Below, in pieces: positions 1 through 64,000 of a DNA stretch of 64,000 nucleotides (the first letter of the stretch is position 1; the number at the start of each line of letters is the position of its first letter). This DNA comes from Undibacterium piscinae (GTDB taxonomy: Bacteria; Pseudomonadota; Gammaproteobacteria; Burkholderiales; Burkholderiaceae_D): assembly GCA_003970805.2 (NCBI GenBank), contig CP051152.1:620001-684000 (forward strand), read 5' to 3'. The notes under the pieces are model-generated. The model saw only the letters and a program-made list of their open reading frames with translations. It did no database searches and was not told where the DNA came from. The position numbers were made by a program, and so were the translations under genes.

Positions 1-134
1 GAGGACTGCCCATTAACTTTTGCTAATGCTTCCGCGAAAGCTTTTCCTGCAGGCGTAACCGATCTCAATTTGTCATTGGAATCAGAATTGATAGCAGTTG
101 AAACGAGTGGCGAAGATTTTTCTATAGGATTCAT
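1..134 (-). CDS. Hypothetical protein, N-terminal fragment cut by window edge
   Basis: An open minus-strand frame runs off the window's left edge. It could start at the ATG at 134 (MNPIEKSSPLVST...) and gives about 44 residues ending in a helix-like stretch GKAFAEALAKVNG. The frame is closed upstream by a TAG a few codons before. No clear ribosome binding site precedes the ATG. I do not recognise a family. It lies downstream of the metal-efflux operon in the same orientation, but about 110 bases separate it from the PII-like gene, so linkage is uncertain. It could also be chance open frame. Confidence 0.25.
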   Translation of the reverse strand, partial: MNPIEKSSPLVSTAINSDSNDKLRSVTPAGKAFAEALAKVNGQS

Positions 135-245
135 TGCAGACTCTGTCAAATTAAGAACATCTAGTTTCTGACGCTGAAGAATTTTCTACTATCAATACGT
201 AGTCTGTAGCGAACTTCCCAGCGTCGTAAGAAAATATCTCCTCAG

Positions 246-575
246 TTATTCGATTTTGACCGCTGACTGAATATCGGTAGTAAATACCCAGCCGGGACCA
301 GGCTTACCCGCTAGCGCAATAATGGCCACTATTTGATCAGCCAGATCATCCTCGCAGATCAACTCCAATTTTGTTTCTGCAACAACGGGTTCCGCCAGAT
401 CCAGTGAATAGCGCTGCTGTGCCGGATCAGCGCTAGTAAAAAGGCGCTGTACTGTGGAAACGGTCAGGTTGTAGCAACTGGTTCCATTGCTGATATCGCA
501 AAAACCTGAATCGCGCAGCGCCTCGGTAACCGAATTGATACGGTGCGGATGGATGAATGCCTTAATTTGTTTCAT
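246..575 (-). CDS. PII-like signalling protein of a heavy-metal RND operon
   Basis: A 109-residue protein with the PII (GlnB-like) fold pattern. It opens MKQIKAFIHPHRINSVTEAL, which aligns with the GlnB start KKIEAIIKPFKLDEVREAL, and closes with GWVFTTDIQSAVKIE, matching the GlnB end. The GlnB T-loop with its uridylylation tyrosine is not conserved. A PII group genomically tied to CusA/CzcA efflux (called PII-NG in the literature) is known, and this gene's position directly after the czcA-like gene fits that group. The start at 575 is preferred over an upstream Met because GGAGA lies 6-7 bases before it. It is probably the last gene of the czcICBA-like operon; a sensor or regulatory role in efflux is inferred only. 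Confidence 0.75.
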   Translation of the reverse strand: MKQIKAFIHPHRINSVTEALRDSGFCDISNGTSCYNLTVSTVQRLFTSADPAQQRYSLDLAEPVVAETKLELICEDDLADQIVAIIALAGKPGPGWVFTTDIQSAVKIE

Positions 576-624
576 GTGATTCTCCTTAAAAGAAATGCGC
601 CGCCCACTACGAGCGGCGCATAGA

Positions 625-3600
625 TTAGTCAGCAAGCTTTGCTTTAGCCTTGCGCTCTTTACGCTCTTCTACCCATTCATACAACAGGGGCAACAGCAAC
701 AAGGTCAATGCGGTCGAGGTGAACAAGCCACCGACTACGACTGTAGCGAGCGGTCTTTGCGTTTCCGCACCGACACCACTGGACAGCAACATAGGTACCA
801 GTCCAAAGATCGCAATTGACGCCGTCATCAATACCGGACGCAAGCGTAACGCTGCGCCTTGCCGTACCGCCTCACGCACCGACATACCGCGCTCACGTTG
901 TTCATTGAGAAACGTAACCAGCACAATGCCATTCAGCATCGCCACCCCGAACACGGCAATGAAACCAATCGCTGACGGCACCGACAGATACTGCCCTGTG
1001 ATAAAGAGGCCGACGACACCGCCTATCGTTGCAAACGGCACGTTGGCGATAATTAGCGTGGCATAAGTGAGTGAATTGAAGGCGGTGTATAACAGAATAA
1101 AAATCAAACCGATAGTGAGCGGTACGATCACGAGCAGCTTGTTCATGGCACGCTGCTGGTTTTCAAAAGCGCCGCCCCATTCGATGACATAGCCTTCAGG
1201 CAGTTTCACCTGTTGGCGTATTTTTGCTTCAGCTTCCTTGACGAAGCTATCGATATCACGGCCTTGTACGTCCATCTGGATCACCGCATAACGCTGCAAT
1301 TCCTCGCGCCGTATGAAGGAATATCCCTCATCAAGCTCGATGCTTGCCACATTACTGAGTGGGACTAGCGCGCCACTTTGCGAGCGGATCGGAATATTGC
1401 CGATGGATTGCACATTATTGCGGAACTCCGGTGCTAGCCAGGCCTGAATATCGAAACGCTTGGTGCCATCGATCAGTGTCGATACCGCTTTGCCGCCGAT
1501 TCCAGTTTGTACGACTTCCAGAATTTCATCTGCATTGATACCGTAACGTGCTGCCGCGTCGCGGTTGACCTTGATCACCAATTGAGGCTTCCCCTTGTTC
1601 GCCTCCAGAGATAGGTCTGCCACACCCGGCACTTTGTCGAGCACCCCCTTCATTTGCTCTGACAGACGGTCTAGCGTGTTGAGGTCTTCGCCATACAATT
1701 TTAAAGCCAGAGTGGCACGCACGCCGGAAATCAACTCTTCGATGCGACTCTGAATAGGCTGGGTGGCGGCAATCACCGCTGTTGGCACAACAGTTTCTAG
1801 CTTCTGCTGCATTTCCTTTGCGAGGTCTGGAACCGAGATTTTTTTCGGCCACTCGCCTTGCGGCTTCAGGTTGACTAGTAACTCCATGTAGTTAACGTCC
1901 GCCGTTTCACCTTTTTCGGCACGACCTATCATCGCAATGGAGGACGTCGATTGCGGGAATTGTTTCAGCGCGTTTTCCAATTGCTGAGAAATTCGGATCG
2001 ACTCTTCCAGCGATGTTGATGGGATGCTGGTGACCCGGAACAAAATTCCACCTTCCTGCAAGGTCGGCATGAATTCCTTACCTAGGAAAGGGATCAAGGC
2101 CAGCGCAGCGATCAACGTCACGATGGCACCTGTGATGACCTTTTTCTTGCTATCCAACGCCCAGTCCAGCAAGGGCAAATACAGTTTCTTCGCCCAGCGA
2201 ACGACAAAGGTATCTTTCTCTTCCTTGGGCTTAAGGATCAAGGCGGACAAGACCGGCACCAAGGTCATGGTCAGCAACAGGGAGCCTATCATTGCGAAGG
2301 TGATGGTCAGCGCCATCGGCTTGAACATTTTGCCTTCCAGGCCTGTTAATGAAAACAAGGGCAGAAACACCACGATAATGATCAGGATCGCAAAGGCGAC
2401 CGGGTTCATGACTTCTCGCGCAGCCTCCAGGATGACGTGTGTCTTATTGACCTTTTTGCCCGCCTGATGAGACAACAACCTAAAGCCGTTCTCCACCATC
2501 ACCACAGCACCGTCCACCATCATACCAATGCCCACCGCCAGCCCGGCCAGAGACATCAGGTTCGCTGATAAGCCCCATTGCTGCATCAGCATGAAGCTGA
2601 TCAGCATCGCCAGCGGCAAGGCCACGATCACGACAATCGCGGAACGGATCTCCCCCAGGAACAAGAACAGGATGATCGCCACCAGCACCGAACCTTCCAC
2701 TAGCGCGCTTTCGGCTGTCTTGACCGCTTTGTCGACCAGGTCGGTGCGGTCATAGACCGGGTTGATCGTGATGCCCTTAGGTAGCGCCTGTTGAGCCACC
2801 TTGATCTTTTGTTTAACAGCTTCCACCACACCCTTGGCGTTTTCGCCAATACGTTGCAATGCCATGCCGAGTACGACCTCTTTACCATCCTTGGTGACAG
2901 CACCAAAACGCAGCGAGGGGGCTTCCTTGACTTCGGCCACGTCACGCACATAGACCGGTGTGCCTTCACGTGTAGCCAGCACGACGTTACCGATATCTTT
3001 GGCATTGGCCACCAGGCCAAGACCGCGCACCAGATATTGTTCCTGACCTATGTTCAGGTATTGGCCGCCGACTTGCCGGTTGTTTGCGGTCAAGGTTTCC
3101 ATCACCGTTTTCAGGCTCAGGCCATACTTGATCAACTGGTTGGGATTGATCAGTACCTGATATTGTTTTTCATCGCCGCCCCAAGAAGTGACATCGTCCA
3201 CACCGGGCGCGGTGCGCAGCTTAAGACGCACGTTCCAGTCCTGTAAAGTACGCAGGTCCATGGTCGACATTTTCTTATCAGCGGATTCTATGGTGTACCA
3301 AAAGACTTGCCCTAAACCTGAACTATTCGGCCCGACCGCAGGTTCACCATAGCCAGCGGGAATACGTTCCTTGGCTTCCAGGAGTTTTTCACCGACCAAT
3401 CTTCTGGCGAAATAGATGTCGACATTATCCTTAAAGTTGACGCTGACGTAGGACAAGCCGAATAAGGATACCGACCGTATCGCTTCCACGCCGGCAAGAC
3501 CGGCCATCGAAGTTTCAATCGGTGCGGTCAAGAGTTTTTCCACATCCTCGGCGGCAAGGCCTGGCGATTCTGTATAAATGTTCACCTGTATCGGTGTGAC

Positions 3601-3723
3601 ATCAGGAAAGGCATCGACGGGCAACTCCATCCAGGCTTTAGCGCCCAGCAAGATGACCAATAAAAAAATCACCAACACCAGAACTTTGTATCGGAGGGAT
3701 AAATCCACTATTTTATTTAACAT
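625..3723 (-). CDS. czcA: Heavy-metal efflux RND transporter, CzcA/CusA family
   Basis: A 1032-residue inner-membrane proton/metal antiporter subunit of a tripartite pump. It has a first membrane helix near the N-terminus, two large periplasmic domains, and the TM4 proton-relay segment MMVDGAVVMVENG with its conserved Asp and Glu. The C-terminus ends in a charged cytosolic tail (EERKERKAKAKL). The three periplasmic Met residues of copper-type CusA are not evident: LFRVTS and RIEELISGV replace two of the Met-bearing segments. The TM4 context GIGMMVD also lacks the DFG seen in classical CzcA. Divalent metal is therefore likelier than Cu(I), but the substrate is unresolved. It starts 11 bases after the membrane-fusion gene's stop and is followed by the PII-like gene, consistent with one operon. 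Confidence 0.93.
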   Translation of the reverse strand: MLNKIVDLSLRYKVLVLVIFLLVILLGAKAWMELPVDAFPDVTPIQVNIYTESPGLAAEDVEKLLTAPIETSMAGLAGVEAIRSVSLFGLSYVSVNFKDNVDIYFARRLVGEKLLEAKERIPAGYGEPAVGPNSSGLGQVFWYTIESADKKMSTMDLRTLQDWNVRLKLRTAPGVDDVTSWGGDEKQYQVLINPNQLIKYGLSLKTVMETLTANNRQVGGQYLNIGQEQYLVRGLGLVANAKDIGNVVLATREGTPVYVRDVAEVKEAPSLRFGAVTKDGKEVVLGMALQRIGENAKGVVEAVKQKIKVAQQALPKGITINPVYDRTDLVDKAVKTAESALVEGSVLVAIILFLFLGEIRSAIVVIVALPLAMLISFMLMQQWGLSANLMSLAGLAVGIGMMVDGAVVMVENGFRLLSHQAGKKVNKTHVILEAAREVMNPVAFAILIIIVVFLPLFSLTGLEGKMFKPMALTITFAMIGSLLLTMTLVPVLSALILKPKEEKDTFVVRWAKKLYLPLLDWALDSKKKVITGAIVTLIAALALIPFLGKEFMPTLQEGGILFRVTSIPSTSLEESIRISQQLENALKQFPQSTSSIAMIGRAEKGETADVNYMELLVNLKPQGEWPKKISVPDLAKEMQQKLETVVPTAVIAATQPIQSRIEELISGVRATLALKLYGEDLNTLDRLSEQMKGVLDKVPGVADLSLEANKGKPQLVIKVNRDAAARYGINADEILEVVQTGIGGKAVSTLIDGTKRFDIQAWLAPEFRNNVQSIGNIPIRSQSGALVPLSNVASIELDEGYSFIRREELQRYAVIQMDVQGRDIDSFVKEAEAKIRQQVKLPEGYVIEWGGAFENQQRAMNKLLVIVPLTIGLIFILLYTAFNSLTYATLIIANVPFATIGGVVGLFITGQYLSVPSAIGFIAVFGVAMLNGIVLVTFLNEQRERGMSVREAVRQGAALRLRPVLMTASIAIFGLVPMLLSSGVGAETQRPLATVVVGGLFTSTALTLLLLPLLYEWVEERKERKAKAKLAD

Positions 3724-3734
3724 GGCGATGTCCC

Positions 3735-4973
3735 TTAATCCGCGCTGATCTGCGATTTCAACATCTTGGCTTTCAAGGCGTAAGCACCACTGGTCACCAC
3801 CTTTTCACCGGGTGCTATGCCAGACTTGAGAATGACCTGGCCTTGCAATTTATCACCTAGCTCGACTGCGCGTGCCTCAAAGCCGTCTGCATCCTGGATA
3901 AACGCCGTAGGCTGTCCCTGCACCAGCACCACCGCTTGCTCAGGCAAGAGCAATGCCTTGCTGGTTCCCAACGTGGCAATCGCCGCAGTGGCAAACATTT
4001 CCAGCTTGAGCCTGCCATCAGTATTGGGTACCTCTACGCGTGCTTTGACTGTGCGTGACTCTTTATCCATGGAGCTGCTGATATAAGTGACCTTGCCTTT
4101 AAAGATCTCGCTTGCGTAGGCGGCAGTGGTAATCTGTGCCTCAGCGCCGATCTTGACTTTGCCTACATCTTTTTCGTACAAGTTGGTCTCGATCCAGACG
4201 TTGGATAAATCCGCGATACTGAACATTTCCTTCTCGGATTGCGCCAGTTCACCTAATACCGCTTTCTTTTCTATGACCGTACCGGCAAATGGTGCCGAGA
4301 CCGCGAAGACAGAGGTGCCAGCTGAATCCTGTCTGCCAGCGATGCCAAGTATCTGCCGTTTCTCGCCAGCTGCACGCAACACCGCTTTGGCTTTCTCAAA
4401 ATCGGCGCGCACGCGCAAATAGTCTTTCTGCGGAATGATTTGGTCGGCATACAGTTTTTCAGCGCGTTCCATGCCGGATTTTGCCAATGCATGTTCGGAG
4501 ACCGCCTGCACGTAGGACGATTGGGCTTCGCCCACTTCAACGCTATCGACCAAAGCAAGCGCTTGGCCTTGCTTGACCTTGTCGCCCAGATTGGCCATGA
4601 CTTGCGTCACTCTGCCGGCAACGCGGGGGGCGACCCGGGCCAATTTATCTTGATTAGCCTGAATCGTCGCCGTTACACTGATCTGTTCATGGAGTTCCTG
4701 TTCTTGCAACGGGGCGATGGTGATGCCTGCAGCCGCTATTTCTTCTTTAGACAGCTGTAGCCCAGGTTCTTTGGTATGGGCGGAAGCAGAGGCCACAGGT
4801 TTTTCTTTGGCTGGTTCAGCCTTTTTGGCTGCGTCGTCTTTTCCGCAGCCTGCGAGCAATAACAGAGATAAAAGTGGGGACAGGAGCAATACGCAACCAC
4901 TGCGCGATTTGTTGGGGATCATAGATGTCATTTCGTTAGAATTGTTTTTAAAAAGGTAAAGAGACGCACTCAT
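3735..4973 (-). CDS. czcB: Heavy-metal RND periplasmic adaptor (membrane fusion) protein
   Basis: A 412-residue periplasmic adaptor linking the RND pump to the outer-membrane channel. The N-terminus holds a lipoprotein signal ending LLLLAGC, so the protein is probably lipid-anchored through that Cys. The biotinyl-lipoyl-like half motif GDKVKQGQALALVDSVEVGEA, an alpha-helical hairpin and beta-barrel segments follow (VWIETNLYEKDVGKVKIGAE). No His-rich metal-binding N-terminal block as in C. metallidurans CzcB is seen. The ATG at 4973 overlaps the stop of the preceding channel gene by four bases (ATGA), which suggests translational coupling and supports this start, although Met residues at 4931 and 4922 would also leave the signal intact. 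Confidence 0.9.
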   Translation of the reverse strand: MSASLYLFKNNSNEMTSMIPNKSRSGCVLLLSPLLSLLLLAGCGKDDAAKKAEPAKEKPVASASAHTKEPGLQLSKEEIAAAGITIAPLQEQELHEQISVTATIQANQDKLARVAPRVAGRVTQVMANLGDKVKQGQALALVDSVEVGEAQSSYVQAVSEHALAKSGMERAEKLYADQIIPQKDYLRVRADFEKAKAVLRAAGEKRQILGIAGRQDSAGTSVFAVSAPFAGTVIEKKAVLGELAQSEKEMFSIADLSNVWIETNLYEKDVGKVKIGAEAQITTAAYASEIFKGKVTYISSSMDKESRTVKARVEVPNTDGRLKLEMFATAAIATLGTSKALLLPEQAVVLVQGQPTAFIQDADGFEARAVELGDKLQGQVILKSGIAPGEKVVTSGAYALKAKMLKSQISAD

Positions 4974-6301
4974 CGGGACGTCGAGGCTTCATTCCAACCT
5001 GCAGTCAGATGCAAAGAGAGACGAGTCAGTCGCCACTCGGTTTGCGCATCAATCAAGTCGCGTCTGCCATCAAGCACCTGGCGATTTACCACCAGCAATT
5101 GAAATAAGCCGATTTCGCCGGACTGCAAAGACTTGACCGATAAACGTTGATTTTCTTCCAGCGCGGGAAGTACGCTTTGTTGCAATGCATTGACCCGCAG
5201 CGTCAGGCTTTGGAGTTTTTGCCAGAGTGAGGTCACACTGCTGGCTGTATTGCGCGCAGAAGTTTCACGCTCGATTTGCGCCTGACTCAGTTCTGTTGCG
5301 GCACGTCCGATCCCTCCTGCATTATTGCGAAATAAGGGAAGTGGTAACGACACTGTTAAACTGGTCAGTCGTTCGCGGGCACTGGTCGCCCCCTCTCTGC
5401 CGGTCGTCACACCTACCGTTAGATCAGGGTAACGTGTTGCACGTTCCAGAGCGAGACGACTTTTTGCAGCCTGTTCACGGTAATCAAGCGCACGCAGTAA
5501 GGGGCGGTTTGTCGCACTCGATAATAATGTTTCTAGCGTATAGGTCGGTGTTGGGGCGCTGAGCGTGCCGACGACCCTAAGTAGCCCATTGCCAGGTAGT
5601 TGTAAGGTCTGCACCAGTTCGGTGCGCGCCTGGATTAACTGCTCTTCCAGGACGCCAATTTGGTTGCTGGCTCGCACGGCTTCCACGCTGGCGAGGTTAC
5701 CATCGAGTCGGCTATCTTCACCTGCGGCAACGCGCTTTTTAACCGAGCTGGCAGTGTCTTCGATGATTTTAAGTGACTGACGTTCGGTCAAGATGCGTTC
5801 TTGCAGCGAGAGCACCTGGACAAAACGTTGCTCAACTTCGGCACGGATCTCACGACGGGTATCTTCGATTAACGCATCGAGCGCCTGCAGTTGTTGCTCA
5901 GTCGCTTTGCGGCGATAGCTTTGCTGCCCGGCGAGTTCAAAGGTTTGCTCAATACCGGTCGACCATTCCCGCCTATTTTCTGCGGACATGCCAGTCTGTG
6001 GCACCTCACGTCTTACTCTTTCTCCCGTTAACTTGGGATTGTTCCAGAGTAGCGAGCGGGCATCGCTCAGTTCGCCTTGTACGGTGCTAAGTTGCGCCTG
6101 GACTTGGCGCAACCTGGCATTACCATGTTCAGCGAGCTGCCAGGCTTGCTCTAGTGTGAGTGGTACCGCCGAGCTTGTATCAGCGACAGCGCTCATTGGG
6201 ATGGAAACTACGGTTGTATTAGCTGTGCTGTCACTTGCCAGAGAAATGGCAGGGGTGACCAGCAGTGCCGCAATACTGAGCGGCAAGATCAAAAGACGCA
6301 T
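4970..6301 (-). CDS. czcC: Outer-membrane efflux channel, TolC/CzcC family
   Basis: A 443-residue outer membrane factor for the RND pump. The N-terminus MRLLILPLSIAALLVTPAISLAS is a Sec signal peptide. Long helical repeats typical of TolC-family proteins follow, with the motif PLTLEQAWQLAEHGNARLRQ and a second-repeat segment around residues 265-330. The frame is open upstream to 6367, but GGAG lies seven bases before the ATG at 6301 and the signal peptide begins there. Its stop overlaps the czcB start by four bases. With czcB and czcA it forms the channel-adaptor-pump set, transcribed from right to left. Confidence 0.9.
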   Translation of the reverse strand: MRLLILPLSIAALLVTPAISLASDSTANTTVVSIPMSAVADTSSAVPLTLEQAWQLAEHGNARLRQVQAQLSTVQGELSDARSLLWNNPKLTGERVRREVPQTGMSAENRREWSTGIEQTFELAGQQSYRRKATEQQLQALDALIEDTRREIRAEVEQRFVQVLSLQERILTERQSLKIIEDTASSVKKRVAAGEDSRLDGNLASVEAVRASNQIGVLEEQLIQARTELVQTLQLPGNGLLRVVGTLSAPTPTYTLETLLSSATNRPLLRALDYREQAAKSRLALERATRYPDLTVGVTTGREGATSARERLTSLTVSLPLPLFRNNAGGIGRAATELSQAQIERETSARNTASSVTSLWQKLQSLTLRVNALQQSVLPALEENQRLSVKSLQSGEIGLFQLLVVNRQVLDGRRDLIDAQTEWRLTRLSLHLTAGWNEASTSR

Positions 6302-6391
6302 CAAATTCTCCAAAGAAAAACATGGGGATATTTGGCGAGAGGTCGCGACAGCGCTTGCTGCGCTCAATATGAGAAGACAGTCCCGCCAGGC

Positions 6392-6742
6392 TTAGCTGAT
6401 GCGGAGCCAGTTCGGTTTAGTCAGACTGTCGGGAATGTAGGACTGGTAGGTAAGCTGTGGGATTTCTGTATTATCTGAGACAGTTGGAAATAGGTAATCC
6501 AAGAATTGAACAGTCACGACGTTCGCATAAGAATGGTGACAAAAGTCGCAATCAATATCATTTGCACCAATCTTACTCTTACTCGATTGCTGTGGTTCAG
6601 GCGTAGCCTCGTGTTGATGATCATGATGCCCAAAATGTTGCGAGGCTTTGCCCGTTTCATGCATGCAATAGGTACTCGCCACCGCCCAGCCTAACTGGAA
6701 GGTGAATGCAAGAATCAGCATGAGAACGAATTTTTTGAGCAT
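6392..6742 (-). CDS. czcI: CzcI-like small periplasmic metal-efflux accessory protein
   Basis: A 116-residue protein with a signal peptide (MLKKFVLMLILAFTFQLGWAVAS) followed by a metal-ligand-rich stretch: C-M-H, HFGHHDHQHE, and CDFCHH. Small His/Cys-rich secreted proteins of this kind (CzcI family) precede czcCBA operons and are thought to modulate or sense periplasmic metal. Its place as first gene of the RND operon, with czcC starting 90 bases downstream, supports that identity. The name is assigned from position and composition rather than strong sequence recognition. It lies 67 bases after the ATPase stop on the same strand, so read-through from the ATPase promoter is possible. Confidence 0.7.
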   Translation of the reverse strand: MLKKFVLMLILAFTFQLGWAVASTYCMHETGKASQHFGHHDHQHEATPEPQQSSKSKIGANDIDCDFCHHSYANVVTVQFLDYLFPTVSDNTEIPQLTYQSYIPDSLTKPNWLRIS

Positions 6743-6809
6743 GACGCGAATTATATGCCTGAAAACGATTTTAATAATGAAGTCGGTATAAGGAAAGTGG
6801 CCGACATAC

Positions 6810-9269
6810 TCATTTCAATTTACCTACTAGGCGCAAACCATTAAATACCACAAGCAAACTTGCACCCATATCGGCGAATACTGCCATCCACAGTGTGGCG
6901 ATACCTATCACTGCCATGACCAAGAATATCAGTTTGATGCCCAAGGCCAGGGCAATATTTTGTTTCAAGATAGCTGCTGCACGTTGACTCAGACGAATGA
7001 ACTGCGGAATTTTACGCAAATCGTCATCCATCAAAGCGACGTCGGCAGTTTCTAGCGCAGTGTCTGTACCAGCTGCGCCCATCGCAAATCCTATACTCGA
7101 TTTTGCCAGTGCTGGCGCGTCATTAATGCCGTCACCCACCATGCCGACTGTGCCGTGTTTGCTGAGTTCATCGTTAATGACCGCCAATTTATCTTCTGGC
7201 AGTAAATTGCCCCTGGCATCGTCGATACCGACGCTGTTAGCGATCGCCTTGGCGGTGAGCTCATTGTCGCCGGTCAGCATAACGGTTCGGATACCGAGCT
7301 CATGCAATTCCAAGATGGCTTGGCGACTGCTTTCCCTTACGGTATCGGCGACAGCCACGAGTAATAAAGGCGTCTTGTCATCGCTGATAATGACGACGGT
7401 TTTACCATCCGCTTCGAGTCGATTTAAGGCCGTTTCTGTTTCTGGGGTGCAGATTTTTAATTCTTCAATCAGACGATGGTTACCCAAGTAATACCATTGC
7501 CCATTGATTTTACCTTTGACACCTCGTCCAGTAAGTGCTTCAAAATCGCTCACTTCTAATAGACCGTCGGTGGCTGGCTGCGTTTTCCAGTACGTGCTGA
7601 GTGCACCCGATACCGGATGATCCGATCGTCCGGCCAGACTTGCTGCAAGGTGCAAGCTTTTACTTTTCTCGCCATTCAGTGCAACCAATTCGGTCACGAC
7701 AGGCTTACCTTGAGTAATCGTTCCAGTTTTATCTAAGGCAATGGATTTTAGCTTACGGCCTTCTTCCAGATAGACGCCACCCTTAATCAAAATACCGGCC
7801 TTGGCAGCAGCCGCTAAGCCACTCACCACGGTCACCGGAGTTGATACCACCAGTGCGCAGGGACAGGCGATCACCAATAAGACTAATGCTTTGTAAATCC
7901 ATACCATCCAGGGAAGTCCTAATACAAGCGGTGGGACGAGCATGACGCCTAAGGCCAACAGAAATACGATGGGGGTGTAAATTTTTGCGAAACTATCGAC
8001 GAAACGCTGGGTAGGCGCGCGGCTTCCTTGAGCTTCTTCAACCGCATGGATGATGCGCGACAAGGTTGAGTTGGTTTGTATTGCTGTCACCTTGTATTCA
8101 AATGAGCCAGTCTCATTGACAGTACCGGCGAATACTTTATCGCCTACTGCTTTGGCGACAGGGATACTCTCGCCTGTAATCGGCGCCTGATTAATCGACG
8201 ATTGTCCTTTGGTGAGTTCGCCATCTAAGGGGATGCGTTCACCTGGCGCTACGCGTGCGATAGCACCTATAACAATGGAAGTTGCTTCGATATCTTTCCA
8301 GCTACCATCGTCTTGCAACACACTGGCTTTTTCGGGCGTCATCGCCATTAGTCCGCGAATCGCATTGCGGGCGCGATCCAAGCTCATCGCCTCTATCGTC
8401 TCCGACAAAGTAAATAACACCATCACCATGGCCGCTTCCGGCCATTGCCCGATGATCACGGCGCCACTCACTGCGATCGTCATCAAGGCATTGATGTTGA
8501 GATTGAAATTTTTGAGCGCGATCCAGCCCTTTTTGTAGGTGCTGGTACCGCTCACCGCAATGGCAAAAAGCGAGAATGCTATGACTGGCCAGGATTTGTC
8601 TGAGCCGGTGTTCCAGGCAATGACTTCAGCGAGTATGGCGGCAATTGCCCCCGACGCTAATAGCCACCATTTTTTTGCGGAGTTCAACGAGGGAGCTGCG
8701 TTTGACGATAGCGACTGTCCAGGTACGGCCTCAACGGGAACCGCTTGCATATCAATGGCGATCAAGGCTTGTTGAATAACATCGGCCTTGCCTAGCGTAT
8801 GCGTGACCGTGAGTTTGCGTTGCATTAAGTTAAAATCCAATTTTTGGATACCTGGCATCTTGGATAATTTGTTGCGGATGAGCGCTTCTTCGGTCGGACA
8901 ATCCATGTTTTGTATGGTGTACATGACAGTTGACGTACCGTCTGCCGTTGGCGCCGCTTGCTCGACTACGGGAGACATGTCCAATGCCGCGACTGCAGCG
9001 ACAATAGTGGAGGCATCAGCGAGGGTATGGTGCACGGTTAAGCGTCGCTTCAATAAATTGAAGTCGAGACTGCTGACTCCTTCCATCTTTTCAAGCTTAT
9101 TGCGAATCAGTGATTCTTCGGTTGGACAATCCATTTTATCGATACGAAGAGTCAAGACGCAAACTTCATTTAAAGCCGACGCAACATACGCAGCGATGCT
9201 TTGTGTGGATTCTACCTGCTTATGATCACAACAAGCATGCTTAGCCTGGTCTTTGTGTGGTGTCGTCAT
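6810..9269 (-). CDS. pbrA: P1B-type heavy-metal ATPase, PbrA/CadA/ZntA class
   Basis: An 819-residue metal-exporting ATPase of the inner membrane. The N-terminus has an HACCDHK ligand cluster, then two heavy-metal-associated domains each carrying DCPTEE (residues 47-52 and 123-128) in place of the usual GMxCxxC. The actuator TGES is near 366, the membrane metal site CPC at 469-471, the phosphorylation motif DKTGT at 513-517 and the hinge GDGINDAPAL follows. A late membrane helix carries GADMGAS, whose Asp is typical of Zn/Cd/Pb pumps. The start at 9269 has AGAGGAGC upstream. Its promoter has a MerR-type operator at 9297-9327. The lead (pbr) assignment comes from neighbours; Zn/Cd export is equally possible from this protein alone. 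Confidence 0.92.
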   Translation of the reverse strand: MTTPHKDQAKHACCDHKQVESTQSIAAYVASALNEVCVLTLRIDKMDCPTEESLIRNKLEKMEGVSSLDFNLLKRRLTVHHTLADASTIVAAVAALDMSPVVEQAAPTADGTSTVMYTIQNMDCPTEEALIRNKLSKMPGIQKLDFNLMQRKLTVTHTLGKADVIQQALIAIDMQAVPVEAVPGQSLSSNAAPSLNSAKKWWLLASGAIAAILAEVIAWNTGSDKSWPVIAFSLFAIAVSGTSTYKKGWIALKNFNLNINALMTIAVSGAVIIGQWPEAAMVMVLFTLSETIEAMSLDRARNAIRGLMAMTPEKASVLQDDGSWKDIEATSIVIGAIARVAPGERIPLDGELTKGQSSINQAPITGESIPVAKAVGDKVFAGTVNETGSFEYKVTAIQTNSTLSRIIHAVEEAQGSRAPTQRFVDSFAKIYTPIVFLLALGVMLVPPLVLGLPWMVWIYKALVLLVIACPCALVVSTPVTVVSGLAAAAKAGILIKGGVYLEEGRKLKSIALDKTGTITQGKPVVTELVALNGEKSKSLHLAASLAGRSDHPVSGALSTYWKTQPATDGLLEVSDFEALTGRGVKGKINGQWYYLGNHRLIEELKICTPETETALNRLEADGKTVVIISDDKTPLLLVAVADTVRESSRQAILELHELGIRTVMLTGDNELTAKAIANSVGIDDARGNLLPEDKLAVINDELSKHGTVGMVGDGINDAPALAKSSIGFAMGAAGTDTALETADVALMDDDLRKIPQFIRLSQRAAAILKQNIALALGIKLIFLVMAVIGIATLWMAVFADMGASLLVVFNGLRLVGKLK

Positions 9270-9296
9270 GAATGCTCCTCTAGGTGTATAGTTGAC

Positions 9297-9327
9297 ATTT
9301 AACACCCTGTAGCAGGTACAGAGTCAA
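9297..9327 (-). promoter_or_regulatory. MerR-family (CadR/PbrR-type) promoter-operator of the ATPase
   Basis: Read on the minus strand there is a -35 TTGACT (9322-9327) and a -10 TTAAAT (9297-9302) separated by 19 bases. The spacer is filled by the dyad CTGTACCTGCTACAGG. A lengthened 19-bp spacer with a centred dyad is the hallmark of MerR-family activated promoters. It sits in the 88-bp gap between the ATPase and its divergent regulator. A second copy of the same architecture precedes the phosphatase gene at about 12.88 kb. Confidence 0.82.
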
Positions 9328-9357
9328 GCACTATTTATTTAATAATGAAGGACAACG

Positions 9358-9804
9358 ATGGAACTGAAAATTGGTGAACTGGCAAAACGTTCAGGCTGTT
9401 TGGTAGAAACTATCCGTTTCTATGAAAAAGAAGGTTTATTGCCGCAGACTGTACGTTCGCGTGGTAATTTTAGGTTGTATGGCGAAGGGCACGCAGAACG
9501 TTTGCAATTCATCCGGCATTGTCGTTCACTTGATATGACCTTGGATGAAATACGCGATTTATTGAAATTCAGGGACGCACCGCAAGACAATTGCTCTGAA
9601 GTGAATCTCTTGCTAGACAAGCATATCGGTCATGTCGCCGATCGCATTAAAGAGCTCAAGGCGTTAGAAAAACAATTAAAAAACTTACGCAGCCTTTGTC
9701 AGACGTCCGAGGCTGGCAAAGACTGTGGGATATTGCAAAATCTGGCGACAACAGAAGGATTCGAGGCAACAAATCTCGGTAGCCATGGCGGCGGCTGCCA
9801 TTAA
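9358..9804 (+). CDS. pbrR: MerR-family heavy-metal regulator, CadR/PbrR type
   Basis: A 148-residue regulator with an N-terminal winged helix-turn-helix (IGELAKRSGCLVETIRFYEKEGLLP), a dimerisation helix and a metal loop. Cysteines at 14 and 79 match the positions reported for PbrR. Further Cys at 114 and 123 and a terminal HGGGCH could complete a soft-metal site as in CadR. It is divergent from the ATPase across a MerR-type operator and probably activates it when Cd(II), Pb(II) or Zn(II) binds. The same dyad upstream of the UppP-like gene suggests it controls that gene too. AAGGA lies before the ATG. Confidence 0.88.
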   Translation: MELKIGELAKRSGCLVETIRFYEKEGLLPQTVRSRGNFRLYGEGHAERLQFIRHCRSLDMTLDEIRDLLKFRDAPQDNCSEVNLLLDKHIGHVADRIKELKALEKQLKNLRSLCQTSEAGKDCGILQNLATTEGFEATNLGSHGGGCH

Positions 9805-9838
9805 AGAAGCCACCGTATTCTCCAGTGAAATAACGCAT

Positions 9839-11767
9839 TTATCCTATACGCTTTGTACCAAGACGTTGATTCAACATAAAACTGACGACAATGATAGCCA
9901 GTATTGCAACTTGCGATGCGATGCTTTGCATCGACGGATAAATGCCGAGAAAGTCGATGCGTGGCACCGGAATCGGTGTCACGTTGATCACGCCAGCCTC
10001 CTGTAATGCAGTAATACCTTTGCCGACTAAGACAAACGCCAATATGGCAACCAATGCTGAACTGACAGCGAAGAATTCACTGATTGGAAGTCTGGCCGAA
10101 GTTCTGAGTAATACCGCAGCAATCACTGCCAGAATGACGATTCCCACCAATAACCCTGCCAACAAATAGCCACCGTTACCGTCGCCCCATAGGGCAGCAT
10201 AAAACAGTACGGTTTCAAACACTTCTCGGTACACTGTGACAAATGAAAGCAAAAACAACATCATGGCAGAGCGCTTGTTCAATGCAGAAGACAATTTCTC
10301 TTTAACGTACTGTTGCCAACGACCTGCTAGACTCTTCTGATGCATCCAGATACCAACACTGAGTAACACTACGGCAGCAAATAAGGAAGAATATCCTGCT
10401 GTCATTTCCCGGCTTGCGCCGCTAAACGTGACCAGATAGGTCGCCGCGATCCAAGTTAGCCCACCAGCAGCCAAAGCAGCGATCCAGCCCGCATGCACAT
10501 ATGGCAGCACGTCTTGACGCTCAGCTCTTTTCAGGAAAGCAACCATCGCCACCACTACCAGTAAGGCTTCAATCCCTTCGCGGAGCAATATGGTTAAGGC
10601 GCTGACCAAGGTGCTGATCGGATCGCTGCTACCCGATTGCAAGACTGTTTGCACTTGGCTCAATTGTGATGTCAGTTGCTGTTCAATCGCACGAGCTTCG
10701 TTGGCTCTACCCGCTGTCACCGCAGCACGAAAATCGCCCATGGTCTTTTCAACATCGTTGAACAGCTTTATATTTTTGACTTTTAGTGCCGGTTCAGCCG
10801 GTTCAAAACCATCCAGATAGGCGGAGATTGCCAAACGGGAAGCTTCAGGAATATTTCCATTATCCAATGCCGCCAAACTCTCCTTTAAGCGCGATTTCGA
10901 CAACACGACTGAATCCGATTTTTCTTGCTCCAGGATTTGTGCATTACTCTTCAAATACGCCATCAGCTGATAAGCCTGATCAGGTGGCAAATTCTTCGAT
11001 AATGCTGTTTCAGAGGTTTGACTCAAGATATTAAGGGACGGCAGAATGGCGTGTAAAGATGGATTGTCTTTCCATAACTTTTTGCCGGCCTCACGGTCGG
11101 TATCGGTGTAGGGAAGACCTGCTGCGAAGAAAGCAATAGCCCAGCGTTCATCGTCAGTGAGTTGTGCAAAAGATGGCATGGCAGTCCCTTTCACACCTTG
11201 GGATATGATCTGTTGCAAAGAAAATAGACTTCTTTCCTTGGCTCTATCATGCCCCGATAACGCGATCGGCGGTGGATTCAGACTCGCTGCCAACGGACCA
11301 TCGCCACGCCCCAGGCCACCGTGGCAGTTTGCACATTGTGCCTGGAACAACTGTGCACCCAATGCCAAATCAGGTGCTCTGGATGGAGACATTGGAACCG
11401 GGTAAGCCGCCAATAGAGCCCCTGCTAATTCACGGGCCTGTGTAGAAACCGACGTTGCCACAGATTTATCTGCAATCAAGCTGCGTAACCGAGCCGCTTG
11501 CTGCAATAAATTCTGTTGCGCTGCGTCGGCTGGCAGTTCTGCAAGTTGTCGTTCTGCCGACAAAGCAAATTCCTGCATTTCGCCATACTCAGCATGACTG
11601 ACGACTTTGCCCTCTTTGACGGCTGCACCATAATCGACCGCCAAATAGTCCAGTAATTGCCAGATTTGCTTGGTCTTGTCTTGTTGTTGCATGGTTTGCG
11701 CCGCTACGGGCGAGGCTGCGTACAGGAAACCCAACAGGATAAAAAAGAGAGTTCGTAGAATGGACAT
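9839..11767 (-). CDS. pbrT: Cytochrome-c/FTR1-family metal permease (PbrT-like)
   Basis: A 642-residue fusion. A signal peptide (MSILRTLFFILLGFLYAASPVAA) precedes a periplasmic region with one haem-c motif CANCH at 145-149. The second half is a seven-helix FTR1/ILT permease carrying REGIE (396-400) and REVFE (514-518), the REXXE metal-transfer motifs of the family. FTR1 proteins import iron, and PbrT of the Cupriavidus pbr locus is an FTR1 relative linked to Pb(II) uptake. The pbr-like surroundings favour PbrT, but a Fur-like box at 11809-11823 favours an iron-uptake role. The frame is open to 11869; the ATG at 11767 is chosen because the signal peptide starts there. It converges with the regulator gene, 34 bases apart. 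Confidence 0.85.
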   Translation of the reverse strand: MSILRTLFFILLGFLYAASPVAAQTMQQQDKTKQIWQLLDYLAVDYGAAVKEGKVVSHAEYGEMQEFALSAERQLAELPADAAQQNLLQQAARLRSLIADKSVATSVSTQARELAGALLAAYPVPMSPSRAPDLALGAQLFQAQCANCHGGLGRGDGPLAASLNPPPIALSGHDRAKERSLFSLQQIISQGVKGTAMPSFAQLTDDERWAIAFFAAGLPYTDTDREAGKKLWKDNPSLHAILPSLNILSQTSETALSKNLPPDQAYQLMAYLKSNAQILEQEKSDSVVLSKSRLKESLAALDNGNIPEASRLAISAYLDGFEPAEPALKVKNIKLFNDVEKTMGDFRAAVTAGRANEARAIEQQLTSQLSQVQTVLQSGSSDPISTLVSALTILLREGIEALLVVVAMVAFLKRAERQDVLPYVHAGWIAALAAGGLTWIAATYLVTFSGASREMTAGYSSLFAAVVLLSVGIWMHQKSLAGRWQQYVKEKLSSALNKRSAMMLFLLSFVTVYREVFETVLFYAALWGDGNGGYLLAGLLVGIVILAVIAAVLLRTSARLPISEFFAVSSALVAILAFVLVGKGITALQEAGVINVTPIPVPRIDFLGIYPSMQSIASQVAILAIIVVSFMLNQRLGTKRIG

Positions 11768-11808
11768 AGTGCTTACTTCAAAAAATGTCTTGCTGTTTGA
11801 GGTACTGG

Positions 11809-11823
11809 AATGAGAATCATTAT
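11809..11823 (-). promoter_or_regulatory. Fur-box-like site upstream of the FTR1 permease
   Basis: AATGAGAATCATTAT matches 14 of 15 bases of the core of the Fur consensus (AATGATAATCATTAT) and lies 42-56 bases before the permease start. The surrounding bases are AT-rich. It suggests iron-dependent repression of the permease; it has not been tested against chance occurrence in this genome. Confidence 0.55.
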
Positions 11824-11936
11824 ACTTTAAATTAATGATGCAGCCTGCTTGACTGTCCATTTTAGTCAATGGTTAGATTTGTTTTGTGTGGCTTGAATTA
11901 CGCTAGGCAAGCATCGACGATGCTGAATTCTCCGGC

Positions 11937-12809
11937 CTAATGCAAAAAACCAGTTAGTACAGCGCCGATCAGGAACACACCAAGTGCAGCGCGGTAAACA
12001 ATAAATGGCCAAGCCGAAAAACGCTCCAGGAATCGCATCAATCCCCAGATAGCGACGAAAGCCGATACACTCGCCACCAGCAAGCCAAACGCGAGCAAGG
12101 ACCATGCCTCGGCAGAAATATGCGCATGGTAAAGCACCCACAATTCTTTTAATCCAGCCAATGCGATCGCAGGTAAGCCCAACAGGAATGACAGCCTAGC
12201 AGCTTCTTCTCGCCTAAAATTGAGCGTCATTGCGGCGGTGAGCGTTGCTCCCGAGCGCGATACTCCAGGAATCAATGCGCCAATTTGGGCGATGCCGATG
12301 AGTAGAGCGTCCTTGAATCGGGCCTGCTCGACAGTTCGCTGATGTCTACAAGTGACTTCTGCTACAAGCAAGAGAATTGCCATCGTCAATGAAGCAACAC
12401 CGATCACCAGTAAACTGCGCAAAGGGGAAGCGCACGAATTTAATACTGAGGAAAGAGCAACGCCTACAAGGCAGATTGGAATCGTCGCAATGATGATCGC
12501 TATCGCTAAACGAAACCACCTGTCGTTGAAGTCTCTACGCCCAATTGCGGCTACGCTGCCTGAGCTTACTGCAACGACATCGCGCCAAAAATAACTCATG
12601 ACTGCCGCCAGAGCGGCAAGCTGCATCGCGGCAGAAAATGCCGAGCCAGGATCGCGCCATCCCAAAAGTGCTGGCACGACCCGCATATGTGCAGTAGACG
12701 AAATAGGCAGCAGCTCAGTGATACCTTGGATGATTCCTAGAATACCAACCTGTATGTAAGTCAATGAGGCGAAACCGATATCCAGACCGGCGCTGCAAGC
12801 ATTTGTCAA
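11937..12809 (-). CDS. uppP: Undecaprenyl-diphosphatase, UppP/BacA family (PbrB-like)
   Basis: A 290-residue polytopic membrane phosphatase. It has the family motifs GIIQGITELLPISSTAH near residue 27 and PGVSRSGATLTAAM in the second half, holding the catalytic Glu, Ser and Arg. The enzyme releases phosphate from undecaprenyl diphosphate. In the Cupriavidus pbr system PbrB is such a phosphatase and its phosphate helps precipitate exported Pb(II). Here the gene has a MerR-type operator identical in layout to the ATPase promoter, which is unusual for a housekeeping uppP and supports a PbrB role. The start codon is TTG at 12809, preceded by AGGAG six to seven bases away. Confidence 0.88.
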   Translation of the reverse strand: MTNACSAGLDIGFASLTYIQVGILGIIQGITELLPISSTAHMRVVPALLGWRDPGSAFSAAMQLAALAAVMSYFWRDVVAVSSGSVAAIGRRDFNDRWFRLAIAIIIATIPICLVGVALSSVLNSCASPLRSLLVIGVASLTMAILLLVAEVTCRHQRTVEQARFKDALLIGIAQIGALIPGVSRSGATLTAAMTLNFRREEAARLSFLLGLPAIALAGLKELWVLYHAHISAEAWSLLAFGLLVASVSAFVAIWGLMRFLERFSAWPFIVYRAALGVFLIGAVLTGFLH

Positions 12810-12862
12810 AATTTTCTCCTTTTATTGGGCATTATTGCCGTTGGTAGAATCAACGCTGCATT

Positions 12863-12893
12863 ATTTTAAAGTCTATAGCTGATATAGAGTCAA
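12863..12893 (-). promoter_or_regulatory. Second MerR-type promoter-operator, for the UppP-like gene
   Basis: On the minus strand TTGACT (12888-12893) and TAAAAT (12863-12868) are separated by 19 bases containing the perfect dyad CTATA-TCAGC-TATAG. Spacing and half-sites parallel the ATPase operator at 9297-9327, so the same CadR/PbrR-like regulator probably activates both genes. The predicted start codon (12809) lies about 54 bases downstream of the -10. Confidence 0.8.
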
Positions 12894-13163
12894 GGCTTAT
12901 TTGATTGCGGCCATGTACATTATCGGCGAGAGTTCGATTGGTATCTGAGGCTGATATTTATATTTGAACCCGCGTTGGATTCTTCAGCTTTTAAAGCAAT
13001 TTAACCGGACACTAGTGAGCCTCAATAAGTAATTCAAAGAGCAAGTAACTTGTTGTGTCATCCATCAGAGAAACTTTGTTAGTAAGTGTGTATTTTTTTG
13101 CATTTATTTCATATTTCCATTATTATAGAATTATAGTCAATGAATTGTTAATGGAAAAAATAG
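12894..13163 (+). promoter_or_regulatory. AT-rich intergenic region carrying the ars promoter
   Basis: The remainder of the 353-base gap between the divergent UppP-like and arsR genes. No gene is visible. The part nearest arsR (about 13090-13160) is very AT-rich and holds inverted CCATTA (13116-13121) and TAATGG (13149-13154) flanking a likely -10. This is where an ArsR operator would be expected, but I cannot point to a confirmed site. Confidence 0.4.
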
Positions 13164-13505
13164 ATGGAAACCAAAAAAGTCCTCTCCGCGCTCGCCGCCT
13201 TGGCGCAAGAATCTCGCCTCGCCGTCTTTCGCCTATTGGTACAAGTCGGGCCGGAAGGCTTGGCGGCCAGCAAAATAGGCGAACAACTGGGTATACCGCC
13301 GTCTTCCTTGTCCTTTCATCTTAAAGAGTTGTCGCATGCCGATCTAGTGATTGCTAGACAGGACGGTCGCTTTGTCATCTATTCCGCCGATATCGTGACC
13401 ATGAACTCGGTACTGGGCTTTTTAACCGACAACTGTTGCGGCGGCAATCCGTGCACGCCTGTGCAGATACAGCAATGTATGCCAGTCGGCACTCTCGCCA
13501 AATAA
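13164..13505 (+). CDS. arsR: ArsR-family arsenic-responsive repressor
   Basis: A 113-residue winged-helix repressor. The recognition region reads GIPPSSLSFHLKELSHADLV, close to classical ArsR. The arsenite site of the E. coli protein (CVC in helix 3) is absent. Instead Cys91, Cys92 and Cys97 lie at the C-terminus (DNCCGGNPC), like the C-terminal triad of Acidithiobacillus ArsR. It heads a plus-strand operon of arsenate reductases, aquaglyceroporin and arsH, and presumably releases the operon's promoter when As(III) or Sb(III) binds. Confidence 0.92.
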   Translation: METKKVLSALAALAQESRLAVFRLLVQVGPEGLAASKIGEQLGIPPSSLSFHLKELSHADLVIARQDGRFVIYSADIVTMNSVLGFLTDNCCGGNPCTPVQIQQCMPVGTLAK

Positions 13506-13539
13506 TCACGTATTCCAATTTTTACTCAAGGACCGTTTT

Positions 13540-14019
13540 ATGAACGTTTTATTTCTTTGCACCGGTAACTCTTGCCGCTCGATCTTGGGCGAAGCCACCT
13601 TTAATCATCTGGCGCCTGCAGGCTGGAGAGCGATGAGTGCGGGCAGTAAACCGACGGGTGAAGTGCACCCACGCTCGCTTGCCTTGTTGGCACGTGAAGG
13701 CATCGCTACCGAAGGTTACTACAGCAAATCATGGGACAACCTACCTGCCACACCGGACATCGTGATTACCGTTTGTGCCAGTGCCGCAGGGGAAACTTGT
13801 CCCGCCTACCTGGGACCGGTATTGCGCACTCATTGGGGAGTGGAAGATCCAGCACACGTGACTGGTACCGATGCGGAAATCGATGCGGCGTTCATGACTG
13901 CGTATCGCATCTTACGCACACGGATTGAAGCCTTTCTGGCACTGCCACTGGACCAGCTACAAAACGACATGACGCAACTAAAAGCGGAACTTGATCGTGT
14001 CGGTCAATTGATGCCCTAA
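13540..14019 (+). CDS. arsC: Arsenate reductase, LMW protein-tyrosine-phosphatase type (copy 1)
   Basis: A 159-residue ArsC of the low-molecular-weight phosphatase fold. The P-loop CTGNSCR (Cys7 to Arg13) near the N-terminus is the CX5R active site, and DNLPATPDIVITVCASAAGETCP carries a redox Cys pair. These enzymes reduce arsenate to arsenite with thioredoxin or a related thiol donor. It follows arsR by 34 bases, with AAGGA before the ATG, and precedes a second paralog by 44 bases. Confidence 0.9.
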   Translation: MNVLFLCTGNSCRSILGEATFNHLAPAGWRAMSAGSKPTGEVHPRSLALLAREGIATEGYYSKSWDNLPATPDIVITVCASAAGETCPAYLGPVLRTHWGVEDPAHVTGTDAEIDAAFMTAYRILRTRIEAFLALPLDQLQNDMTQLKAELDRVGQLMP

Positions 14020-14063
14020 GCTTTCTTGCTTATCTGATTAACCTATCTGTTCAGGAGAGTTCC

Positions 14064-14564
14064 ATGAACGACAAAGTGTATAACGTGCTGTTTTTATGTA
14101 CGGGCAATTCGGCTCGCAGCATCATGGCAGAGGCGATGTTAAACGTCGCTGGCAAAGGCCGCTTCAAAGCCTATAGCGCGGGCAGCCATCCTACGGGTAT
14201 CGTGCATCCATTCGCGATTGAACAAATCCAGCATATTGGCTATCCTTCCACGGATCTACGAAGCAAAAGCTGGGACGAGTTTGCGCCAGACTATGCGCCC
14301 CATATGGACTTTGTCATTACCGTTTGCGATAAGGCTGCAGGTGAAATCTGCCCATTCTGGCCAGGGCAGCCGGTCACCGCACACTGGGGCTTTCAAGATC
14401 CCGCTGAAGTGCAAGGCAGTGAAGAAGAAAGACACCATGCGTTTGCGCGCATTTGCCGCGAAATCAAGACCAGGCTGGATATTTTTTTGTGTCTGCCGAT
14501 GGAGAAACTGGAGCGTCTGGCGTTAAAGCTGGAACTCGACAAAATAGGGATGCTTAAGCCATGA
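14064..14564 (+). CDS. arsC: Arsenate reductase, LMW-PTP type (copy 2)
   Basis: A 166-residue paralog of the preceding gene. The active-site loop is CTGNSAR (Cys12 to Arg18), where copy 1 has a Cys in place of Ala, and FVITVCDKAAGEICPFWPG holds the Cys pair. Sequence divergence from copy 1 is substantial, so this is not a recent duplication. A strong AGGAGAG precedes the ATG. Its stop overlaps the next start by four bases (ATGA). Confidence 0.9.
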   Translation: MNDKVYNVLFLCTGNSARSIMAEAMLNVAGKGRFKAYSAGSHPTGIVHPFAIEQIQHIGYPSTDLRSKSWDEFAPDYAPHMDFVITVCDKAAGEICPFWPGQPVTAHWGFQDPAEVQGSEEERHHAFARICREIKTRLDIFLCLPMEKLERLALKLELDKIGMLKP

Positions 14565-15271
14565 CCATTGCACGACGTTTAGTTTCCGAAGGACTAGGTA
14601 CCGCCTTTTTGCTGGCGGTGGTAGTAGGTTCCGGCATCATGGCCGAGCGGCTGGCCGGTGGCAACGTGGCGCTCGCTTTATTGGCCAATGCGATTGCGAC
14701 CGGCGCCGGTTTGATTGCCTTGATCCTGATGTTTGGCACCATATCCGGTGCACACTTTAATCCTGTCGTCACACTATCTGAAGCCTGGCAAAAGAATATG
14801 CCCGGCGCGGAAGTGCTACCTTATATTCTGGTGCAGATTCTCGGCGCGTTCGCTGGTGTGGCAGCTGCCCATGTGATGTTTCAAGATCCGGTCTTTTTTG
14901 CATCCGAGCATATCCGTACTGGCACGTCGCAATGGTGGAGCGAGTTCGTTGCCACCTTTGGTTTGATTGCCGTGATCATAGGATGTTCACGTAGCCGTCC
15001 GGCGGTCACTCCGTTTGCAGTAGCGGCGTATATTACGGCAGCGTATTGGTTTACCTCATCAACCTCATTTGCCAATCCAGCTGTAACGCTGGCGCGTGCA
15101 GCCACCAATACCTTCGCGGGCATTCGTCCCATCGATGCACCAGGCTTCATCATCGCCCAGTTGCTGGGTGCTGCTATGGCAACGCTAATCTTTTGCTGGT
15201 TGTATCCTGCACCACCGAAAGACGCCACTGTTGGCGGAACTGTGGCTCCCAGTGATTTTGCACCTCATTAA
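14561..15271 (+). CDS. aqpS: Aquaglyceroporin-type MIP channel, AqpS-like
   Basis: A 236-residue six-helix channel of the MIP family with both signature loops: GAHFNPVVTL in the first half and FANPAVTLARA in the second. In Sinorhizobium-type ars operons an aquaglyceroporin replaces the ArsB pump and lets As(III) made by ArsC diffuse out. No arsB or acr3 occurs in this operon, so the same role is likely here. Translation is coupled to the preceding arsC by a four-base overlap. Confidence 0.88.
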   Translation: MTIARRLVSEGLGTAFLLAVVVGSGIMAERLAGGNVALALLANAIATGAGLIALILMFGTISGAHFNPVVTLSEAWQKNMPGAEVLPYILVQILGAFAGVAAAHVMFQDPVFFASEHIRTGTSQWWSEFVATFGLIAVIIGCSRSRPAVTPFAVAAYITAAYWFTSSTSFANPAVTLARAATNTFAGIRPIDAPGFIIAQLLGAAMATLIFCWLYPAPPKDATVGGTVAPSDFAPH

Positions 15272-15290
15272 TTTCGTTAGTAGATAGCTC

Positions 15291-15722
15291 ATGACCATTA
15301 CCATTTATCACAATCCCAAATGTGGCACGTCACGTAATACTCTGGCGCTGATCCGCAATACCGGTGTCGAACTGGAAGTCATTGAATACCTGACACATCC
15401 TCCTTCGAGAACAAAGTTAGTAGAACTGATCGCAGCGATGGGCGTCTCTGTACGCGAAGTTCTGCGTAAAAAAGGCACACCCTACGAAGAGTTACATCTC
15501 GATGAAACGACATGGAGCGATGATGATTTGATTAATTTCATGATGGCGCATCCCATCCTGATCAATCGTCCTATTGTTGTGACGCCAGTAGGTACTAAAT
15601 TGTGTCGTCCGTCGGAAGTTGTTTTAGATATCCTGCCATTGCCGCAACTGAAAGAATTCACCAAAGAAGACGGCGAAAAAGTAATTGATGCGGAGGGTAA
15701 TCGTGTCGCTCACACATCTTAA
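15291..15722 (+). CDS. arsC: Arsenate reductase, glutaredoxin-dependent type
   Basis: A 143-residue ArsC of the R773 plasmid family. The catalytic Cys is Cys11 in [13 protein letters not shown], and the arginines that bind arsenate in the family are seen in [19 protein letters not shown] and KLCRPSE. It uses glutathione and glutaredoxin and has a different fold from the two LMW-PTP arsC genes upstream, so this operon encodes two unrelated reductase mechanisms. Its 3' end overlaps the arsH start. Confidence 0.93.
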
Positions 15723-16425
15723 TCTCCCTAGCCTGGATCAGGCATTATTTGAGAAACCTGATCAGGAAAAACTGACACATCAAGCGCCTACAACGCACGC
15801 GCCACGCTTCTTGCTACTGTATGGTTCGTTACGTGAACGCTCCTACAGTAAACTTTTAACCTTGGAAGCAGCACGTCTATTGGAGGCGATGGGCGGAGAA
15901 GTTAAGGTATTCGATCCGCAAGGCTTACCTTTACCCGATGGCGCACCAGAAGACCATCCCAAGGTAAAGGAATTGCGCGAGCTGGCATCGTGGTCGGAAG
16001 GCATGGTGTGGTGCTCACCTGAACGCCACGGTGCCATGACCGGTATTATGAAAGCGCAGATAGATTGGATTCCTTTGTCGGGTGGCGCAGTACGTCCAAC
16101 CCAAGGCAAGACCTTGGCTGTGATGGAGGTTTCCGGTGGCTCGCAATCTTTCAATGCGGTGAATCAACTGCGTATCTTGGGTCGTTGGATGCGCATGATC
16201 ACTATCCCTAATCAATCATCCGTCGCGAAAGCCTTTTTGGAATTTGACGAAGCTGGTCGTATGAAGCCATCGGCTTACTATGATCGTGTAGTGGATGTCA
16301 TGGAAGAGTTGATGAAATTCACTTTACTGACCAGGGATGCTTCAGCGTATCTGGTTGACCGCTACAGCGAGCGCAAAGAGAGTGCAGCAGAGTTATCCAA
16401 ACGGGTCAATCAGAAAGCGATATAA
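15703..16425 (+). CDS. arsH: ArsH NADPH-dependent FMN oxidoreductase
   Basis: A 240-residue flavodoxin-fold protein of the ArsH family, known to oxidise trivalent organoarsenicals. The FMN-binding loop [13 protein letters not shown] and the segment [21 protein letters not shown] are characteristic. The GTG at 15703 is chosen because GGAGGG stands five bases before it; this places the start inside the end of the preceding arsC by 20 bases, compatible with coupling. A TTG at 15685 and an ATG at 15688 are in frame but lack a binding site. It is the last gene of the ars operon. Confidence 0.9.
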
Positions 16426-16484
16426 GAGTTATCATCGGGCCTCGGCGAATTGCTACTTGGCCTCTTTCCGCCTACGTTCTAATT

Positions 16485-16522
16485 ACAGGACTAGGCCTCA
16501 TTTTGCATATCTCGGTCACCCC
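16485..16522 (-). repeat. Tn3-family-like terminal inverted repeat (single copy)
   Basis: Read on the minus strand from 16522 the sequence begins GGGGTGACCGAGATATGC and continues about 38 bases. GGGG at the outer end and a 38-bp length are typical of Tn3-family ends. The orientation would place the element to the left (the ars/metal side), with the transposase gene starting 12 bases outside. No partner copy was found in the window, so this may be a relic or chance. Confidence 0.35.
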
Positions 16523-16533
16523 TCAATTCCATT

Positions 16534-19500
16534 ATGTCCTCTGATACACGCCGCCTTAACATCCTGTCCATCGAAGAAGTAGAGGATCTTTATGATCTAC
16601 CAAAATTTAACGATGATGATAGGAAACTTTACTTCGATTTCAGCATACTTGAGCTTGACACAATCAAGCGCATACATACCGCAGCGGTGGCTATCCACTT
16701 AGCACTGCAACTCGGCTATTTCAAAGCCAAACGGCGTTTTTTTGTTTATGAACCGGAGCAGGTCGGAGATGATTATGCCTATGTGGAGAAACGTCATTTT
16801 ACAGATAAGAATGCCGCATCTTTACTAAAAACCTTATCCAAGCCAACAAGACTCGAACACCAAAAAATCATATTGGCGCTGTTCAATTATCGGAACGCCG
16901 ACCAGACAATTAAAGACGAACTTGAAAATAAAGCCCAGCGTTTCTCTATGCTATCAACACAGCCGCAATACATTTTGCGCGAGCTGTTGGAGTATATGCA
17001 AAACGAACGAATTATTGCTCCTGGCTATAGCTACTTACAGGATCTAGTCGGTCGTGCAGTTACTAGCGAACGCAATCGGATAACCAAATTATTGGCCGAA
17101 AATCTGACATCGGAGACGACAGAGCAACTCGATGCGCTTTTGCAGGCGGATGAAAATGTATACCGTATTAGTGCCCTAAAACGCGAAGCGAGAGACTTTA
17201 GTAATAAAGAGCTAAAGCAGGAAGTCGACCGGCGCAAGTTTTTTCAACCACTGCACGATTTTGCGCGGACGTTTCTTACAAATGCAGGGTTATCGGTAGA
17301 AAGCGGGAAATACTACGCGTCTCTAGTAAAGTTTTACACGGTCTACAAATTGCGGCGTATGGCACCATCAGCAACGCGATTGTATCTATTATGTTTCGCT
17401 TATCATCGCTTCCGTCAAATCAACGACAATCTTATTGAAGCGTTTGTTCACTTAGTTCATCAATACGAAAAGGAAGCCAAGCACGCCTCCGATGAAGCGC
17501 TGCAAAAATCCATGGAGGATATGGCTGAGTATCTTGAAGGTGCTGGGCAGGTACTTGGTCTTTTTACTGATACTTCCATTCCTGAAGATGCTCCGTTTTC
17601 CAAAGTTAAAACGCAAGCATTCAACTTGCTGGAACAAGAGCAATTTCCTGTTGTATCAAAGTATTTGCAAAATATTGAGTTTGATAAGACGGCCTTTGAA
17701 TGGGCATATTACGCATCTCTGTCACGTCAATTCAAACGCAACATACGGCATCTTTTTTGCGTACTCGATTTTGCTGGCAGGGTTGAAGAAGCGCCGCTTC
17801 TCGACGCAGTAAAATTTTTGCAGGATCTGCTGCGGCAAGGAAAATCACTTCGCCAAACCAAGCCTTCACTGTTTCCTATTGACGTTATTCCCAAATCCCT
17901 GCAACCTTATCTTTTTCCAGCTGTTGAAGGCACGGATAGCAAAGACGGTGATGAAGAAAATCCATTGGATATCGATCGCTATGAATTCCTGCTCTATCGT
18001 TTACTGCGCAACGCATTGGAGGCCGGAAATTTATTTGTCAAAGATAGTGTTGAGTTCCGACGCTTCGAAGATGATTTAATCAGTGAAGAACGCTGGAAGA
18101 ACAAGGATGCGATCCTGCAGGAAATCGGAGCCGCAATCCTGATTGCCCCAATAGAGCAAACGTTAGAACAACTTCAAGTTGAGCTTGAGACAAAAATTCA
18201 GGCAGTCAATCAACGCATTACGGACGCAGTCAATCAACACATCAAGGTTAGTGGCCGAGGCGAAAAAAAGAAATGGGCATTACTCTATCCAAGTGAGGAG
18301 GAGCCTGTCAACAGCCCGTTCTACGGCAAACTTCCGGGTATAGGTGTCGCCGATCTTCTGTGGTTTGTCCATCAGCGTACCGGCTTTTTGAATTCATTCA
18401 CGCATGTACTTGATCGCTATGTGAAACACGACCCTGATCCGAAGGAGCTGCTTGCCTGCATCGTTGCCATGGGAACAAATATGGGCTTAGGGAAAATGGC
18501 AGAGGTTTCAGGCTTGAATTTTGCCTCACTTTTAAATACCGCACGTAATTTTTTACGTCAGGAAACACTCCACGCATCCAATGACGTAATCAGCAATGCA
18601 ACCGCATCCTTATCGGCATTTCACCTATTCGAAATCCGCGATGAAGTGCATTCCAGCAGTGATGGACAGCGGATAGAAACTCAAATTAATACTGTTAATT
18701 CCAGGCATTCGCCCAAATATTTTGGACTACATAAAGGCGTCAGTGGATACACCATTGTAGCCAACCATGTACCTATCAATGCAAAAGTGATAGGTACACA
18801 CGAACACGAGAGTCACTACGTTTTCGATATACTTTACAACAATACCTCGGACATCAAACCGGATCTGCATTCCACAGACACGCACGGAACAAATCAAGTA
18901 AATTTTTTCATTTTGAAAGCTTTCGGATATCAGTTTGCGCCACGGTATCGGAATCTACATAAAAAGATGGAAAAATTGGTTGGTTTTCATAACCTTAAGG
19001 ACTATGGTGATCTACTGATCAAACCATCGCGCAAAATATACGAAGATATCATCATCACTGAATGGCCCAATGTTCAACGCATCCTGGCATCGTTAGCGCA
19101 GAAAGACGTCACACAAGCGACAATCGTTCGAAAACTCAGCAGCTACGCACGTCAAAATCAAACCAAGAAAGCGCTATGGGAACTGGACAACATTTGTCGA
19201 ACAATTTACATTCTTGACTACATAGACGACGTAACTTTGCGGCAAAGCGTGCAAAAGGCATTGAATAGGGGCGAGGCTTACCATCGATTTCGCAAGTCGG
19301 TTTCCTATGTCAATGGTGGAAAATTTCGCGTTAAAACTGAAGCAGAGCAGCATATCTGGAATGAATGCGCACGCTTAATTGCCAATGCGATTATCTATTA
19401 CAATACCTTGTTATTGTCCAAAGTATATGATCAAAAACGCGATACCGGAGACGAAGCGGCGATCAATGTTTTACGAGGCGTATCGCCAGTCGCTTGGCGT

Positions 19501-19638
19501 CACGTGAACATGATTGGAAAATTTGATTTTACGGCAGAAACGCCGATACCTGACTTGGACGCATTGGCAGCCCGATATGCAGAACCTGGATATTGGAAAA
19601 CCGCACTAGACGAGGATGATGAGGGGTCGCTGGCCTAA
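16534..19638 (+). CDS. tnpA: Tn3-family transposase (TnpA)
   Basis: A 1034-residue DDE transposase of the Tn3 family. The N-terminus (ILSIEEVEDLYDLPKFNDDD) is the conserved DNA-binding region of these proteins. The catalytic core includes HSTDTHGTNQVNFF with the second Asp, and the catalytic Glu lies in EQHIWNECARLIANAIIYYN near the C-terminus. Length and both ends match complete members, so the protein looks intact. There is no recognisable Shine-Dalgarno sequence, no resolvase beside it, and no inverted repeat after the stop. Instead a truncated agmatine-deiminase gene follows within about 55 bases, in the same reading frame. Confidence 0.93.
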   Translation: MSSDTRRLNILSIEEVEDLYDLPKFNDDDRKLYFDFSILELDTIKRIHTAAVAIHLALQLGYFKAKRRFFVYEPEQVGDDYAYVEKRHFTDKNAASLLKTLSKPTRLEHQKIILALFNYRNADQTIKDELENKAQRFSMLSTQPQYILRELLEYMQNERIIAPGYSYLQDLVGRAVTSERNRITKLLAENLTSETTEQLDALLQADENVYRISALKREARDFSNKELKQEVDRRKFFQPLHDFARTFLTNAGLSVESGKYYASLVKFYTVYKLRRMAPSATRLYLLCFAYHRFRQINDNLIEAFVHLVHQYEKEAKHASDEALQKSMEDMAEYLEGAGQVLGLFTDTSIPEDAPFSKVKTQAFNLLEQEQFPVVSKYLQNIEFDKTAFEWAYYASLSRQFKRNIRHLFCVLDFAGRVEEAPLLDAVKFLQDLLRQGKSLRQTKPSLFPIDVIPKSLQPYLFPAVEGTDSKDGDEENPLDIDRYEFLLYRLLRNALEAGNLFVKDSVEFRRFEDDLISEERWKNKDAILQEIGAAILIAPIEQTLEQLQVELETKIQAVNQRITDAVNQHIKVSGRGEKKKWALLYPSEEEPVNSPFYGKLPGIGVADLLWFVHQRTGFLNSFTHVLDRYVKHDPDPKELLACIVAMGTNMGLGKMAEVSGLNFASLLNTARNFLRQETLHASNDVISNATASLSAFHLFEIRDEVHSSSDGQRIETQINTVNSRHSPKYFGLHKGVSGYTIVANHVPINAKVIGTHEHESHYVFDILYNNTSDIKPDLHSTDTHGTNQVNFFILKAFGYQFAPRYRNLHKKMEKLVGFHNLKDYGDLLIKPSRKIYEDIIITEWPNVQRILASLAQKDVTQATIVRKLSSYARQNQTKKALWELDNICRTIYILDYIDDVTLRQSVQKALNRGEAYHRFRKSVSYVNGGKFRVKTEAEQHIWNECARLIANAIIYYNTLLLSKVYDQKRDTGDEAAINVLRGVSPVAWRHVNMIGKFDFTAETPIPDLDALAARYAEPGYWKTALDEDDEGSLA

Positions 19639-19689
19639 ATTTGCTGCCATCAAGAAACTTTTACCTTTTCGAGGGGATGGGCACAATTA

Positions 19690-20637
19690 GCCAATCAAGG
19701 TGTGAATGATCTATGGACACGCGATACGGCGCCGGTGTTCAGCAAAGGGTCAGATGGCAAGATTTACGGGATCGACCTCAACTTCAATGGCTGGGGCCAG
19801 GAAAAGCTGCGCACTGATTTGTCGGGCTGGGTCAAAGACGCTCAGAAAGCCGCCAACGGCGTACAAGATCAGGACATCAGCGGTGATAAAACCATCGCGG
19901 CGTTTATCAATAGCACGCTCTCCTTCCCTAAATTAGCCACCTGGATCACTATGGAAGGTGGGGCAATCGAGCTCAATGGCCGTGGCTTGGCGGTGGTCGC
20001 AGAAAGCTGCATCATCAATAACAACCGCAACCCGGGTAAGGGCAAGGCCGATTTTGAGGCTGAAATCAAGCGCATCATGGGGGTAGAGAAAGTGATTTGG
20101 ATACCCGGTATCAAGGCGGCAGAAATCACTGATGGCCACGTCGATTTCTACGCGCGTTTTTACAATGACAACAGCATCCTGTTTAACTGGGATGGAGGTC
20201 TGATGCCGGATAAGATCAATAAGAGTATCGATGCCAAAAACAAAGATGCCTTGTTAGCCTATCAAGCCCAAGTCGCCAGCTGGAGCGCCGCCGACAAGCT
20301 CAAGTATTTAGGCGCCGCCGATGCCACGCTTAATTTACTCGAATTGGCGACCCCAAAGAGCTCAGTACTGAGCGCAATTGCAGCGCGTAACCCAGGGATT
20401 TCTATGACGGAGCGCAAGAGTTTTAATGACACGTTTGCAGCTGGTTATGTCGGCTACTACGAAGCAAATAACTGTATCTTGATGGGGCAATTCGGTGACG
20501 CTGCGGCAGATAAAAAAGCCTACGATATTCTGCAGGCGGCCTATCCCGAACGCACTGTAATACAGATCGCCACCGATGGCGTTGCCAATGGCGGTGGCAC
20601 TATACATTGCGCTACGCAACAGCAAATCGTCTAAATA
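19690..20637 (+). pseudogene. 5'-truncated agmatine-deiminase-family gene
   Basis: The frame encodes the C-terminal 310 residues of a PAD_porph/agmatine-deiminase protein, beginning at NQGVNDLWTRD. It aligns closely over its whole length with the 513-residue paralog at 30838, including TDGHVDFYARF and the catalytic-Cys end GGGTIHCATQQQI. About 200 N-terminal residues, with the expected export signal, are missing. The loss coincides with the transposase gene, whose stop lies 66 bases upstream of the GTG at 19702 in the same frame. The only in-frame start is that GTG, with no binding site. It is probably inactive, though the remaining frame has no stop or shift and so the truncation may be recent. 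Confidence 0.85.
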
Positions 20638-20650
20638 AATCCGAATAAAC

Positions 20651-20689
20651 ATGCGGCTTGCAGCCTCAAATCAGGCTGCAGGCCGCATA
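20651..20689 (+). terminator. Strong hairpin after the truncated gene
   Basis: ATGCGGCTTGCAGCCT pairs with AGGCTGCAGGCCGCAT around a short loop (15 Watson-Crick pairs plus one G-T). No T run follows, so it may be a transcript-stabilising hairpin rather than a classical terminator. Confidence 0.5.
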
Positions 20690-20710
20690 GCGATTGCGCA
20701 ATGCGATCCA

Positions 20711-20830
20711 GGAACTTCTAAAAACCCTGTAATCGGGATGCAGCGCAAGGCGCAAACCGGAGCAATACTTCGGTATTGCGAGGATTTGCAACACCGCGAT
20801 GCGCCCGAGTATGGGTTTTTTAGAAGTTCC
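20711..20830 (+). mobile_element. MITE-like element with 17/18-bp terminal inverted repeats
   Basis: A 120-bp stretch is bounded by GGAACTTCTAAAAACCC (20711-20727) and GGGTTTTTTAGAAGTTCC (20813-20830), inverted copies differing by one A. Inside is a perfect small hairpin GCAATAC-TTCG-GTATTGC. It has no coding capacity. Size, termini and location near the transposase scar suggest a non-autonomous mobile element or palindromic repeat. No clear target duplication was seen. Confidence 0.6.
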
Positions 20831-21005
20831 CATCCCGGCAATTGAGCATAACAATCCGTTGGGGTAGCGCCACATTTCTACCCGCGCAATAGATAATCTG
20901 TGCGACTTCATAGAATTAAAACGAGTGTTTGGTTTTTCATTATCCAAGTTGAACTAGACTAATACGCGATCTACCTGATCGTTTGCAATAGACTTAGGAG
21001 TTGGT

Positions 21006-21800
21006 ATGCACCGTTTGAAACAAGTCATCTGTGGTTTGGCCTTGAGTGCGGTAGCCCAGTTGACTTTAGCGGATCAAGCAAAAAAAACCATCGTCATCGC
21101 TGGCGATGACTACTGCCCTTTAAGCTGTAATCCGGCTTCCGGGCAAAATGGCTTTGCCTACGAATTTGCTCAGCAACTGTACGGCCAATTAGGCTGGGAA
21201 GTACGCTACGAATTCGTACCGTTTCAACGCGCGCTTAAGTATTTTAAAGAAGGACGGGTCGATCTGATACCCGGTGCTGCCAAAGACGACAACCCTCACT
21301 TTGCGCAAGCTGCCTTGTCTAGTGTCGCCGTCATGTCGCCGCGCATGTGCTTTTACACGCGGGCGCAAGAGACTTGGACCTATCAAAGCACAGCCTCGCT
21401 TTTACAAGGACGACTGGGCGTGATTGCCGGCTATTTTTATTGGCCTGAACTATTGAGCTACATCGCCCAGCATCAGAACGATGGCAAGGTCGACAGTATC
21501 GCTGCCGATAACCCGATAGAACTCAGTATGCGCAAATTAAAGGCGGGCCGCTTTGATTACTTCGCAGAATTGCGGCCGGCAGTCGAGTATCAGCTCATGA
21601 AGTTGCGCATGAAAGAGGCAATTCGCGAAGCAAATTGTGTACTGAGCTTACCCTTGCACATGGCCTTCCGTCCCGATTTCGCGGGTGCCAAAGAACTCAA
21701 TGCGCATTGGGACAAGCACTATCTACAATTTCTAAAAAGCCCTCAAGGCATCGCGATTTTGCAAAAATATGGACTAAGCATCAAATCCATCATGGAATGA
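21006..21800 (+). CDS. Periplasmic substrate-binding protein, SBP_bac_3-like
   Basis: A 264-residue protein with a Sec signal peptide (MHRLKQVICGLALSAVAQLTLA). The mature part begins KKTIVIAGDDYCPLSCNP and continues as a family-3 solute-binding protein (GFAYEFAQQLYGQLGWEVRYEFVPFQRALKYFKEGRVDLIPGA), a fold that binds amino acids, opines and related compounds. There are no ABC permease or ATPase genes beside it, so it may be an orphan binding protein or a sensor partner. AGGAG precedes the ATG. A hairpin directly follows the stop. Confidence 0.8.
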   Translation: MHRLKQVICGLALSAVAQLTLADQAKKTIVIAGDDYCPLSCNPASGQNGFAYEFAQQLYGQLGWEVRYEFVPFQRALKYFKEGRVDLIPGAAKDDNPHFAQAALSSVAVMSPRMCFYTRAQETWTYQSTASLLQGRLGVIAGYFYWPELLSYIAQHQNDGKVDSIAADNPIELSMRKLKAGRFDYFAELRPAVEYQLMKLRMKEAIREANCVLSLPLHMAFRPDFAGAKELNAHWDKHYLQFLKSPQGIAILQKYGLSIKSIME

Positions 21801-21819
21801 GCCCAGGCATGGCTTGGGC
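21801..21819 (+). terminator. Hairpin after the substrate-binding protein gene
   Basis: GCCCAGGC-ATG-GCTTGGGC begins at the gene's stop codon (7 pairs plus a G-T). It is followed by the C-rich repeat, not by T residues, so termination is uncertain. Confidence 0.4.
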
Positions 21820-21821
21820 CG

Positions 21822-21846
21822 CCCCTCCCCTCCCCTCCCCTCCCCT
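21822..21846 (+). repeat. (CCCCT)5 tandem repeat; G-quadruplex motif on the minus strand
   Basis: Five perfect CCCCT units followed by CCCTT. The minus strand therefore carries five runs of four G spaced by single A, an ideal G-quadruplex sequence and a likely slippage site. It sits 21 bases after the preceding stop. Confidence 0.9.
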
Positions 21847-21898
21847 CCCTTAAATTTTCCCAATTTCGGAGTGTCAAAAGGGGACTACTAAAATCCTT

Positions 21899-21965
21899 TG
21901 CGCATATTCCATGCGCTTGCTGGCAGCAAAAACGGCTGCGAGGCGCATGTAGATTGCGTGATGAC
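21899..21965 (+). repeat. Degenerate copy of the intergenic palindromic repeat
   Basis: Contains GCGCATATTCCATGCGC and a further GAGGCGCATGTAGATTGCG arm. It shares the GCGCATATTCCATGCG core with the copy at 34234, but its other arm is eroded. The rest of the 21.85-22.39 kb gap holds no gene. Confidence 0.45.
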
Positions 21966-22187
21966 TTGGATATTTTTCCCAAATACTCAGAAAAGGACTG
22001 CCTACGCATTAGCAGCGTGCGCCCTGTTTGAGCTGCTCACCCAGCCAAAAAAAGAGCAAGGCTGATGCGGTTTGAGTGCCAAATACAACAAAGTACATCT
22101 CAGTCTTCATCGATTTTTATATGGAATATTGCATGCCCACGAACTCCTAGCAGCAAGCTCACTAGGAAAACTTAAACATATATCACC

Positions 22188-22231
22188 GATATGAGAATTT
22201 TAGATCAATCAAAGCTTAAATCATCACTTTT
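22188..22231 (+). promoter_or_regulatory. Upstream motif pair shared with the paralog at 30838
   Basis: GATATGAGAA (22188) and CATCACTTTT (22222) occur 34 bases apart, exactly as at 30680 and 30714 before the 513-residue paralog. AACATATA also precedes both. This suggests common ancestry or shared regulation of the two exported deiminase genes. Confidence 0.45.
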
Positions 22232-22387
22232 CTATAGTTTCGCTTACACCTTAGGATGGTGATGGAAATAAATTTCGGCGCGAATATCGTCAACTGGCAA
22301 TCGAGTAATTAAGGGATTGCGAGCAAATGACGCTGAGATCACTTCTACATCGCTTTGTAATATAAAAAACCATACGGAGAATTTACA

Positions 22388-23536
22388 ATGTCACAGAACA
22401 AAAATCAGCAAGCAGATGCTTCCCGCCGCAATTTCTTAAAATTCACTAGCATGGGCGCAGCCGCTGGGGTCCTGGTCAGCAGCTTGCCAACAGTCTTTGC
22501 CCAGACTTGCCCACCACCGCCACCTAGCGCCACTTTTGTGGCTCCTGGCGAAGACAAGTTGCACGCCAGAACCTGGATGGCCTGGCCAGCCAGCACGGCA
22601 ATCTGGGGTAGCAATTTACTACCGGGCATACAAGCCGATATCGCCCTGATCGCCAAGACTATCGCCAAATATGAGCCTGTCATTTTGTGCGCCGATGGCG
22701 CCACTAACGCCAGCAATGCCAGGACCAAAGCCGGCACCAGCGTTACCGTGGTCAGCGACATCCCGGTCGATGATCTATGGGCACGTGATACTGGTTGCCT
22801 GTTTAGGGTTGACGGTGCTGGCAAGCATGATGCGATTGGACTCAATTTCAATGGATGGGGCAATAAGCAAACCCACGCCAAAGACTCACTGGTCGCAGGC
22901 AGAATTGCCGCCAAAGCGGGTGTTCCATTCAGCACCGCTAGCTTCACTTCTGAGCCAGGCGCAATCGAACAAGATGGCGAAGGTACCCTGATTGCCACCG
23001 AGAGCAGTATCATCAACGCCAATCGCAACTCGGGTAAAACCAAGGCGCAATTAGAAACCGCAATGATGGCAGCGTATGGCGCAAGCAAGGTCATTTGGGT
23101 CAAAGGTATCGCCGGCCAGGATATTACCGATGATCATATCGACGCGACTAGCCGCTTCGTGCGTCCAGGCGTGGTCATGGTGCAGGTTGCACCGGCATCC
23201 GACACCTCGGTCTGGGGTGCGGATTCACGTTCGCAATTTGCTATTTTGTCGGCCGCCACAGATGCCAAAGGCCGGAAATTACAAGTGATCAAAATCAATC
23301 CACCCGCCACGACACGGGTTACTTCGCCTGATTTTTTAAATTCTTACATGAATTATTACGTCTGCAATGGCGCCGTCATTACTGCCCAATTTGGCGATGT
23401 AGCAGGCGATGCAGCTGCCAAGGCGGCCTTCCAGACGGCTTTCCCGGGTCGCACTATTGAGATGTTAAATCTGGATCGTTTGTATAACGGGGGCGGCGGC
23501 GTGCATTGTTCTACCCAACAAGAACCGATCGCCTAA
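22388..23536 (+). CDS. Tat-exported agmatine-deiminase-family protein
   Basis: A 382-residue PAD_porph-family amidinohydrolase. The N-terminus carries a twin-arginine signal (SRRNFLKFTSMGAAAGVLVSS) ending near FAQ, so the folded enzyme is probably exported to the periplasm. Family landmarks follow: AWPAS near the substrate loop, DDLWARDTG, LNFNGWG, TDDHID with the catalytic His/Asp, and GGGGVHCSTQQEP with Cys374 as nucleophile. Known members hydrolyse agmatine to N-carbamoylputrescine and ammonia; peptidyl-arginine deiminases share the fold. Standard agmatine deiminases are cytosolic, so the substrate here is open. GGAG lies eight bases before the ATG. Confidence 0.88.
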   Translation: MSQNKNQQADASRRNFLKFTSMGAAAGVLVSSLPTVFAQTCPPPPPSATFVAPGEDKLHARTWMAWPASTAIWGSNLLPGIQADIALIAKTIAKYEPVILCADGATNASNARTKAGTSVTVVSDIPVDDLWARDTGCLFRVDGAGKHDAIGLNFNGWGNKQTHAKDSLVAGRIAAKAGVPFSTASFTSEPGAIEQDGEGTLIATESSIINANRNSGKTKAQLETAMMAAYGASKVIWVKGIAGQDITDDHIDATSRFVRPGVVMVQVAPASDTSVWGADSRSQFAILSAATDAKGRKLQVIKINPPATTRVTSPDFLNSYMNYYVCNGAVITAQFGDVAGDAAAKAAFQTAFPGRTIEMLNLDRLYNGGGGVHCSTQQEPIA

Positions 23537-23562
23537 AGCGCTCATAGTTTCCGTGTTGTAGG

Positions 23563-23585
23563 GCCAGCAGCGTTCAGCTGCTGGC
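23563..23585 (+). terminator. Hairpin downstream of the Tat-deiminase gene
   Basis: A perfect 9-bp stem GCCAGCAGC/GCTGCTGGC with a GTTCA loop, 27 bases after the stop. Only a weak T-rich tail (TAGTTTC) follows. Confidence 0.5.
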
Positions 23586-23719
23586 TAGTTTCAAATGCTC
23601 ATGTTTTATCTCTTTTTGAAGTTTTTGCAGGTGCCGCGCTGTCGTCGCGGCGTTCTGCAGCAAAGCCAACTATGTCGAATAAGAATTCTAGCATAAGCCA
23701 TAATCCAAGCACGCGAATC

Positions 23720-24480
23720 CTGTGGTGTTAATGTCCATGGGCGCAAGAACGGCGGGGGATGAGTATACAGGTATGAACCAAGAATACATGCGCCCCTTGG
23801 TCGAACATGCGGGCTGCGTGACCGGTGTTGGCAACCGACTGTTTTGGCAGAGACGTCATAAGTCTCTACAGTGCGTCTGTCTATCGAGTTCGATGGCCGT
23901 CGGTACCCTTATACCGGTGCCGGGCGCTAGCAATTATTCGACCCTAAGCTTTTACGGACAGAGAACTTAACCCCCGAGAAAAGACAAGATCAAGATAGGG
24001 ACCAATTTCGATCTGCCGCTGATCATGCCGGCGCTGGCAATGGCTTGCTGCTGTTTGGCATCTGCCGCGGCATGCAGGAATTTAATGTCGCACTCGGTTG
24101 GCGACATGCATCAGAAACTCTACACCATCCTGGTATGCCGAGCACCGCGAGACCTAAGTGCCAGTGGTGGCCCAGCCATATGCCGATGGCCATCAGGTAC
24201 CATGGTACCGGACACCTGTTTGCCAATTAAATGCAGCAGGAAGAAATCCCGGTCAATTCTTGCATGGCCAGGGCATAAGACACTTAGGCAAGGGCTTGCA
24301 GGCACTCGCCCATGCCGAGATGGCTTGATAGAGGCGGTGCACCTCCCGGAACATACAGCAAGGCACTGGAGCCCCATGCGAATGGCATCCGGAAATGGCA
24401 GGCGGCGCAAAATACATTTTCCATCCGTATGTTTCAGGCTGGCTCGACCTGCCGGAACGTCGCACCAAACTTAAGTCCGC
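23720..24480 (+). pseudogene. puuD: Decayed gamma-glutamyl-GABA hydrolase (puuD-like) gene
   Basis: Fragments of a PuuD-type class-I glutamine amidotransferase appear in order but in different frames: MNQEYMRPLVEHAGC, then LIPVPGASNYSTLSFYGQ, FDLPLIMPALAM, the nucleophile region FGICRGMQEFNVALG, a segment matching SLHGQG-KTL-QGLQALAHAE, LIEAVHLPEH, and NTFSIRMFQA near the end. Several frameshifts and stops separate them, so no functional protein can be made. PuuD would cleave gamma-glutamyl-GABA in the Puu putrescine pathway, whose ligase (puuA) is intact at 43.7-45.1 kb. The exact boundaries are approximate. Confidence 0.68.
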
Positions 24481-25929
24481 TAGCACGATCAAGAAAATAG
24501 AGGAGCTCTCTGACAAGAGTTGTTTTACGACTGCGCATAGCAAGTGATAAAGCATCAATGCTAAACGCTAGCTGACCAAGTTTTAGCGAACAATGGTGGG
24601 CGCAAACCAGACGTGCAGAGGCACTTCGTAGTGATCGTACGCCCGAAGTCACGAGCTGTGTCACGCGCCCTCTTACGACGCCGCTCGGCAACTCATCCTG
24701 AACCCGCCCTTGCGCGGTGCATCGAGCTGATGTGTTGTATCATAGTGTCGGTATACGGAATTGAGCTCCGTCAGGGCATTGGTGTGAAGCCGGGTTCAAA
24801 AGTGGTTTGATACTCACAGCCAAAGTTCGGCCTGGGCGCTCCGGATGCAATGGGGCAGAGTTGTGTTAATCTGTTGCGCGACATTCGAGTCATCGAGGCA
24901 TAACACGGCGAAAGAGCAAGGTCAATGCTGGATGGCCGAATGATCTGTTTGGAAGGCTGCAGAAATTATCCGCTGAACGGGTTGCAAGTGATGCAACATC
25001 CAGTGCGATCTGAAAGACGGCGGCGTGTATGCGGCACTAGCAAGAAAAAAGCTAAAGCCGCACTGGAAGAGAAATAAGAACTTGGGGAAAGGGCGGCAAA
25101 TAGAAATAGTCGTCCAGATTTAATCGAATGAACAAGTGGAGATAAATAAGGTATTGTCAATAGCCGGATCGTACCATCCAGCAATACTGGTAGTAGGCGA
25201 CAGACACGGCGGCCACTTTCATCCGTCTCAACCTGACTGGTGCGAAGCGCTGCAATTATATGAACAAGTGAGGTCGTGATCTTATGACATAGTCGCAGTC
25301 ACCAACATCGACGCGCGCAACCCCGGGTGGTTCATACTGAACATGTCAGGTCAAGGCAAAATTGTCATCGTCGCTGCAACGCATTACATGGCGATCTGAG
25401 CCGAATATTTACCAAGTCTATAGCTATGCTTGCGGCACATTCAGTTGTCTCACTGGGAACCCTTGGTGGAAACCGGACCAACGATCTTCCTAGTACCTGC
25501 GTGGAAGACAATAATTTCCTGCTGTGACTATTACCGCTGTCTGGGTCGACAAACGCATGATCTTGGCATGGCGTGATATATGGTGCCAGTGATCCATCGC
25601 ATATCGAATCTATCGTTTCCGAATTATGTGCATAGTTGTTCCGCAGCTCAAGACGTCAAGGCTTATGACTCGGCTGGCGGAACTTCCTTTGACCCTGTCG
25701 CAGTGCCGAGGTCGGGAATTAAGCGATACTCTTTATTCACAAGGTTGTTCGGGCACGGCATTACCTTTAACCCACTATCGGACGCTTGCTGTCCGGGCCT
25801 AGCAAGTCAGGCAGAACGTTCTTCTGCCTTGCTGCCTGACCAACTACCGTTTCCGGCGCCTGTAAGTCTCTGACCCAATGGCGCTGTCTGGTATTGACTT
25901 ACGCGACCGCATTTTTTAGCTAACGTCCC
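24481..25929 (+). other. Gene-free, apparently eroded region
   Basis: About 1.45 kb with no convincing gene on either strand. Stops are dense, and open stretches are short and switch frame. Some peptides look like remnants (for example NMSGQGKIVIVAATH at about 25.34 kb and VYAALARKKLKAALEEK at about 25.03 kb), but I cannot assign them. An 8-bp hairpin AGGCAGAA/TTCTGCCT lies at 25809-25829. It is probably a continuation of the decay seen in the puuD-like remnant. Confidence 0.5.
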
Positions 25930-26646
25930 ATGAAACCGGTATTAATCGTCCAGCAAGTAGAACTCGATACACCCGACTATTTTGTCGATTTTTTAGCCAG
26001 ACACGCGATTCCTTACGATCTGCGTCGCATGGAGGCCGGTCAGCCTTTGCCTGAGTCGATCGCCGGCTATTCTGGCTACTGCATGTTGGGTGGTCCCATG
26101 AGCGTGAACGACGAAATTAATTTTCCTTTTTTGCGGCAAGAAAAAGCTTTGGTGAGAGAGGCTGTTTTAGCTGATATCGCGGTCATCGGCCACTGTTTGG
26201 GTGGGCAATTAATGAGCACGGCTTTGGGTGGCACCGTACAAGCCTCAAACTACACGGAAATCGGTTGGAATCCGATACGGGTCTTATGTCAGAAAGCCGC
26301 CAACGACTGGTTCGGCGGCCGTATGGATTTCGACATTTTCCAATGGCATAACGAAACCTTTTCTATACCGGAAAACGCGGTACAAATCGCCAGCAGCCAC
26401 TACTGCCAAAATCAAGCCTTTGTGATCGATGATAAACATCTAGGCATGCAATTTCATTGCGAAGTCAAACCCAAAAAAGTAGCCTACTGGGCCAGTGAAG
26501 AAAAAGCCGATATCGATGCGCTACTCCATCTGCCAACGGTAGAGTCTTCGGCCTCTATCCTCGCCAGCCTGGAGCAACGGATTGCCGCAAGCCAGGCGAT
26601 TGCCGATGATATTTATAGCCGCTGGATAGATGGCTTAAAGAGATAG
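25930..26646 (+). CDS. Class-I glutamine amidotransferase-like protein
   Basis: A 238-residue protein of the GuaA-N-terminal/GATase-1 type. The nucleophile elbow is [10 protein letters not shown] with Cys89, preceded by an oxyanion loop [10 protein letters not shown], and the catalytic His-x-Glu is seen in [10 protein letters not shown]. These proteins hydrolyse glutamine or gamma-glutamyl bonds. It is not a close PuuD homologue but could act on a gamma-glutamyl compound, which is of interest because the true puuD-like gene nearby is dead. The start is the first ATG; no strong binding site is evident. Confidence 0.8.
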
Positions 26647-26728
26647 GATAACTAGCAAAACTAGCAGCGCAGTATTACTATTTATCCGATTAATCATCAC
26701 GAGAGCCATGCTCTCATTAGGAATAAAC

Positions 26729-26941
26729 ATGGGTTCATTTAGCGTCTGGCATTGGTTGATCGTGCTGGTAATCGTCATGTTGGTATTTGGCACCAAAAAA
26801 CTCGGCAATATAGGCGGCGATCTTGGTAAGGCGGTAAAAGGTTTTAAGGATGGCATAAAGGGTACGACTGAGGGTGCGACTGAGGGCGCAAAGGAAGCGC
26901 CAGCAGCGGCTAGCCCGATCCCTCAGAACATCCCGCGTTAA
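26729..26941 (+). CDS. tatA: TatA/E-like twin-arginine translocase subunit
   Basis: A 70-residue protein with one N-terminal membrane helix ([18 protein letters not shown]), the TKKL hinge and an amphipathic helix ([21 protein letters not shown]), then a low-complexity acidic tail. This is the TatA/E pattern. AGGA precedes the ATG at 26729; the frame opens seven codons earlier. No tatB or tatC is adjacent, so it would be an additional copy. It lies among genes for Tat-exported deiminases, suggesting a dedicated pore component. Confidence 0.85.
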
Positions 26942-26972
26942 AACGTTTTTTTCTGTTGGCCGTTAGAACCGA

Positions 26973-27824
26973 CTACTCAAAAGCGACCTTGAGTTCTGCG
27001 CGTAGCAAGGCATAGGCCAGGCTGCGTGCAGCCGGGTTGGCTCCCGGATGCACGCCTTCGCCTGGATACACCCCATTCGACACATCTTTGCGCAGTTTGA
27101 CGCTACCCACCGGGTTATCGAAATCATGGTAACTATCGGCGAATACGTGGACTTGCGCGCCCACTTCACGCCCCAATGTTTGGCACGGCCCGGGTGCGGT
27201 CCAATCGTCTTTTTCGCCCAACAAGAGCAGCAGCCGCGTATTCGGCTGGTAGCCCGCCTTTCTGGCCGCACTACAGCCCGGATAAAACGCAATCGCCACG
27301 ACTGGCTTTGCGGCTTGAGCGGCCACTTGTTTGCGTCCTTGGTGGGTAGCAGATAACACCGCGCTGCCGCCATGCGACCAACCCAACAGAGCTAACTTGC
27401 GCGGATTCGCCCAGCTTTGCCGTGCGACCCACTCCAGCGCAGCCAAAGCGTCGTGGCGGCGCTCAGTTTGGTCTATGTTGCGCGCGCCAATTTTTTGGCT
27501 ACATAGTTCACGCACCCCGCGCGGTGTCAAGCTATCGGGAAACAGCACCGCATAGCCTTGCTCTAGCAGCATGTCGGCCATGGCTTGATGACGCGCATTG
27601 AGTTCGCCTTGACGGGCACCGCTGCTGGCATACAGGCCACCACAGCCATGCAAAGCGATGACCGTTCCCAAAGGGGCATGCTCGGGCATAAAAAGCCAAG
27701 CCAATAGGGTGCTGCCATCGGCGCTAGGAAAATGGACTTCTTGCCCTTGCGCAGCCAAGGCTGGCAAAGATCCAAACACAAAGACAGCGGATACCAGCGT
27801 GAGTAAGTAATGGTGTAATTTCAA
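26973..27824 (-). CDS. Secreted dienelactone-hydrolase-family alpha/beta hydrolase
   Basis: A 283-residue protein with a signal peptide (MKLHHYLLTLVSAVFVFGSLPALA). The alpha/beta-hydrolase core shows ALHGCGGLYASSG, the nucleophile elbow LLGWSHGGSAVL, an Asp in EKDDWTAPG and a His in DSYHDFDN. This arrangement is that of the DLH family (carboxymethylenebutenolidase-like). The substrate is unknown, and export suggests an extracytoplasmic ester. It is monocistronic, convergent with tatA and separated by 31 bases. Confidence 0.82.
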   Translation of the reverse strand: MKLHHYLLTLVSAVFVFGSLPALAAQGQEVHFPSADGSTLLAWLFMPEHAPLGTVIALHGCGGLYASSGARQGELNARHQAMADMLLEQGYAVLFPDSLTPRGVRELCSQKIGARNIDQTERRHDALAALEWVARQSWANPRKLALLGWSHGGSAVLSATHQGRKQVAAQAAKPVVAIAFYPGCSAARKAGYQPNTRLLLLLGEKDDWTAPGPCQTLGREVGAQVHVFADSYHDFDNPVGSVKLRKDVSNGVYPGEGVHPGANPAARSLAYALLRAELKVAFE

Positions 27825-27880
27825 AATCTATCGTTTTCAAAATTTATCGTTCTCAAAATTGATATACCCGGCGGCAAAGC

Positions 27881-29230
27881 TCATGAGTAGCTTCTAAGCC
27901 CTGCCACTGGGCGGCTAATCTTCCACAAAAAACCAGCGCTGAGTAATAAGGCGAGGCTATCCGCCACCGGCGTGGCCCAGAGCAAACCAGGCAAGCCCCA
28001 CCAATGCGGAAACAAGAGCAAGGCCGGAATTAAAAATAACACAGGTTGGCTTAAACCGACACAGGCCGAAAGCAGGCCCTGACCACACGAGCGAAAATAC
28101 GCCGCTAAGACATTCGGCAAAGCCGCCAATGGCAAGGCCAGGAAATAAATCGGCATCGCTTGTAACCCCAAAGCCAGCAAGTCCGGCGCATCCCCGGCAA
28201 ATAGCTGCAGCACGGCCTGCGGCGCGGCTTGCAGCAACACCCATGCCAGTAACAGCCCGCCAGTGGCCGCCGCCCAGCTTTGCCATAGCACCCGCTGCAC
28301 CCGTGCTGGCTGGCCGGCGCCATGGTTAAAACTCATCAGCACCGCTGCGGCTTGACACACGCCAAACACCGGCATCATGGTCAGCATCCACAAGGTCTCA
28401 AAAATCCCCACCAGCGCCACCCCAGTGTCGCCCGCCAAGCGCGCCATGCCTTGGGTCAACAAGACCAGTAACAGCACCGGCAGCAATTCAGCCAAGCCGC
28501 TGCCAAAACCCACTTGCACCATTTCGCGCAACTGCGCACTGTGCCAACGCAGGCTGCGCCAATGTAGCTTGAGCGTCACACCACCCCAGCTGTAAATCGC
28601 CAAGACCAGCCCCAGAGAAAAACTTTCGCCCAATAGCGTGGCCCAAGCAGAACCCCGCACGCCCCAACCCCAATACGCCACGAACAGAACGCACAGGGCG
28701 GTATTCATCAGTACGCCAGAAAGGATTACCAGTAAGGCGGTTTTGGGCCGCCCCTGCGCCCACAAACCACAATCGAGCGCCACCGTGGCCGCTTGAATCG
28801 GAAAAGCCGCAATCATTAGCAGGCTAAAGCTGCGCGCATCAGCCAGACTAGCTGGGCTAGCACCAAAAGCCAATAGCAAAGGCTCCAGAAACATCCAGCA
28901 CAAGCCTGAGCTCAGAGCCGCAATCAACAAAGCAAGCAACAAAGTTTGGCCCAAGGCGCGGGTCGCCGCTGGCGCATCTGCGCTACCGAGCAAGCGCCCC
29001 ATCAGGCTGGAGCCGCCAGCCTGCGCCATCATGGTGCCAGCAAAGCCTAACAGCATCAGCGGCAAAGCCACAGTGACCGCCGCCAAGCCGACCGTACCCA
29101 CGTAATGCCCGACAAAGATACGGTCTATGCTGTGGTAAAGCGCCACCAACAGCAAAGAGACCACCGAGGGCAAGGCGGTCTGCCACAACAAACGCCCAGT
29201 TGGCGCCTGACCTAAATCTAAAGTTTGCAT
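27881..29230 (-). CDS. MATE-family multidrug/metabolite efflux transporter
   Basis: A 449-residue protein with about twelve hydrophobic segments in two related halves. It begins PTGRLLWQTALPSVVSLLLVALYHSIDRIFVGHYVG, the MATE N-terminal signature. Such carriers export cationic drugs or metabolites with Na+ or H+. It lies on the minus strand between the hydrolase and an exported deiminase gene, 79 bases from the latter. No substrate can be predicted. Confidence 0.9.
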   Translation of the reverse strand: MQTLDLGQAPTGRLLWQTALPSVVSLLLVALYHSIDRIFVGHYVGTVGLAAVTVALPLMLLGFAGTMMAQAGGSSLMGRLLGSADAPAATRALGQTLLLALLIAALSSGLCWMFLEPLLLAFGASPASLADARSFSLLMIAAFPIQAATVALDCGLWAQGRPKTALLVILSGVLMNTALCVLFVAYWGWGVRGSAWATLLGESFSLGLVLAIYSWGGVTLKLHWRSLRWHSAQLREMVQVGFGSGLAELLPVLLLVLLTQGMARLAGDTGVALVGIFETLWMLTMMPVFGVCQAAAVLMSFNHGAGQPARVQRVLWQSWAAATGGLLLAWVLLQAAPQAVLQLFAGDAPDLLALGLQAMPIYFLALPLAALPNVLAAYFRSCGQGLLSACVGLSQPVLFLIPALLLFPHWWGLPGLLWATPVADSLALLLSAGFLWKISRPVAGLRSYS

Positions 29231-29309
29231 ACAGGGCTCATCAAAGGCTTACGGCAAGACACAAATTGCAGCGACAGCACTGGGACGGATATTTTCTGTG
29301 GATACATAG

Positions 29310-30431
29310 CTAAGCGAGTGGCTGTTGTTGGGTGACGCAATGTATGCCGCCGCCACCTGCGTATAGGTGATCGAGTTCCAGCATTTCAATGACACGTCCC
29401 GGATACAATTTTTGAAAAGTCTCTTTGGCCGATGCATCGTTTTTTTCATCGCCGAAATTAACCGAAATGATGGCACCATTCACTGCCAGATAATTAATAT
29501 AAAAACGTAAAATTTGTGGATTTTTTGAGCGCAATTTGACCGGTTCATCGATCAGGGTAATCTCAAATTTTCGCCCGTTTGCATCGGTGCTTGCGGACAT
29601 GATTTTATGCATGGCACGCGCCTCTTGCGCCCAGATATCGTTCGCAAGTTCGGGCGGTCTGTGCATCAGCAGTTTGCCTGGCGCGACAAATTGGATGCTG
29701 GCATCAATATGCATATCAGTAATATCCCCTCCACGTATACCTTTGCACCAGATCATTTTTTGAGCACCGAACAAGCGCAGCAATTCGGCCTCTATTTGAT
29801 CCCTGGATTTACCCGGATTGCGATTATCATTGACCCAGCAACTCTCGGTTGCGATCAAAGTTCCTTCACCGTCTTGCAGTATGCCGCCCCCTTCGCCAAC
29901 GATGCCCGCTTTGGTGATGGGTATGCCTAAATGAGCGGCGATTTTTTGTGCCACTTGCGTATCTTTTTGTGCGATTTGTTTGCCACCCCAACCATTGAAA
30001 TTGAGATCGATGCAATCGAGCGCGCCGCCTGCGCTTTTGCGAAAAATCGGTCCATTGTCGCGCAACCAAAAATCGTCGTTCGGTATCGAGTTAATCATCG
30101 TCACCGGGTAGCGAGTGCTACCGATTTTATCCAAGGCGTTTTTGGCATTTTCCTCAGTGTCGCTAATCATGCTGAGAGGCTGATATTTGGCGATGGTGCG
30201 CGCCAGGCTGGCGGGCTCGTTTTGTAATTGCGGTAAGGATTTTCGCCACAGCACAGCATTCGTCGGCCAAGTCATCCAGACACGTCTTTGCGGCATTTCC
30301 TCACCCGGAACAGCGCAGACTTGCGCTGCGCTGGCCTTGCCTAGTATTGCGCCCAGGCTTACGCCGCCAAGGCCAAGCGCGAGTTGCGATAAAAATCGCC
30401 GCTTGCGTTGCAAGTCTCGCAGGTTCATCAT
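29310..30431 (-). CDS. Tat-exported agmatine-deiminase-family protein
   Basis: A 373-residue PAD_porph protein. The N-terminus has a twin-arginine signal (RKRRFLSQLALGLGGVSLGAILG) ending near SAAQ. The enzymatic landmarks are MTWPTN, DDFWLRDNGPIF, LNFNGWGGKQ, TDMHID and GGGGIHCVTQQQP with Cys365. It is divergent from the related 513-residue gene across a 406-base gap. AGGAG lies four to five bases before the first ATG and seven before the second, so either could start translation. Its activity could be agmatine or peptidyl-arginine deimination in the periplasm. Confidence 0.88.
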   Translation of the reverse strand: MMNLRDLQRKRRFLSQLALGLGGVSLGAILGKASAAQVCAVPGEEMPQRRVWMTWPTNAVLWRKSLPQLQNEPASLARTIAKYQPLSMISDTEENAKNALDKIGSTRYPVTMINSIPNDDFWLRDNGPIFRKSAGGALDCIDLNFNGWGGKQIAQKDTQVAQKIAAHLGIPITKAGIVGEGGGILQDGEGTLIATESCWVNDNRNPGKSRDQIEAELLRLFGAQKMIWCKGIRGGDITDMHIDASIQFVAPGKLLMHRPPELANDIWAQEARAMHKIMSASTDANGRKFEITLIDEPVKLRSKNPQILRFYINYLAVNGAIISVNFGDEKNDASAKETFQKLYPGRVIEMLELDHLYAGGGGIHCVTQQQPLA

Positions 30432-30837
30432 TATTCTCCTGGTGGGTTTGATTTTGCGGTGATAGTGACATGTCAGACAGCTAGCCTTGCCTGCGAGGAG
30501 TGGCGATAGTAGGCATAGCTAGAAGCGTCACGCTGCTAATAAGCATAAGGCAAATAATATGTTGCATACTTGACATATTTTGCGCTTATACATGTAAAAA
30601 ACTCATCATTACTCAGGAAGCAAATACCCAGTAGCCACGCGATGTGAATTCACCAGAAACATATAGGTAAAATACCAAAGATATGAGAAAAATGAATCAA
30701 GTTCAGTGGAAAACATCACTTTTTGTTTTAGCTCAGCTTCTTTAACATGGCTCAGCAATCGAGCTCTGGCTTTCACATCAAAGCTTTTCTAGCGAGTTTC
30801 TGGCAACAGCCTTTAGAATTTTTCAGGAGTAGTAAAA
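30432..30837 (+). promoter_or_regulatory. Divergent intergenic region between two deiminase genes
   Basis: This 406-base gap serves both divergent genes. Its right half carries AACATATA, GATATGAGAA (30680) and CATCACTTTT (30714), with the last two spaced as upstream of the 22388 gene. No gene or RNA was recognised. Confidence 0.45.
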
Positions 30838-32379
30838 ATGTCAAAAAAAATATCTGCGAGCATCTCCCCTATTGAAATAGTAGCGATGCGACGTCGTCGT
30901 TTTATGCAGTCGGCCACTACCCTGTTTGCGACTAGCCTGATCCTTCCATTAGCGGCGTGTGGTGGCGGTAGCGAAGCTGCCGCCAGCCCAGTAACTCCGC
31001 CGTCGCCGCCAACCCCGCCTACGCCACAACCACCCTTGCCTAGTGTCAGTTTTATGGCGCCAAAAGAAGGTGCAATCCATGCTGCGACCTGGATGGCTTA
31101 TGGTGCCAGTGTCTCAGCCTGGGGCAATGGCGTCGGCACTGCCGAAGAGCGCGACCTGAACAACAGTCGAGTGCTTGCACGCGAAGACCTGATGCGTATT
31201 GCCGCGCAATTGTCGCGCTTTGAACCCGTAAAAATGCTGGTGGCAAATGACGCCGACAAGGCCGAGGCAAACGCATTATTGGATAAAGTTTTGGCAGGGA
31301 CGGGAACACAGAACAGCTTAAACCCGAGTAAAACGATCACTAGTGACGGCAAAATTTTCAGCAATGGGGTAGCGCTGCCAGCGATGAATCGTAGCCGTAT
31401 CGAACTGATCGTCAAAACCGACAATAAAGTCAATCCTAATCAGGGCGTCAACGATTTATGGACGCGTGATGCGGCACCTGTGTTTAGCAAGGGCAGCGAT
31501 GGCAAAGTTTACGGCATAGACTTTAATTTTAATGGTTGGGGCCAAGAGAAGCCGCGCACCGGCTTAAGCGGCTGGGTCAAAGATCCTTTGAAGGCCACCA
31601 ATGGTGTGCGTGATCAAGATATAGACGGCGACAAAACCACGGCGGCATTCATCACTTCCAAACTCGGCATTTCCTCTTTATCGACCTGGTTGACGATGGA
31701 AGGCGGTGCGATCGAAGTCAATGGCCTAGGCATGGCGGTGGTCGCTGAAAGCTGCATCATTAACAATAACCGCAATCCGGGAAAAACCAAGGCCGATTTT
31801 GAGGCGGAAATAAAACGCGTGATGGGCGTCTCCAAGGTGATTTGGATACCCGGTGTGAAAGCCCAGGAAGTGACCGATGGACACGTCGATTTTTATGCGC
31901 GCTTCTCGAATGACAACACGCTATTTTTCAATTGGGATGGCGGCCTCAGTCTGGACGGCAAGAGCAAGAGTACCGATGGCAAAAATAAAGATGCGCTAGT
32001 CGCCTATCAAGCCCAAGTGGCGAGTTGGAGTGCTGCCGATAAATTAGCTTATTTAGGCTCGGCCAGCGCGACGCTCAATTTAATCGAGCTGCCTACGCCT
32101 TTGGCTTCAGTCAAAACTGCGATTGCGGCCCGCAATCCTGGTATATCCATGACAGAAAGGAAGAATTTCGATGACACCTTTGCGGCAGGATATGTCGGCT
32201 ATTACGAAGCAAACTCGTGTATCTTGATGGGACAATTTGGCGATGTTGCTGCCGATAAGATCGCTTTTGATAAAATTCAGGCGGCCTATCCTGATCGCAT
32301 CGTGATCCAGATCGCCACCGACGGTGTCGGCAATGGCGGTGGCACCATACACTGCGCGACCCAGCAACAAATTAGCTAA
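30838..32379 (+). CDS. Predicted Tat lipoprotein, long agmatine-deiminase-family enzyme
   Basis: A 513-residue variant, the longest paralog. The signal MRRRRFMQSATTLFATSLILPLAACGG joins a twin-arginine motif to a lipobox (LAAC), so a membrane-anchored periplasmic enzyme is predicted. A Pro/Thr-rich linker (SPVTPPSPPTPPTPQPPLP) follows. The catalytic part carries VNDLWTRDAAPVF, FNFNGWGQEK, TDGHVDFYARF and GGGTIHCATQQQ (Cys506). Insertions relative to the other paralogs lie at about residues 150-200 and 375-430. It is nearly the same as the truncated gene at 19.7 kb. AGGAG precedes the ATG, and a strong terminator follows. Confidence 0.88.
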   Translation: MSKKISASISPIEIVAMRRRRFMQSATTLFATSLILPLAACGGGSEAAASPVTPPSPPTPPTPQPPLPSVSFMAPKEGAIHAATWMAYGASVSAWGNGVGTAEERDLNNSRVLAREDLMRIAAQLSRFEPVKMLVANDADKAEANALLDKVLAGTGTQNSLNPSKTITSDGKIFSNGVALPAMNRSRIELIVKTDNKVNPNQGVNDLWTRDAAPVFSKGSDGKVYGIDFNFNGWGQEKPRTGLSGWVKDPLKATNGVRDQDIDGDKTTAAFITSKLGISSLSTWLTMEGGAIEVNGLGMAVVAESCIINNNRNPGKTKADFEAEIKRVMGVSKVIWIPGVKAQEVTDGHVDFYARFSNDNTLFFNWDGGLSLDGKSKSTDGKNKDALVAYQAQVASWSAADKLAYLGSASATLNLIELPTPLASVKTAIAARNPGISMTERKNFDDTFAAGYVGYYEANSCILMGQFGDVAADKIAFDKIQAAYPDRIVIQIATDGVGNGGGTIHCATQQQIS

Positions 32380-32395
32380 TCACTTATTTAGCCTC

Positions 32396-32437
32396 AGGAG
32401 CCAGATAGACATCGCATGTTTGGTCTATCTGGCTCCT
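32396..32437 (+). terminator. Bidirectional rho-independent terminator
   Basis: A perfect 15-bp stem AGGAGCCAGATAGAC/GTCTATCTGGCTCCT with an 11-12 base loop is followed by AATTTTTT. It lies between the convergent 513-residue deiminase and MOSC genes. Confidence 0.88.
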
Positions 32438-32457
32438 AATTTTTTCCATCTGCGTTT

Positions 32458-34194
32458 TTAAATCGCCAACGTGACATCTCCCTTTGGAATTGCGCAACAA
32501 AGCAGGACTTCGCCCGCAGCCAGGCTGATCGCTGGTGCGCGTGGGTAGATTACTTCTCCTTGCAGTAAAGTGCTACGACACACTCCGCAGTGGCCATTAC
32601 GGCAAGAAAAATTCGGGCTTAAGCCGCTACTTTCGGCCAATTCCAGTAGGGACATATCGCTGCTTTGACTCCAATGAGCGCTACTGTCACTTTGCTGAAA
32701 CCTGACGCTAGCGTCTGCCAGCTGCAACTCGCTTAGCGACATGCGCTTGGCATCAAATGACTCATGAAAAATCGCATGTGGGGCTACCCCTAACTGTTCT
32801 AGCATGCGCATCACATCGCGCTGAAAACTGTCAGGGCCGCACAGGTAATACTGGCAATCAGCGGGACCTAAACTAATCCATTTTTCGGCGAACCAGCAGC
32901 CGAGATCGGCCATTACGGATTCTATACACTGACTCGACAAACGTTGATCACTATCAAAATCCACCCCAAGAAGGCTATCTAGGCTGGGCTGGGTATGGAT
33001 GTAATGGGTATGTAGTTGCGCATGCGCGGCCACCAGAGTGTCGACTTCCTGACGAAAAGCATGCGTCACTTTATTCTGGGTGGAGTGGATAAAATACAGT
33101 GTAGGCAAGCGTTTATCTAGGCGTGCCAGATGCGCCTTTAACATACTCAGCATCGGTGTAATGCCTATACCTGCACTGATCAATACCACCGGCACCGCGA
33201 CCTCGCCACGCTTCAAGGTGAAATAGCCACTCGGTGCCATGACTTCAATTTGCATGCCAATTTGTAGTTGTTGGTGCAAGTAAGACGATGCCTCACCGAG
33301 TTCTTCACGCTTTACACTGATACGATAGCGTTGCAAGTTTTCGTCATAGCTGGAAATACTCCAGCACCGAGATATTTGTTTGCCATTTGGCAGAGTTAAT
33401 CGACAGCTTAAAAATTGTCCGGCGCGATAGCCAGCCACCTGCTCACCAGGCACCGCTGGCGACAAATAGAAAGACTTGATCTGCTCCGTTTCACTGACAA
33501 TATCGCTGACTACAAAATTTTTCCAGCCGTTCCAGCGATTGCGCTGTACGAGTGCTTTTTCTATTTGTAGATTGCGCGCGGCCACCAGCGCACTGAGCAT
33601 TTGCTGGCCCATACCCGGAATCGCAATCAAACGATCAAGCTCTTGCGCTTCGGCCTGTGGCTGCATCAAGAAGCGCGCCAACTCCGGCACCGTGATGCTA
33701 TCGTGTTGGCATGCGATATGCTGCACCAGCATACCAGCTTCTATCAAGCCGGTGCTGATTACCTCCAGATAAAATCCGGTACGCCCAGAACTCTGAAACT
33801 TTGCCAGAAAACTGAGGGGCTGAGCGACCCGCCACAGAAAATTTTCACATGGGGCACGGCAACCCGATACCTGCAGTAGCACTGGGCCTATCTGCAAAAA
33901 ATCACCTATGCGCAGCTGGCTTTCGTCCAAACCCTGCAGACTTAAATTTTCACCGATGCTACCGCATTGCCAGGGCGTCGCCAGATCTAGCTCCCGGTTC
34001 CAGTAGGCATAATTTTCGGAGCAATAAGCGTACACCGCGTTTTTGTGGTTGGCTACCTGGTTACCCACGATCCCGGTGTCGGTGACCTGCACCGTCCCCA
34101 CCACTTGCTGCTTGATGATGGCGGTCTCAAAGCTGTATCCGTCCACGCTATAGGTTTGACTGATGCCAGAAAAAATTGCCCTTAGCTTGACCAT
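32458..34194 (-). CDS. MOSC / ferredoxin-reductase / 2Fe-2S ferredoxin fusion protein
   Basis: A 578-residue three-part protein. The N-terminal third is a YiiM-like MOSC domain (TGIVGNQVANHKNAVYAY; GENLSLQGLDESQLRIGD; the Cys of VSGCRAPCENF). A flavin reductase domain follows with the NAD-binding loop ISAGIGITPMLSML. The C-terminus is a plant-type ferredoxin with CRNGHCGVC and a fourth Cys in EVLLCCAIP. MOSC proteins bind molybdenum cofactor or sulfur and can reduce N-hydroxylated bases, so an electron-transfer chain feeding a Moco-type site is plausible. AAAGGG precedes the ATG. Confidence 0.87.
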   Translation of the reverse strand: MVKLRAIFSGISQTYSVDGYSFETAIIKQQVVGTVQVTDTGIVGNQVANHKNAVYAYCSENYAYWNRELDLATPWQCGSIGENLSLQGLDESQLRIGDFLQIGPVLLQVSGCRAPCENFLWRVAQPLSFLAKFQSSGRTGFYLEVISTGLIEAGMLVQHIACQHDSITVPELARFLMQPQAEAQELDRLIAIPGMGQQMLSALVAARNLQIEKALVQRNRWNGWKNFVVSDIVSETEQIKSFYLSPAVPGEQVAGYRAGQFLSCRLTLPNGKQISRCWSISSYDENLQRYRISVKREELGEASSYLHQQLQIGMQIEVMAPSGYFTLKRGEVAVPVVLISAGIGITPMLSMLKAHLARLDKRLPTLYFIHSTQNKVTHAFRQEVDTLVAAHAQLHTHYIHTQPSLDSLLGVDFDSDQRLSSQCIESVMADLGCWFAEKWISLGPADCQYYLCGPDSFQRDVMRMLEQLGVAPHAIFHESFDAKRMSLSELQLADASVRFQQSDSSAHWSQSSDMSLLELAESSGLSPNFSCRNGHCGVCRSTLLQGEVIYPRAPAISLAAGEVLLCCAIPKGDVTLAI

Positions 34195-34233
34195 ATCAAA
34201 CCCTTTCGTTAAACACTTAGAAATTCAAACATG

Positions 34234-34321
34234 GTAGGCCGCTTGCGCATATTCCATGCGGGTTTCCAGCCTGCCTGGCCTGCAAGGCGCATGGAATATG
34301 CGCCTTGGCAGGGCTGCCTAC
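34234..34321 (+). repeat. Intergenic palindromic repeat, variant copy
   Basis: An 88-bp palindrome bounded by GTAGGC and GCCTAC. Inner arms are GCGCATATTCCATGCG and CGCATGGAATATGCGC. The CGCATGGAATATGCGC arm is shared with the copies at 56.7, 58.2 and 60.7 kb. Confidence 0.7.
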
Positions 34322-34338
34322 GAAAAACTGAAAAACGT

Positions 34339-35463
34339 TTAGGCTAGTCTGGCTTGTGGCGCGCGGATGAAAGGCCATGCCAGTACGCAGGCCAAAATCA
34401 AGACTATGCTGATGCCGCTGGCACCGAAGTAATCGAGGGCGGCACCGCCCACGATAGGCCCCAGGATAGTGCCGAAGTTATAGCCGATCAGGGTTAAGGC
34501 CATGGCCGCGACTCTGCTGCCGCCACTAAAATAGCGACCCGCCACGATGATCGCGAGGGTATAGCCGGAGCCTACGCCTAGCGCCCAGATCGTCACCCCA
34601 ACCGCCAAATAGAGCACCGGCAGTAAGGCCATGCTGAGCGCCCCTGCGACCGCCAGCATAATACATAAGTGAAAAACCCGGCTTTCGTGCCAGCGGTCGC
34701 AACAGTAACCGATAGGATACTGACTGGCGATATTGACGACACCGATCAAACTCATCAAGAGCGCCGCCTGCTGCGCTGTAAGCCCTTTTGCAACCCCTAA
34801 TAAAGGGAACATTGGCGCTGCCAGTCCTTCCGAGAACCCGCCCAGCAATGAGGCCGAAAAAAGTAAGGGACAGAGCCTGAGTATGTGCAGATACGACAGA
34901 CTCGTTTCATTCGAGTCATGTGCCTCACTAGCAGGGTCGCTTAAGCCTGTCATCAGTAACAAGGCGCATAGATTGCAGCCCATCATGATCAGAACACCGA
35001 ATTGAAATCGGGCATTGATCAGCGCCACCAGTAGAGCAGCCGCTGCCATCGCCAAGCCGACAAAGGTCTCGACCAGACCGATGGTGCGACCACGTTGATC
35101 ATCTTTGACAATTTGTGCCAACCACGACTCTGAGGCAACCCAGAAAAAACCATTACCCAGACCTATCATGCTGGCCGCCGCCAGCCACAGCCAGACGTTA
35201 TCGCTGACATACAGTAGCGCCGTCATCAAAAGATTGATCGCCACACCGACACGAAAGGCGCGCCCTACTCCTAGGTGGCTAGTGAGCTTGGGTAAAAATC
35301 CCATGCCCAACAACAGCATCGCGCTTGGCATGGCGACAAAACAGCCGATAAACAGGCCAGTTTCACCGCGCGCTTCCAGCGTCAAAGCGTACAGCGGGAT
35401 AGATAGCCAATGGCTCATTACCACCAAGGTGGTGGCAATCAACAGTCGCGGGAATGCGAACAT
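34339..35463 (-). CDS. MFS transporter
   Basis: A 374-residue major-facilitator protein with about twelve hydrophobic helices and short loops. The inter-half loop is small (DPASEAHDSNETS). It begins seven bases after the nitrilase-like gene's stop on the same strand, so both are probably co-transcribed with the substrate-binding protein gene further upstream. The substrate may be an amide or a related nitrogen compound, inferred from the neighbour only. Confidence 0.85.
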   Translation of the reverse strand: MFAFPRLLIATTLVVMSHWLSIPLYALTLEARGETGLFIGCFVAMPSAMLLLGMGFLPKLTSHLGVGRAFRVGVAINLLMTALLYVSDNVWLWLAAASMIGLGNGFFWVASESWLAQIVKDDQRGRTIGLVETFVGLAMAAAALLVALINARFQFGVLIMMGCNLCALLLMTGLSDPASEAHDSNETSLSYLHILRLCPLLFSASLLGGFSEGLAAPMFPLLGVAKGLTAQQAALLMSLIGVVNIASQYPIGYCCDRWHESRVFHLCIMLAVAGALSMALLPVLYLAVGVTIWALGVGSGYTLAIIVAGRYFSGGSRVAAMALTLIGYNFGTILGPIVGGAALDYFGASGISIVLILACVLAWPFIRAPQARLA

Positions 35464-35469
35464 GAGAAT

Positions 35470-36237
35470 CTATTCCTTAACATAACAGGGGTAACGCGTC
35501 TGGGCCTCTAGCGCGGCGCTTAAGTCTAAGTCGTAAGTGACGAAAGGCTGCTCCAGTGTGGTTTGCGCGACGATTTCACCGTCGGGGCTCACTATCCAGC
35601 CCTGCGCGCAGGTATTTTCATCGGCATCGGGCGGCAAATGATTGGAAGTCAGTACCCAGGCACCACTACTAAATGCGGCTGCCTGCGTCGCAATCTGCCA
35701 CATCGCCTGATCGTCCGCCCCCGGATAATTGGCGCGCGGATTAACAATAAGCTGTGCGCCGGCGCGTCCGTACTGGCGTGCTCGTTCTAAAAACCAGATA
35801 TCGGTGCAGATCAGCATGCCGCATTGGGCCTGCGCCGTAGCGAATGTCTTAAATTCCCCTGCCCCTGGCTGATACCAACTGGCCTCCCAAAAACCTGCTT
35901 CGTCAGGCAGATAATGCTTGGTATGTATATCTTGATGCTTGCCATTTTCGGTAAGAAACCCCCGATTATGGCGGCGCCCGCCGGTACTCACTGGCCGCGT
36001 GCCGACGGTGGCGTAGGGCAAATCCATCAATTGGTGCAGATAGGCTTGATGCGTGTTCAGCGCTGCTTGCCATAGCTCAGCTTGATAATGTGGGCTGCCA
36101 CATAACCAGGGCGAAAATGGCAGCTCGGGCAAGACCAGTAACTCACTTTGCGATTGCTGCAGGTGTACCAACAAGCGCTTCCATTGGGAGGGAAACTTAT
36201 GCGTGGCGCTGGATAGCTCGCAGACCGTGACTTTCAT
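35470..36237 (-). CDS. Nitrilase-superfamily carbon-nitrogen hydrolase
   Basis: A 255-residue amidase-type protein. The Glu-Lys-Cys triad is visible: Glu38 in LLVLPELPFSPW, Lys107 in DIHTKHYLPDE and Cys144 in QCGMLICTDIWF. It is shorter than and divergent from the N-carbamoylputrescine amidase at 49.1 kb. It lies between a branched-chain-type binding protein and an MFS carrier on the same strand, suggesting uptake and hydrolysis of one nitrogen compound. The substrate is not predictable. Confidence 0.85.
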   Translation of the reverse strand: MKVTVCELSSATHKFPSQWKRLLVHLQQSQSELLVLPELPFSPWLCGSPHYQAELWQAALNTHQAYLHQLMDLPYATVGTRPVSTGGRRHNRGFLTENGKHQDIHTKHYLPDEAGFWEASWYQPGAGEFKTFATAQAQCGMLICTDIWFLERARQYGRAGAQLIVNPRANYPGADDQAMWQIATQAAAFSSGAWVLTSNHLPPDADENTCAQGWIVSPDGEIVAQTTLEQPFVTYDLDLSAALEAQTRYPCYVKE

Positions 36238-36264
36238 AATATTCTGTTCTTCTCTGTTGAGTCT

Positions 36265-37437
36265 TCAACGCACAAATTTACCGTCACGCCCTATCAATAC
36301 CAGCTCGACAAATTTTGAGCCTTCATGATGCTTGCCTGAAAAACGTAGCTGAAAATCGCCGAGATCAATGGGGCCCATACGCTCTGCCGTGTCGATAAAT
36401 TTTTCTCTGCTTAGATCGCGCCCAGTTTCCTTTAGAATCGCCACAAAGCTCTTGGCTGCCATATAACCTTCCAGGCTAGTGAAGTCGTACTCGGTCTTGC
36501 CAACTTTTTTCATGGCCTTACGATATTCTTCAACGATCGCAAACTTCGGACTCCACGGTGATGGCACGGCGTTCGAGATGACGACACCACTGCCTTCCTT
36601 GCCCAATGCTTCCGAAAGTGCACGGGCACCGACCAGTGACAAACTATAGAATTGCCCTTTGTAGCCGGCAAGTCGTAGTTGCTTAATTAAAGTCGCGCTG
36701 GAGCCATAGGTACTAGCGAGCAAAATCACCTCAGGTTTTTTTTCCATGAAAATATTCACGGCCTGACGGATATCAAAATCGTCTTCAAAATTGACGCTGG
36801 GTGGCACCATCGCGACGCAGCTTAAAGGCAGATTAATTTGTTTGAGCTCGGCTTTAATATTTTTGAGTATGCCTAGGCCATCACTATCGTTTTGGTAAAA
36901 TACCGCGACGTTGGCCACCTTGGAAATCGCCAGTTGCCTGACGATATACGCGGCCTCTTGTTCATAGCTTGCGCGCAGATTGAAGATGTAGCGATTAAAC
37001 GGAGTGCGCAAACTGGCCGCTCCTGAAAGCGACCCAAAAAACGGTACTTTGGCTTTGGTAAACAGCGGAATCGCCGCTTCGCTGGTGGCGCTGCCGACAT
37101 AGCCGAACAGGGCGAACACCTTATCTTGTTCTATCATTTGCCTGGTGTTTTCTAGCGCGCCAGCCGCCACATACATATCATCCTCTATTTGCAGTTCTAT
37201 CTTTCTGCCATACACCCCACCTTGTGCATTGATCGCATCGAAATACAGTTTGGCACCAAAATTCATCTGCACCCCGAGAACGGAGGCGGCACTAGAGATG
37301 GCGGCTGATTGCCCTAGCAGTATCCGTTCAGCACTGACCCCATTCTCGGCCTGTACTGAAAGGCTACTGACAAGCACTAAGGCGGAGATCAGACTACGGC
37401 ATGTAAAAGCTGGCGTTACAGATGAAAATTTCAGCAT
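36265..37437 (-). CDS. ABC transporter substrate-binding protein, Peripla_BP_6 (Liv) type
   Basis: A 390-residue periplasmic binding protein with a signal peptide ending near SVQA. The mature start (NGVSAERILLGQSAAISSAASVLGVQMNFG) and later segments (GYVGSATSEAAIPLFTKAKVPFFGSLSGAASLR) are those of branched-chain amino-acid/amide binding proteins. No cognate permease or ATPase gene is present nearby, unlike the polyamine Pot system to the right. It is the first gene of a possible operon with the nitrilase-like and MFS genes (27-base gap to the former). Confidence 0.85.
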   Translation of the reverse strand: MLKFSSVTPAFTCRSLISALVLVSSLSVQAENGVSAERILLGQSAAISSAASVLGVQMNFGAKLYFDAINAQGGVYGRKIELQIEDDMYVAAGALENTRQMIEQDKVFALFGYVGSATSEAAIPLFTKAKVPFFGSLSGAASLRTPFNRYIFNLRASYEQEAAYIVRQLAISKVANVAVFYQNDSDGLGILKNIKAELKQINLPLSCVAMVPPSVNFEDDFDIRQAVNIFMEKKPEVILLASTYGSSATLIKQLRLAGYKGQFYSLSLVGARALSEALGKEGSGVVISNAVPSPWSPKFAIVEEYRKAMKKVGKTEYDFTSLEGYMAAKSFVAILKETGRDLSREKFIDTAERMGPIDLGDFQLRFSGKHHEGSKFVELVLIGRDGKFVR

Positions 37438-37499
37438 GTGTGAACTTTCGGTTTTGTAGGCAGAGCCTCCGGCCGGAAACCCTGAAACGCTAAATAGAG

Positions 37500-38996
37500 C
37501 TAGCCGATACGCATCCAGGTGGTTTTCAGCTCGGTGTATTTATCAAACGCATGCAGCGATTTATCGCGTCCGTTGCCTGACTGTTTATAGCCGCCGAACG
37601 GCACCGTCATATCGTCTTCGTCATAGGCATTGACATGCACAGTGCCGGCTTTGAGTGCGCGTGCAGTCTGTATCGCTTTATTTAAATCTGAAGTCCAGAC
37701 TGCGGCTTGCAGGCCGTAGGGCGTGGCATTGGCCAGCCGTATTGCCTCCTGCAAATCGCTAAAGCCAAACACCGATAAGACGGGGCCAAAAATCTCTTCG
37801 CGTGCGATCGTCATGCTACTGTCTACACCGTCAAACAGCGTCGGCGAGACGTAGCAACCACCACTATCGCTGCGTTGTTGCACTCCGCCTGAGAGCAACT
37901 TTGCGCCTTCGGCATTGCCGGCAATCGATATTAACCCATCACTGACCTTGAGTTGGGTTGCATCGACAATCGCTCCCATGACGGTTGTTTTGTCCATGGA
38001 TCAGCGGGCTGGAAAGACCCGGCATCATTGCCAAGGCTCTTTCCAGGAATTCTGTCCCTTGATCGAGGCCTCGACCAAACAAGCGGAAGGGGCATTACAG
38101 CTTTACGCCCTGGTTGAAATAGATGGAGCCGATTTGCCGCTTCCACCGCTTCGTCCAATCAGGCAGTCGGCGCAGACAATGTTGGGCCGATTTGCCGCCC
38201 ACTCCGTCCAGGGCGCGCTTGAGATGATTGTCTGCCATTTGCAGAAATCTGCTACCGATTTGGTCGAGCCGGTAAAGCCTATGCAATCGACATCCATGTG
38301 CAAGGCCAAAGCACTACCAGCCTCATGTCCGTAACCGGGTACCACGTTAAAAACACCGGCAGGTATACCCGCTTCTAAAGCGATTTCTGCCATGCGCAAA
38401 GCAGTTAATGGCGATTTCTCGGACGGTTTTAACACCACGCTATTGCCCGCCGCCAGCGCAGGACCTAGTTTCCAACTAGCCATGATCATAGGATAGTTCC
38501 AGGGCACGATGGCAGCCACCACACCAACTGGTTCACGCGTGATCAGCGCCAGCGCAGAGTCGGCAGTTGGGGCGATTTCATCATAGATTTTATCAACGGC
38601 TTCGCCATACCAGCGTATGCAATTGGCACTGGCCGGTACATCGACGCTGAGGCTGTACTTGATAGGCTTACCCATATCCAGGGTTTCTAATAAGGCCAAC
38701 TCTTCACGATTTTGCAGCAGCAAATCGGCAAATTTAATCAGGGTACGTTTACGCTCTGTTGGCGCTAAGCCGGCCCAACGCCTATCGTCAAAAGCACTAC
38801 GTGCCGCCACCACCGCTTTGTCGACATCGGCAACATCGCAACGTGCGACGGACGCCAGATTGCGCCCATCGATAGGTGAAATACAATCAAAGACGGCGCC
38901 AGACTCGGCCGCCACACGTTGCCCATTGATGAAGGCACGGCCATCTATTTTTAGCTGAGCGGCACGCTCATGCCACTGTGTTGTTTGGATTTGCAT
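37500..38996 (-). pseudogene. puuC: Frameshifted gamma-aminobutyraldehyde dehydrogenase (PuuC-like)
   Basis: The N-terminal half (38996 to about 38285) reads as an intact aldehyde dehydrogenase, from the Rossmann region VVAAIVPWNYPMIMASWKLGPALAAGNSVVLKPSEKSP to CIGFTGSTK. The C-terminal part (about 37997 to 37500) is also intact, with EEIFGPVLSVFGF. Between them, about 290 bases hold several small indels. The expected ELGGKSPNIVCADCPDLDEAVEAA and FNQGQ-C segments appear in three different frames (ALDGVGGKSAQHC; NRPNIVCADC; MDEAVEAANR; SIYFNQG). The catalytic Cys and Glu are thus lost from any one frame. The enzyme would oxidise 4-aminobutyraldehyde from the adjacent aminotransferase. Sequencing error in this patch is an alternative. 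Confidence 0.85.
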
Positions 38997-39077
38997 CTAT
39001 TTACTCCATGACGGTAAGTCGCTAGCGTCTGCTCACTATGAGCAGCCTAGAAAAATTGGTTAGGTCTGGCAAATCTG

Positions 39078-39104
39078 CGCGGCATGGGAAAATCCCATGC
39101 CGCG
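39078..39104 (-). terminator. Hairpin terminator between potI and the dehydrogenase remnant
   Basis: A perfect 11-bp stem CGCGGCATGGG/CCCATGCCGCG with an AAAAT loop, about 20 bases after the potI stop. On the plus strand TTTTA follows directly; in the operon direction the T tract is weak. Confidence 0.65.
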
Positions 39105-39123
39105 TTTTACTAAGTGGCTATTT

Positions 39124-39945
39124 TCAAGAGGTGGCTAACTGCCTTAAGCGCAAGCGTTCTGCTCTCGCCATATAAAAACTAGAAGCGATCACCGCGATGC
39201 TGACCACCAGGATAGTCAAGGCCGCCACTGCATTTACTCTAGGATCTAAGCCTAAACGGGCACGCGAGAAAATCACCAAAGGCATGGTGGTGGCACCTGG
39301 TCCCGACAAAAATGCGGTGAGAACGACATCGTCCAATGACAGCGTAAAGGTCAGGAGCCAGGCCGAACCTAGGGACTGCAGGATATTTGGCAAAGTCACC
39401 AGAAAGAATACCTGGTGCGGCCGACACCCCAAATCCATGGCGGCCTCTTCCAAAGATTTATTCATCTCCCGCAAACGCGACTGTATGACTACCGTGGCAT
39501 ATGCCATCCCTAATAAAGTATGGCCTATCCAGATCGTGACCAAACCACGCTCCGGAGCACCAAACGTCTTTTGCAATGCCACCATAAATAACAGCAAGGA
39601 CAGACCAATAATGACTTCGGGCATGACCAGCGGCGCACTGACCATGCCACTAAATAGAGTACGGCCAAAAAAACGACTGTATTTTTCGAGTACAAAGGCG
39701 GCAAAAGTCCCCAAGATGACTGAGGTACAGGCGGTCATAACGGCGATTTTCATCGAAAGAATAAACCCAGCGATGATTTCGCTATCCTGCGCAAGTGCGG
39801 TATACCAATGAGTAGAGAAACTGTTCCAGATCATGTCCTCCCTAGAGCTATTGAAAGAAAACACGATCAATACCAGGATAGGGAGATATAAAAATAGATA
39901 GCCTATCGATAACCAGCTACGTCCAAAAAAGCGATATCCGTTCAT
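39124..39945 (-). CDS. potI: Putrescine ABC transporter permease PotI
   Basis: A 273-residue inner-membrane permease with six hydrophobic segments. The EAA-type coupling loop is EEAAMDLGCRPHQVFFLVTLPNI. Start chosen at 39945 (MNGYRFFGRSWLSIGYLFLYLPIL) because it overlaps the potH stop by four bases (ATGA) and begins just before the first helix, though the frame is open further upstream. With PotF, PotG and PotH it forms a type-I importer for putrescine or spermidine. Confidence 0.9.
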   Translation of the reverse strand: MNGYRFFGRSWLSIGYLFLYLPILVLIVFSFNSSREDMIWNSFSTHWYTALAQDSEIIAGFILSMKIAVMTACTSVILGTFAAFVLEKYSRFFGRTLFSGMVSAPLVMPEVIIGLSLLLFMVALQKTFGAPERGLVTIWIGHTLLGMAYATVVIQSRLREMNKSLEEAAMDLGCRPHQVFFLVTLPNILQSLGSAWLLTFTLSLDDVVLTAFLSGPGATTMPLVIFSRARLGLDPRVNAVAALTILVVSIAVIASSFYMARAERLRLRQLATS

Positions 39946-40868
39946 AGTCCACTCATTTCTTGCTTGGCTTGGTATTTGTTGAAAATACCCATAGGTAATA
40001 AGATCAGCAAAATCATCACCACCGTGACCGCTGAGGCCATAGGCCAATCATTGTTACTAAAGAATTCGTCAAACAACACCCGTCCTATCATCAAAGTCTC
40101 CGGGCCACCGAGCAATTCAGGGATGGTGTATTCACCTATGCAGGGGATGAAGACCAGCATAGAGCCGGCGATGATGCCGGATTTCGATAGCGGCACGGTG
40201 ATACGCCAAAATGCCTGCCATGGGCTAGCCCCCAGATCGGCAGCAGCTTCCAGATAACGCACATCGAGTTTTACCAAGTTGGCGTACAGCGGCAAGATCA
40301 TGAAAGGCAGATAGCCATACACCATCCCTAAAGCTAAGGAAAATGAGGTATTCATCATGTGGATAGGGTTATCGATTAAACCCATGGAAAGCAGCAAGTG
40401 ATTCAATAAGCCGTTATTTGCCAAAATCCCCTTCCAGGCATAGATACGCAGTAAGAAAGAGGTCCAGAATGGCAGCATGACCAACATCATTAAGGTATCG
40501 CGTCGACTCGGTTTGGCGCGCGCCATAAAATAGGCAAATGGGTAACCAAAGAACAAACACAGTAGCGTCGTAATCAACGCAAATTTCAATGAATTGAGGT
40601 AGGTAAACAGATAGAGATTATCTTCAGCGATAAAAAAATAGCTGGCAAATCTCAATTTTAAATTTGCCACACCATTGGTATAACTCCAGATGCTACCGAA
40701 AGGATCGATGCTATCGCCCATATCAGTCACACTGAGTTTGAGCACAATAAGAAAGGGAAGCAAAAACACCAGCAGCAGCCAGACGTAGGGAATCCCTATG
40801 ACCAGATGGCGCCCGCTGAGAGCCCGCAAGCGCAGCACTCCGAATAAATTTGAAAATATAGTTTTCAT
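39942..40868 (-). CDS. potH: Putrescine ABC transporter permease PotH
   Basis: A 308-residue permease with six membrane helices. The first begins at IGIPYVWLLLVFLLPFLIVLKLS, and the EAA loop is EAAADLGASPWQAFWRITVPLS. The ATG at 40868 has GAGGA just upstream and lies 14 bases after the potG stop. Its stop overlaps the potI start. The motif order and neighbours support the PotH assignment over other polyamine/spermidine permeases. Confidence 0.9.
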   Translation of the reverse strand: MKTIFSNLFGVLRLRALSGRHLVIGIPYVWLLLVFLLPFLIVLKLSVTDMGDSIDPFGSIWSYTNGVANLKLRFASYFFIAEDNLYLFTYLNSLKFALITTLLCLFFGYPFAYFMARAKPSRRDTLMMLVMLPFWTSFLLRIYAWKGILANNGLLNHLLLSMGLIDNPIHMMNTSFSLALGMVYGYLPFMILPLYANLVKLDVRYLEAAADLGASPWQAFWRITVPLSKSGIIAGSMLVFIPCIGEYTIPELLGGPETLMIGRVLFDEFFSNNDWPMASAVTVVMILLILLPMGIFNKYQAKQEMSGL

Positions 40869-40882
40869 AGCATCCTCGCTGC

Positions 40883-42022
40883 TTATTGGGTCAACACCAC
40901 AAGATTGTCCGGACTCCATCTGGCGTAGATTTTTTCGCCTAGCTTGAGTTGATGAGAGGAAAATCGGTCAGAGTTGGCGATGCTCGCTTTCAATAACAAG
41001 CCGCTACGCAATTTAATATGGTAGATCGTGTAACTCCCCAGATAGGCCCAATCGACCAAGCTGCCCTCAACACAGTTATATAAACCTTGGCCTAAATCCT
41101 GAGGCTCGTTAAAACTAATGATGATTTTTTCCGGGCGTATCCCAACTGAAACTGGCATACCTAAGTTGCCGCTAATTCCATGCCCTACATAGTGTTTGCA
41201 CTCCGGCGTTTGCACCACCACGTGATCGGGTTCATCTTCGATCAACTTGCCATCAAACAGATTGATGTTGCCTATGAAGTCAGCGACGAAACGGCAATTC
41301 GGCGTTTCGTAAATTTCTCTAGGTTTGCCCACTTGCGCAATTTGTCCATGGCTCATCACCGCGACGCGTGAGGCCATGGTCATCGCTTCTTCCTGGTCAT
41401 GCGTCACCATCACGCAAGTGACGCCCACTTTTTCTATGATGTTGACCAACTCCAACTGGGTTTCTTCGCGCAACTTCTTATCTAGGGCCGCTAAGGGTTC
41501 ATCAAGCAAAAGTAATTGCGGCCTCTTGGCCAAGCTGCGCGCTAAAGCGACGCGCTGCTGCTGGCCGCCCGACATTTGATGTGGCTTGCGTTTGCCGAAG
41601 GATTTTAACTGCACCAGATCAAGCATCTTATCGACGCGATCCGCGACTTCATCTCGCTTCATGCCATCGCGGCGTAAGCCGAAAGCGATGTTGTCCCATA
41701 CGCTCAAATGCGGAAACAGCGCATATGACTGAAACATCATATTGATAGGCCGCTCATAGGCGGGCGCACCGACGATATTTTTTCCGTTCAGTAAGATCTG
41801 CCCGGAAGTCGGCGTTTCAAAACCGGCCAGCATGCGTAGTAAGGTAGATTTTCCACAACCAGAGCTACCGAGTAAGGCGAAAATCTCGCCTTTCTGAATC
41901 GAGATCGAGACATCATCGACCGCCCGTACTCCGTCAAACTCTTTGACCAGATTACGGATCACTAAGAAGGCTTTCTCATCCTTGGATGAGGGAACTACGT
42001 CGGGTTTTTTATTGGTTGCCAT
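40883..42022 (-). CDS. potG: Putrescine ABC transporter ATPase PotG
   Basis: A 379-residue ATP-binding protein. Walker A is GSSGCGKST, the signature MSGGQQQRVALARSLAKRP, Walker B LLLLDEPLAALD, and the H-loop VTHDQEEA. The C-terminal third is the TOBE regulatory domain typical of PotA/PotG. The frame is open to a GTG at 42091; the ATG at 42022 gives the usual length. It lies between the aminotransferase gene and potH on the same strand and energises the PotHI permease. Confidence 0.92.
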   Translation of the reverse strand: MATNKKPDVVPSSKDEKAFLVIRNLVKEFDGVRAVDDVSISIQKGEIFALLGSSGCGKSTLLRMLAGFETPTSGQILLNGKNIVGAPAYERPINMMFQSYALFPHLSVWDNIAFGLRRDGMKRDEVADRVDKMLDLVQLKSFGKRKPHQMSGGQQQRVALARSLAKRPQLLLLDEPLAALDKKLREETQLELVNIIEKVGVTCVMVTHDQEEAMTMASRVAVMSHGQIAQVGKPREIYETPNCRFVADFIGNINLFDGKLIEDEPDHVVVQTPECKHYVGHGISGNLGMPVSVGIRPEKIIISFNEPQDLGQGLYNCVEGSLVDWAYLGSYTIYHIKLRSGLLLKASIANSDRFSSHQLKLGEKIYARWSPDNLVVLTQ

Positions 42023-42112
42023 GACAGATTTGGTACTTTCAAAATTGGAGATTATGTGAAGCGACTTCACATCTTTCTTGTAGGGCGCCACACACTGGCA
42101 GCATTGCCTAGA

Positions 42113-43549
42113 CTAAAGGTAGTTGCGCTGTTGCAGATCGGCCAGCGTCTCATCCAGACAAAAACGGATCAAGGCGATCATCTCGTCGATCTGCGCAATA
42201 GTCATAGTCAAAGGAGGAGAGACAATCATACGATTGCCAACCGCGCGCATAATCATGCCGTGCTTAAACATGTGGTCGCGACAGATCTGCCCCACCCCAA
42301 GGTCTTTCGGGAACATCTGCATATCAAAAATATTTTCGGCTTTTTCTTTGACTAAAACCAAGGCCGCTAAAAATCCGCAGGTATCGACCATACCAACCAG
42401 GGGATGGTCAAGCAGACTGTCAAATCCTTGCTTCAGATACGGCCCAGTTTCGTCCCGAACTTGCTCTATAATTTTTTCTTCGCGCAAAATGCGAATATTC
42501 TCGAGTGCCGCCGCGCATGCAACCGGGTGGCCAGAGTAGGTGAAGCCATGGTTGAAGTCGCCGCCTTTTTCTATCAGCACCTGGGCCACCTTATCGCCTA
42601 CCATCACACCGCCCAGCGGCAAATAACCGGACGTGACCCCTTTGGCAAAGGTCATTAAATCGGCCTTGATTTCGAAATGTTCGGAGCCGAACCAGCACCC
42701 TACGCGACCGAAGCCACAGATGACTTCGTCGACGATCAGCAAAATATCGTATTTGCTACAGATGCGCTGAATTTCCGGCCAATAGGTAGCAGGCGGGATA
42801 ATGACACCACCGGCGCCCTGCAAAGGCTCGGCAATAAAAGCGGCGACCTGGTCGGCACCAACTTCCAGAATTTTATCTTCTAACCATGAAGCGGCTTTTA
42901 GCCCAAATTCATCCTGCGTTAAGCCCTTGCCGCCTTCCAAATAGTAAGGTTGGCCTATATGTACTATGCCAGGAATAGGCAAGCTGCCTTGCGCGTGCAT
43001 TGCTGACATGCCGCCGAGCGAGGCGCCCGCTACGGTGCTGCCGTGATAGGCATTGTGACGACTGATAATCACATGGCGTTCGCTATAACCGAGCAAATCC
43101 CAATAGCGACGCACCATGCGTAGATTGGTATCATTCGCTTCGGAACCGGAACCGGTAAAGAAGACATGCTTGAATTGGGGCGGTGAAATTTCGACCAAGG
43201 CCTTGGCCAATTCCACCGCAGGAATATTCGTGGTATTGAAAAAGCTATTATAGAAAGGCAGTTGCTGCATTTGCGTATACACCGCATCTGAGATACTTTT
43301 GCGGCCATAACCGACGTTGACGCACCATAGGCCCGCCATGCCATCTAAGATACGCTTGCCTTGGCTATCCCAAAGATAAATATCCTGCGCTTCGACGATG
43401 ACCTGAGCTCCGCGATTTGCCAAAGCTTTGAAATTGGTAAACGGATGTAGATAATGCGCCGTATCCATGGCCTGAATAGCTTCAGTGTTGTAGTGCACTT
43501 GCTGCGGTGTCGAGACCACGGCTAGGGCTGCCAGTGTATTTGATTTCAT
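42113..43549 (-). CDS. spuC: Putrescine-pyruvate aminotransferase, SpuC-like
   Basis: A 478-residue class-III, PLP-dependent aminotransferase. The start region MDTAHYLHPFTNFKALANRGAQVI and GMAGLWCVNVGYGRK fit the SpuC/polyamine-transaminase group. The PLP-binding Lys is in MTFAKGVTSGYLPLGGVMV and the Asp in LLIVDEVICGFGR. It would convert putrescine (or cadaverine) plus pyruvate to 4-aminobutyraldehyde and alanine in the cytosol. AGGTGAAA precedes the ATG. Its product should feed the aldehyde dehydrogenase at 37.5-39.0 kb, which is broken. Confidence 0.9.
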   Translation of the reverse strand: MKSNTLAALAVVSTPQQVHYNTEAIQAMDTAHYLHPFTNFKALANRGAQVIVEAQDIYLWDSQGKRILDGMAGLWCVNVGYGRKSISDAVYTQMQQLPFYNSFFNTTNIPAVELAKALVEISPPQFKHVFFTGSGSEANDTNLRMVRRYWDLLGYSERHVIISRHNAYHGSTVAGASLGGMSAMHAQGSLPIPGIVHIGQPYYLEGGKGLTQDEFGLKAASWLEDKILEVGADQVAAFIAEPLQGAGGVIIPPATYWPEIQRICSKYDILLIVDEVICGFGRVGCWFGSEHFEIKADLMTFAKGVTSGYLPLGGVMVGDKVAQVLIEKGGDFNHGFTYSGHPVACAAALENIRILREEKIIEQVRDETGPYLKQGFDSLLDHPLVGMVDTCGFLAALVLVKEKAENIFDMQMFPKDLGVGQICRDHMFKHGMIMRAVGNRMIVSPPLTMTIAQIDEMIALIRFCLDETLADLQQRNYL

Positions 43550-43638
43550 GTTTCACCTAATTGTTGAATACCGGACAAAGCCGCGGATGTGGCGCTGGCG
43601 TTTGTCTAAATTTCAAAAAATAAAACGAGTTAATCCTA

Positions 43639-43663
43639 TTCCTTCGCTTTGCTGGCGAAGGAA
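43639..43663 (-). terminator. Hairpin after the puuA-like gene
   Basis: A 9-bp stem TTCCTTCGC/GCGAAGGAA with a 7-base loop, 26 bases after the puuA stop. A T-rich stretch (TTTTATTTTTT) lies about 12 bases beyond it in the operon direction, so termination efficiency is uncertain. Confidence 0.45.
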
Positions 43664-43688
43664 GTGATGTAGTGAGAAGCTAGTGGTT

Positions 43689-45059
43689 TTAAACGTGCAG
43701 CAGCAGGTGCTCACGCTCCCAGGGACTGATGACTGTCATGAACTCTTGATGCTCCAGATCTTTGATGGCGCAATACACGTCAATGAAACGCTCACCCAGT
43801 ACGCTACGCAGCTTGGTCTCGGCGCGCAGTGCCTGCAACGCCTCAGGCAAACCCTGTGGCAATTCAAATTTCAGGTCATACGCACTACCAACCATGATCG
43901 GTGTCGGTTCCAGTTGCTCGGTCATGCCGAGATAACCGCAGGCCAGTGTCACAGCCAGTGCCAGATAAGGATTGGCATCGGCACCGATAATGCGATTTTC
44001 TACCCGCCTATCTTGCGCGCCCGACTCAGGTACACGAAACCCTACGGTACGATTATCCAAACCCCACTGGATATTGATAGGCGCAGCCGTGTGGCGCACG
44101 ATGCGACGATACGAATTAACATAAGGGGCAACGATCGCCATCGCCGCAGGCATATAGCGCTGCAAGCCAGCGATGTAATGTTTAAAAATTGGCGCCGCCG
44201 AGCCATCCAGATTACTGAAAATATTCAAGCCGGTCTTGGCGTCAACCACGCTTTGGTGTACATGCATGGCCGAGCCTGGCTCGCCCATCATGGGTTTGGC
44301 CATGAAGGTGGCATACATATCGTGCTTCAAAGCCGCTTCCCGCAGGGTGCGCTTAAAAAAGAACACTTTATCGGCCAAGCCTAAAGGATCGCCGTGCAGG
44401 AAATTGATTTCCATCTGACCGGCACCGATCTCATGTATCAAGGTATCGACATCGAGATTCATCAGCTCGCAGTAATCGTAAATATCTTCGAACAAGGGAT
44501 CGAATTCGTTGACAGCATCAATGCTATATACCTGGCGACTGGTTTCGGCGCGGCCACTACGTCCTACCGGCGGCTTCAAAGGCAAATCGGGATCGGTATT
44601 TTTAGCCGTCAGATAAAATTCCAATTCTGGTGCCACGACAGGTTTCCAACCTTTGTCGGCGTACAGTTTCAAGACCTTACGTAATACCGAGCGAGGAGCA
44701 AAATCGACCAACATCCCATCCGAGAAAAAACAATCATGGATGACTTGCGCGGTCGGGTCTGTGGCCCATGGCACCATGGTAATGGTCGTTGGGTCGGCCT
44801 TTAAGATCATGTCCCTATCGGTTGATGAGATAGCTCTATCGTAAGGGCCATCATCGGTAGGATAGTTGCCAGTGACGGTCATGCCCAGCACTGCCTCGGG
44901 GATACGCATGCCACGCTCTTGCGTGAATTTACCTCGAGGTAAAATTTTACCGCGCGCCACTCCAGTCAGATCGGGCACTAAACATTCAATTTCTGTCACG
45001 CGCTTTTCGTTGAGCCACAGATCCATATCGGTGTACGAAAAATTTTCATGTATAGACAT
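43689..45059 (-). CDS. puuA: Glutamate-putrescine ligase (PuuA/SpuI-like glutamine synthetase)
   Basis: A 456-residue glutamine-synthetase-fold ligase. The N-terminus (VTEIECLVPDLTGVARGKILPRGKF) is diagnostic of the PuuA group. Catalytic-domain segments include GAGQMEINFLHGDPLGLADKVF, MAKPMMGEPGSAMHVHQS and RIVRHTAAPINIQWGLDNRTVGFRVP. The Tyr-adenylylation loop of GlnA is not seen. It would make gamma-glutamylputrescine from putrescine, glutamate and ATP. The puuD-like gene is decayed and no puuB is in the window, so the downstream part of this route is not complete here. Confidence 0.9.
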   Translation of the reverse strand: MSIHENFSYTDMDLWLNEKRVTEIECLVPDLTGVARGKILPRGKFTQERGMRIPEAVLGMTVTGNYPTDDGPYDRAISSTDRDMILKADPTTITMVPWATDPTAQVIHDCFFSDGMLVDFAPRSVLRKVLKLYADKGWKPVVAPELEFYLTAKNTDPDLPLKPPVGRSGRAETSRQVYSIDAVNEFDPLFEDIYDYCELMNLDVDTLIHEIGAGQMEINFLHGDPLGLADKVFFFKRTLREAALKHDMYATFMAKPMMGEPGSAMHVHQSVVDAKTGLNIFSNLDGSAAPIFKHYIAGLQRYMPAAMAIVAPYVNSYRRIVRHTAAPINIQWGLDNRTVGFRVPESGAQDRRVENRIIGADANPYLALAVTLACGYLGMTEQLEPTPIMVGSAYDLKFELPQGLPEALQALRAETKLRSVLGERFIDVYCAIKDLEHQEFMTVISPWEREHLLLHV

Positions 45060-45251
45060 TTTTTACTCGTTTCTTTTTGCGCCGCTTTTCCGCTGCGTTT
45101 TTCACTGCATTTTATGACGAATGTTCGCGTCGTTTCCGAGCGCGAGTCTAGGCTCGTTGCGTGCTGCACCAACTAGCCTAGATAGATCCAGCAAGTATTC
45201 ATAGATAGAGGGAATTCAAAACCATACAAACACCGACTCTGAAGTGACGAA

Positions 45252-45289
45252 AATACCTACCGAGCTCAACTTCGAGCTCGGTAGGTATT
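45252..45289 (-). terminator. Rho-independent terminator of the porin gene
   Basis: A perfect 16-bp stem AATACCTACCGAGCTC/GAGCTCGGTAGGTATT with a six-base loop, starting eight bases after the porin stop. On the minus strand it runs into GTATTTTCG. Confidence 0.82.
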
Positions 45290-45296
45290 GCTTCGA

Positions 45297-46712
45297 TTAG
45301 AAGCTCAGCACCATCGAGGTACCGAACAACTGATTGTCGCGTTTAAACGTACCATCTCTGACATCAACGAAGACTGGCAGACTAGCGCGGTCGTAACGGT
45401 ATTCAACTTTAAATACGGTATTGGCGTTGAAGTTATAACGCATACCTAAAGTGATTTCGCTACGATTAGCGCCCACTTCAGGATTGCCAACTGGATCAGG
45501 GCCCAAACCATTGCGAGAATCGGCGAAGTTCCAGCCACCAAAAGTACCGCCACCATTTTTTTGATTGTTCAAATAATCCAAGCGGACCACACCCTCAAGC
45601 GCAGTGTTAAATTTGTAGCCAACGGTAGTACTCGCACCCCACCAACTACTATCGCGCAAATTACCGCTAACTGGGTCAGCCGTGATGGCAGCGTTTCTTT
45701 GTGCACCGACGCTCACTTGTCCAGCAATAGACCAATCACCGCGGGTGTAACCGCCTTCTAACTCCAGAGTTTTTACCAGAGCATCAGTCCCATCATAGGC
45801 CACGGTGGTGATAGGATTGCTAGCGCCTGCAGCACGGTAATTCGGCAGTTTGCCGACCATACCAACCAGAGCCAGGTAAGTAAATTCTTGTGCGTAATCG
45901 AAATAATCGGCACGAAATACCAAGGCAGTGGATTTTTCAGAATTAGGTTTTTTGGACGAGTTGATGTTCGCTACCATGGTTTTCAATGTGTATTTTGAAT
46001 TCAACGCCTTTTCAAAACCCACACCTGTGAATGAAGCCGGGATAGTGAAATCAAACAAGAGATTATGCGTAATCAGTTTATTTCTGTATGACTCTAAAGC
46101 TTCATAACCTTCCCAGGATGGCACTTGACCAGCCAGTAAACGCGTGCCATCTAGGCCGGTAATCGGCATCCAGATACTCGCTTCGTGTACGATAGATTTA
46201 CCATCGATAGTATTACCAGCACCAACCCGGTTTGGTATCAAGGTCAGATGAAATTTCGTGCCGCTTTCCATCTCTTTTTGAATATCAAGAATGGCAGCAC
46301 CGAAAGCGCCATTGTCAAACGCGAATTCAGGTGCACCGGTAGCTGTCAGGCTAGAATTTAAGAATTGGAAACCTGCGCGGTTTTGATTCTGCGTATAGAT
46401 ATAGGTAGGGTCGATAGATCCGCTAATTTTCAAACCCTTGATACCCATGCTGGTATTGGCATCGACCTGCGCATCGGCCATCACGGAGAGTCGATTTAAC
46501 TCACGCTCTTGCTCAGCATTCATGCCTGGCGCCTCGGCATTTTTTTGTTTCAAGGCCGCTTCCAACTCGTTCATACGGGTTTGCATATTGCCTAATGCCG
46601 CTTGCGTGCGGCGCATTTCTTGCACAATTTCAGTTTGCGACTGCGCTTGAGCCACGAGCGGTAAGACACTGACGCCAGCGACCAACAGACTGGTAATAGT
46701 AGTAGATTTCAT
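45297..46712 (-). CDS. Outer-membrane porin-like protein with coiled-coil head
   Basis: A 471-residue protein with a signal peptide ending VAQAQS. A short coiled coil follows (EIVQEMRRTQAALGNMQTRMNELEAALKQK), then beta-rich repeats of the outer-membrane barrel type ending in Phe (TSMVLSF). Barrel strands such as YNFNANTVFKVEYRYDRAS are clear. The family resembles the DUF3138-like porins of Burkholderiales, an identification I hold loosely. It lies between potF and puuA, so it may be a channel for polyamine or agmatine entry. Confidence 0.78.
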   Translation of the reverse strand: MKSTTITSLLVAGVSVLPLVAQAQSQTEIVQEMRRTQAALGNMQTRMNELEAALKQKNAEAPGMNAEQERELNRLSVMADAQVDANTSMGIKGLKISGSIDPTYIYTQNQNRAGFQFLNSSLTATGAPEFAFDNGAFGAAILDIQKEMESGTKFHLTLIPNRVGAGNTIDGKSIVHEASIWMPITGLDGTRLLAGQVPSWEGYEALESYRNKLITHNLLFDFTIPASFTGVGFEKALNSKYTLKTMVANINSSKKPNSEKSTALVFRADYFDYAQEFTYLALVGMVGKLPNYRAAGASNPITTVAYDGTDALVKTLELEGGYTRGDWSIAGQVSVGAQRNAAITADPVSGNLRDSSWWGASTTVGYKFNTALEGVVRLDYLNNQKNGGGTFGGWNFADSRNGLGPDPVGNPEVGANRSEITLGMRYNFNANTVFKVEYRYDRASLPVFVDVRDGTFKRDNQLFGTSMVLSF

Positions 46713-46813
46713 GATGGTTTTTCCTTGATAGATGATGTAGAGGCAAAATCTCTCCCCTACCCGCCATCACAGCGGGTTTAGAGGATCTCGATACAAATTG
46801 GGGTTCTAAAAAA

Positions 46814-47989
46814 TCAATAGCCAGTCTTGAACTTGGTGTAGATACGCGATGACAACCTACGTATCTCGCCATTGACCTTGCCCTGCACGCCCATGCGATT
46901 GATCTCTGCATCAGTCGGGAAAACTTCAGCGCTGCTAGAAATTTCGGGGTTCACAAACTTGCGACCTTCCTTATTAGGATTGGCGTAAAACAGCTTGTTC
47001 GTCAATGAGGCATGTACCTCTGGACGCATGATGTAATTCATGAATTTATGCGCATTGCTAACGTGAGGCGCATCTACCGGTATCACCATGGTGTCAAAAA
47101 ACATGACGCCGCCAGTCTTAGGCATGAGAGGCTGAATATGCACTGCAGGTTTAAGCGCTGCGGCGCGACGCTTGGCATTACTCAGGTCACCCGACCAACC
47201 CATTGCGACACAGACCGAGCCGCCCACCATGTCATTGATATACCCGGAAGAGCTAAATAGTGTCACGTAAGGACGCACAGAATTGAGTAAAGCACCCACT
47301 TCAGCATAATCGGACGGATTGGTACTTGCCAAAGACTTGCCCAGATAATGCAGGGCAGCCGGCACCACTTCGGAAGGAGAGTCTAAGAAAGAAACACCGC
47401 AAGACTTCAGCTTGGAAACGTATTCAGGTTTAAATAACAGATCCCAAGCATTGTCCGGCATAGGTAAATTACCTAATGCGGCCTTGACTTTATCAACGTT
47501 GATACCAACCGTGGTGTAACCCCACAGATAATTGACCAAGTATTGATGGCCAGGATCAAGTTTGGCGATCTGCGCCTGAGTCACAGGATCGAGGTTTTTC
47601 ATGTTGGGCAATTGGTTCTTATCGAGCACATGCAGTAAACCACCATCGGCCTGCATTCTGCCCCAACCGGAAGAAGACATCACGACGTCATAGCCAGAAC
47701 GACCCGCGACCAATTTCGCATGGAGAATTTCGCTGCTATCGAAGGTGTCATAACGCACCTTGATCCCAGTTTCTTTCTCAAAGTTCGCAATCGTGTCGTC
47801 AGCGATATAAGCAGACCAATTGTAAAAGTTAAGAATTTTCTCTTCCTGTGGCTCGGCCTTGGCTGTCACAGAGACGGATGGAATTGCGGTTTGCGCATTG
47901 GCGTCAATTGCCAGCAAACCCGCGTAACAACTTAGAATTGAGGCGATAAATTTGTGCTTGAATTTGTGCTTAATACAGATGCTACTCAT
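46814..47989 (-). CDS. potF: Polyamine-binding periplasmic protein, PotF/SpuD type
   Basis: A 391-residue solute-binding protein with a signal peptide (ending DANAQ). The mature start NFYNWSAYIADDTIANFEKETGIKVRYDTFDSSEILHAKL is characteristic of PotF/SpuD/SpuE, including the WS..Y motif that lines the polyamine pocket. GGGAG precedes the ATG. It is the recognition component for PotGHI, which lie about 5 kb downstream on the same strand, separated by the porin, puuA and spuC genes. Whether it prefers putrescine, spermidine or agmatine cannot be told from sequence alone. Confidence 0.92.
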   Translation of the reverse strand: MSSICIKHKFKHKFIASILSCYAGLLAIDANAQTAIPSVSVTAKAEPQEEKILNFYNWSAYIADDTIANFEKETGIKVRYDTFDSSEILHAKLVAGRSGYDVVMSSSGWGRMQADGGLLHVLDKNQLPNMKNLDPVTQAQIAKLDPGHQYLVNYLWGYTTVGINVDKVKAALGNLPMPDNAWDLLFKPEYVSKLKSCGVSFLDSPSEVVPAALHYLGKSLASTNPSDYAEVGALLNSVRPYVTLFSSSGYINDMVGGSVCVAMGWSGDLSNAKRRAAALKPAVHIQPLMPKTGGVMFFDTMVIPVDAPHVSNAHKFMNYIMRPEVHASLTNKLFYANPNKEGRKFVNPEISSSAEVFPTDAEINRMGVQGKVNGEIRRLSSRIYTKFKTGY

Positions 47990-48071
47990 GCTGATCTCCC
48001 TGGTTTATTTTTTACTTATTTGACTTACTTTAAACTCAAATGCTAGGCTAGACATACTCCAGCCTAGTGCA

Positions 48072-49121
48072 TTACTTCGGCTCTTGCTGCGTGGTGCAGT
48101 GGATACCACCGCCCCCCGCAGCAATACAGTCGATGTTGATTTGCACTACCAGACGCTCAGGATATAAATCCTGTAGCGTATGTAGTGCGTTTTGATCGGC
48201 TTTGGCATCGCCAAACTCGGGTGCAATCACGGCGCCATTCACCAAGTAGTAATTAAGGTAGCCGGCTGCAAAATGCTCGTTCTTATACTGCGCGCGGATT
48301 TCACTTGGGGCCTCGATCAAAACAATTTTTAAGGCATTGCCACTGGCGTCTCTGGCGGCACGCAATATTTCCAAATGGCGCAAAGTCATCGCGTGCACGT
48401 AAGAACTGGTATCTGGATCAAAATGCACCAGCACCACACCAGGTCCAGCGAAGCGAGCATAAAAATCGATATGCGCGTCGGTAATGTCGCGACCTCGAAT
48501 ACCCGGCAGCCAGATGATGCTATGCAGTCCTAGCAGCGCTTTCAGTTGAACTTCGGCCATGCTCTTGGTCATGCCAGGATTACGATTTTCGTTGAGGACA
48601 CTGCTTTCTGTGATTAAGGCAGTGCCTTTGCCGTCCACTTCTATCGCACCACCTTCAAGCACTAAAGCGGTTTTTTTTATCCTAGCCCAAGCTGCTTTGG
48701 CAGTGACTGCGGCCACCTTACTATCCGAACGGTGCGCTTGTTTATTACCCCAACCATTGAAGTTAAAATCAACCGCCATCCGCTCGCCACTCTTGGCGTG
48801 AATAAAAACCGGACCTGTGTCGCGCATCCACAAATCATCCAGAGCGCAAGTGATCAATTCCACATTAGGCCCGCATTTTGCGCGCGCCAGCTCCAGTTCA
48901 TGCTCTCTGACCAACATGGTGACTGGCTCGAAACGCGCGATGGTGCTAGCAATCAGTCCAAGATTGTCCTGGACTGCCCCCAACATATCACCCCACAACT
49001 CGGCACACGCACCAAATGCCATCCAGGTGCGCAAATGCGGTTCGCTCTCGTCCGGCATGCCTACACGATTATTGTTGCTCGTGCTGGCCGGGCCGACGGT
49101 ATGCTCGACGGTTGGCTTCAT
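48072..49121 (-). CDS. Cytosolic agmatine-deiminase-family protein (second in aguAB cluster)
   Basis: A 349-residue PAD_porph protein without a signal peptide. Landmarks are DDLWMRDTGPVF, FNFNGWGNKQ, TDAHIDFYARF and GGGGIHCTTQQEP with the catalytic Cys near 342. It is closer to the exported paralogs than to the aguA at 50.1 kb (for example in GGGGIHC and NFNGWGNKQ). Start taken at 49121, where AAGG lies seven bases upstream; a Met two codons earlier has poor spacing. It follows aguB by about ten bases and is likely in the same transcript. It may be a back-up agmatine deiminase or act on another guanidino compound. Confidence 0.87.
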   Translation of the reverse strand: MKPTVEHTVGPASTSNNNRVGMPDESEPHLRTWMAFGACAELWGDMLGAVQDNLGLIASTIARFEPVTMLVREHELELARAKCGPNVELITCALDDLWMRDTGPVFIHAKSGERMAVDFNFNGWGNKQAHRSDSKVAAVTAKAAWARIKKTALVLEGGAIEVDGKGTALITESSVLNENRNPGMTKSMAEVQLKALLGLHSIIWLPGIRGRDITDAHIDFYARFAGPGVVLVHFDPDTSSYVHAMTLRHLEILRAARDASGNALKIVLIEAPSEIRAQYKNEHFAAGYLNYYLVNGAVIAPEFGDAKADQNALHTLQDLYPERLVVQINIDCIAAGGGGIHCTTQQEPK

Positions 49122-49130
49122 TAACATGCC

Positions 49131-50060
49131 TTAAGCCTTCTTGCGCAAATCAGGGCGTATATGGTGCCCATCGCTAGTTTGTAAGGTGGTATACATTTCA
49201 GGACGGCGATCGCGGAAGAAGCCAAAACTTTGACGCTCTTTACGAATTTCTTCCAAATCAAAGCTATGTAGCAGGATCGTTTCATCCACGCGGTTGGCTT
49301 CAGCCACTTTCTTACCGGTGTAATCAGCAATGAAACTGGAGCCATAAAAAGTACCGGTTAAGCCTTTTTGTAGCGCGTTGTTATTGCCGATACCGGTCTC
49401 GCTGCCGATGCGATTGGCGGCGACTACCGGCACCATATTGGCGGCGGCGTGACCTTGCATGGTGCGCTGCCAATGGCCTGCTGTATCCATTTCAGTACTA
49501 TGCGGCTCTGAACCTATGATGGTCGGGAAACACATGATTTCTGCACCCATCAAGGCCATACTGCGGGCGGTTTCCGGATACCACTGATCCCAGCAGATCG
49601 CTACACCGATGCGTCCAAAACGGGTATCCCAGACTTTAAAACCAGTGTCGCCAGGTGAGAAATAGAATTTTTCTGTATACCCAGGACCATCTGGAATATG
49701 GGTCTTGCGATAGACACCCAATACCGCGCCATCGGCATCTGCGACCGCCACCGAATTGAACGCCGCATTGCCGGCACGCTCAAAGAAGCCTATCGGTAGA
49801 ACGATATTGAGTTCGCCCGCTAATTTGGCAAAATGCGCGATACGAGGGTTGCCTTCGAATGGTTCGGCCAGATCAAGATGATTCACGTTTTGATCAAGAC
49901 AGAAGTAAGGCATCATGAACAGTTCAGGGCACAACACTAAGTTAGCGCCCTTGGCTGCCGCTTCGCGTATCAAGCGCTCGGCTCTGTCCATATTCAGTTG
50001 AAAATCCCAATCGCCTGATGCCATTTGTACAGAAGCGACGGTAATGGTTCGTTTAGTCAT
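49131..50060 (-). CDS. aguB: N-carbamoylputrescine amidase (AguB)
   Basis: A 309-residue nitrilase-superfamily enzyme. The Glu-Lys-Cys triad is in VLCPELFMMPYFC, YRKTHIPDGPGYTEKFYFSPGDTG and GVAICWDQWYPETAR, segments typical of AguB. It hydrolyses N-carbamoylputrescine to putrescine, carbon dioxide and ammonia. The start at 50060 has GAGG nine bases upstream; a Met five codons earlier is in frame. It is 22 bases downstream of aguA and forms with it the two-step agmatine-to-putrescine pathway. Confidence 0.94.
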   Translation of the reverse strand: MTKRTITVASVQMASGDWDFQLNMDRAERLIREAAAKGANLVLCPELFMMPYFCLDQNVNHLDLAEPFEGNPRIAHFAKLAGELNIVLPIGFFERAGNAAFNSVAVADADGAVLGVYRKTHIPDGPGYTEKFYFSPGDTGFKVWDTRFGRIGVAICWDQWYPETARSMALMGAEIMCFPTIIGSEPHSTEMDTAGHWQRTMQGHAAANMVPVVAANRIGSETGIGNNNALQKGLTGTFYGSSFIADYTGKKVAEANRVDETILLHSFDLEEIRKERQSFGFFRDRRPEMYTTLQTSDGHHIRPDLRKKA

Positions 50061-50082
50061 ATCATGCATCCTCAATAAACAC

Positions 50083-51153
50083 TTAAGCCAAATTACACAT
50101 TTGCAGGCGATTGCCTAGCATAGGGTGCTGCTGGGTGGAGCAATGAGTGGCACCACCACCGAGAGAAATAGCCGTGATCGGCAATAATTCAACCACGCGG
50201 TCGGGGAAGGCTTGAGCGAAGACGGCACGTGCTAATTCATCTTGTGGCACATCGAAGGCAGTTGAAATTACCGCACCGTTGACTAAGACATAGTTGGCAT
50301 AAGTGTCGCAAAAACGCGGACAGTCGTAGTTATAGGCATTGCGTGGCACTGGCAGATCGAGTATCTCAAAGCGCCGACCACGAGCATCGGTGGCCAGTTC
50401 CAGCGCACGGCGGTTTTCTTGCATGCCGGTGTAGTATTCACCCATGTCAGGATCGGCTGCGTTGAACAGTATCTTGCCCGGTGCGATAAACGAAGCGATG
50501 CCATCGATATGACCATTGGTCTCAACTTCAGGTGGGTAGCCTGGCAACCAAATGATTTTTGTTACGCCTAACATGCGACGTAATTCCGCCTCGATGTCGG
50601 CGCGAGTCATGCCTGGATTACGGTTTGGGTGCAGCAAGCAGCTCTCGGTCGTCAACAAAGTACCTTGACCGTCGACATAAAATGAACCACCTTCCAACAC
50701 CATGCTGGAGCGCATAACAGGCAATTGCGCCATCGCTGCAATATCATCGGCCAGACGGGCGCAACCATCATACGGCGAGTACTTTTCACCCCAGGCATTA
50801 AACTTAAAAGCAGCAGCGACTTGACTGAGCTTGTCTTCATTGCTCAGGATAATCGGGCCGCAATCACGCACCCAGTTGTCTTCTACCGCAAGTGGCACGA
50901 CAGTGACGCTAGGGCCACATAATTTACGCGCCGTCTCTACCAGTGGAGTGTGCGCGGTAACGATACAACGCTGATATTTGGCAATAGTGCGCGCCAGTAA
51001 GGCAAAGGCATCACATACGGCAGGGTAGTGTTCACCCCACAGTTCTTCACGGTTTTCTAGCACTGGCCAGCCCAACCAGGTGGCTGCCATTGGTTCCCAT
51101 TCTGCGGGCATACGATAGCCGTCACGGCGGCAATCAAATTCTTGTTGTGTCAT
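50083..51153 (-). CDS. aguA: Agmatine deiminase (AguA)
   Basis: A 356-residue cytosolic PAD_porph enzyme with no export signal. The substrate loop is MPAEWEPMAATWLGWP, then EDNWVRDCGPI, EGGSFYVDGQGTLLTTESCLLHPNRNPG, NGHIDG with the catalytic His/Asp, and GGGATHCSTQQHP with Cys338. It converts agmatine to N-carbamoylputrescine and ammonia, and precedes aguB directly. It is the best candidate for the true AguA in the window. A 21-bp dyad sits about 67 bases before the start, and a divergently placed LysR-type regulator gene is not adjacent but lies 500 bases upstream in the same orientation. Confidence 0.92.
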   Translation of the reverse strand: MTQQEFDCRRDGYRMPAEWEPMAATWLGWPVLENREELWGEHYPAVCDAFALLARTIAKYQRCIVTAHTPLVETARKLCGPSVTVVPLAVEDNWVRDCGPIILSNEDKLSQVAAAFKFNAWGEKYSPYDGCARLADDIAAMAQLPVMRSSMVLEGGSFYVDGQGTLLTTESCLLHPNRNPGMTRADIEAELRRMLGVTKIIWLPGYPPEVETNGHIDGIASFIAPGKILFNAADPDMGEYYTGMQENRRALELATDARGRRFEILDLPVPRNAYNYDCPRFCDTYANYVLVNGAVISTAFDVPQDELARAVFAQAFPDRVVELLPITAISLGGGATHCSTQQHPMLGNRLQMCNLA

Positions 51154-51653
51154 CTCAAAACCCTTAATGAAATTAGCTTGTGGGAGTATCCTAAGATGAA
51201 TTTTATTTATGAAAAAGCGACTAATATTGCGACTATTAGTTAATTTATCTCATACCTTAATTGATTTCAGCGCGCTATTTATGAATTGAGCTGGATTGAT
51301 TAGACGAATATTTACTCGCCCATGTGACGTAGACACTGGGTGAATCGTGCATGCTAGAGGTGGAAGCAGCGGCAAAATGAAGGCGCGATTTTGCTAACTA
51401 TTTCGCCTGCTCGCTTAGAGAAAATTGACTTGATAGTTGATGACTGACAGCAAAAAATTTGCCTGCATCTGTGGCTTCGTCGGATTAATGCGACACAGTG
51501 GGCTGAGATGTCAGCACAATCGCTTAATGGAGGCCCGTTGGCACAGCACTCAATGCGAAGTGCAAATAATTCAGGAAGAGGAAGGTAATAAGCTTAGACG
51601 CACAGCCTGCGCCTAACTTGTTTCAAACATAAATCACTTAAGTACCTAAGCAC
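51154..51653 (-). promoter_or_regulatory. 500-base intergenic region with a 21-bp dyad (51220-51240)
   Basis: The perfect dyad ACTAATA-TTGCGAC-TATTAGT at 51220-51240 lies 67 bases before the aguA start in otherwise AT-rich DNA, so it is a candidate operator for the aguA-aguB transcript, possibly for the neighbouring LysR protein. No gene is recognised in the rest of the gap. Confidence 0.5.
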
Positions 51654-52556
51654 CTAATCGCCAACACCTTCCAAATTGCCTTGTTTGAGCAAGCCATCAA
51701 AGACTTCCAGAACAATATTGGAGCGTGGCTGCCCCGCTACCCGCGAGATCCACCAGGTTGTACCAACAGGCCTTTGATATTCAGGTAGGATTGCCAACCT
51801 TTTCTGTGCCAGATCATCCTTGGCCAACAAACGCGAGACACAGGCGATACCGCGTCCACGCAACACGGCATCAAGCAATAGGCGCTGATCATCATATATC
51901 GCTTGATTTTTGAACATAGCCAACTGATCCCGGAAGATCCCTGCGGTTGCAGCATTGGTCAGGCTCTCTTCCAGGCAAACCAATTTGGTGTGTAAATGAT
52001 GCTCGGAGATGGGTATATTCGCCAACTTCGCCACCAGTTCAGTGCAGCCTAGCATTACCCATTCATCCTGCAAAAATGGAATTTCCAATAAGCCAGGCTG
52101 TTGTATTGGACGATCACCGATGGTAATGTCCACATCGAGTTCATCGATGAAACGCGCAGTTTCATCGGTAGACAACATGGGGCAAAGTCCCGCAATCGTC
52201 TCTTGCAAAAATTCCAATTGCGGCTGCACCCAACCATGCAAAAGCGGCGCTGGACATACCAAGACCACTAAACCAGGATCAAGGTAGGTGGAAATCCGCC
52301 CCAAACCGCTACGCAAAGTATCTAGGGAGCGCGTAACACTACGCTGCAACACCTCGCCCGCTATCGAAAGTTCAACGCCGCGGCCGACCCTGCGAAACAG
52401 GGGCTGCCCAACCTGTTCTTCTAATTGCTGGATCTGATGACTGATCGCTGATTGTGAAAGACACAGCTCATCTGCCGCACGCGAAAAATTGCCATGGCGT
52501 GCGGCAGCTTCAAAACCAGCCAACAATCTCAATGAGGGAATTCGTATAGTAGACAT
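51654..52556 (-). CDS. LysR-family transcriptional regulator, GcvA-like
   Basis: A 300-residue LysR regulator. The N-terminal helix-turn-helix reads RLLAGFEAAARHGNFSRAADELCLSQSAISHQIQQLEEQVGQPLFRR, and the C-terminal effector domain begins near residue 92 (VVLVCPAPLLHGWVQPQL). The GcvA-like N-terminus is common among regulators of amino-acid and amine catabolism. Its place upstream of the agmatine/polyamine cluster on the same strand makes it the likely regulator of that cluster, possibly through the dyad at 51220. The inducer is unknown. No clear Shine-Dalgarno sequence precedes the ATG. Confidence 0.88.
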   Translation of the reverse strand: MSTIRIPSLRLLAGFEAAARHGNFSRAADELCLSQSAISHQIQQLEEQVGQPLFRRVGRGVELSIAGEVLQRSVTRSLDTLRSGLGRISTYLDPGLVVLVCPAPLLHGWVQPQLEFLQETIAGLCPMLSTDETARFIDELDVDITIGDRPIQQPGLLEIPFLQDEWVMLGCTELVAKLANIPISEHHLHTKLVCLEESLTNAATAGIFRDQLAMFKNQAIYDDQRLLLDAVLRGRGIACVSRLLAKDDLAQKRLAILPEYQRPVGTTWWISRVAGQPRSNIVLEVFDGLLKQGNLEGVGD

Positions 52557-53180
52557 ATGTAAAAAATTTGCATTTAACCCGTGAACTTATCAATATATCT
52601 CAAGTTAATACGAGTTGGCGACTAGAAATTCAAAATGAATTTTTAACGTGTTGTCGGGCAACGCCACTTTGCAGACTCACTTGAGACGACTACTAGCGCA
52701 AATTGACTGACCAGTTTGGTGTGAGATGGAACCAGAGTTTTTTAGATTGAGTTGCGTGCCAAGAGTGGATTTAGGGCCAATCACCGCGTAGAAGTGCGCC
52801 CTGAAAACCTATTCAAAGCGTGCGAAATTCGATGCTACCGAAATTTTATACTAATCAGATCAATGCACCATCCATCTTTAGAATATATGGCGAATACCGA
52901 TATCCAACCCTGTTTTTCCGGAATCGATCTCGATTGCATCATCTGCGCTATAAAAGAGTGGGCCATCCCTTTTTTGATATGGGCATAGGTCGCATACATA
53001 ATTGTGCGCCTAGCCATAACGTAGTTGTTTTTAAAGACATCGTTGATGCTTTTTGGCTGATGTTCATTGCCTCTTTGACGTTTGTGCCCAGCGAACTCTA
53101 TTGAGTCAATTATTTTTATGACATTATCGCTATAATGTAAATTAATACTAACAGTACCTTGATTTAAGTCCCCCACTTCC
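52557..53180 (+). other. 624-base intergenic region, no gene recognised
   Basis: The sequence upstream of the LysR gene and of the recombinase. It is AT-rich toward the recombinase start. A 120-codon minus-strand frame (52835-53197) overlaps the recombinase start and shows no family features, so it is left out. No tRNA or attachment site was found. Confidence 0.4.
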
Positions 53181-54380
53181 ATGAAGCAGCAAAACAATCT
53201 GAATGCCGGTCACGGGTATGCGTTGCTACCACTTGACAACGTAATATTGCCAGTTGATATGGATGGCAGCGATGGCAACAACCGCGCACGAGGCAATCGT
53301 CCTCAGATATTAGCTGATAACGATATTGATGCTATCAAAGCTTGGCTTGCTCGTTTTTTAGATACTAAGACCACTTTTGATAATTATCGAAAAGAAGCAG
53401 AACGCTTACTTTTATGGTCTACCATTCAACTCGGTAAACCTTTGTCATCGATAACGCACGAGGATTGGTTGCTCTATCAGAGGTTTTTGTCCAATCCTGA
53501 ACCTACATCTCGGTGGGTTATGCGAGATGGTCGAAAATTTGCGCGAAGTGACCCGGAATGGCGTCCCTTTTCGGGACCGCTCTCCCCTACAAGTCAACGC
53601 CAAGCAGCCGTCATCCTCAATGTCCTATTTTCTTGGTTAGTCAACGCGGGATATTTGGCCGGAAATCCACTATCACTTTCGCGACAGCGAAACAGAAAGG
53701 CAAAACCACGTATTACGCGGTATCTTGAGGAAGATTTGTGGATGGAAGTTAAATTGACGATCGACTCTATGCCGAAGGAGTCTCCGCGAGAATGTGAACA
53801 ATATTTTAGAATGCGCTGGCTGTTTTCACTCTTGTACTTATGCGGCCTACGTATTTCTGAAGTAATTGGAAATACGATGGGATGTTTTTTCTGTCGACGG
53901 GATAAAACCGGCGAAGAGCGCTGGTGGCTCGAAATCTTAGGTAAAGGTGACAAGTTGCGTATTGTTCCGGCAACCAATGAATTAATGGTGGAGTTAGCAC
54001 GATATAGACGTGAAAAAGGCTTAGCTGCCCTCCCCGCCTCAGATGAATGCCTACCATTATTGTTACCGATTGGACGTCGAACGGATTCAATGACACGCGG
54101 CGCATTGCATGCGATAGTCAAAAAAGTCTTTGAAAATACCGCAATACGTTTAAGACAACGCGACGAACACTCTCAAGCGCTTGCTGATCGCGTCGAGCAG
54201 GCATCTGCGCATTGGCTAAGACATACTGCAGGTTCACACATGGCTAATAACGACGTTGATCTACGCCATGTACGCGATAATTTGGGGCATGAGTCTATTA
54301 GCACCACCAATAATTATCTCCACTCATCAGATAATGCCCGCCACCAAGAAACAGAAAATAGACATAAAATAAAGTGGTAG
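53181..54380 (+). CDS. Tyrosine recombinase / site-specific integrase
   Basis: A 399-residue phage-integrase-family recombinase. An N-terminal SAM-like core-binding domain (DTKTTFDNYRKEAERLLLWS) is followed by the catalytic domain with Arg224 (GLRISEV), His344-x-x-Arg347-His348 (HWLRH), His370 (LGHES) and the nucleophile Tyr379 (TNNYLH). All catalytic residues are present, so it should be active. It is not beside a tRNA gene, and no flanking direct repeats were recognised. It could be the integrase of a small element or a stand-alone recombinase. Confidence 0.9.
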   Translation: MKQQNNLNAGHGYALLPLDNVILPVDMDGSDGNNRARGNRPQILADNDIDAIKAWLARFLDTKTTFDNYRKEAERLLLWSTIQLGKPLSSITHEDWLLYQRFLSNPEPTSRWVMRDGRKFARSDPEWRPFSGPLSPTSQRQAAVILNVLFSWLVNAGYLAGNPLSLSRQRNRKAKPRITRYLEEDLWMEVKLTIDSMPKESPRECEQYFRMRWLFSLLYLCGLRISEVIGNTMGCFFCRRDKTGEERWWLEILGKGDKLRIVPATNELMVELARYRREKGLAALPASDECLPLLLPIGRRTDSMTRGALHAIVKKVFENTAIRLRQRDEHSQALADRVEQASAHWLRHTAGSHMANNDVDLRHVRDNLGHESISTTNNYLHSSDNARHQETENRHKIKW

Positions 54381-54729
54381 CGCGTCGATTTTTGACACGT
54401 AAAAGCTACCCCGTTGCCAAGCGGAAGATTAAATTTTATTGCGGCCTCAAACCCGACTGAAAAATTACTTATTAACACTTTGGTTGACGTCGCCTAAATT
54501 TTCATTTTCTCTAAAGATAATGGCTACGCTCTCCAGCATATCGCATTTTCCCTTTTTTTAAGTTCTGTGGAACATTAATAGTAATTCTGCTCAAATTGAT
54601 CTATACCAGCCAATAGACAAAGGCTGCACACCAAATTAAACCGAATTGCACAGCATTACTGCGGCTAGCCGAAATTTTCCATCTGGTAAAATAGACAGCA
54701 TATAAGTCACAGCACAAACCACAAAAAAT
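54381..54729 (+). other. 349-base intergenic region, nothing recognised
   Basis: AT-rich gap between the recombinase and the acyl-CoA synthetase genes. The last bases before 54730 should hold the synthetase promoter, but no clear -35/-10 pair or binding site could be fixed. GGTAGC and GCTACC near 54385-54414 may form a weak hairpin after the recombinase. Confidence 0.35.
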
Positions 54730-56571
54730 ATGTCGATACAACTGAAACCCCTGAAAGAAAGAACGCTGTCTGAACTTCAAACCTTATCTGAACTTTTCGC
54801 CTGGCGTGCCGCCCTGACACCGCAGCTTGAAGCGTACCGGCAGTTTAATGAGTTGCAAGGCGAATGGATCAGTTCTTCATGGCTAGAAACCTATCAACGT
54901 AGTCTAGAGTTTGCCAAAGCAATCGCTGTCTTGCAGCCCGAGCGCGGTGCGCGCATTGCGATTTTATTGCCCAATAGTTTGAATGCAGTGTGCATGGATC
55001 AAGCGACATTGCAGCTCGCTTGCGTCCCGGTACCCATGCATGCGCTCGATAACCCTGCCAGTATTGCCTATATCCTTAGCGACAGCGATGCGACTTTACT
55101 CATCGCCGCTACTGATCAGCAATGGCAAGAAATCGCTGGCACTGGCATCACTACGCCAGCGCTACGGCAGGTAGTGGTACTACAAAAAAATCTCGCGCAA
55201 AATGACTATTGCCCGGATGTGCCGGTCGCTCTGTTGGACGATTGGCTTGCCAGCGCATCTGCGCATGACGCCCCTACAGTTCTGGTCGAGGCCAAGGCTG
55301 ATGATTTGGCCGCTTTGGTGTATACCTCTGGCACCACAGGCAAACCGAAAGGTGTGATGCTAACTCATCAGAACGTCATGTCCAACGTCAAGGCGGTGGT
55401 AAAGCGCGTTGTGCCAGTCAGCAGTGACGTCTTCCTGTCGTTTTTGCCTTTGTCGCATACCTTCGAACGTACCGCAGGCTATTACTTGCCGATTGCGGCA
55501 GGTGCGTGCGTAGCATTCTCGTTTTCGGTGAAACAATTGCCGCAAGAATTGCTTACCATCAGGCCGACCATACTCATTTCAGTGCCACGTATTTACGAAC
55601 GCGTGTACAGCGCACTACAAAACAAATTGGCACAGTCAAAAATTCAGTCCTTGCTAGTCAATGAGGCGATAGCGATTGGCTGGCGACGCTTCAACAAAGT
55701 ACAAGGCTTGATGTCGCAAAGTCGGCTTCAGACCGTGTTTGATAGCCTTGCCTGGAGCGTGCTAGAACCACTTGTGGCAGATAAACTAAAAAGCCAGTTT
55801 GGCGGACGCTTGCGGGTAGCTGTGAGTGGCGGCGCTGCCCTGTCTACCGCGATCTCGCGGTGTTTTTTGAGCTTGGGCATTCCTATCGTGCAAGGCTATG
55901 GCATGACCGAAAGCTCGCCGGTCGTGGCATTTAATTCTCCCGAAGACAATAATCCGGCAACCGTTGGACGCGTGATGGATCAGGTCGAAGTCAAAATTGG
56001 GGAAAACGCCGAGCTACTGGTGCGCGGGCCCAATGTGATGCGAGGCTATTGGAAACGTGAGGAAGATACCGCCAAAGCCTTTATCGATGGCTGGTTACGC
56101 ACCGGCGATCAGGCAGAAGTGCTGGACGGACGGGTGCGCATACTCGGGCGCGTCAAAGAAATCATAGTGACTTCAACAGGCGAGAAAATTGCGCCGGTTG
56201 ATCTGGAGATCGCGATCGCTACCGACCCCGTATTCGAGCAAGTCTATGCCTTCGGCGACAACGCGCCCTTCATCGCATGCGCGGTGGTTCTGAGTCAGGC
56301 TTATTGGGCCACCTTAAGTGCTTCACTGGCGCTCGATGCCAACGCACCGGCCAGCCTGCACTCGCCCAAAGCGGTGGATGCCGTAGTGCAGCGCATGCGC
56401 GCACTAACTACCGCCCTGCCTTTTTACGCGCAGCCTAAAGCGGCAATTCTGTCACTAGAGCCTTGGACCATAGAAAACACTCTGATTACGCCAACACTGA
56501 AATTAAAACGACTTAATCTTGCCAAACATTTTGCGTCGGATATACAGCGCTTGTACACACAACATCGATAA
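54730..56571 (+). CDS. AMP-dependent acyl-CoA synthetase (long-chain type)
   Basis: A 613-residue ANL-superfamily ligase. The AMP-binding motif is YTSGTTGKPKGVMLTH, the second motif GYGMTESSP, and the hinge region GWLRTGDQAEVLDGRVRILGRVKEII. SFLPLSHTFERTAGYY is typical of FadD/FAA-type long-chain acyl-CoA synthetases. It activates a carboxylic acid, probably fatty acid, to the CoA thioester. It is monocistronic as far as seen. The chain-length preference cannot be read from the sequence. Confidence 0.9.
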   Translation: MSIQLKPLKERTLSELQTLSELFAWRAALTPQLEAYRQFNELQGEWISSSWLETYQRSLEFAKAIAVLQPERGARIAILLPNSLNAVCMDQATLQLACVPVPMHALDNPASIAYILSDSDATLLIAATDQQWQEIAGTGITTPALRQVVVLQKNLAQNDYCPDVPVALLDDWLASASAHDAPTVLVEAKADDLAALVYTSGTTGKPKGVMLTHQNVMSNVKAVVKRVVPVSSDVFLSFLPLSHTFERTAGYYLPIAAGACVAFSFSVKQLPQELLTIRPTILISVPRIYERVYSALQNKLAQSKIQSLLVNEAIAIGWRRFNKVQGLMSQSRLQTVFDSLAWSVLEPLVADKLKSQFGGRLRVAVSGGAALSTAISRCFLSLGIPIVQGYGMTESSPVVAFNSPEDNNPATVGRVMDQVEVKIGENAELLVRGPNVMRGYWKREEDTAKAFIDGWLRTGDQAEVLDGRVRILGRVKEIIVTSTGEKIAPVDLEIAIATDPVFEQVYAFGDNAPFIACAVVLSQAYWATLSASLALDANAPASLHSPKAVDAVVQRMRALTTALPFYAQPKAAILSLEPWTIENTLITPTLKLKRLNLAKHFASDIQRLYTQHR

Positions 56572-56655
56572 CAAACAAAGCAAGGAAAAGAAGGCCGCCC
56601 CTACCCTGCCGCAACGCACCCAGCATCTGGCACCAGGCCCATGGGTTTCTCAATA

Positions 56656-56740
56656 GGCATGCCGCCACTGCGCAATACCGGTGCGGCTTACAGGCCGGAT
56701 GCTGCCACCAGGCGCATAGAATATGCGCACTGGCGTGCCT
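56656..56740 (+). repeat. 85-bp intergenic palindromic repeat, copy A
   Basis: Bounded by AGGCATGCC and GGCGTGCCT (inverted ends). It contains GCCGCCACTGCGCAATACCG, CAGGCCGGATGCTGCCA and GGCGCATAGAATATGCGC. It is nearly identical to the copies at 58166 and 60657. It lies in the 386-base gap before the sigma-factor gene, otherwise without features. Confidence 0.88.
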
Positions 56741-56957
56741 CATTGTTAGAAAATTTGATGGCGATGATAATTGGATCAAACTGGTTTTTGCTGGATATAC
56801 AGACGGCACAATAGATCAACCCATTGCCAGCGACGATGCCGCCTTACCACTTCGTGTCATGACAAACAAATTTTCAGCGTTCTTTTTTCTATAGTTCCGT
56901 AAGAAAATGCTCGCATGAATGACTACCTCCATAAGTAAGTTATTCATCACAAGCACA

Positions 56958-57494
56958 ATGAACAAAACAAAACAACCCACCTCGCAAGACCTCTTGTACC
57001 AGCAGGCAGTGCAAGAATTTGGCCGTGAACTGACCCGCTTTGTAGCAGGCTACGAACGAGAAAATGGAAAACGGCAGGAGCTATTGCAAGAGGTTCATTT
57101 CGCTTTATGGCGAAGCATGGCCGCTTACATGGAGCAGTGCTCGTTGCGAACCTGGGTGTATCGAGTGGCGCACAATGTCGCAGTGACGCATATTCAGCGA
57201 AACCAGCGTGCCGTAGAGCGAAATTGGGCCAGTCTGGAAGAGCTTGAACTTCATGTCGATGAGGCTGCTGACATCCTCTTAACGGACCGGCGACTAGACC
57301 TAGAACGAGTGATGGAATTAGTTCATTCTCTGATCGCATTGGATCGCGAAATCATCTTACTTTATCTCGAAGATTTGGACGCTGCCAGCATTAGTGAAAT
57401 CACAGGACTGTCTTCCCGCAACGTCGCCACAAAAATACATAGGATCAAATCACTGCTGGCAAACCGGCTGGCCTTTAGGAGAAAATCATCATGA
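56958..57494 (+). CDS. ECF-type RNA polymerase sigma factor
   Basis: A 178-residue sigma-70 family protein. Region 2 is visible around ELTRFVAGYERENGKRQELLQEVHFALWRSM and SLRTWVYRVAHNVAVTHIQR, and region 4 as LDREIILLYLEDLDAASISEITGLSSRNVATKIHRIKSLL. No region 3 is present, as in ECF sigma factors. An upstream in-frame ATG at 56919 would add 13 residues; neither start has a good Shine-Dalgarno sequence. It overlaps the next gene by four bases, so the two are translationally coupled. Confidence 0.85.
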   Translation: MNKTKQPTSQDLLYQQAVQEFGRELTRFVAGYERENGKRQELLQEVHFALWRSMAAYMEQCSLRTWVYRVAHNVAVTHIQRNQRAVERNWASLEELELHVDEAADILLTDRRLDLERVMELVHSLIALDREIILLYLEDLDAASISEITGLSSRNVATKIHRIKSLLANRLAFRRKSS

Positions 57495-58045
57495 ACGAAG
57501 AAGAATTGAAATCAATGTGGCAGTCGCAAGCAGTCGACAATGAGAGTTATTCATTTCAAACACTTGAGTACGAGACGATGGGCTTTCGCCGCAAAATTGC
57601 GCAACGCAATATACAAGAAAGAATTGCCGCGGTGGCGGTTGCCTTAATCTTCGGCTTTTACGCGTGGCACTTACCGGTATTGTTGATGCGTATTGGTAGC
57701 TGCATTGTGGTGTTCGGTAGTTTATTCATTCTCTACCATCTGCAGCATAGGACCTCGTTGCGAGAGCTTCCGCCTGAAAATCTAGCCCTATCGAATTTAA
57801 CTTACTTTCGTGATGAACTGATGCGTCAACGCGATGCCCTGCGTCATTTGTGGCTATGGATGATCCCGACTCTACTAGGTATGAGCGTCTTTTTTTGGGG
57901 CTGGGCACAGCCAGAGCCAGCAGATTTTCCCTGGTCGATTACATCTGTAATAATTGTTCCTTTCGGCATCGTTATAGCGATGAATTTTCTTGCTGCGCAC
58001 AGACTACAGGGGAAAATTGATCAATTAAATCAGTTAGATAAATAA
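57491..58045 (+). CDS. Membrane protein, probable anti-sigma partner
   Basis: A 184-residue protein with a cytosolic N-terminus of about 40 residues (NEEELKSMWQSQ...) and about four membrane helices. The helices lie at about residues 41-58, 60-76, 118-138 and 148-166. Its start overlaps the sigma-factor stop (ATGA), the standard arrangement for sigma/anti-sigma pairs. The N-terminal ELKSMWQSQ resembles anti-sigma domains in such pairs. The function is inferred from position; there is no recognised zinc-binding motif. Confidence 0.7.
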   Translation: MNEEELKSMWQSQAVDNESYSFQTLEYETMGFRRKIAQRNIQERIAAVAVALIFGFYAWHLPVLLMRIGSCIVVFGSLFILYHLQHRTSLRELPPENLALSNLTYFRDELMRQRDALRHLWLWMIPTLLGMSVFFWGWAQPEPADFPWSITSVIIVPFGIVIAMNFLAAHRLQGKIDQLNQLDK

Positions 58046-58165
58046 TTGGCAGATCGCTGATGCCCACACCATAGCCAATCGTGGCGATGAGATTGGCGCT
58101 TTGGCTTAACAGTCGTATTGACTCGCGTTAAGTCAGGGTGCGGGGATTATTGATGAATTTAAAAC

Positions 58166-58250
58166 GGCATGCCGCCACTGCGCAATACGGATGCGGCCTA
58201 CAGGCCGGATGCTGCCAGGAGGCGCATAGAATATGCGCGCTGGCATGCCT
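58166..58250 (+). repeat. 85-bp intergenic palindromic repeat, copy B
   Basis: CGGCATGCCGCC... to ...GGCATGCCT with the internal GGCGCATAGAATATGCGC arm, followed by CTTTTTTAG. The hairpin plus T run could act as a terminator for the sigma/anti-sigma pair. Confidence 0.88.
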
Positions 58251-58299
58251 CTTTTTTAGTAAATTGGAGCGCACTTCCAGGAACAAGCAAACAAAAATA

Positions 58300-59337
58300 T
58301 CAGACCTCGATCACCACTTTAAGCGCGCCCGTACTGGCAGCGTGGGCAAAGGTCTCATACGCATCCAGAATGTTAGCGAGCTTGAAGTGATGCGTGATCA
58401 ATTGTGTCGGATCAATCTTTTTCGTCTGCAAGCTTCTCATCAGCATGGGAGTACTGACGGTATCCACCAAACGTGTGGTGATCGTGATGTTTCTATCCCA
58501 CAGATTTTCCAGATGCAAATCGACTTTGGCACCGTGTACGCCGATATTGGCGATGGTGCCGCCAGGCGCGACAATTTTTTCGCACAATTCAAAGCTCGCA
58601 GGAATGCCTACCGCTTCAATCGCGGTATCAACCCCTCGCCCATTGCTTAGTTCCATTAAAGCTTCCACCGCCTTGCCATCCGTACTATTGATTACAGAGG
58701 TAGCGCCAAAGCGTGTGGCAATTTCAAGACGTTTGTCGTCGAGATCGATCATGATGATTTCGGCTGGAGAATAAAATTGCGCCGTGAGTAAAGCGGCCAG
58801 CCCGATCGGCCCTGCGCCAACGATCGCCACCGTGCAACCGGGCTGCACCTTACCGTTGAGCACGCCGCATTCGAATCCGGTCGGCAAAATATCGCTCAGC
58901 ATGACCAGCGCTTCTTCATCCATCCCATAGGGAATCGGATACAAACTCGTATCGGCATACGGCGTACGCACATATTCTGCCTGGGTGCCATCGATGGTAT
59001 TACCAAGTATCCAACCGCCTGTTGTGCAATGAGAATACATCAGCTTGCGGCAATATTCGCACTTGCCACATGAGCTGATGCAAGAGATCAGCACCCTGTC
59101 ACCGGGTTTAAACGCGGTGACCGCAACACCAACTTTATCAACAATACCGACCCCCTCATGACCAAGAATGCGGCCTGGCTGGCAGCTAGGCACATCGCCT
59201 TTGAGAATATGCAGATCGGTGCCACAGATAGTGGTCTTGGTTATTTGGACGATGGCATCGGTGGGCGCAAGTATTTCTGGCCGCGTACGTTCTTCCAAGG
59301 CTTTTTTACCTGGGCCCAAATAGACAAGTGCTTTCAT
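58300..59337 (-). CDS. Zinc-dependent alcohol dehydrogenase family protein
   Basis: A 345-residue medium-chain dehydrogenase. The catalytic-zinc Cys is in TTICGTDLHILKGD, the zinc-ligand His-Glu in GHEGVGIVDKVG, and the structural zinc loop is CGKCEYCRKLMYSHC with four Cys. The nucleotide-binding loop is IVGAGPIGLAALLTAQ. The sequence style (GGWILGNTIDGTQAEYVRTPYAD) is that of the broad zinc-ADH group acting on small alcohols. No operon partner lies beside it. Confidence 0.92.
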   Translation of the reverse strand: MKALVYLGPGKKALEERTRPEILAPTDAIVQITKTTICGTDLHILKGDVPSCQPGRILGHEGVGIVDKVGVAVTAFKPGDRVLISCISSCGKCEYCRKLMYSHCTTGGWILGNTIDGTQAEYVRTPYADTSLYPIPYGMDEEALVMLSDILPTGFECGVLNGKVQPGCTVAIVGAGPIGLAALLTAQFYSPAEIIMIDLDDKRLEIATRFGATSVINSTDGKAVEALMELSNGRGVDTAIEAVGIPASFELCEKIVAPGGTIANIGVHGAKVDLHLENLWDRNITITTRLVDTVSTPMLMRSLQTKKIDPTQLITHHFKLANILDAYETFAHAASTGALKVVIEV

Positions 59338-59493
59338 TACTGAAATTCCTTTAAACGTAAAAAATCTTGTAACAAGACATAACGCCAGTCACGCGCCCAC
59401 AAGGAGTTATTTCTGCACGCGGCAATAAACGGGCAAACGACTTGAGCGCTGTAGCACTCACAGCAGCAACTGCTAGTTCATCCTGCTACATGC

Positions 59494-59667
59494 TTAACGT
59501 GCACCCTTATGGTCTTTTTGCCCGTCATTTTTATGTCTGCCGGCCACTTCCTTCATCTCCGCTTTTTGTTTCTGGGTGTTCAAGGCATCCGATTTCGAGG
59601 GACGAGTCTGTTCCGTTTTTTGATTCAGACTTTGACTCGGACTCTGCGTTTTGCTTGGTTGTGTCAT
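59494..59667 (-). CDS. Small hydrophilic hypothetical protein
   Basis: A 57-residue, highly charged, low-complexity protein (MTQPSKTQSPSQSLNQKTEQ start, HKNDGQKDHKGAR end). AGGAG lies six to seven bases before the ATG at 59667, which argues for real translation; longer frames upstream lack a binding site. Its composition suggests a disordered, possibly stress-related protein. No family is recognised. Confidence 0.5.
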   Translation of the reverse strand: MTQPSKTQSPSQSLNQKTEQTRPSKSDALNTQKQKAEMKEVAGRHKNDGQKDHKGAR

Positions 59668-59809
59668 GAAATTCTCCTGAGTAGTGTTAGTCATTCTCGT
59701 GAAATATGCCGAACAGTCAGCACGCCGAATAACCAGCAATGACAATGCACCGTTTTAAATCAATATACGGTGCGCTAGCGAACAGAAGAAGCTGAAAATT
59801 TGCCACTGC

Positions 59810-60622
59810 TTAGCGTATCGCAGGTGATAGGCTTTGCGTGATTATCAAATCTGGCGGTGTCTTGCAGACTTTGCAGATTGAACCGCCGATCAGGGCTTGG
59901 CTGGCCGCATGCAGGGCGATGCGGTTGCTGCCGTTGTCGCCCCATGAGGCGGCGTTGGCTCTGGCCTGATCCGCCAGATTTTGGTAATGGGCGGCGTCTT
60001 CGGCGTTGCCTTTGTCTAGTGCTTGCTTGACGAAGCTCAGATTTAAGTCGGCTTCCTTGTTTGCTGCCTTTTGTTTGCTTTCACCGATATCGCCCACCAG
60101 TTTGGCGGCCAATGGTGTAGCTTGCTGGATAAAGGCGCTGGCGACCGTCAGGGTGGCTTGCAGATCGGCCTGATTAAAATTATTGGCGATCTTGCCGCTG
60201 CTGTCGGTGCCGCTCACTACTTTGCGGTTGAGTCCGTTTAGGCTGTTCAATCCCTGTGCTGGTTGCTGGCCCACTGTAATTGTGCCGCCGCTAATGCCAC
60301 TTTGCGTAACGCTGCTGTCATTGCTGCTCACGGCCATGGCGCTTGGTGCGGCGGTGTTGTTGGTGGCGCTGGCGTCCATTAGCTTCATGCCGCCCGGCCC
60401 AGTCGGCGCTGCCGCTTGCGCCTGACCCGATTTAGCGGCGTCTGCTTTGGCCGCTGCAGTACCGCCCATACTGGCACTGCCAGACAAGCCTAGGCTATTG
60501 GCCTCGCTGAGGCTGTGATTGGCAATCTGAGCGCTTGCCAAACGCATAGCCAGAAAAAAGACAACACAAAGCCAGATCAAACTGGTTTGCATTAACTTTT
60601 TAAAAAGCGAATTGATTGGCAT
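59810..60622 (-). CDS. Secreted fragment of the CdiA/FHA pre-toxin region
   Basis: A 270-residue protein with a signal peptide (SLIWLCVVFFLAMRLASA). The mature part is Ala/Gly/Ser-rich and then follows the pattern of the CdiA region upstream of VENN: SGGTITVGQQ, NQADLQATLTVASAFIQQATPLAAKLVGDIGE, and SWGDNGSNRIALHAASQALIGG. These parallel NITIGG, the DQQAMSAAAGTVIATSKQIAGDIA stretch and STGGDNSRALAVVTGILVGG in the neighbouring CdiA-like gene. It therefore looks like a detached piece of a two-partner-secretion exoprotein given its own signal. The tail ICKVCKTPPDLII is unassigned. A start ten codons downstream (MQTSLIW) is possible. Confidence 0.65.
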   Translation of the reverse strand: MPINSLFKKLMQTSLIWLCVVFFLAMRLASAQIANHSLSEANSLGLSGSASMGGTAAAKADAAKSGQAQAAAPTGPGGMKLMDASATNNTAAPSAMAVSSNDSSVTQSGISGGTITVGQQPAQGLNSLNGLNRKVVSGTDSSGKIANNFNQADLQATLTVASAFIQQATPLAAKLVGDIGESKQKAANKEADLNLSFVKQALDKGNAEDAAHYQNLADQARANAASWGDNGSNRIALHAASQALIGGSICKVCKTPPDLIITQSLSPAIR

Positions 60623-60656
60623 TAAGTTGAGTACGAAGCTTATTGAAATTCAAAAC

Positions 60657-60740
60657 AGCATGCCGCCACTGCGCAATACCGCTGCGGCTTGCAGGCCGGA
60701 TGCTGCCAGGAGGCGCATGGAATATGCGCGGTGGCAGGCT
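60657..60740 (+). repeat. 84-bp intergenic palindromic repeat, copy C
   Basis: AGCATGCCGCCACTGCGCAATACCG... to GTGGCAGGCT, with the CAGGCCGGATGCTGCCAGGA block and GGCGCATGGAATATGCGC arm. It shares most positions with copies A and B. It sits between the immunity gene and the secreted CdiA fragment. Confidence 0.88.
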
Positions 60741-60848
60741 TGGTGATGATAAGTTGATGGTGGTTGGATTTTTGGAGTGGTTACTTTTTATGGGAATGCA
60801 TACGGCGCAATCGATGAAGCTGATTGCGCCCAACGATTCCCCCAATAA

Positions 60849-61226
60849 CTACACAGCAGTATTACGCCAGCCTTCCGCATGGTGCTTTGACGTACTTCCT
60901 AGCTGTGATTCAATTCTTGACCACAGTTCGTCATTTCGAGAAGATTCCGAAATTATCGCTTCAATTATTCCTGTAGCCACCGCTGATTTAAGAACATTGT
61001 CATTAGCATTCATAGCATCTTCTATCAACTCGAAGACAATCACTATGCTTTCATTCCCCATGCTATCGAAACGACGGGTCAGTTCTTTTCCAATGGCAGC
61101 AAACAAAATGGTAACCGGGGGTAGGTCTGGCTCCCAGTATTCAAGCGTTTCGAGCGCAATGCCCTGTAAAAAATTGGACGTATTCATCAACTTCTCAATA
61201 AACTGAACGCAACTAGCTTCCATCAT
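60849..61226 (-). CDS. Probable CDI immunity protein
   Basis: A 125-residue, acidic, leucine-rich soluble protein directly downstream of the CdiA-like toxin gene, overlapping its stop by four bases (ATGA). Position and coupling are those of CdiI immunity genes. The sequence (ILFAAIGKELTRRFDSMGNESIVIVFELIEDAMN) somewhat resembles the DUF7674-type immunity family, which I cannot confirm. It would bind and neutralise the C-terminal toxin in the producing cell. The second Met is an alternative start. Confidence 0.68.
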   Translation of the reverse strand: MMEASCVQFIEKLMNTSNFLQGIALETLEYWEPDLPPVTILFAAIGKELTRRFDSMGNESIVIVFELIEDAMNANDNVLKSAVATGIIEAIISESSRNDELWSRIESQLGSTSKHHAEGWRNTAV

Positions 61227-64000
61227 TTACCCTTCAATGCGTTTTGGAGATCACGAAGAACATTTTCGGCTGCAGCCCGATCAATAGTAGATGCTGTTGG
61301 ATTTTTATCAATCCATTTCTGAAGCGCTGCGGAGTAATCGTTGGCCTTTTGAGTATGGAACACATCGCCCACCGATTGACCTGTCGCTTGCTCATAGCGC
61401 ACAGCATCTGCCGTACTTCCACTGCCAATTTTTGCGCCTGGCCTGTACAGATCATCTATTAATCCCGACAGAGTTGGATTAGACACCGTAGGTTTTCCCA
61501 TTTGGGATATTAAGCCATCCTTGTAGACTTCAAAGGTGGCTCGATTTGCCGCACCTACCGTATTTGCCCCATTAGCAACAGCAACCGCAGCACCGCCATC
61601 GAGTATTTTAGCAGCATCGGTCGTGCCATAAGCGATCCAACGTAGGCCTTTTACTGCTGCACCAACTGCTAACTCTGTTGCGCCGCCACCAATGTCTAAT
61701 AGAACGGCTTCCGCTGTGCTTTTTGATAGCTTGTCATGGAACGAAGCATCTTTCGCATTAGGCGTAGCAACCAATTCCGGCGTGCCAACTGGATAAATAT
61801 AGGCTTTACCGTCGTTGCCGAAGATCACCTTGTTTCCTGCATTCTGCGCAAGCCTGACCAGATCATGACAATCCGAAGATGGACCACCGGAACAGGCAAT
61901 ACCGAGATTTCTATCACGCGCTTGCGACAGTGCATAAAGAGAATTTTTAGTGTTGCAATCAACCGCACTTCCCTTGGCGCATGCTGCAACGGCCGCATCG
62001 AATTGAGCTTGTTCCGATGGTTTATTAAACGCAATCCGTTTTTGGCCTAGATAGTTATTCTCAACCGCATTAGTAGCCACCTTCCCACCCACCGCCGCAT
62101 CCAACACCGTGCCGCCCGCTACCCCTGACAACAGGGCACCGATGCCGCTGCTTAACGCTGTGATGTTGGCCGCCTGCGCTGGCGTGAGTTTGTCGCGTTG
62201 CAGTTTGCCGTTGGCGTCAAAGGCATCCGGATACAGTTGCTTGGTCAGTATTTGCGCTGCCAGTTCGGCACCGCCACCGGCCAAGGCGCCACCGACTGCG
62301 CTTGCACCGTTGGCATAGGCCAGTGTTGCACCGAGTACCGCGTGGCTTAAGTCTTGCAGGGTTTGGTTTTCATTCCCCTTGGTTTTGAAATAATCACCGA
62401 TGGCTGCCGCTGCATACGGCGCGCTGGCGTTGGCGGCCAGTTGTGTACCGCCCTGGCCTGCGACACCGCCGACCAGGATGCCGGTGACGACCGCTAACGC
62501 GCGGCTATTGTCGCCACCCGTACTCCAGTCGATCTGTGCCTGCTTCGCTTGGTTGAGGGTCAGTATCGCTTGCTCTTTTTGCCCGGCAGTGCTGTTCTGG
62601 TTATCCAGGACGGCCTGCGCCGCTTGCTGCGTCTTGCCGGCATTGGCGGCAATGTCACCGGCAATTTGTTTTGATGTGGCTATCACGGTACCGGCCGCCG
62701 CTGACATGGCTTGCTGGTCTTTGAGCAGCACCTTGATGTCGGGGATTGCCGCTAACGCCGTGTGGGCTTTGGCCGCGTCGGTGTTGATGCCTAGCTCTTT
62801 GACGCTGCCCGTGGCTTTACCACCTATCGTAATATTGCCGTCGGTGATGGTGGCGTAGGTGGTGGAACTGGCACTGCCTTTTTCTTGCATAGGCAGACCG
62901 GGCGTGACATTGCCGCCCTTTTTATCGCCAAACAGTTGTTGTTGCTCCACTGGTTTGCTCTTGCCATCAGCGTTGGTGTCGCCCGCTCCACTGCCACCGC
63001 TAATACCGCCAGCAAGACTCACACTGCTGGCCTGGAAATCCATTTTATTGAGGACATTACTGGTGGTCAGTTTATTTGCTGTCAGCTCAGACTGTTGGGC
63101 GTTGGTGCTGGTGATCGCGCCGCCTTTGAGATCTATGCTGTCGGCCTTGATGTGATAGCCACCGTCACCGGCAAATAGCCCTGATTGCTGCTTGACTGCA
63201 TTGCTACTGCCACTGCCTTTCGATAGCGAGACGCTACCTGAGGCATCCCAGGCGGTGCCGAAGGAAACTTGTACCCGTCCGCCCACGTTGTTTTGGCTAC
63301 TCTCTTGCAAGCTGCCGTCTTGTACGCTTTCTATGGCAAGTTTGCCGGCAACCCCGGTGCTAATGCTATTGGCTTTGGCGTCTGCGCCTTTTAAGGTCGT
63401 GTCGCCCTGGCTGGTGAGCTTGATGGCGTTCGCTGTTAAATGCGTATTTGTATTGGTAACGCCATCGGCATTATTGTGACCATTGCCGACATTGGCGGCG
63501 ACATAGGCGTAGACACCGGTTTGCGCACCGATGGCATACCCGACTCCAACCTCTAAGCCGGCACTGCTATTTTTACCGTCAGCGTGATAGCCGCTTTGGC
63601 TGGCATCTAAGACGATATCTTTGGCTGAATCTAAGCTTAAGGTTTTACCTTCGGTTTTACCGGCACTAAGGTTGGCGCCGGTGGCGTGGATATTGCCCTC
63701 GGTACTGGTGAGCGTGACATTACCGGCACCGTTAATGGTGCTCGCTTGAGCTGTGCTGCCACGGTTATTGCCAGAGCTGTTGCTGCTGGCAAAGCCTACC
63801 CCTACTTCACCCTTGATGAGAGTGCCACTGCCGCTGACCGCACCCACGGCTTGATAAGCATTGGCACCGGCGGCCATACCCTGCATCGCTTGCAGGCGGC
63901 CATCCGATTTGCGGGCAGCTTCAATGTTGTTGACGAGGTCAATCAAGGGCGAGCTGATTCTGGCAAAGGCCCCTATTTTGAGATCACTGTCTTCTTTACG
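61223..64000 (-). CDS. cdiA: CdiA-like contact-dependent toxin, C-terminal part (runs off window)
   Basis: The frame is open to the window's right edge and gives the last 925 residues of a large two-partner-secretion exoprotein. The first half has hemagglutinin-type repeats (GNVTLTSTEGNIHATGANLSAGKT; AIKLTSQGDTTLKGADAKAN). A pre-toxin region follows (SRALAVVTGILVGGVAGQGGTQ), then the VENN motif in NAVENNYLGQ (62054-62065). The remaining 276 residues are the variable toxin module, ending in a basic domain of about 80 residues (PGAKIGSGSTADAVRYEQATG, GDVFHTQKANDYSAALQKWI). That domain's activity is not known to me. The immunity gene overlaps its stop. The CdiB transporter gene is not in the window. 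Confidence 0.85.
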   Translation of the reverse strand, partial: RKEDSDLKIGAFARISSPLIDLVNNIEAARKSDGRLQAMQGMAAGANAYQAVGAVSGSGTLIKGEVGVGFASSNSSGNNRGSTAQASTINGAGNVTLTSTEGNIHATGANLSAGKTEGKTLSLDSAKDIVLDASQSGYHADGKNSSAGLEVGVGYAIGAQTGVYAYVAANVGNGHNNADGVTNTNTHLTANAIKLTSQGDTTLKGADAKANSISTGVAGKLAIESVQDGSLQESSQNNVGGRVQVSFGTAWDASGSVSLSKGSGSSNAVKQQSGLFAGDGGYHIKADSIDLKGGAITSTNAQQSELTANKLTTSNVLNKMDFQASSVSLAGGISGGSGAGDTNADGKSKPVEQQQLFGDKKGGNVTPGLPMQEKGSASSTTYATITDGNITIGGKATGSVKELGINTDAAKAHTALAAIPDIKVLLKDQQAMSAAAGTVIATSKQIAGDIAANAGKTQQAAQAVLDNQNSTAGQKEQAILTLNQAKQAQIDWSTGGDNSRALAVVTGILVGGVAGQGGTQLAANASAPYAAAAIGDYFKTKGNENQTLQDLSHAVLGATLAYANGASAVGGALAGGGAELAAQILTKQLYPDAFDANGKLQRDKLTPAQAANITALSSGIGALLSGVAGGTVLDAAVGGKVATNAVENNYLGQKRIAFNKPSEQAQFDAAVAACAKGSAVDCNTKNSLYALSQARDRNLGIACSGGPSSDCHDLVRLAQNAGNKVIFGNDGKAYIYPVGTPELVATPNAKDASFHDKLSKSTAEAVLLDIGGGATELAVGAAVKGLRWIAYGTTDAAKILDGGAAVAVANGANTVGAANRATFEVYKDGLISQMGKPTVSNPTLSGLIDDLYRPGAKIGSGSTADAVRYEQATGQSVGDVFHTQKANDYSAALQKWIDKNPTASTIDRAAAENVLRDLQNALKGK

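Follow-up and report, generated by a model that had tools for sequence, protein, structure and literature searches.

A cluster of agmatine-deiminase-family genes, three with Tat-type signals, at an agu2-like locus of Undibacterium piscinae

Introduction

The closest described counterpart of the genes analysed here is the agu2ABCA' locus of Pseudomonas aeruginosa, which, according to the available part of PMC4211729, affects biofilm with agmatine and is linked to environmental agmatine. One of its products, Agu2A' (PA14_48450), is listed in the available part of PMC6085387 as an experimentally identified Tat substrate. At the level of the enzyme, the point of reference is the canonical agmatine deiminase AguA/AIH (EC 3.5.3.12; TIGR03380), and for MtAIH, the plant enzyme, the accessible text of PMC6447857 describes a direct bond between Asp220 and the terminal amine of agmatine. 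Literature searches found no paper joining agmatine deiminase and Undibacterium, and none combining agmatine deiminase, a lipoprotein and a Tat signal.

Results

Within the window, by which we mean the whole 64,000-nucleotide stretch of Undibacterium piscinae DNA that was analysed, the segment from 46814 to 52556 has a regulator, two deiminases, an amidase and a binding protein side by side:

46814 to 47989, minus strand: PotF-like solute-binding protein, counterpart of Agu2C (35% identity), under the PotF cut-off
48072 to 49127, minus strand: deiminase of the exported clade without a signal peptide (best window match of Agu2A', 53%; tree)
49131 to 50075, minus strand: AguB, N-carbamoylputrescine amidase (TIGR03381, 459.3 bits against a cut-off of 410.25)
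50083 to 51153, minus strand: AguA-type deiminase, signal-less, with Glu at the amine-binding position (alignment, tree)
51654 to 52556, minus strand: LysR-family regulator (profile search, comparison with the Pseudomonas locus)

The P. aeruginosa locus runs LysR, deiminase, aguB, solute-binding protein, deiminase; its genes are 35-57% identical to their best window counterparts, and its last deiminase begins, behind one extra Met, with the signal peptide that is given for Agu2A' (PA14_48450). Judged by sequence, the window at 46.8-52.6 kb matches Pseudomonas agu2ABCA', and the system is known in outline. A sequence-only reading of this DNA had put it forward as the best candidate for an undescribed system; agu2ABCA' with its Tat-exported Agu2A', as the Pseudomonas locus and the available part of PMC6085387 present it, is the same kind of locus. 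The likeness extends to the presence of a Tat signal on an exported enzyme, to the Ile of Agu2A' at the amine-binding position, and to the placement of the exported-type window copies in the clade of Agu2A'. The two loci nevertheless differ in several respects. In the window the last two genes are swapped, LysR lies on the operon's strand, importer and degradation genes come next, and the operon copy of Agu2A' type (48072) has no signal. This absence is real, because the frame follows aguB at a distance of 3 bases and could be extended by no more than one codon at its 5' end. In six further genomes of the genus, homologues of the LysR gene are found next to exported deiminases.

A further difference is that the window adds, at 19.7-32.4 kb, three putatively exported genes (two soluble, one lipoprotein) and a split one:

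19693 to 20634, plus strand: 3' half of a 30838-type deiminase gene, with an open frame at 19702-20634 from GTG 19702 (profile search, alignment, N-terminal search)
22388 to 23536, plus strand: putatively exported deiminase, soluble type, 382 residues, Tat signal SRRNFLK (TIGR01409 match)
29310 to 30431, minus strand: putatively exported deiminase, soluble type, 373 residues, Tat-type signal RKRRFLS (motif, relatives' signals)
30838 to 32379, plus strand: putatively exported deiminase, 513 residues, Tat-type signal and lipobox LAAC (motif RRRRFMQ...PLAAC)

A whole-genome profile search of the assembly (4,186,344 bases in one contig, 97.39% complete) gave six PF04371 matches, all within the window at 19.7-51.2 kb. 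The proposed six agmatine-deiminase-family paralogs within 32 kb are all the PF04371 genes found in this genome. Their PF04371 (PAD_porph) scores, 207-348.6 bits, all exceed the Pfam gathering cut-off of 25 bits, and the catalytic W-x-R-D, Glu, H-x-D and GGG..HC residues are invariant in the six-way alignment, as are the catalytic Cys, His, Asp and Glu and the guanidine-binding Asp, which confirms the PAD_porph landmarks and catalytic Cys ascribed to all six. Among 202 relatives (the full-length, non-identical sequences of loci L001-L167, with partial and identical ones, including 19702, dropped), 201 or 202 keep each catalytic residue, the two tryptophans of the tunnel and the residue corresponding to Asp89, and so do all window copies.

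Clustering of such deiminase genes recurs in other genomes. Undibacterium rugosum CY7W (G017, NZ_JACOGG010000010.1) has five copies at C1:124497-147764, and a Burkholderiales MAG (G024) has four matches, one of them a fragment. A further genome (G014) also has six copies; because it is 99.99-100% identical to ours over 37.8 kb, we do not count it as an independent case. Per-genome counts in our PF04371 survey of 392 genomes of the family are lower bounds, our own genome giving at least five there against six by whole-genome search.

The Tat-type signals proposed for 22388, 29310 and 30838 held up, by profile model for the first and by motif and conservation for the other two. While 22388 scores 23.4 bits with TIGR01409, above its cut-off of 16.7, and 20.8 bits with PF10518, just under its cut-off of 22.7, neither 29310 (KRRFLS...) nor 30838 matched either model at E <= 0.001; their signals are supported by the motif, a hydrophobic stretch and similar signals in relatives, which for 29310 are the SRRDF/SRRAF signals of U. 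rugosum. The lipobox, a motif-level call, reads LSAC in a relative of 30838 (L026) and LTAC in the split gene, and 30838 reads as a Tat lipoprotein. Our genome has TatC (213.7 bits against a cut-off of 132.7). By a home-made rule, used in place of SignalP or TatP, 140 of the 161 exported-clade sequences were scored as having a Tat-type signal and the other 21 were not; outside the clade 1 of 41 relatives was, and there the signal lies upstream of the likely start.

Mis-called starts of these three genes were considered and rejected, since the signal pattern recurs in relatives. That the signals are non-functional or the starts mis-called, the paralogs being cytosolic spare copies, is in our judgement very unlikely: two of the three signals do miss the Tat models, signal-less members exist (48072 and the relative L011) and the clade includes the 21 sequences with no Tat call, but the arrangement of twin arginines, hydrophobic stretch and, where present, lipobox is kept across relatives from Actinomycetota, Pseudomonadota, a cyanobacterium and a verrucomicrobial MAG, is called only once outside the clade, and is shared by Agu2A', which the available part of PMC6085387 places among the Tat substrates identified by experiment.

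The copy at 19.7 kb had been described as truncated, which is not simply so. Its surroundings include two marks of transposition:

19652 to 19692, minus strand: right 41-bp inverted repeat of a 36,014-bp Tn3-family element (41/41 identical to the inverted left end)
19693 to 19697, no strand: 5-bp target-site duplication AATCA (second copy directly before the left repeat, genome 603674-603678)

The left inverted repeat lies outside the window at genome C1:603679-603719, and the Tn3 transposase of the element matches NF033527 at 760.8 and 1313.9 bits. Simple truncation was rejected when the missing N-terminal part was found at genome 603 kb, followed by the repeats and the duplication. This 5' half, at genome 603092-603678, carries an RRQFM...LTAC signal, recognised by motif and conservation, and lies 36 kb away behind the transposon. 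The element has cut a Tat-lipoprotein gene in two, leaving 19702 as the 3' part. Inverted-repeat searches confined to 9-21 kb had found no fitting pair, because the element's other end is outside the window.

In a tree of 75 proteins, a sample seeded from exported sequences, 44 rows form a clade with 100/100 support that includes 48072, 22388, 29310, 30838, 19702 and Agu2A', while 50083 and five solved agmatine-deiminase-type enzymes fall outside it. Set against ordinary cytosolic agmatine deiminases, the exported copies are a separate clade, and this check, which the sequence-only reading had named as a possible refutation of its proposed periplasmic system, did not refute it.

The clades differ at the position of MtAIH Asp220. 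Among the alignments inspected, the equivalent residue is Asp or Glu in all seven solved agmatine-deiminase-type chains (Arabidopsis, Medicago, Enterococcus, Chlorobium, Helicobacter, Campylobacter and Porphyromonas 1zbr). In the window it is Glu211 in 50083, Ile246 in 22388, Ile in 29310, 48072 and 19702, and Val in 30838. With groups set by the nearest tree row and window rows placed by hand, it is Ile, Val or Leu in 161/161 sampled exported-clade proteins, as against an acid in 36 of 41 others; none of the 44 clade rows of the tree has an acid. The acid is likewise missing from Agu2A, a protein without a Tat signal, which has Met there. For one outside row, L104, the profile alignment gives Gly and the tree alignment Thr, and single odd residues therefore depend on the alignment. 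A ranking of columns between exported and cytosolic proteins put this position first; that ranking was set aside as circular, since the cytosolic group had been picked by that residue, and only residue numbers were taken from it.

On the tree we count three changes of acid state and four of Tat state, the latter hand-set with 7 rows left out. Since the residue change follows one main branch, it amounts nearly to one event in the family's history, and since signal-less clade members keep the aliphatic residue, the change is not tied to location. The contrast between acid and aliphatic residues in ordinary and exported types is possibly new. In the plant enzyme Asp89 and Ala360 also hold the amine, and these may suffice.

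Agmatine, which the earlier reading had named among the substrates, is not simply to be assumed, the amine-binding acid being absent from every exported-clade protein sampled. Relative to canonical AguA/AIH, the window proteins share the fold, the catalytic Cys/His/Asp/Glu and the tunnel tryptophans; the exported copies differ in their export signals, in lacking the acid and, for 30838, in loop insertions. All six copies also score below the TIGR03380 equivalog cut-off of 381.8 (278, 256.3, 222.7, 226.5, 137.8 and 139.2 bits; 128.5-278 across both searches), which says little, because 50083 and most matches in the wider search fall below it too. It is conceivable, if rather unlikely, that the exported enzymes are agmatine deiminases of the ordinary kind that happen to act in the periplasm, in keeping with the name of Agu2A', the change at the Asp220 position being neutral because another residue or water holds the amine. 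The conserved catalytic residues, tunnel tryptophans and Asp89 equivalent would fit this, as would the best structural matches, which are agmatine deiminases, and the tie of agu2ABCA' to environmental agmatine. The biofilm effects of this locus with agmatine, in the available part of PMC4211729, fit agmatine as substrate or signal. Against the view of ordinary agmatine deiminases stands the amine-binding acid itself, present in every solved chain inspected and in none of the 161 exported-clade proteins.

In structure, the model of 30838 (pLDDT 81.0) has the same fold, its insertions falling at places that match the two mobile loops of the plant enzyme. Among the matches listed by Foldseek and VIA-align, agmatine-deiminase-type chains come ahead of PPAD of Porphyromonas gingivalis for both modelled proteins, 22388 and 30838. 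PPAD is located outside the cytoplasm and has in common with the window proteins the pentein fold and the Pfam family name, and these shared traits are what would favour a view of the exported copies as PPAD-type deiminases of peptidyl-arginine or C-terminal arginine in extracytoplasmic proteins or peptides. In the part of its description available, an Ig-like domain follows the catalytic domain of PPAD, to residue 461. The window proteins stop 7-18 residues past the catalytic Cys, have no Ig-like domain and much weaker similarity to PPAD, and differ in genome context and in Tat-type export. In a tentative placement, the region for PPAD Arg152/Arg154, which bind the substrate carboxylate, reads FNGWG/FNAWG without Arg. 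The suggested peptidyl-arginine activity is poorly supported, the proteins ending soon after the catalytic domain and resembling agmatine deiminases far more; we rejected it as the likely function and regard it as highly improbable.

Around the deiminases lie these other genes:

21006 to 21800, plus strand: family-3 solute-binding protein (PF00497, 27.5 bits against 26.4)
23719 to 25900, plus strand: decayed remnants of a puuD-like Peptidase_C26 gene and a puuB-like DAO/FAD oxidoreductase gene (tblastn E 2.7e-18 and 6.1e-21, more than one frame)
35470 to 36237, minus strand: carbon-nitrogen hydrolase of the nitrilase superfamily (PF00795; 24% identical to P. aeruginosa Agu2B)
37500 to 38996, minus strand: aldehyde dehydrogenase, with at least one in-frame stop leaving 165- and 297-residue frames (comparison with the L032 gene)
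39124 to 42091, minus strand: permeases and ATPase of an ABC importer of PotI/PotH/PotG type (best NCBIfam models)
42113 to 43549, minus strand: aminotransferase, SpuC-like (NF005682 above cut-off)
43689 to 45059, minus strand: glutamine-synthetase-family enzyme, perhaps a gamma-glutamyl-polyamine synthetase (scores under every equivalog cut-off shown)

The PotI, PotH and PotG matches are all under their equivalog cut-offs, and a potA subfamily match is above its own. The earlier claim of a polyamine importer and aguB near the deiminases is borne out, for a putrescine-type importer by these Pot-type models and for aguB by TIGR03381. In locus L032, intact Peptidase_C26 and DAO/FAD oxidoreductase genes stand in the same order beside a relative of 22388, which, with the remnants behind 22388 itself, links this gene to polyamine degradation; the aldehyde dehydrogenase is 66% identical, over 501 columns in one frame, to the intact L032 gene. 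Because the aldehyde dehydrogenase and the puuD- and puuB-like genes are broken here, some steps of the pathway may not work in this strain. A search of our genome for the biosynthetic arginine decarboxylase SpeA gave no match above cut-off (46.6 against 624.1 bits).

Discussion

The sequence holds a signal-less AguA with AguB, a putrescine-type importer, a LysR regulator, enzymes of putrescine-degrading kind and a separate deiminase clade, of whose window members two look Tat-soluble, one looks like a Tat lipoprotein, one is without signal and one is transposon-split. We consider it probable that this is an enlarged agu2-type locus for the catabolism of guanidino-amines, in which exported deiminases act on guanidino compounds outside the cytoplasm and paralogs differ in substrate. 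The exported deiminases would fold in the cytoplasm and then cross via Tat; in the periplasm or at the membrane surface, they would convert a guanidino compound from outside into a carbamoyl (ureido) product and ammonia. The PotF-GHI-like importer might, as a guess, take in the carbamoyl product and any free amine, AguB would strip the carbamoyl group from the imported product, and the resulting amine could enter central metabolism by way of an aminotransferase or a gamma-glutamyl route. The periplasmic guanidine-deiminating step that the sequence-only reading envisaged remains plausible given the Tat-type signals, aguB and the importer. Since the exported clade has no acid for the far amine and the lipoprotein type has gate-loop insertions, the paralogs are expected to differ in substrate, and we expect agmatine to be at best one substrate among theirs. 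We know of no activity for any window protein.

A broader reading, which we regard as possible though doubtful, concerns the Tat-exported clade as a whole, to which Agu2A' belongs along with many 'agmatine deiminase family' proteins from Streptomyces and from Burkholderiales relatives. Its members may be, rather than agmatine deiminases, a widespread family of guanidine deiminases, periplasmic or anchored at the surface, that act on other substrates; soluble and lipid-anchored paralogs would share these substrates out among themselves, and ureido products would pass to cytosolic amidases. Examples of such substrates would be guanidino acids, acylated or longer guanidino-amines, and guanidinylated natural products. 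The sources that name these proteins mostly use 'agmatine deiminase family protein'. If the exported clade does have another substrate, many annotations would be mistaken, and a step that uses guanidines in the periplasm, some of its enzymes lipid-anchored, would have been overlooked. The contrast between Ile/Val/Leu and Asp/Glu offers a simple test, for which both types stand side by side in one genome here.

Results

We show that the deiminase cluster is real and well supported: a whole-genome search placed all six PF04371 (PAD_porph) genes of the 4.19-Mb single-contig genome at 19.7-51.2 kb of the window, and an alignment found the catalytic residues W-x-R-D, E, H-x-D and GGG..HC invariant in 6/6, bearing out the six paralogs and catalytic Cys proposed by the sequence-only reading. 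The six are of five kinds, named here with aguB by window start coordinate:

19702: 3' half of a 30838-type deiminase gene
22388: deiminase with a Tat signal matched by TIGR01409
29310: deiminase with N-terminal KRRFLS and a hydrophobic stretch
30838: deiminase with RRRRFM, a hydrophobic stretch and LAAC; by motif, a predicted Tat lipoprotein
48072: deiminase after aguB, without a signal
49131: aguB (TIGR03381, 459.3 bits against a cut-off of 410.25)
50083: AguA-type deiminase without a signal, directly before aguB

The Tat-type signals that the same reading had assigned to three copies are supported, in 22388 by the profile match and in 29310 and 30838 by motif plus hydrophobic stretch.

Phylogeny and export signals

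A 75-protein tree combined five solved agmatine-deiminase-type enzymes (the Chlorobium one called putative only), Agu2A and the Tat-exported Agu2A' of Pseudomonas aeruginosa, the window copies, and relatives thinned at 62% identity. Agu2A', 48072, 22388, 29310, 30838, 19702 and Tat-bearing relatives form a 44-row branch with support of 100/100, outside which lie 50083, Agu2A and the solved enzymes; the tree comparison that had been suggested sets the exported copies apart from AguA-type enzymes. In a quick tree, 22388 pairs with a protein from a metagenome-assembled genome (MAG), and 29310 joins a pair of U. rugosum genes; these two groupings lie within one 9-row group with Streptomyces-type proteins. 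The partner of 48072 is the relative L011, and 30838 and 19702 sit in an insertion-type group. The only close pair among the cluster copies is 30838 and 19702, at 74% DNA identity. From these sequences, we infer that the cluster does not stem from a recent tandem expansion.

Using an in-house rule that required twin Arg or Lys-Arg plus a hydrophobic stretch and allowed for a lipobox, we called Tat signals in 140 of 161 exported-clade sequences, 79 of soluble type and 61 with a lipobox, and in 1/41 outside the clade, where the signal lies before the likely start. The 21 clade members without a call are 48072, L011, L057, L110, whose signal is visible by eye and was missed by the rule, and 17 Streptomyces/Kitasatospora proteins, three of them cut by a contig end. 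Outside the clade, the relatives L113 (4817-5965) and L151 share a long branch; by eye their signals are of Sec type, their residue at the amine-binding position is aliphatic, and they perhaps represent a second route to export.

Amine-binding position and loops

According to passages of PMC6447857, the terminal amine of agmatine in the Medicago agmatine iminohydrolase is bonded directly to Asp220 and Ala360 and through water to Asp89. Counting from Cys366 in the alignment places Asp220 immediately ahead of the Thr in T-N/D-x-H-x-D. An acidic residue, Asp or Glu, occupies this position in the chains from Arabidopsis, Medicago, Enterococcus, Chlorobium, Porphyromonas (1zbr), Helicobacter and Campylobacter, those of Chlorobium and 1zbr being called putative. 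At the same position 50083 has Glu, whereas 22388 (Ile246), 29310, 48072, 19702 and Agu2A' have Ile, 30838 has Val and Agu2A has Met. Across 202 sampled sequences, all 161 of the exported clade have Ile, Val or Leu, and the 41 others comprise 36 with an acid, 2 with Gly, 1 with a gap and 2 with an aliphatic residue (L113, L151). Since the acid state changes three times on the tree, the contrast amounts to about one event and is no proof that residue and export are linked. Of the 202 sequences, 201 or 202 retain each of the catalytic residues, the two tunnel Trp and the counterpart of Asp89.

Two insertions in the 30838 protein, one of 22 residues directly behind FNGWG and one of 15 residues a little ahead of the SYMNYY strand, fall at the presumed places of the plant enzyme's two mobile loops, which PMC6447857 gives as residues 122-136 and as the linker (291-314) that joins repeats IV and V. 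Further insertions lie elsewhere.

An agu2-type neighborhood

The gene content of Pseudomonas agu2ABCA' is matched at 46.8-52.6 kb of the window by a PotF-like binding protein (46814), 48072, AguB, 50083 and a LysR-family regulator (51654). P. aeruginosa NZ_CP131792.1 has the order LysR, deiminase, aguB, solute-binding protein, deiminase, and the translation of the last deiminase begins with one extra Met and the signal peptide of PA14_48450 Agu2A', as given in a passage of PMC6085387. Agu2A' is 53% identical to 48072, 39-40% to 22388 and 29310, and 35% to 50083; identities are 42% for Agu2A and 50083, 57% for Agu2B and 49131, 35% for Agu2C and 46814, and 35% for the two LysR proteins. Downstream of the agu2-type genes in the window lie genes for an aminotransferase, a glutamine-synthetase-like enzyme and a PotGHI-like importer. 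Other features are:

21006-21800: family-3 solute-binding protein flanked by deiminase genes; the neighboring long frames showed no transporter partner
23719-25900: decayed puuD-like and puuB-like genes behind intact 22388, in the order of the intact genes at MAG locus L032
37500-38996: aldehyde dehydrogenase frame broken by an in-frame stop, possibly a sequencing error, in a run of genes that are otherwise open
53181-54380: XerC/XerD-kind tyrosine recombinase (below equivalog cut-offs) adjoining the LysR end of the cluster

A deiminase gene split by a Tn3-family element

The 19.7-kb copy had been described as truncated, and the window indeed holds only its 3' half, but the gene is split. Querying the genome with the first 201 residues of 30838 located the 5' piece at 603,104-603,676 (64% match), 36 kb ahead of the 3' half. 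The two are separated by:

C1:603679-639692 (genome; right end at window 19692): Tn3-family element of 36,014 bp

Its terminal inverted repeats are identical at 41/41 positions, AATCA flanks both sides, and it encodes two Tn3-family transposases (NF033527, 760.8 and 1313.9 bits). The cargo comprises metal-transport genes (a CzcA-type efflux pump, a ZntA-like ATPase and an FTR1-like permease), a CBASS oligonucleotide cyclase close to an AAA ATPase, and an arsenate-reductase-like gene scoring below its cut-off. Because the 5' piece reads QQRRQFM...LTAC, the split deiminase was by motif also a Tat lipoprotein. Genome G014 has the same insertion and, being 99.99-100% identical over 37.8 kb, provides no second case.

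Distribution

In the genus, 11/43 genomes have a PF04371 match, 10 over the cut-off: the window's genome and G014 have six copies each and U. rugosum has five, G024 (70% complete) shows four matches including a fragment, and six genomes have single copies, with a weak match in one further genome. In all six single-copy genomes, the deiminase adjoins a LysR gene with 48-61% identity to 51654 and, by eye, has a twin-arginine signal and lipobox. Across the family, 38/392 genomes match and none outside the genus shows more than three copies, in counts that include fragments (G243, outside the genus, had 8 candidates, 5 of them scored). Tandem pairs of Tat-lipoprotein-type and Tat-soluble-type deiminases about 1.1 kb apart occur in same-family genomes G131, G182, G192, G212, G264, G285, G308, G365 and G379 (L042-L048, L050, L051).

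The matches listed from a wider contig scan, 78 loci of 577 confirmed relatives, are mostly from Actinomycetota, and many of these loci have 2-4 copies close together; the scan was seeded with exported sequences and is therefore silent on the overall frequency of the exported type. Among L062-L136 (Streptomyces, Kitasatospora, Yinghuangia), many loci hold 2-4 deiminases close to each other, both soluble and lipoprotein forms, and a signal-less copy that has the acidic residue (ETDGHVD) is often present.

Discussion

The proposal that the cluster is an undescribed system is not supported, given the gene content shared with agu2ABCA' and an exported deiminase type already known in one case. In passages of other sources, a table in PMC9956245 shows no secretion signal for the Frankia agmatine deiminase, and the word 'periplasm' is absent from the AguY paper (PMC12283126). 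Among the hits listed from open-access literature searches, mostly directed at other questions, none described a lipoprotein-type deiminase or one missing the amine-binding acid.

The locus is most likely an enlarged agu2-type locus. AguA and AguB would work inside the cell, together with an importer, while the Tat-exported deiminases would have guanidino compounds as substrates beyond the cytoplasm, and the residues they keep suggest conversion of a guanidine to a ureido group and ammonia. We likewise infer the substrate, the import of the product and its hand-over to AguB; the effect of agu2ABCA' on biofilm with agmatine, as outlined in part of PMC4211729, fits agmatine.
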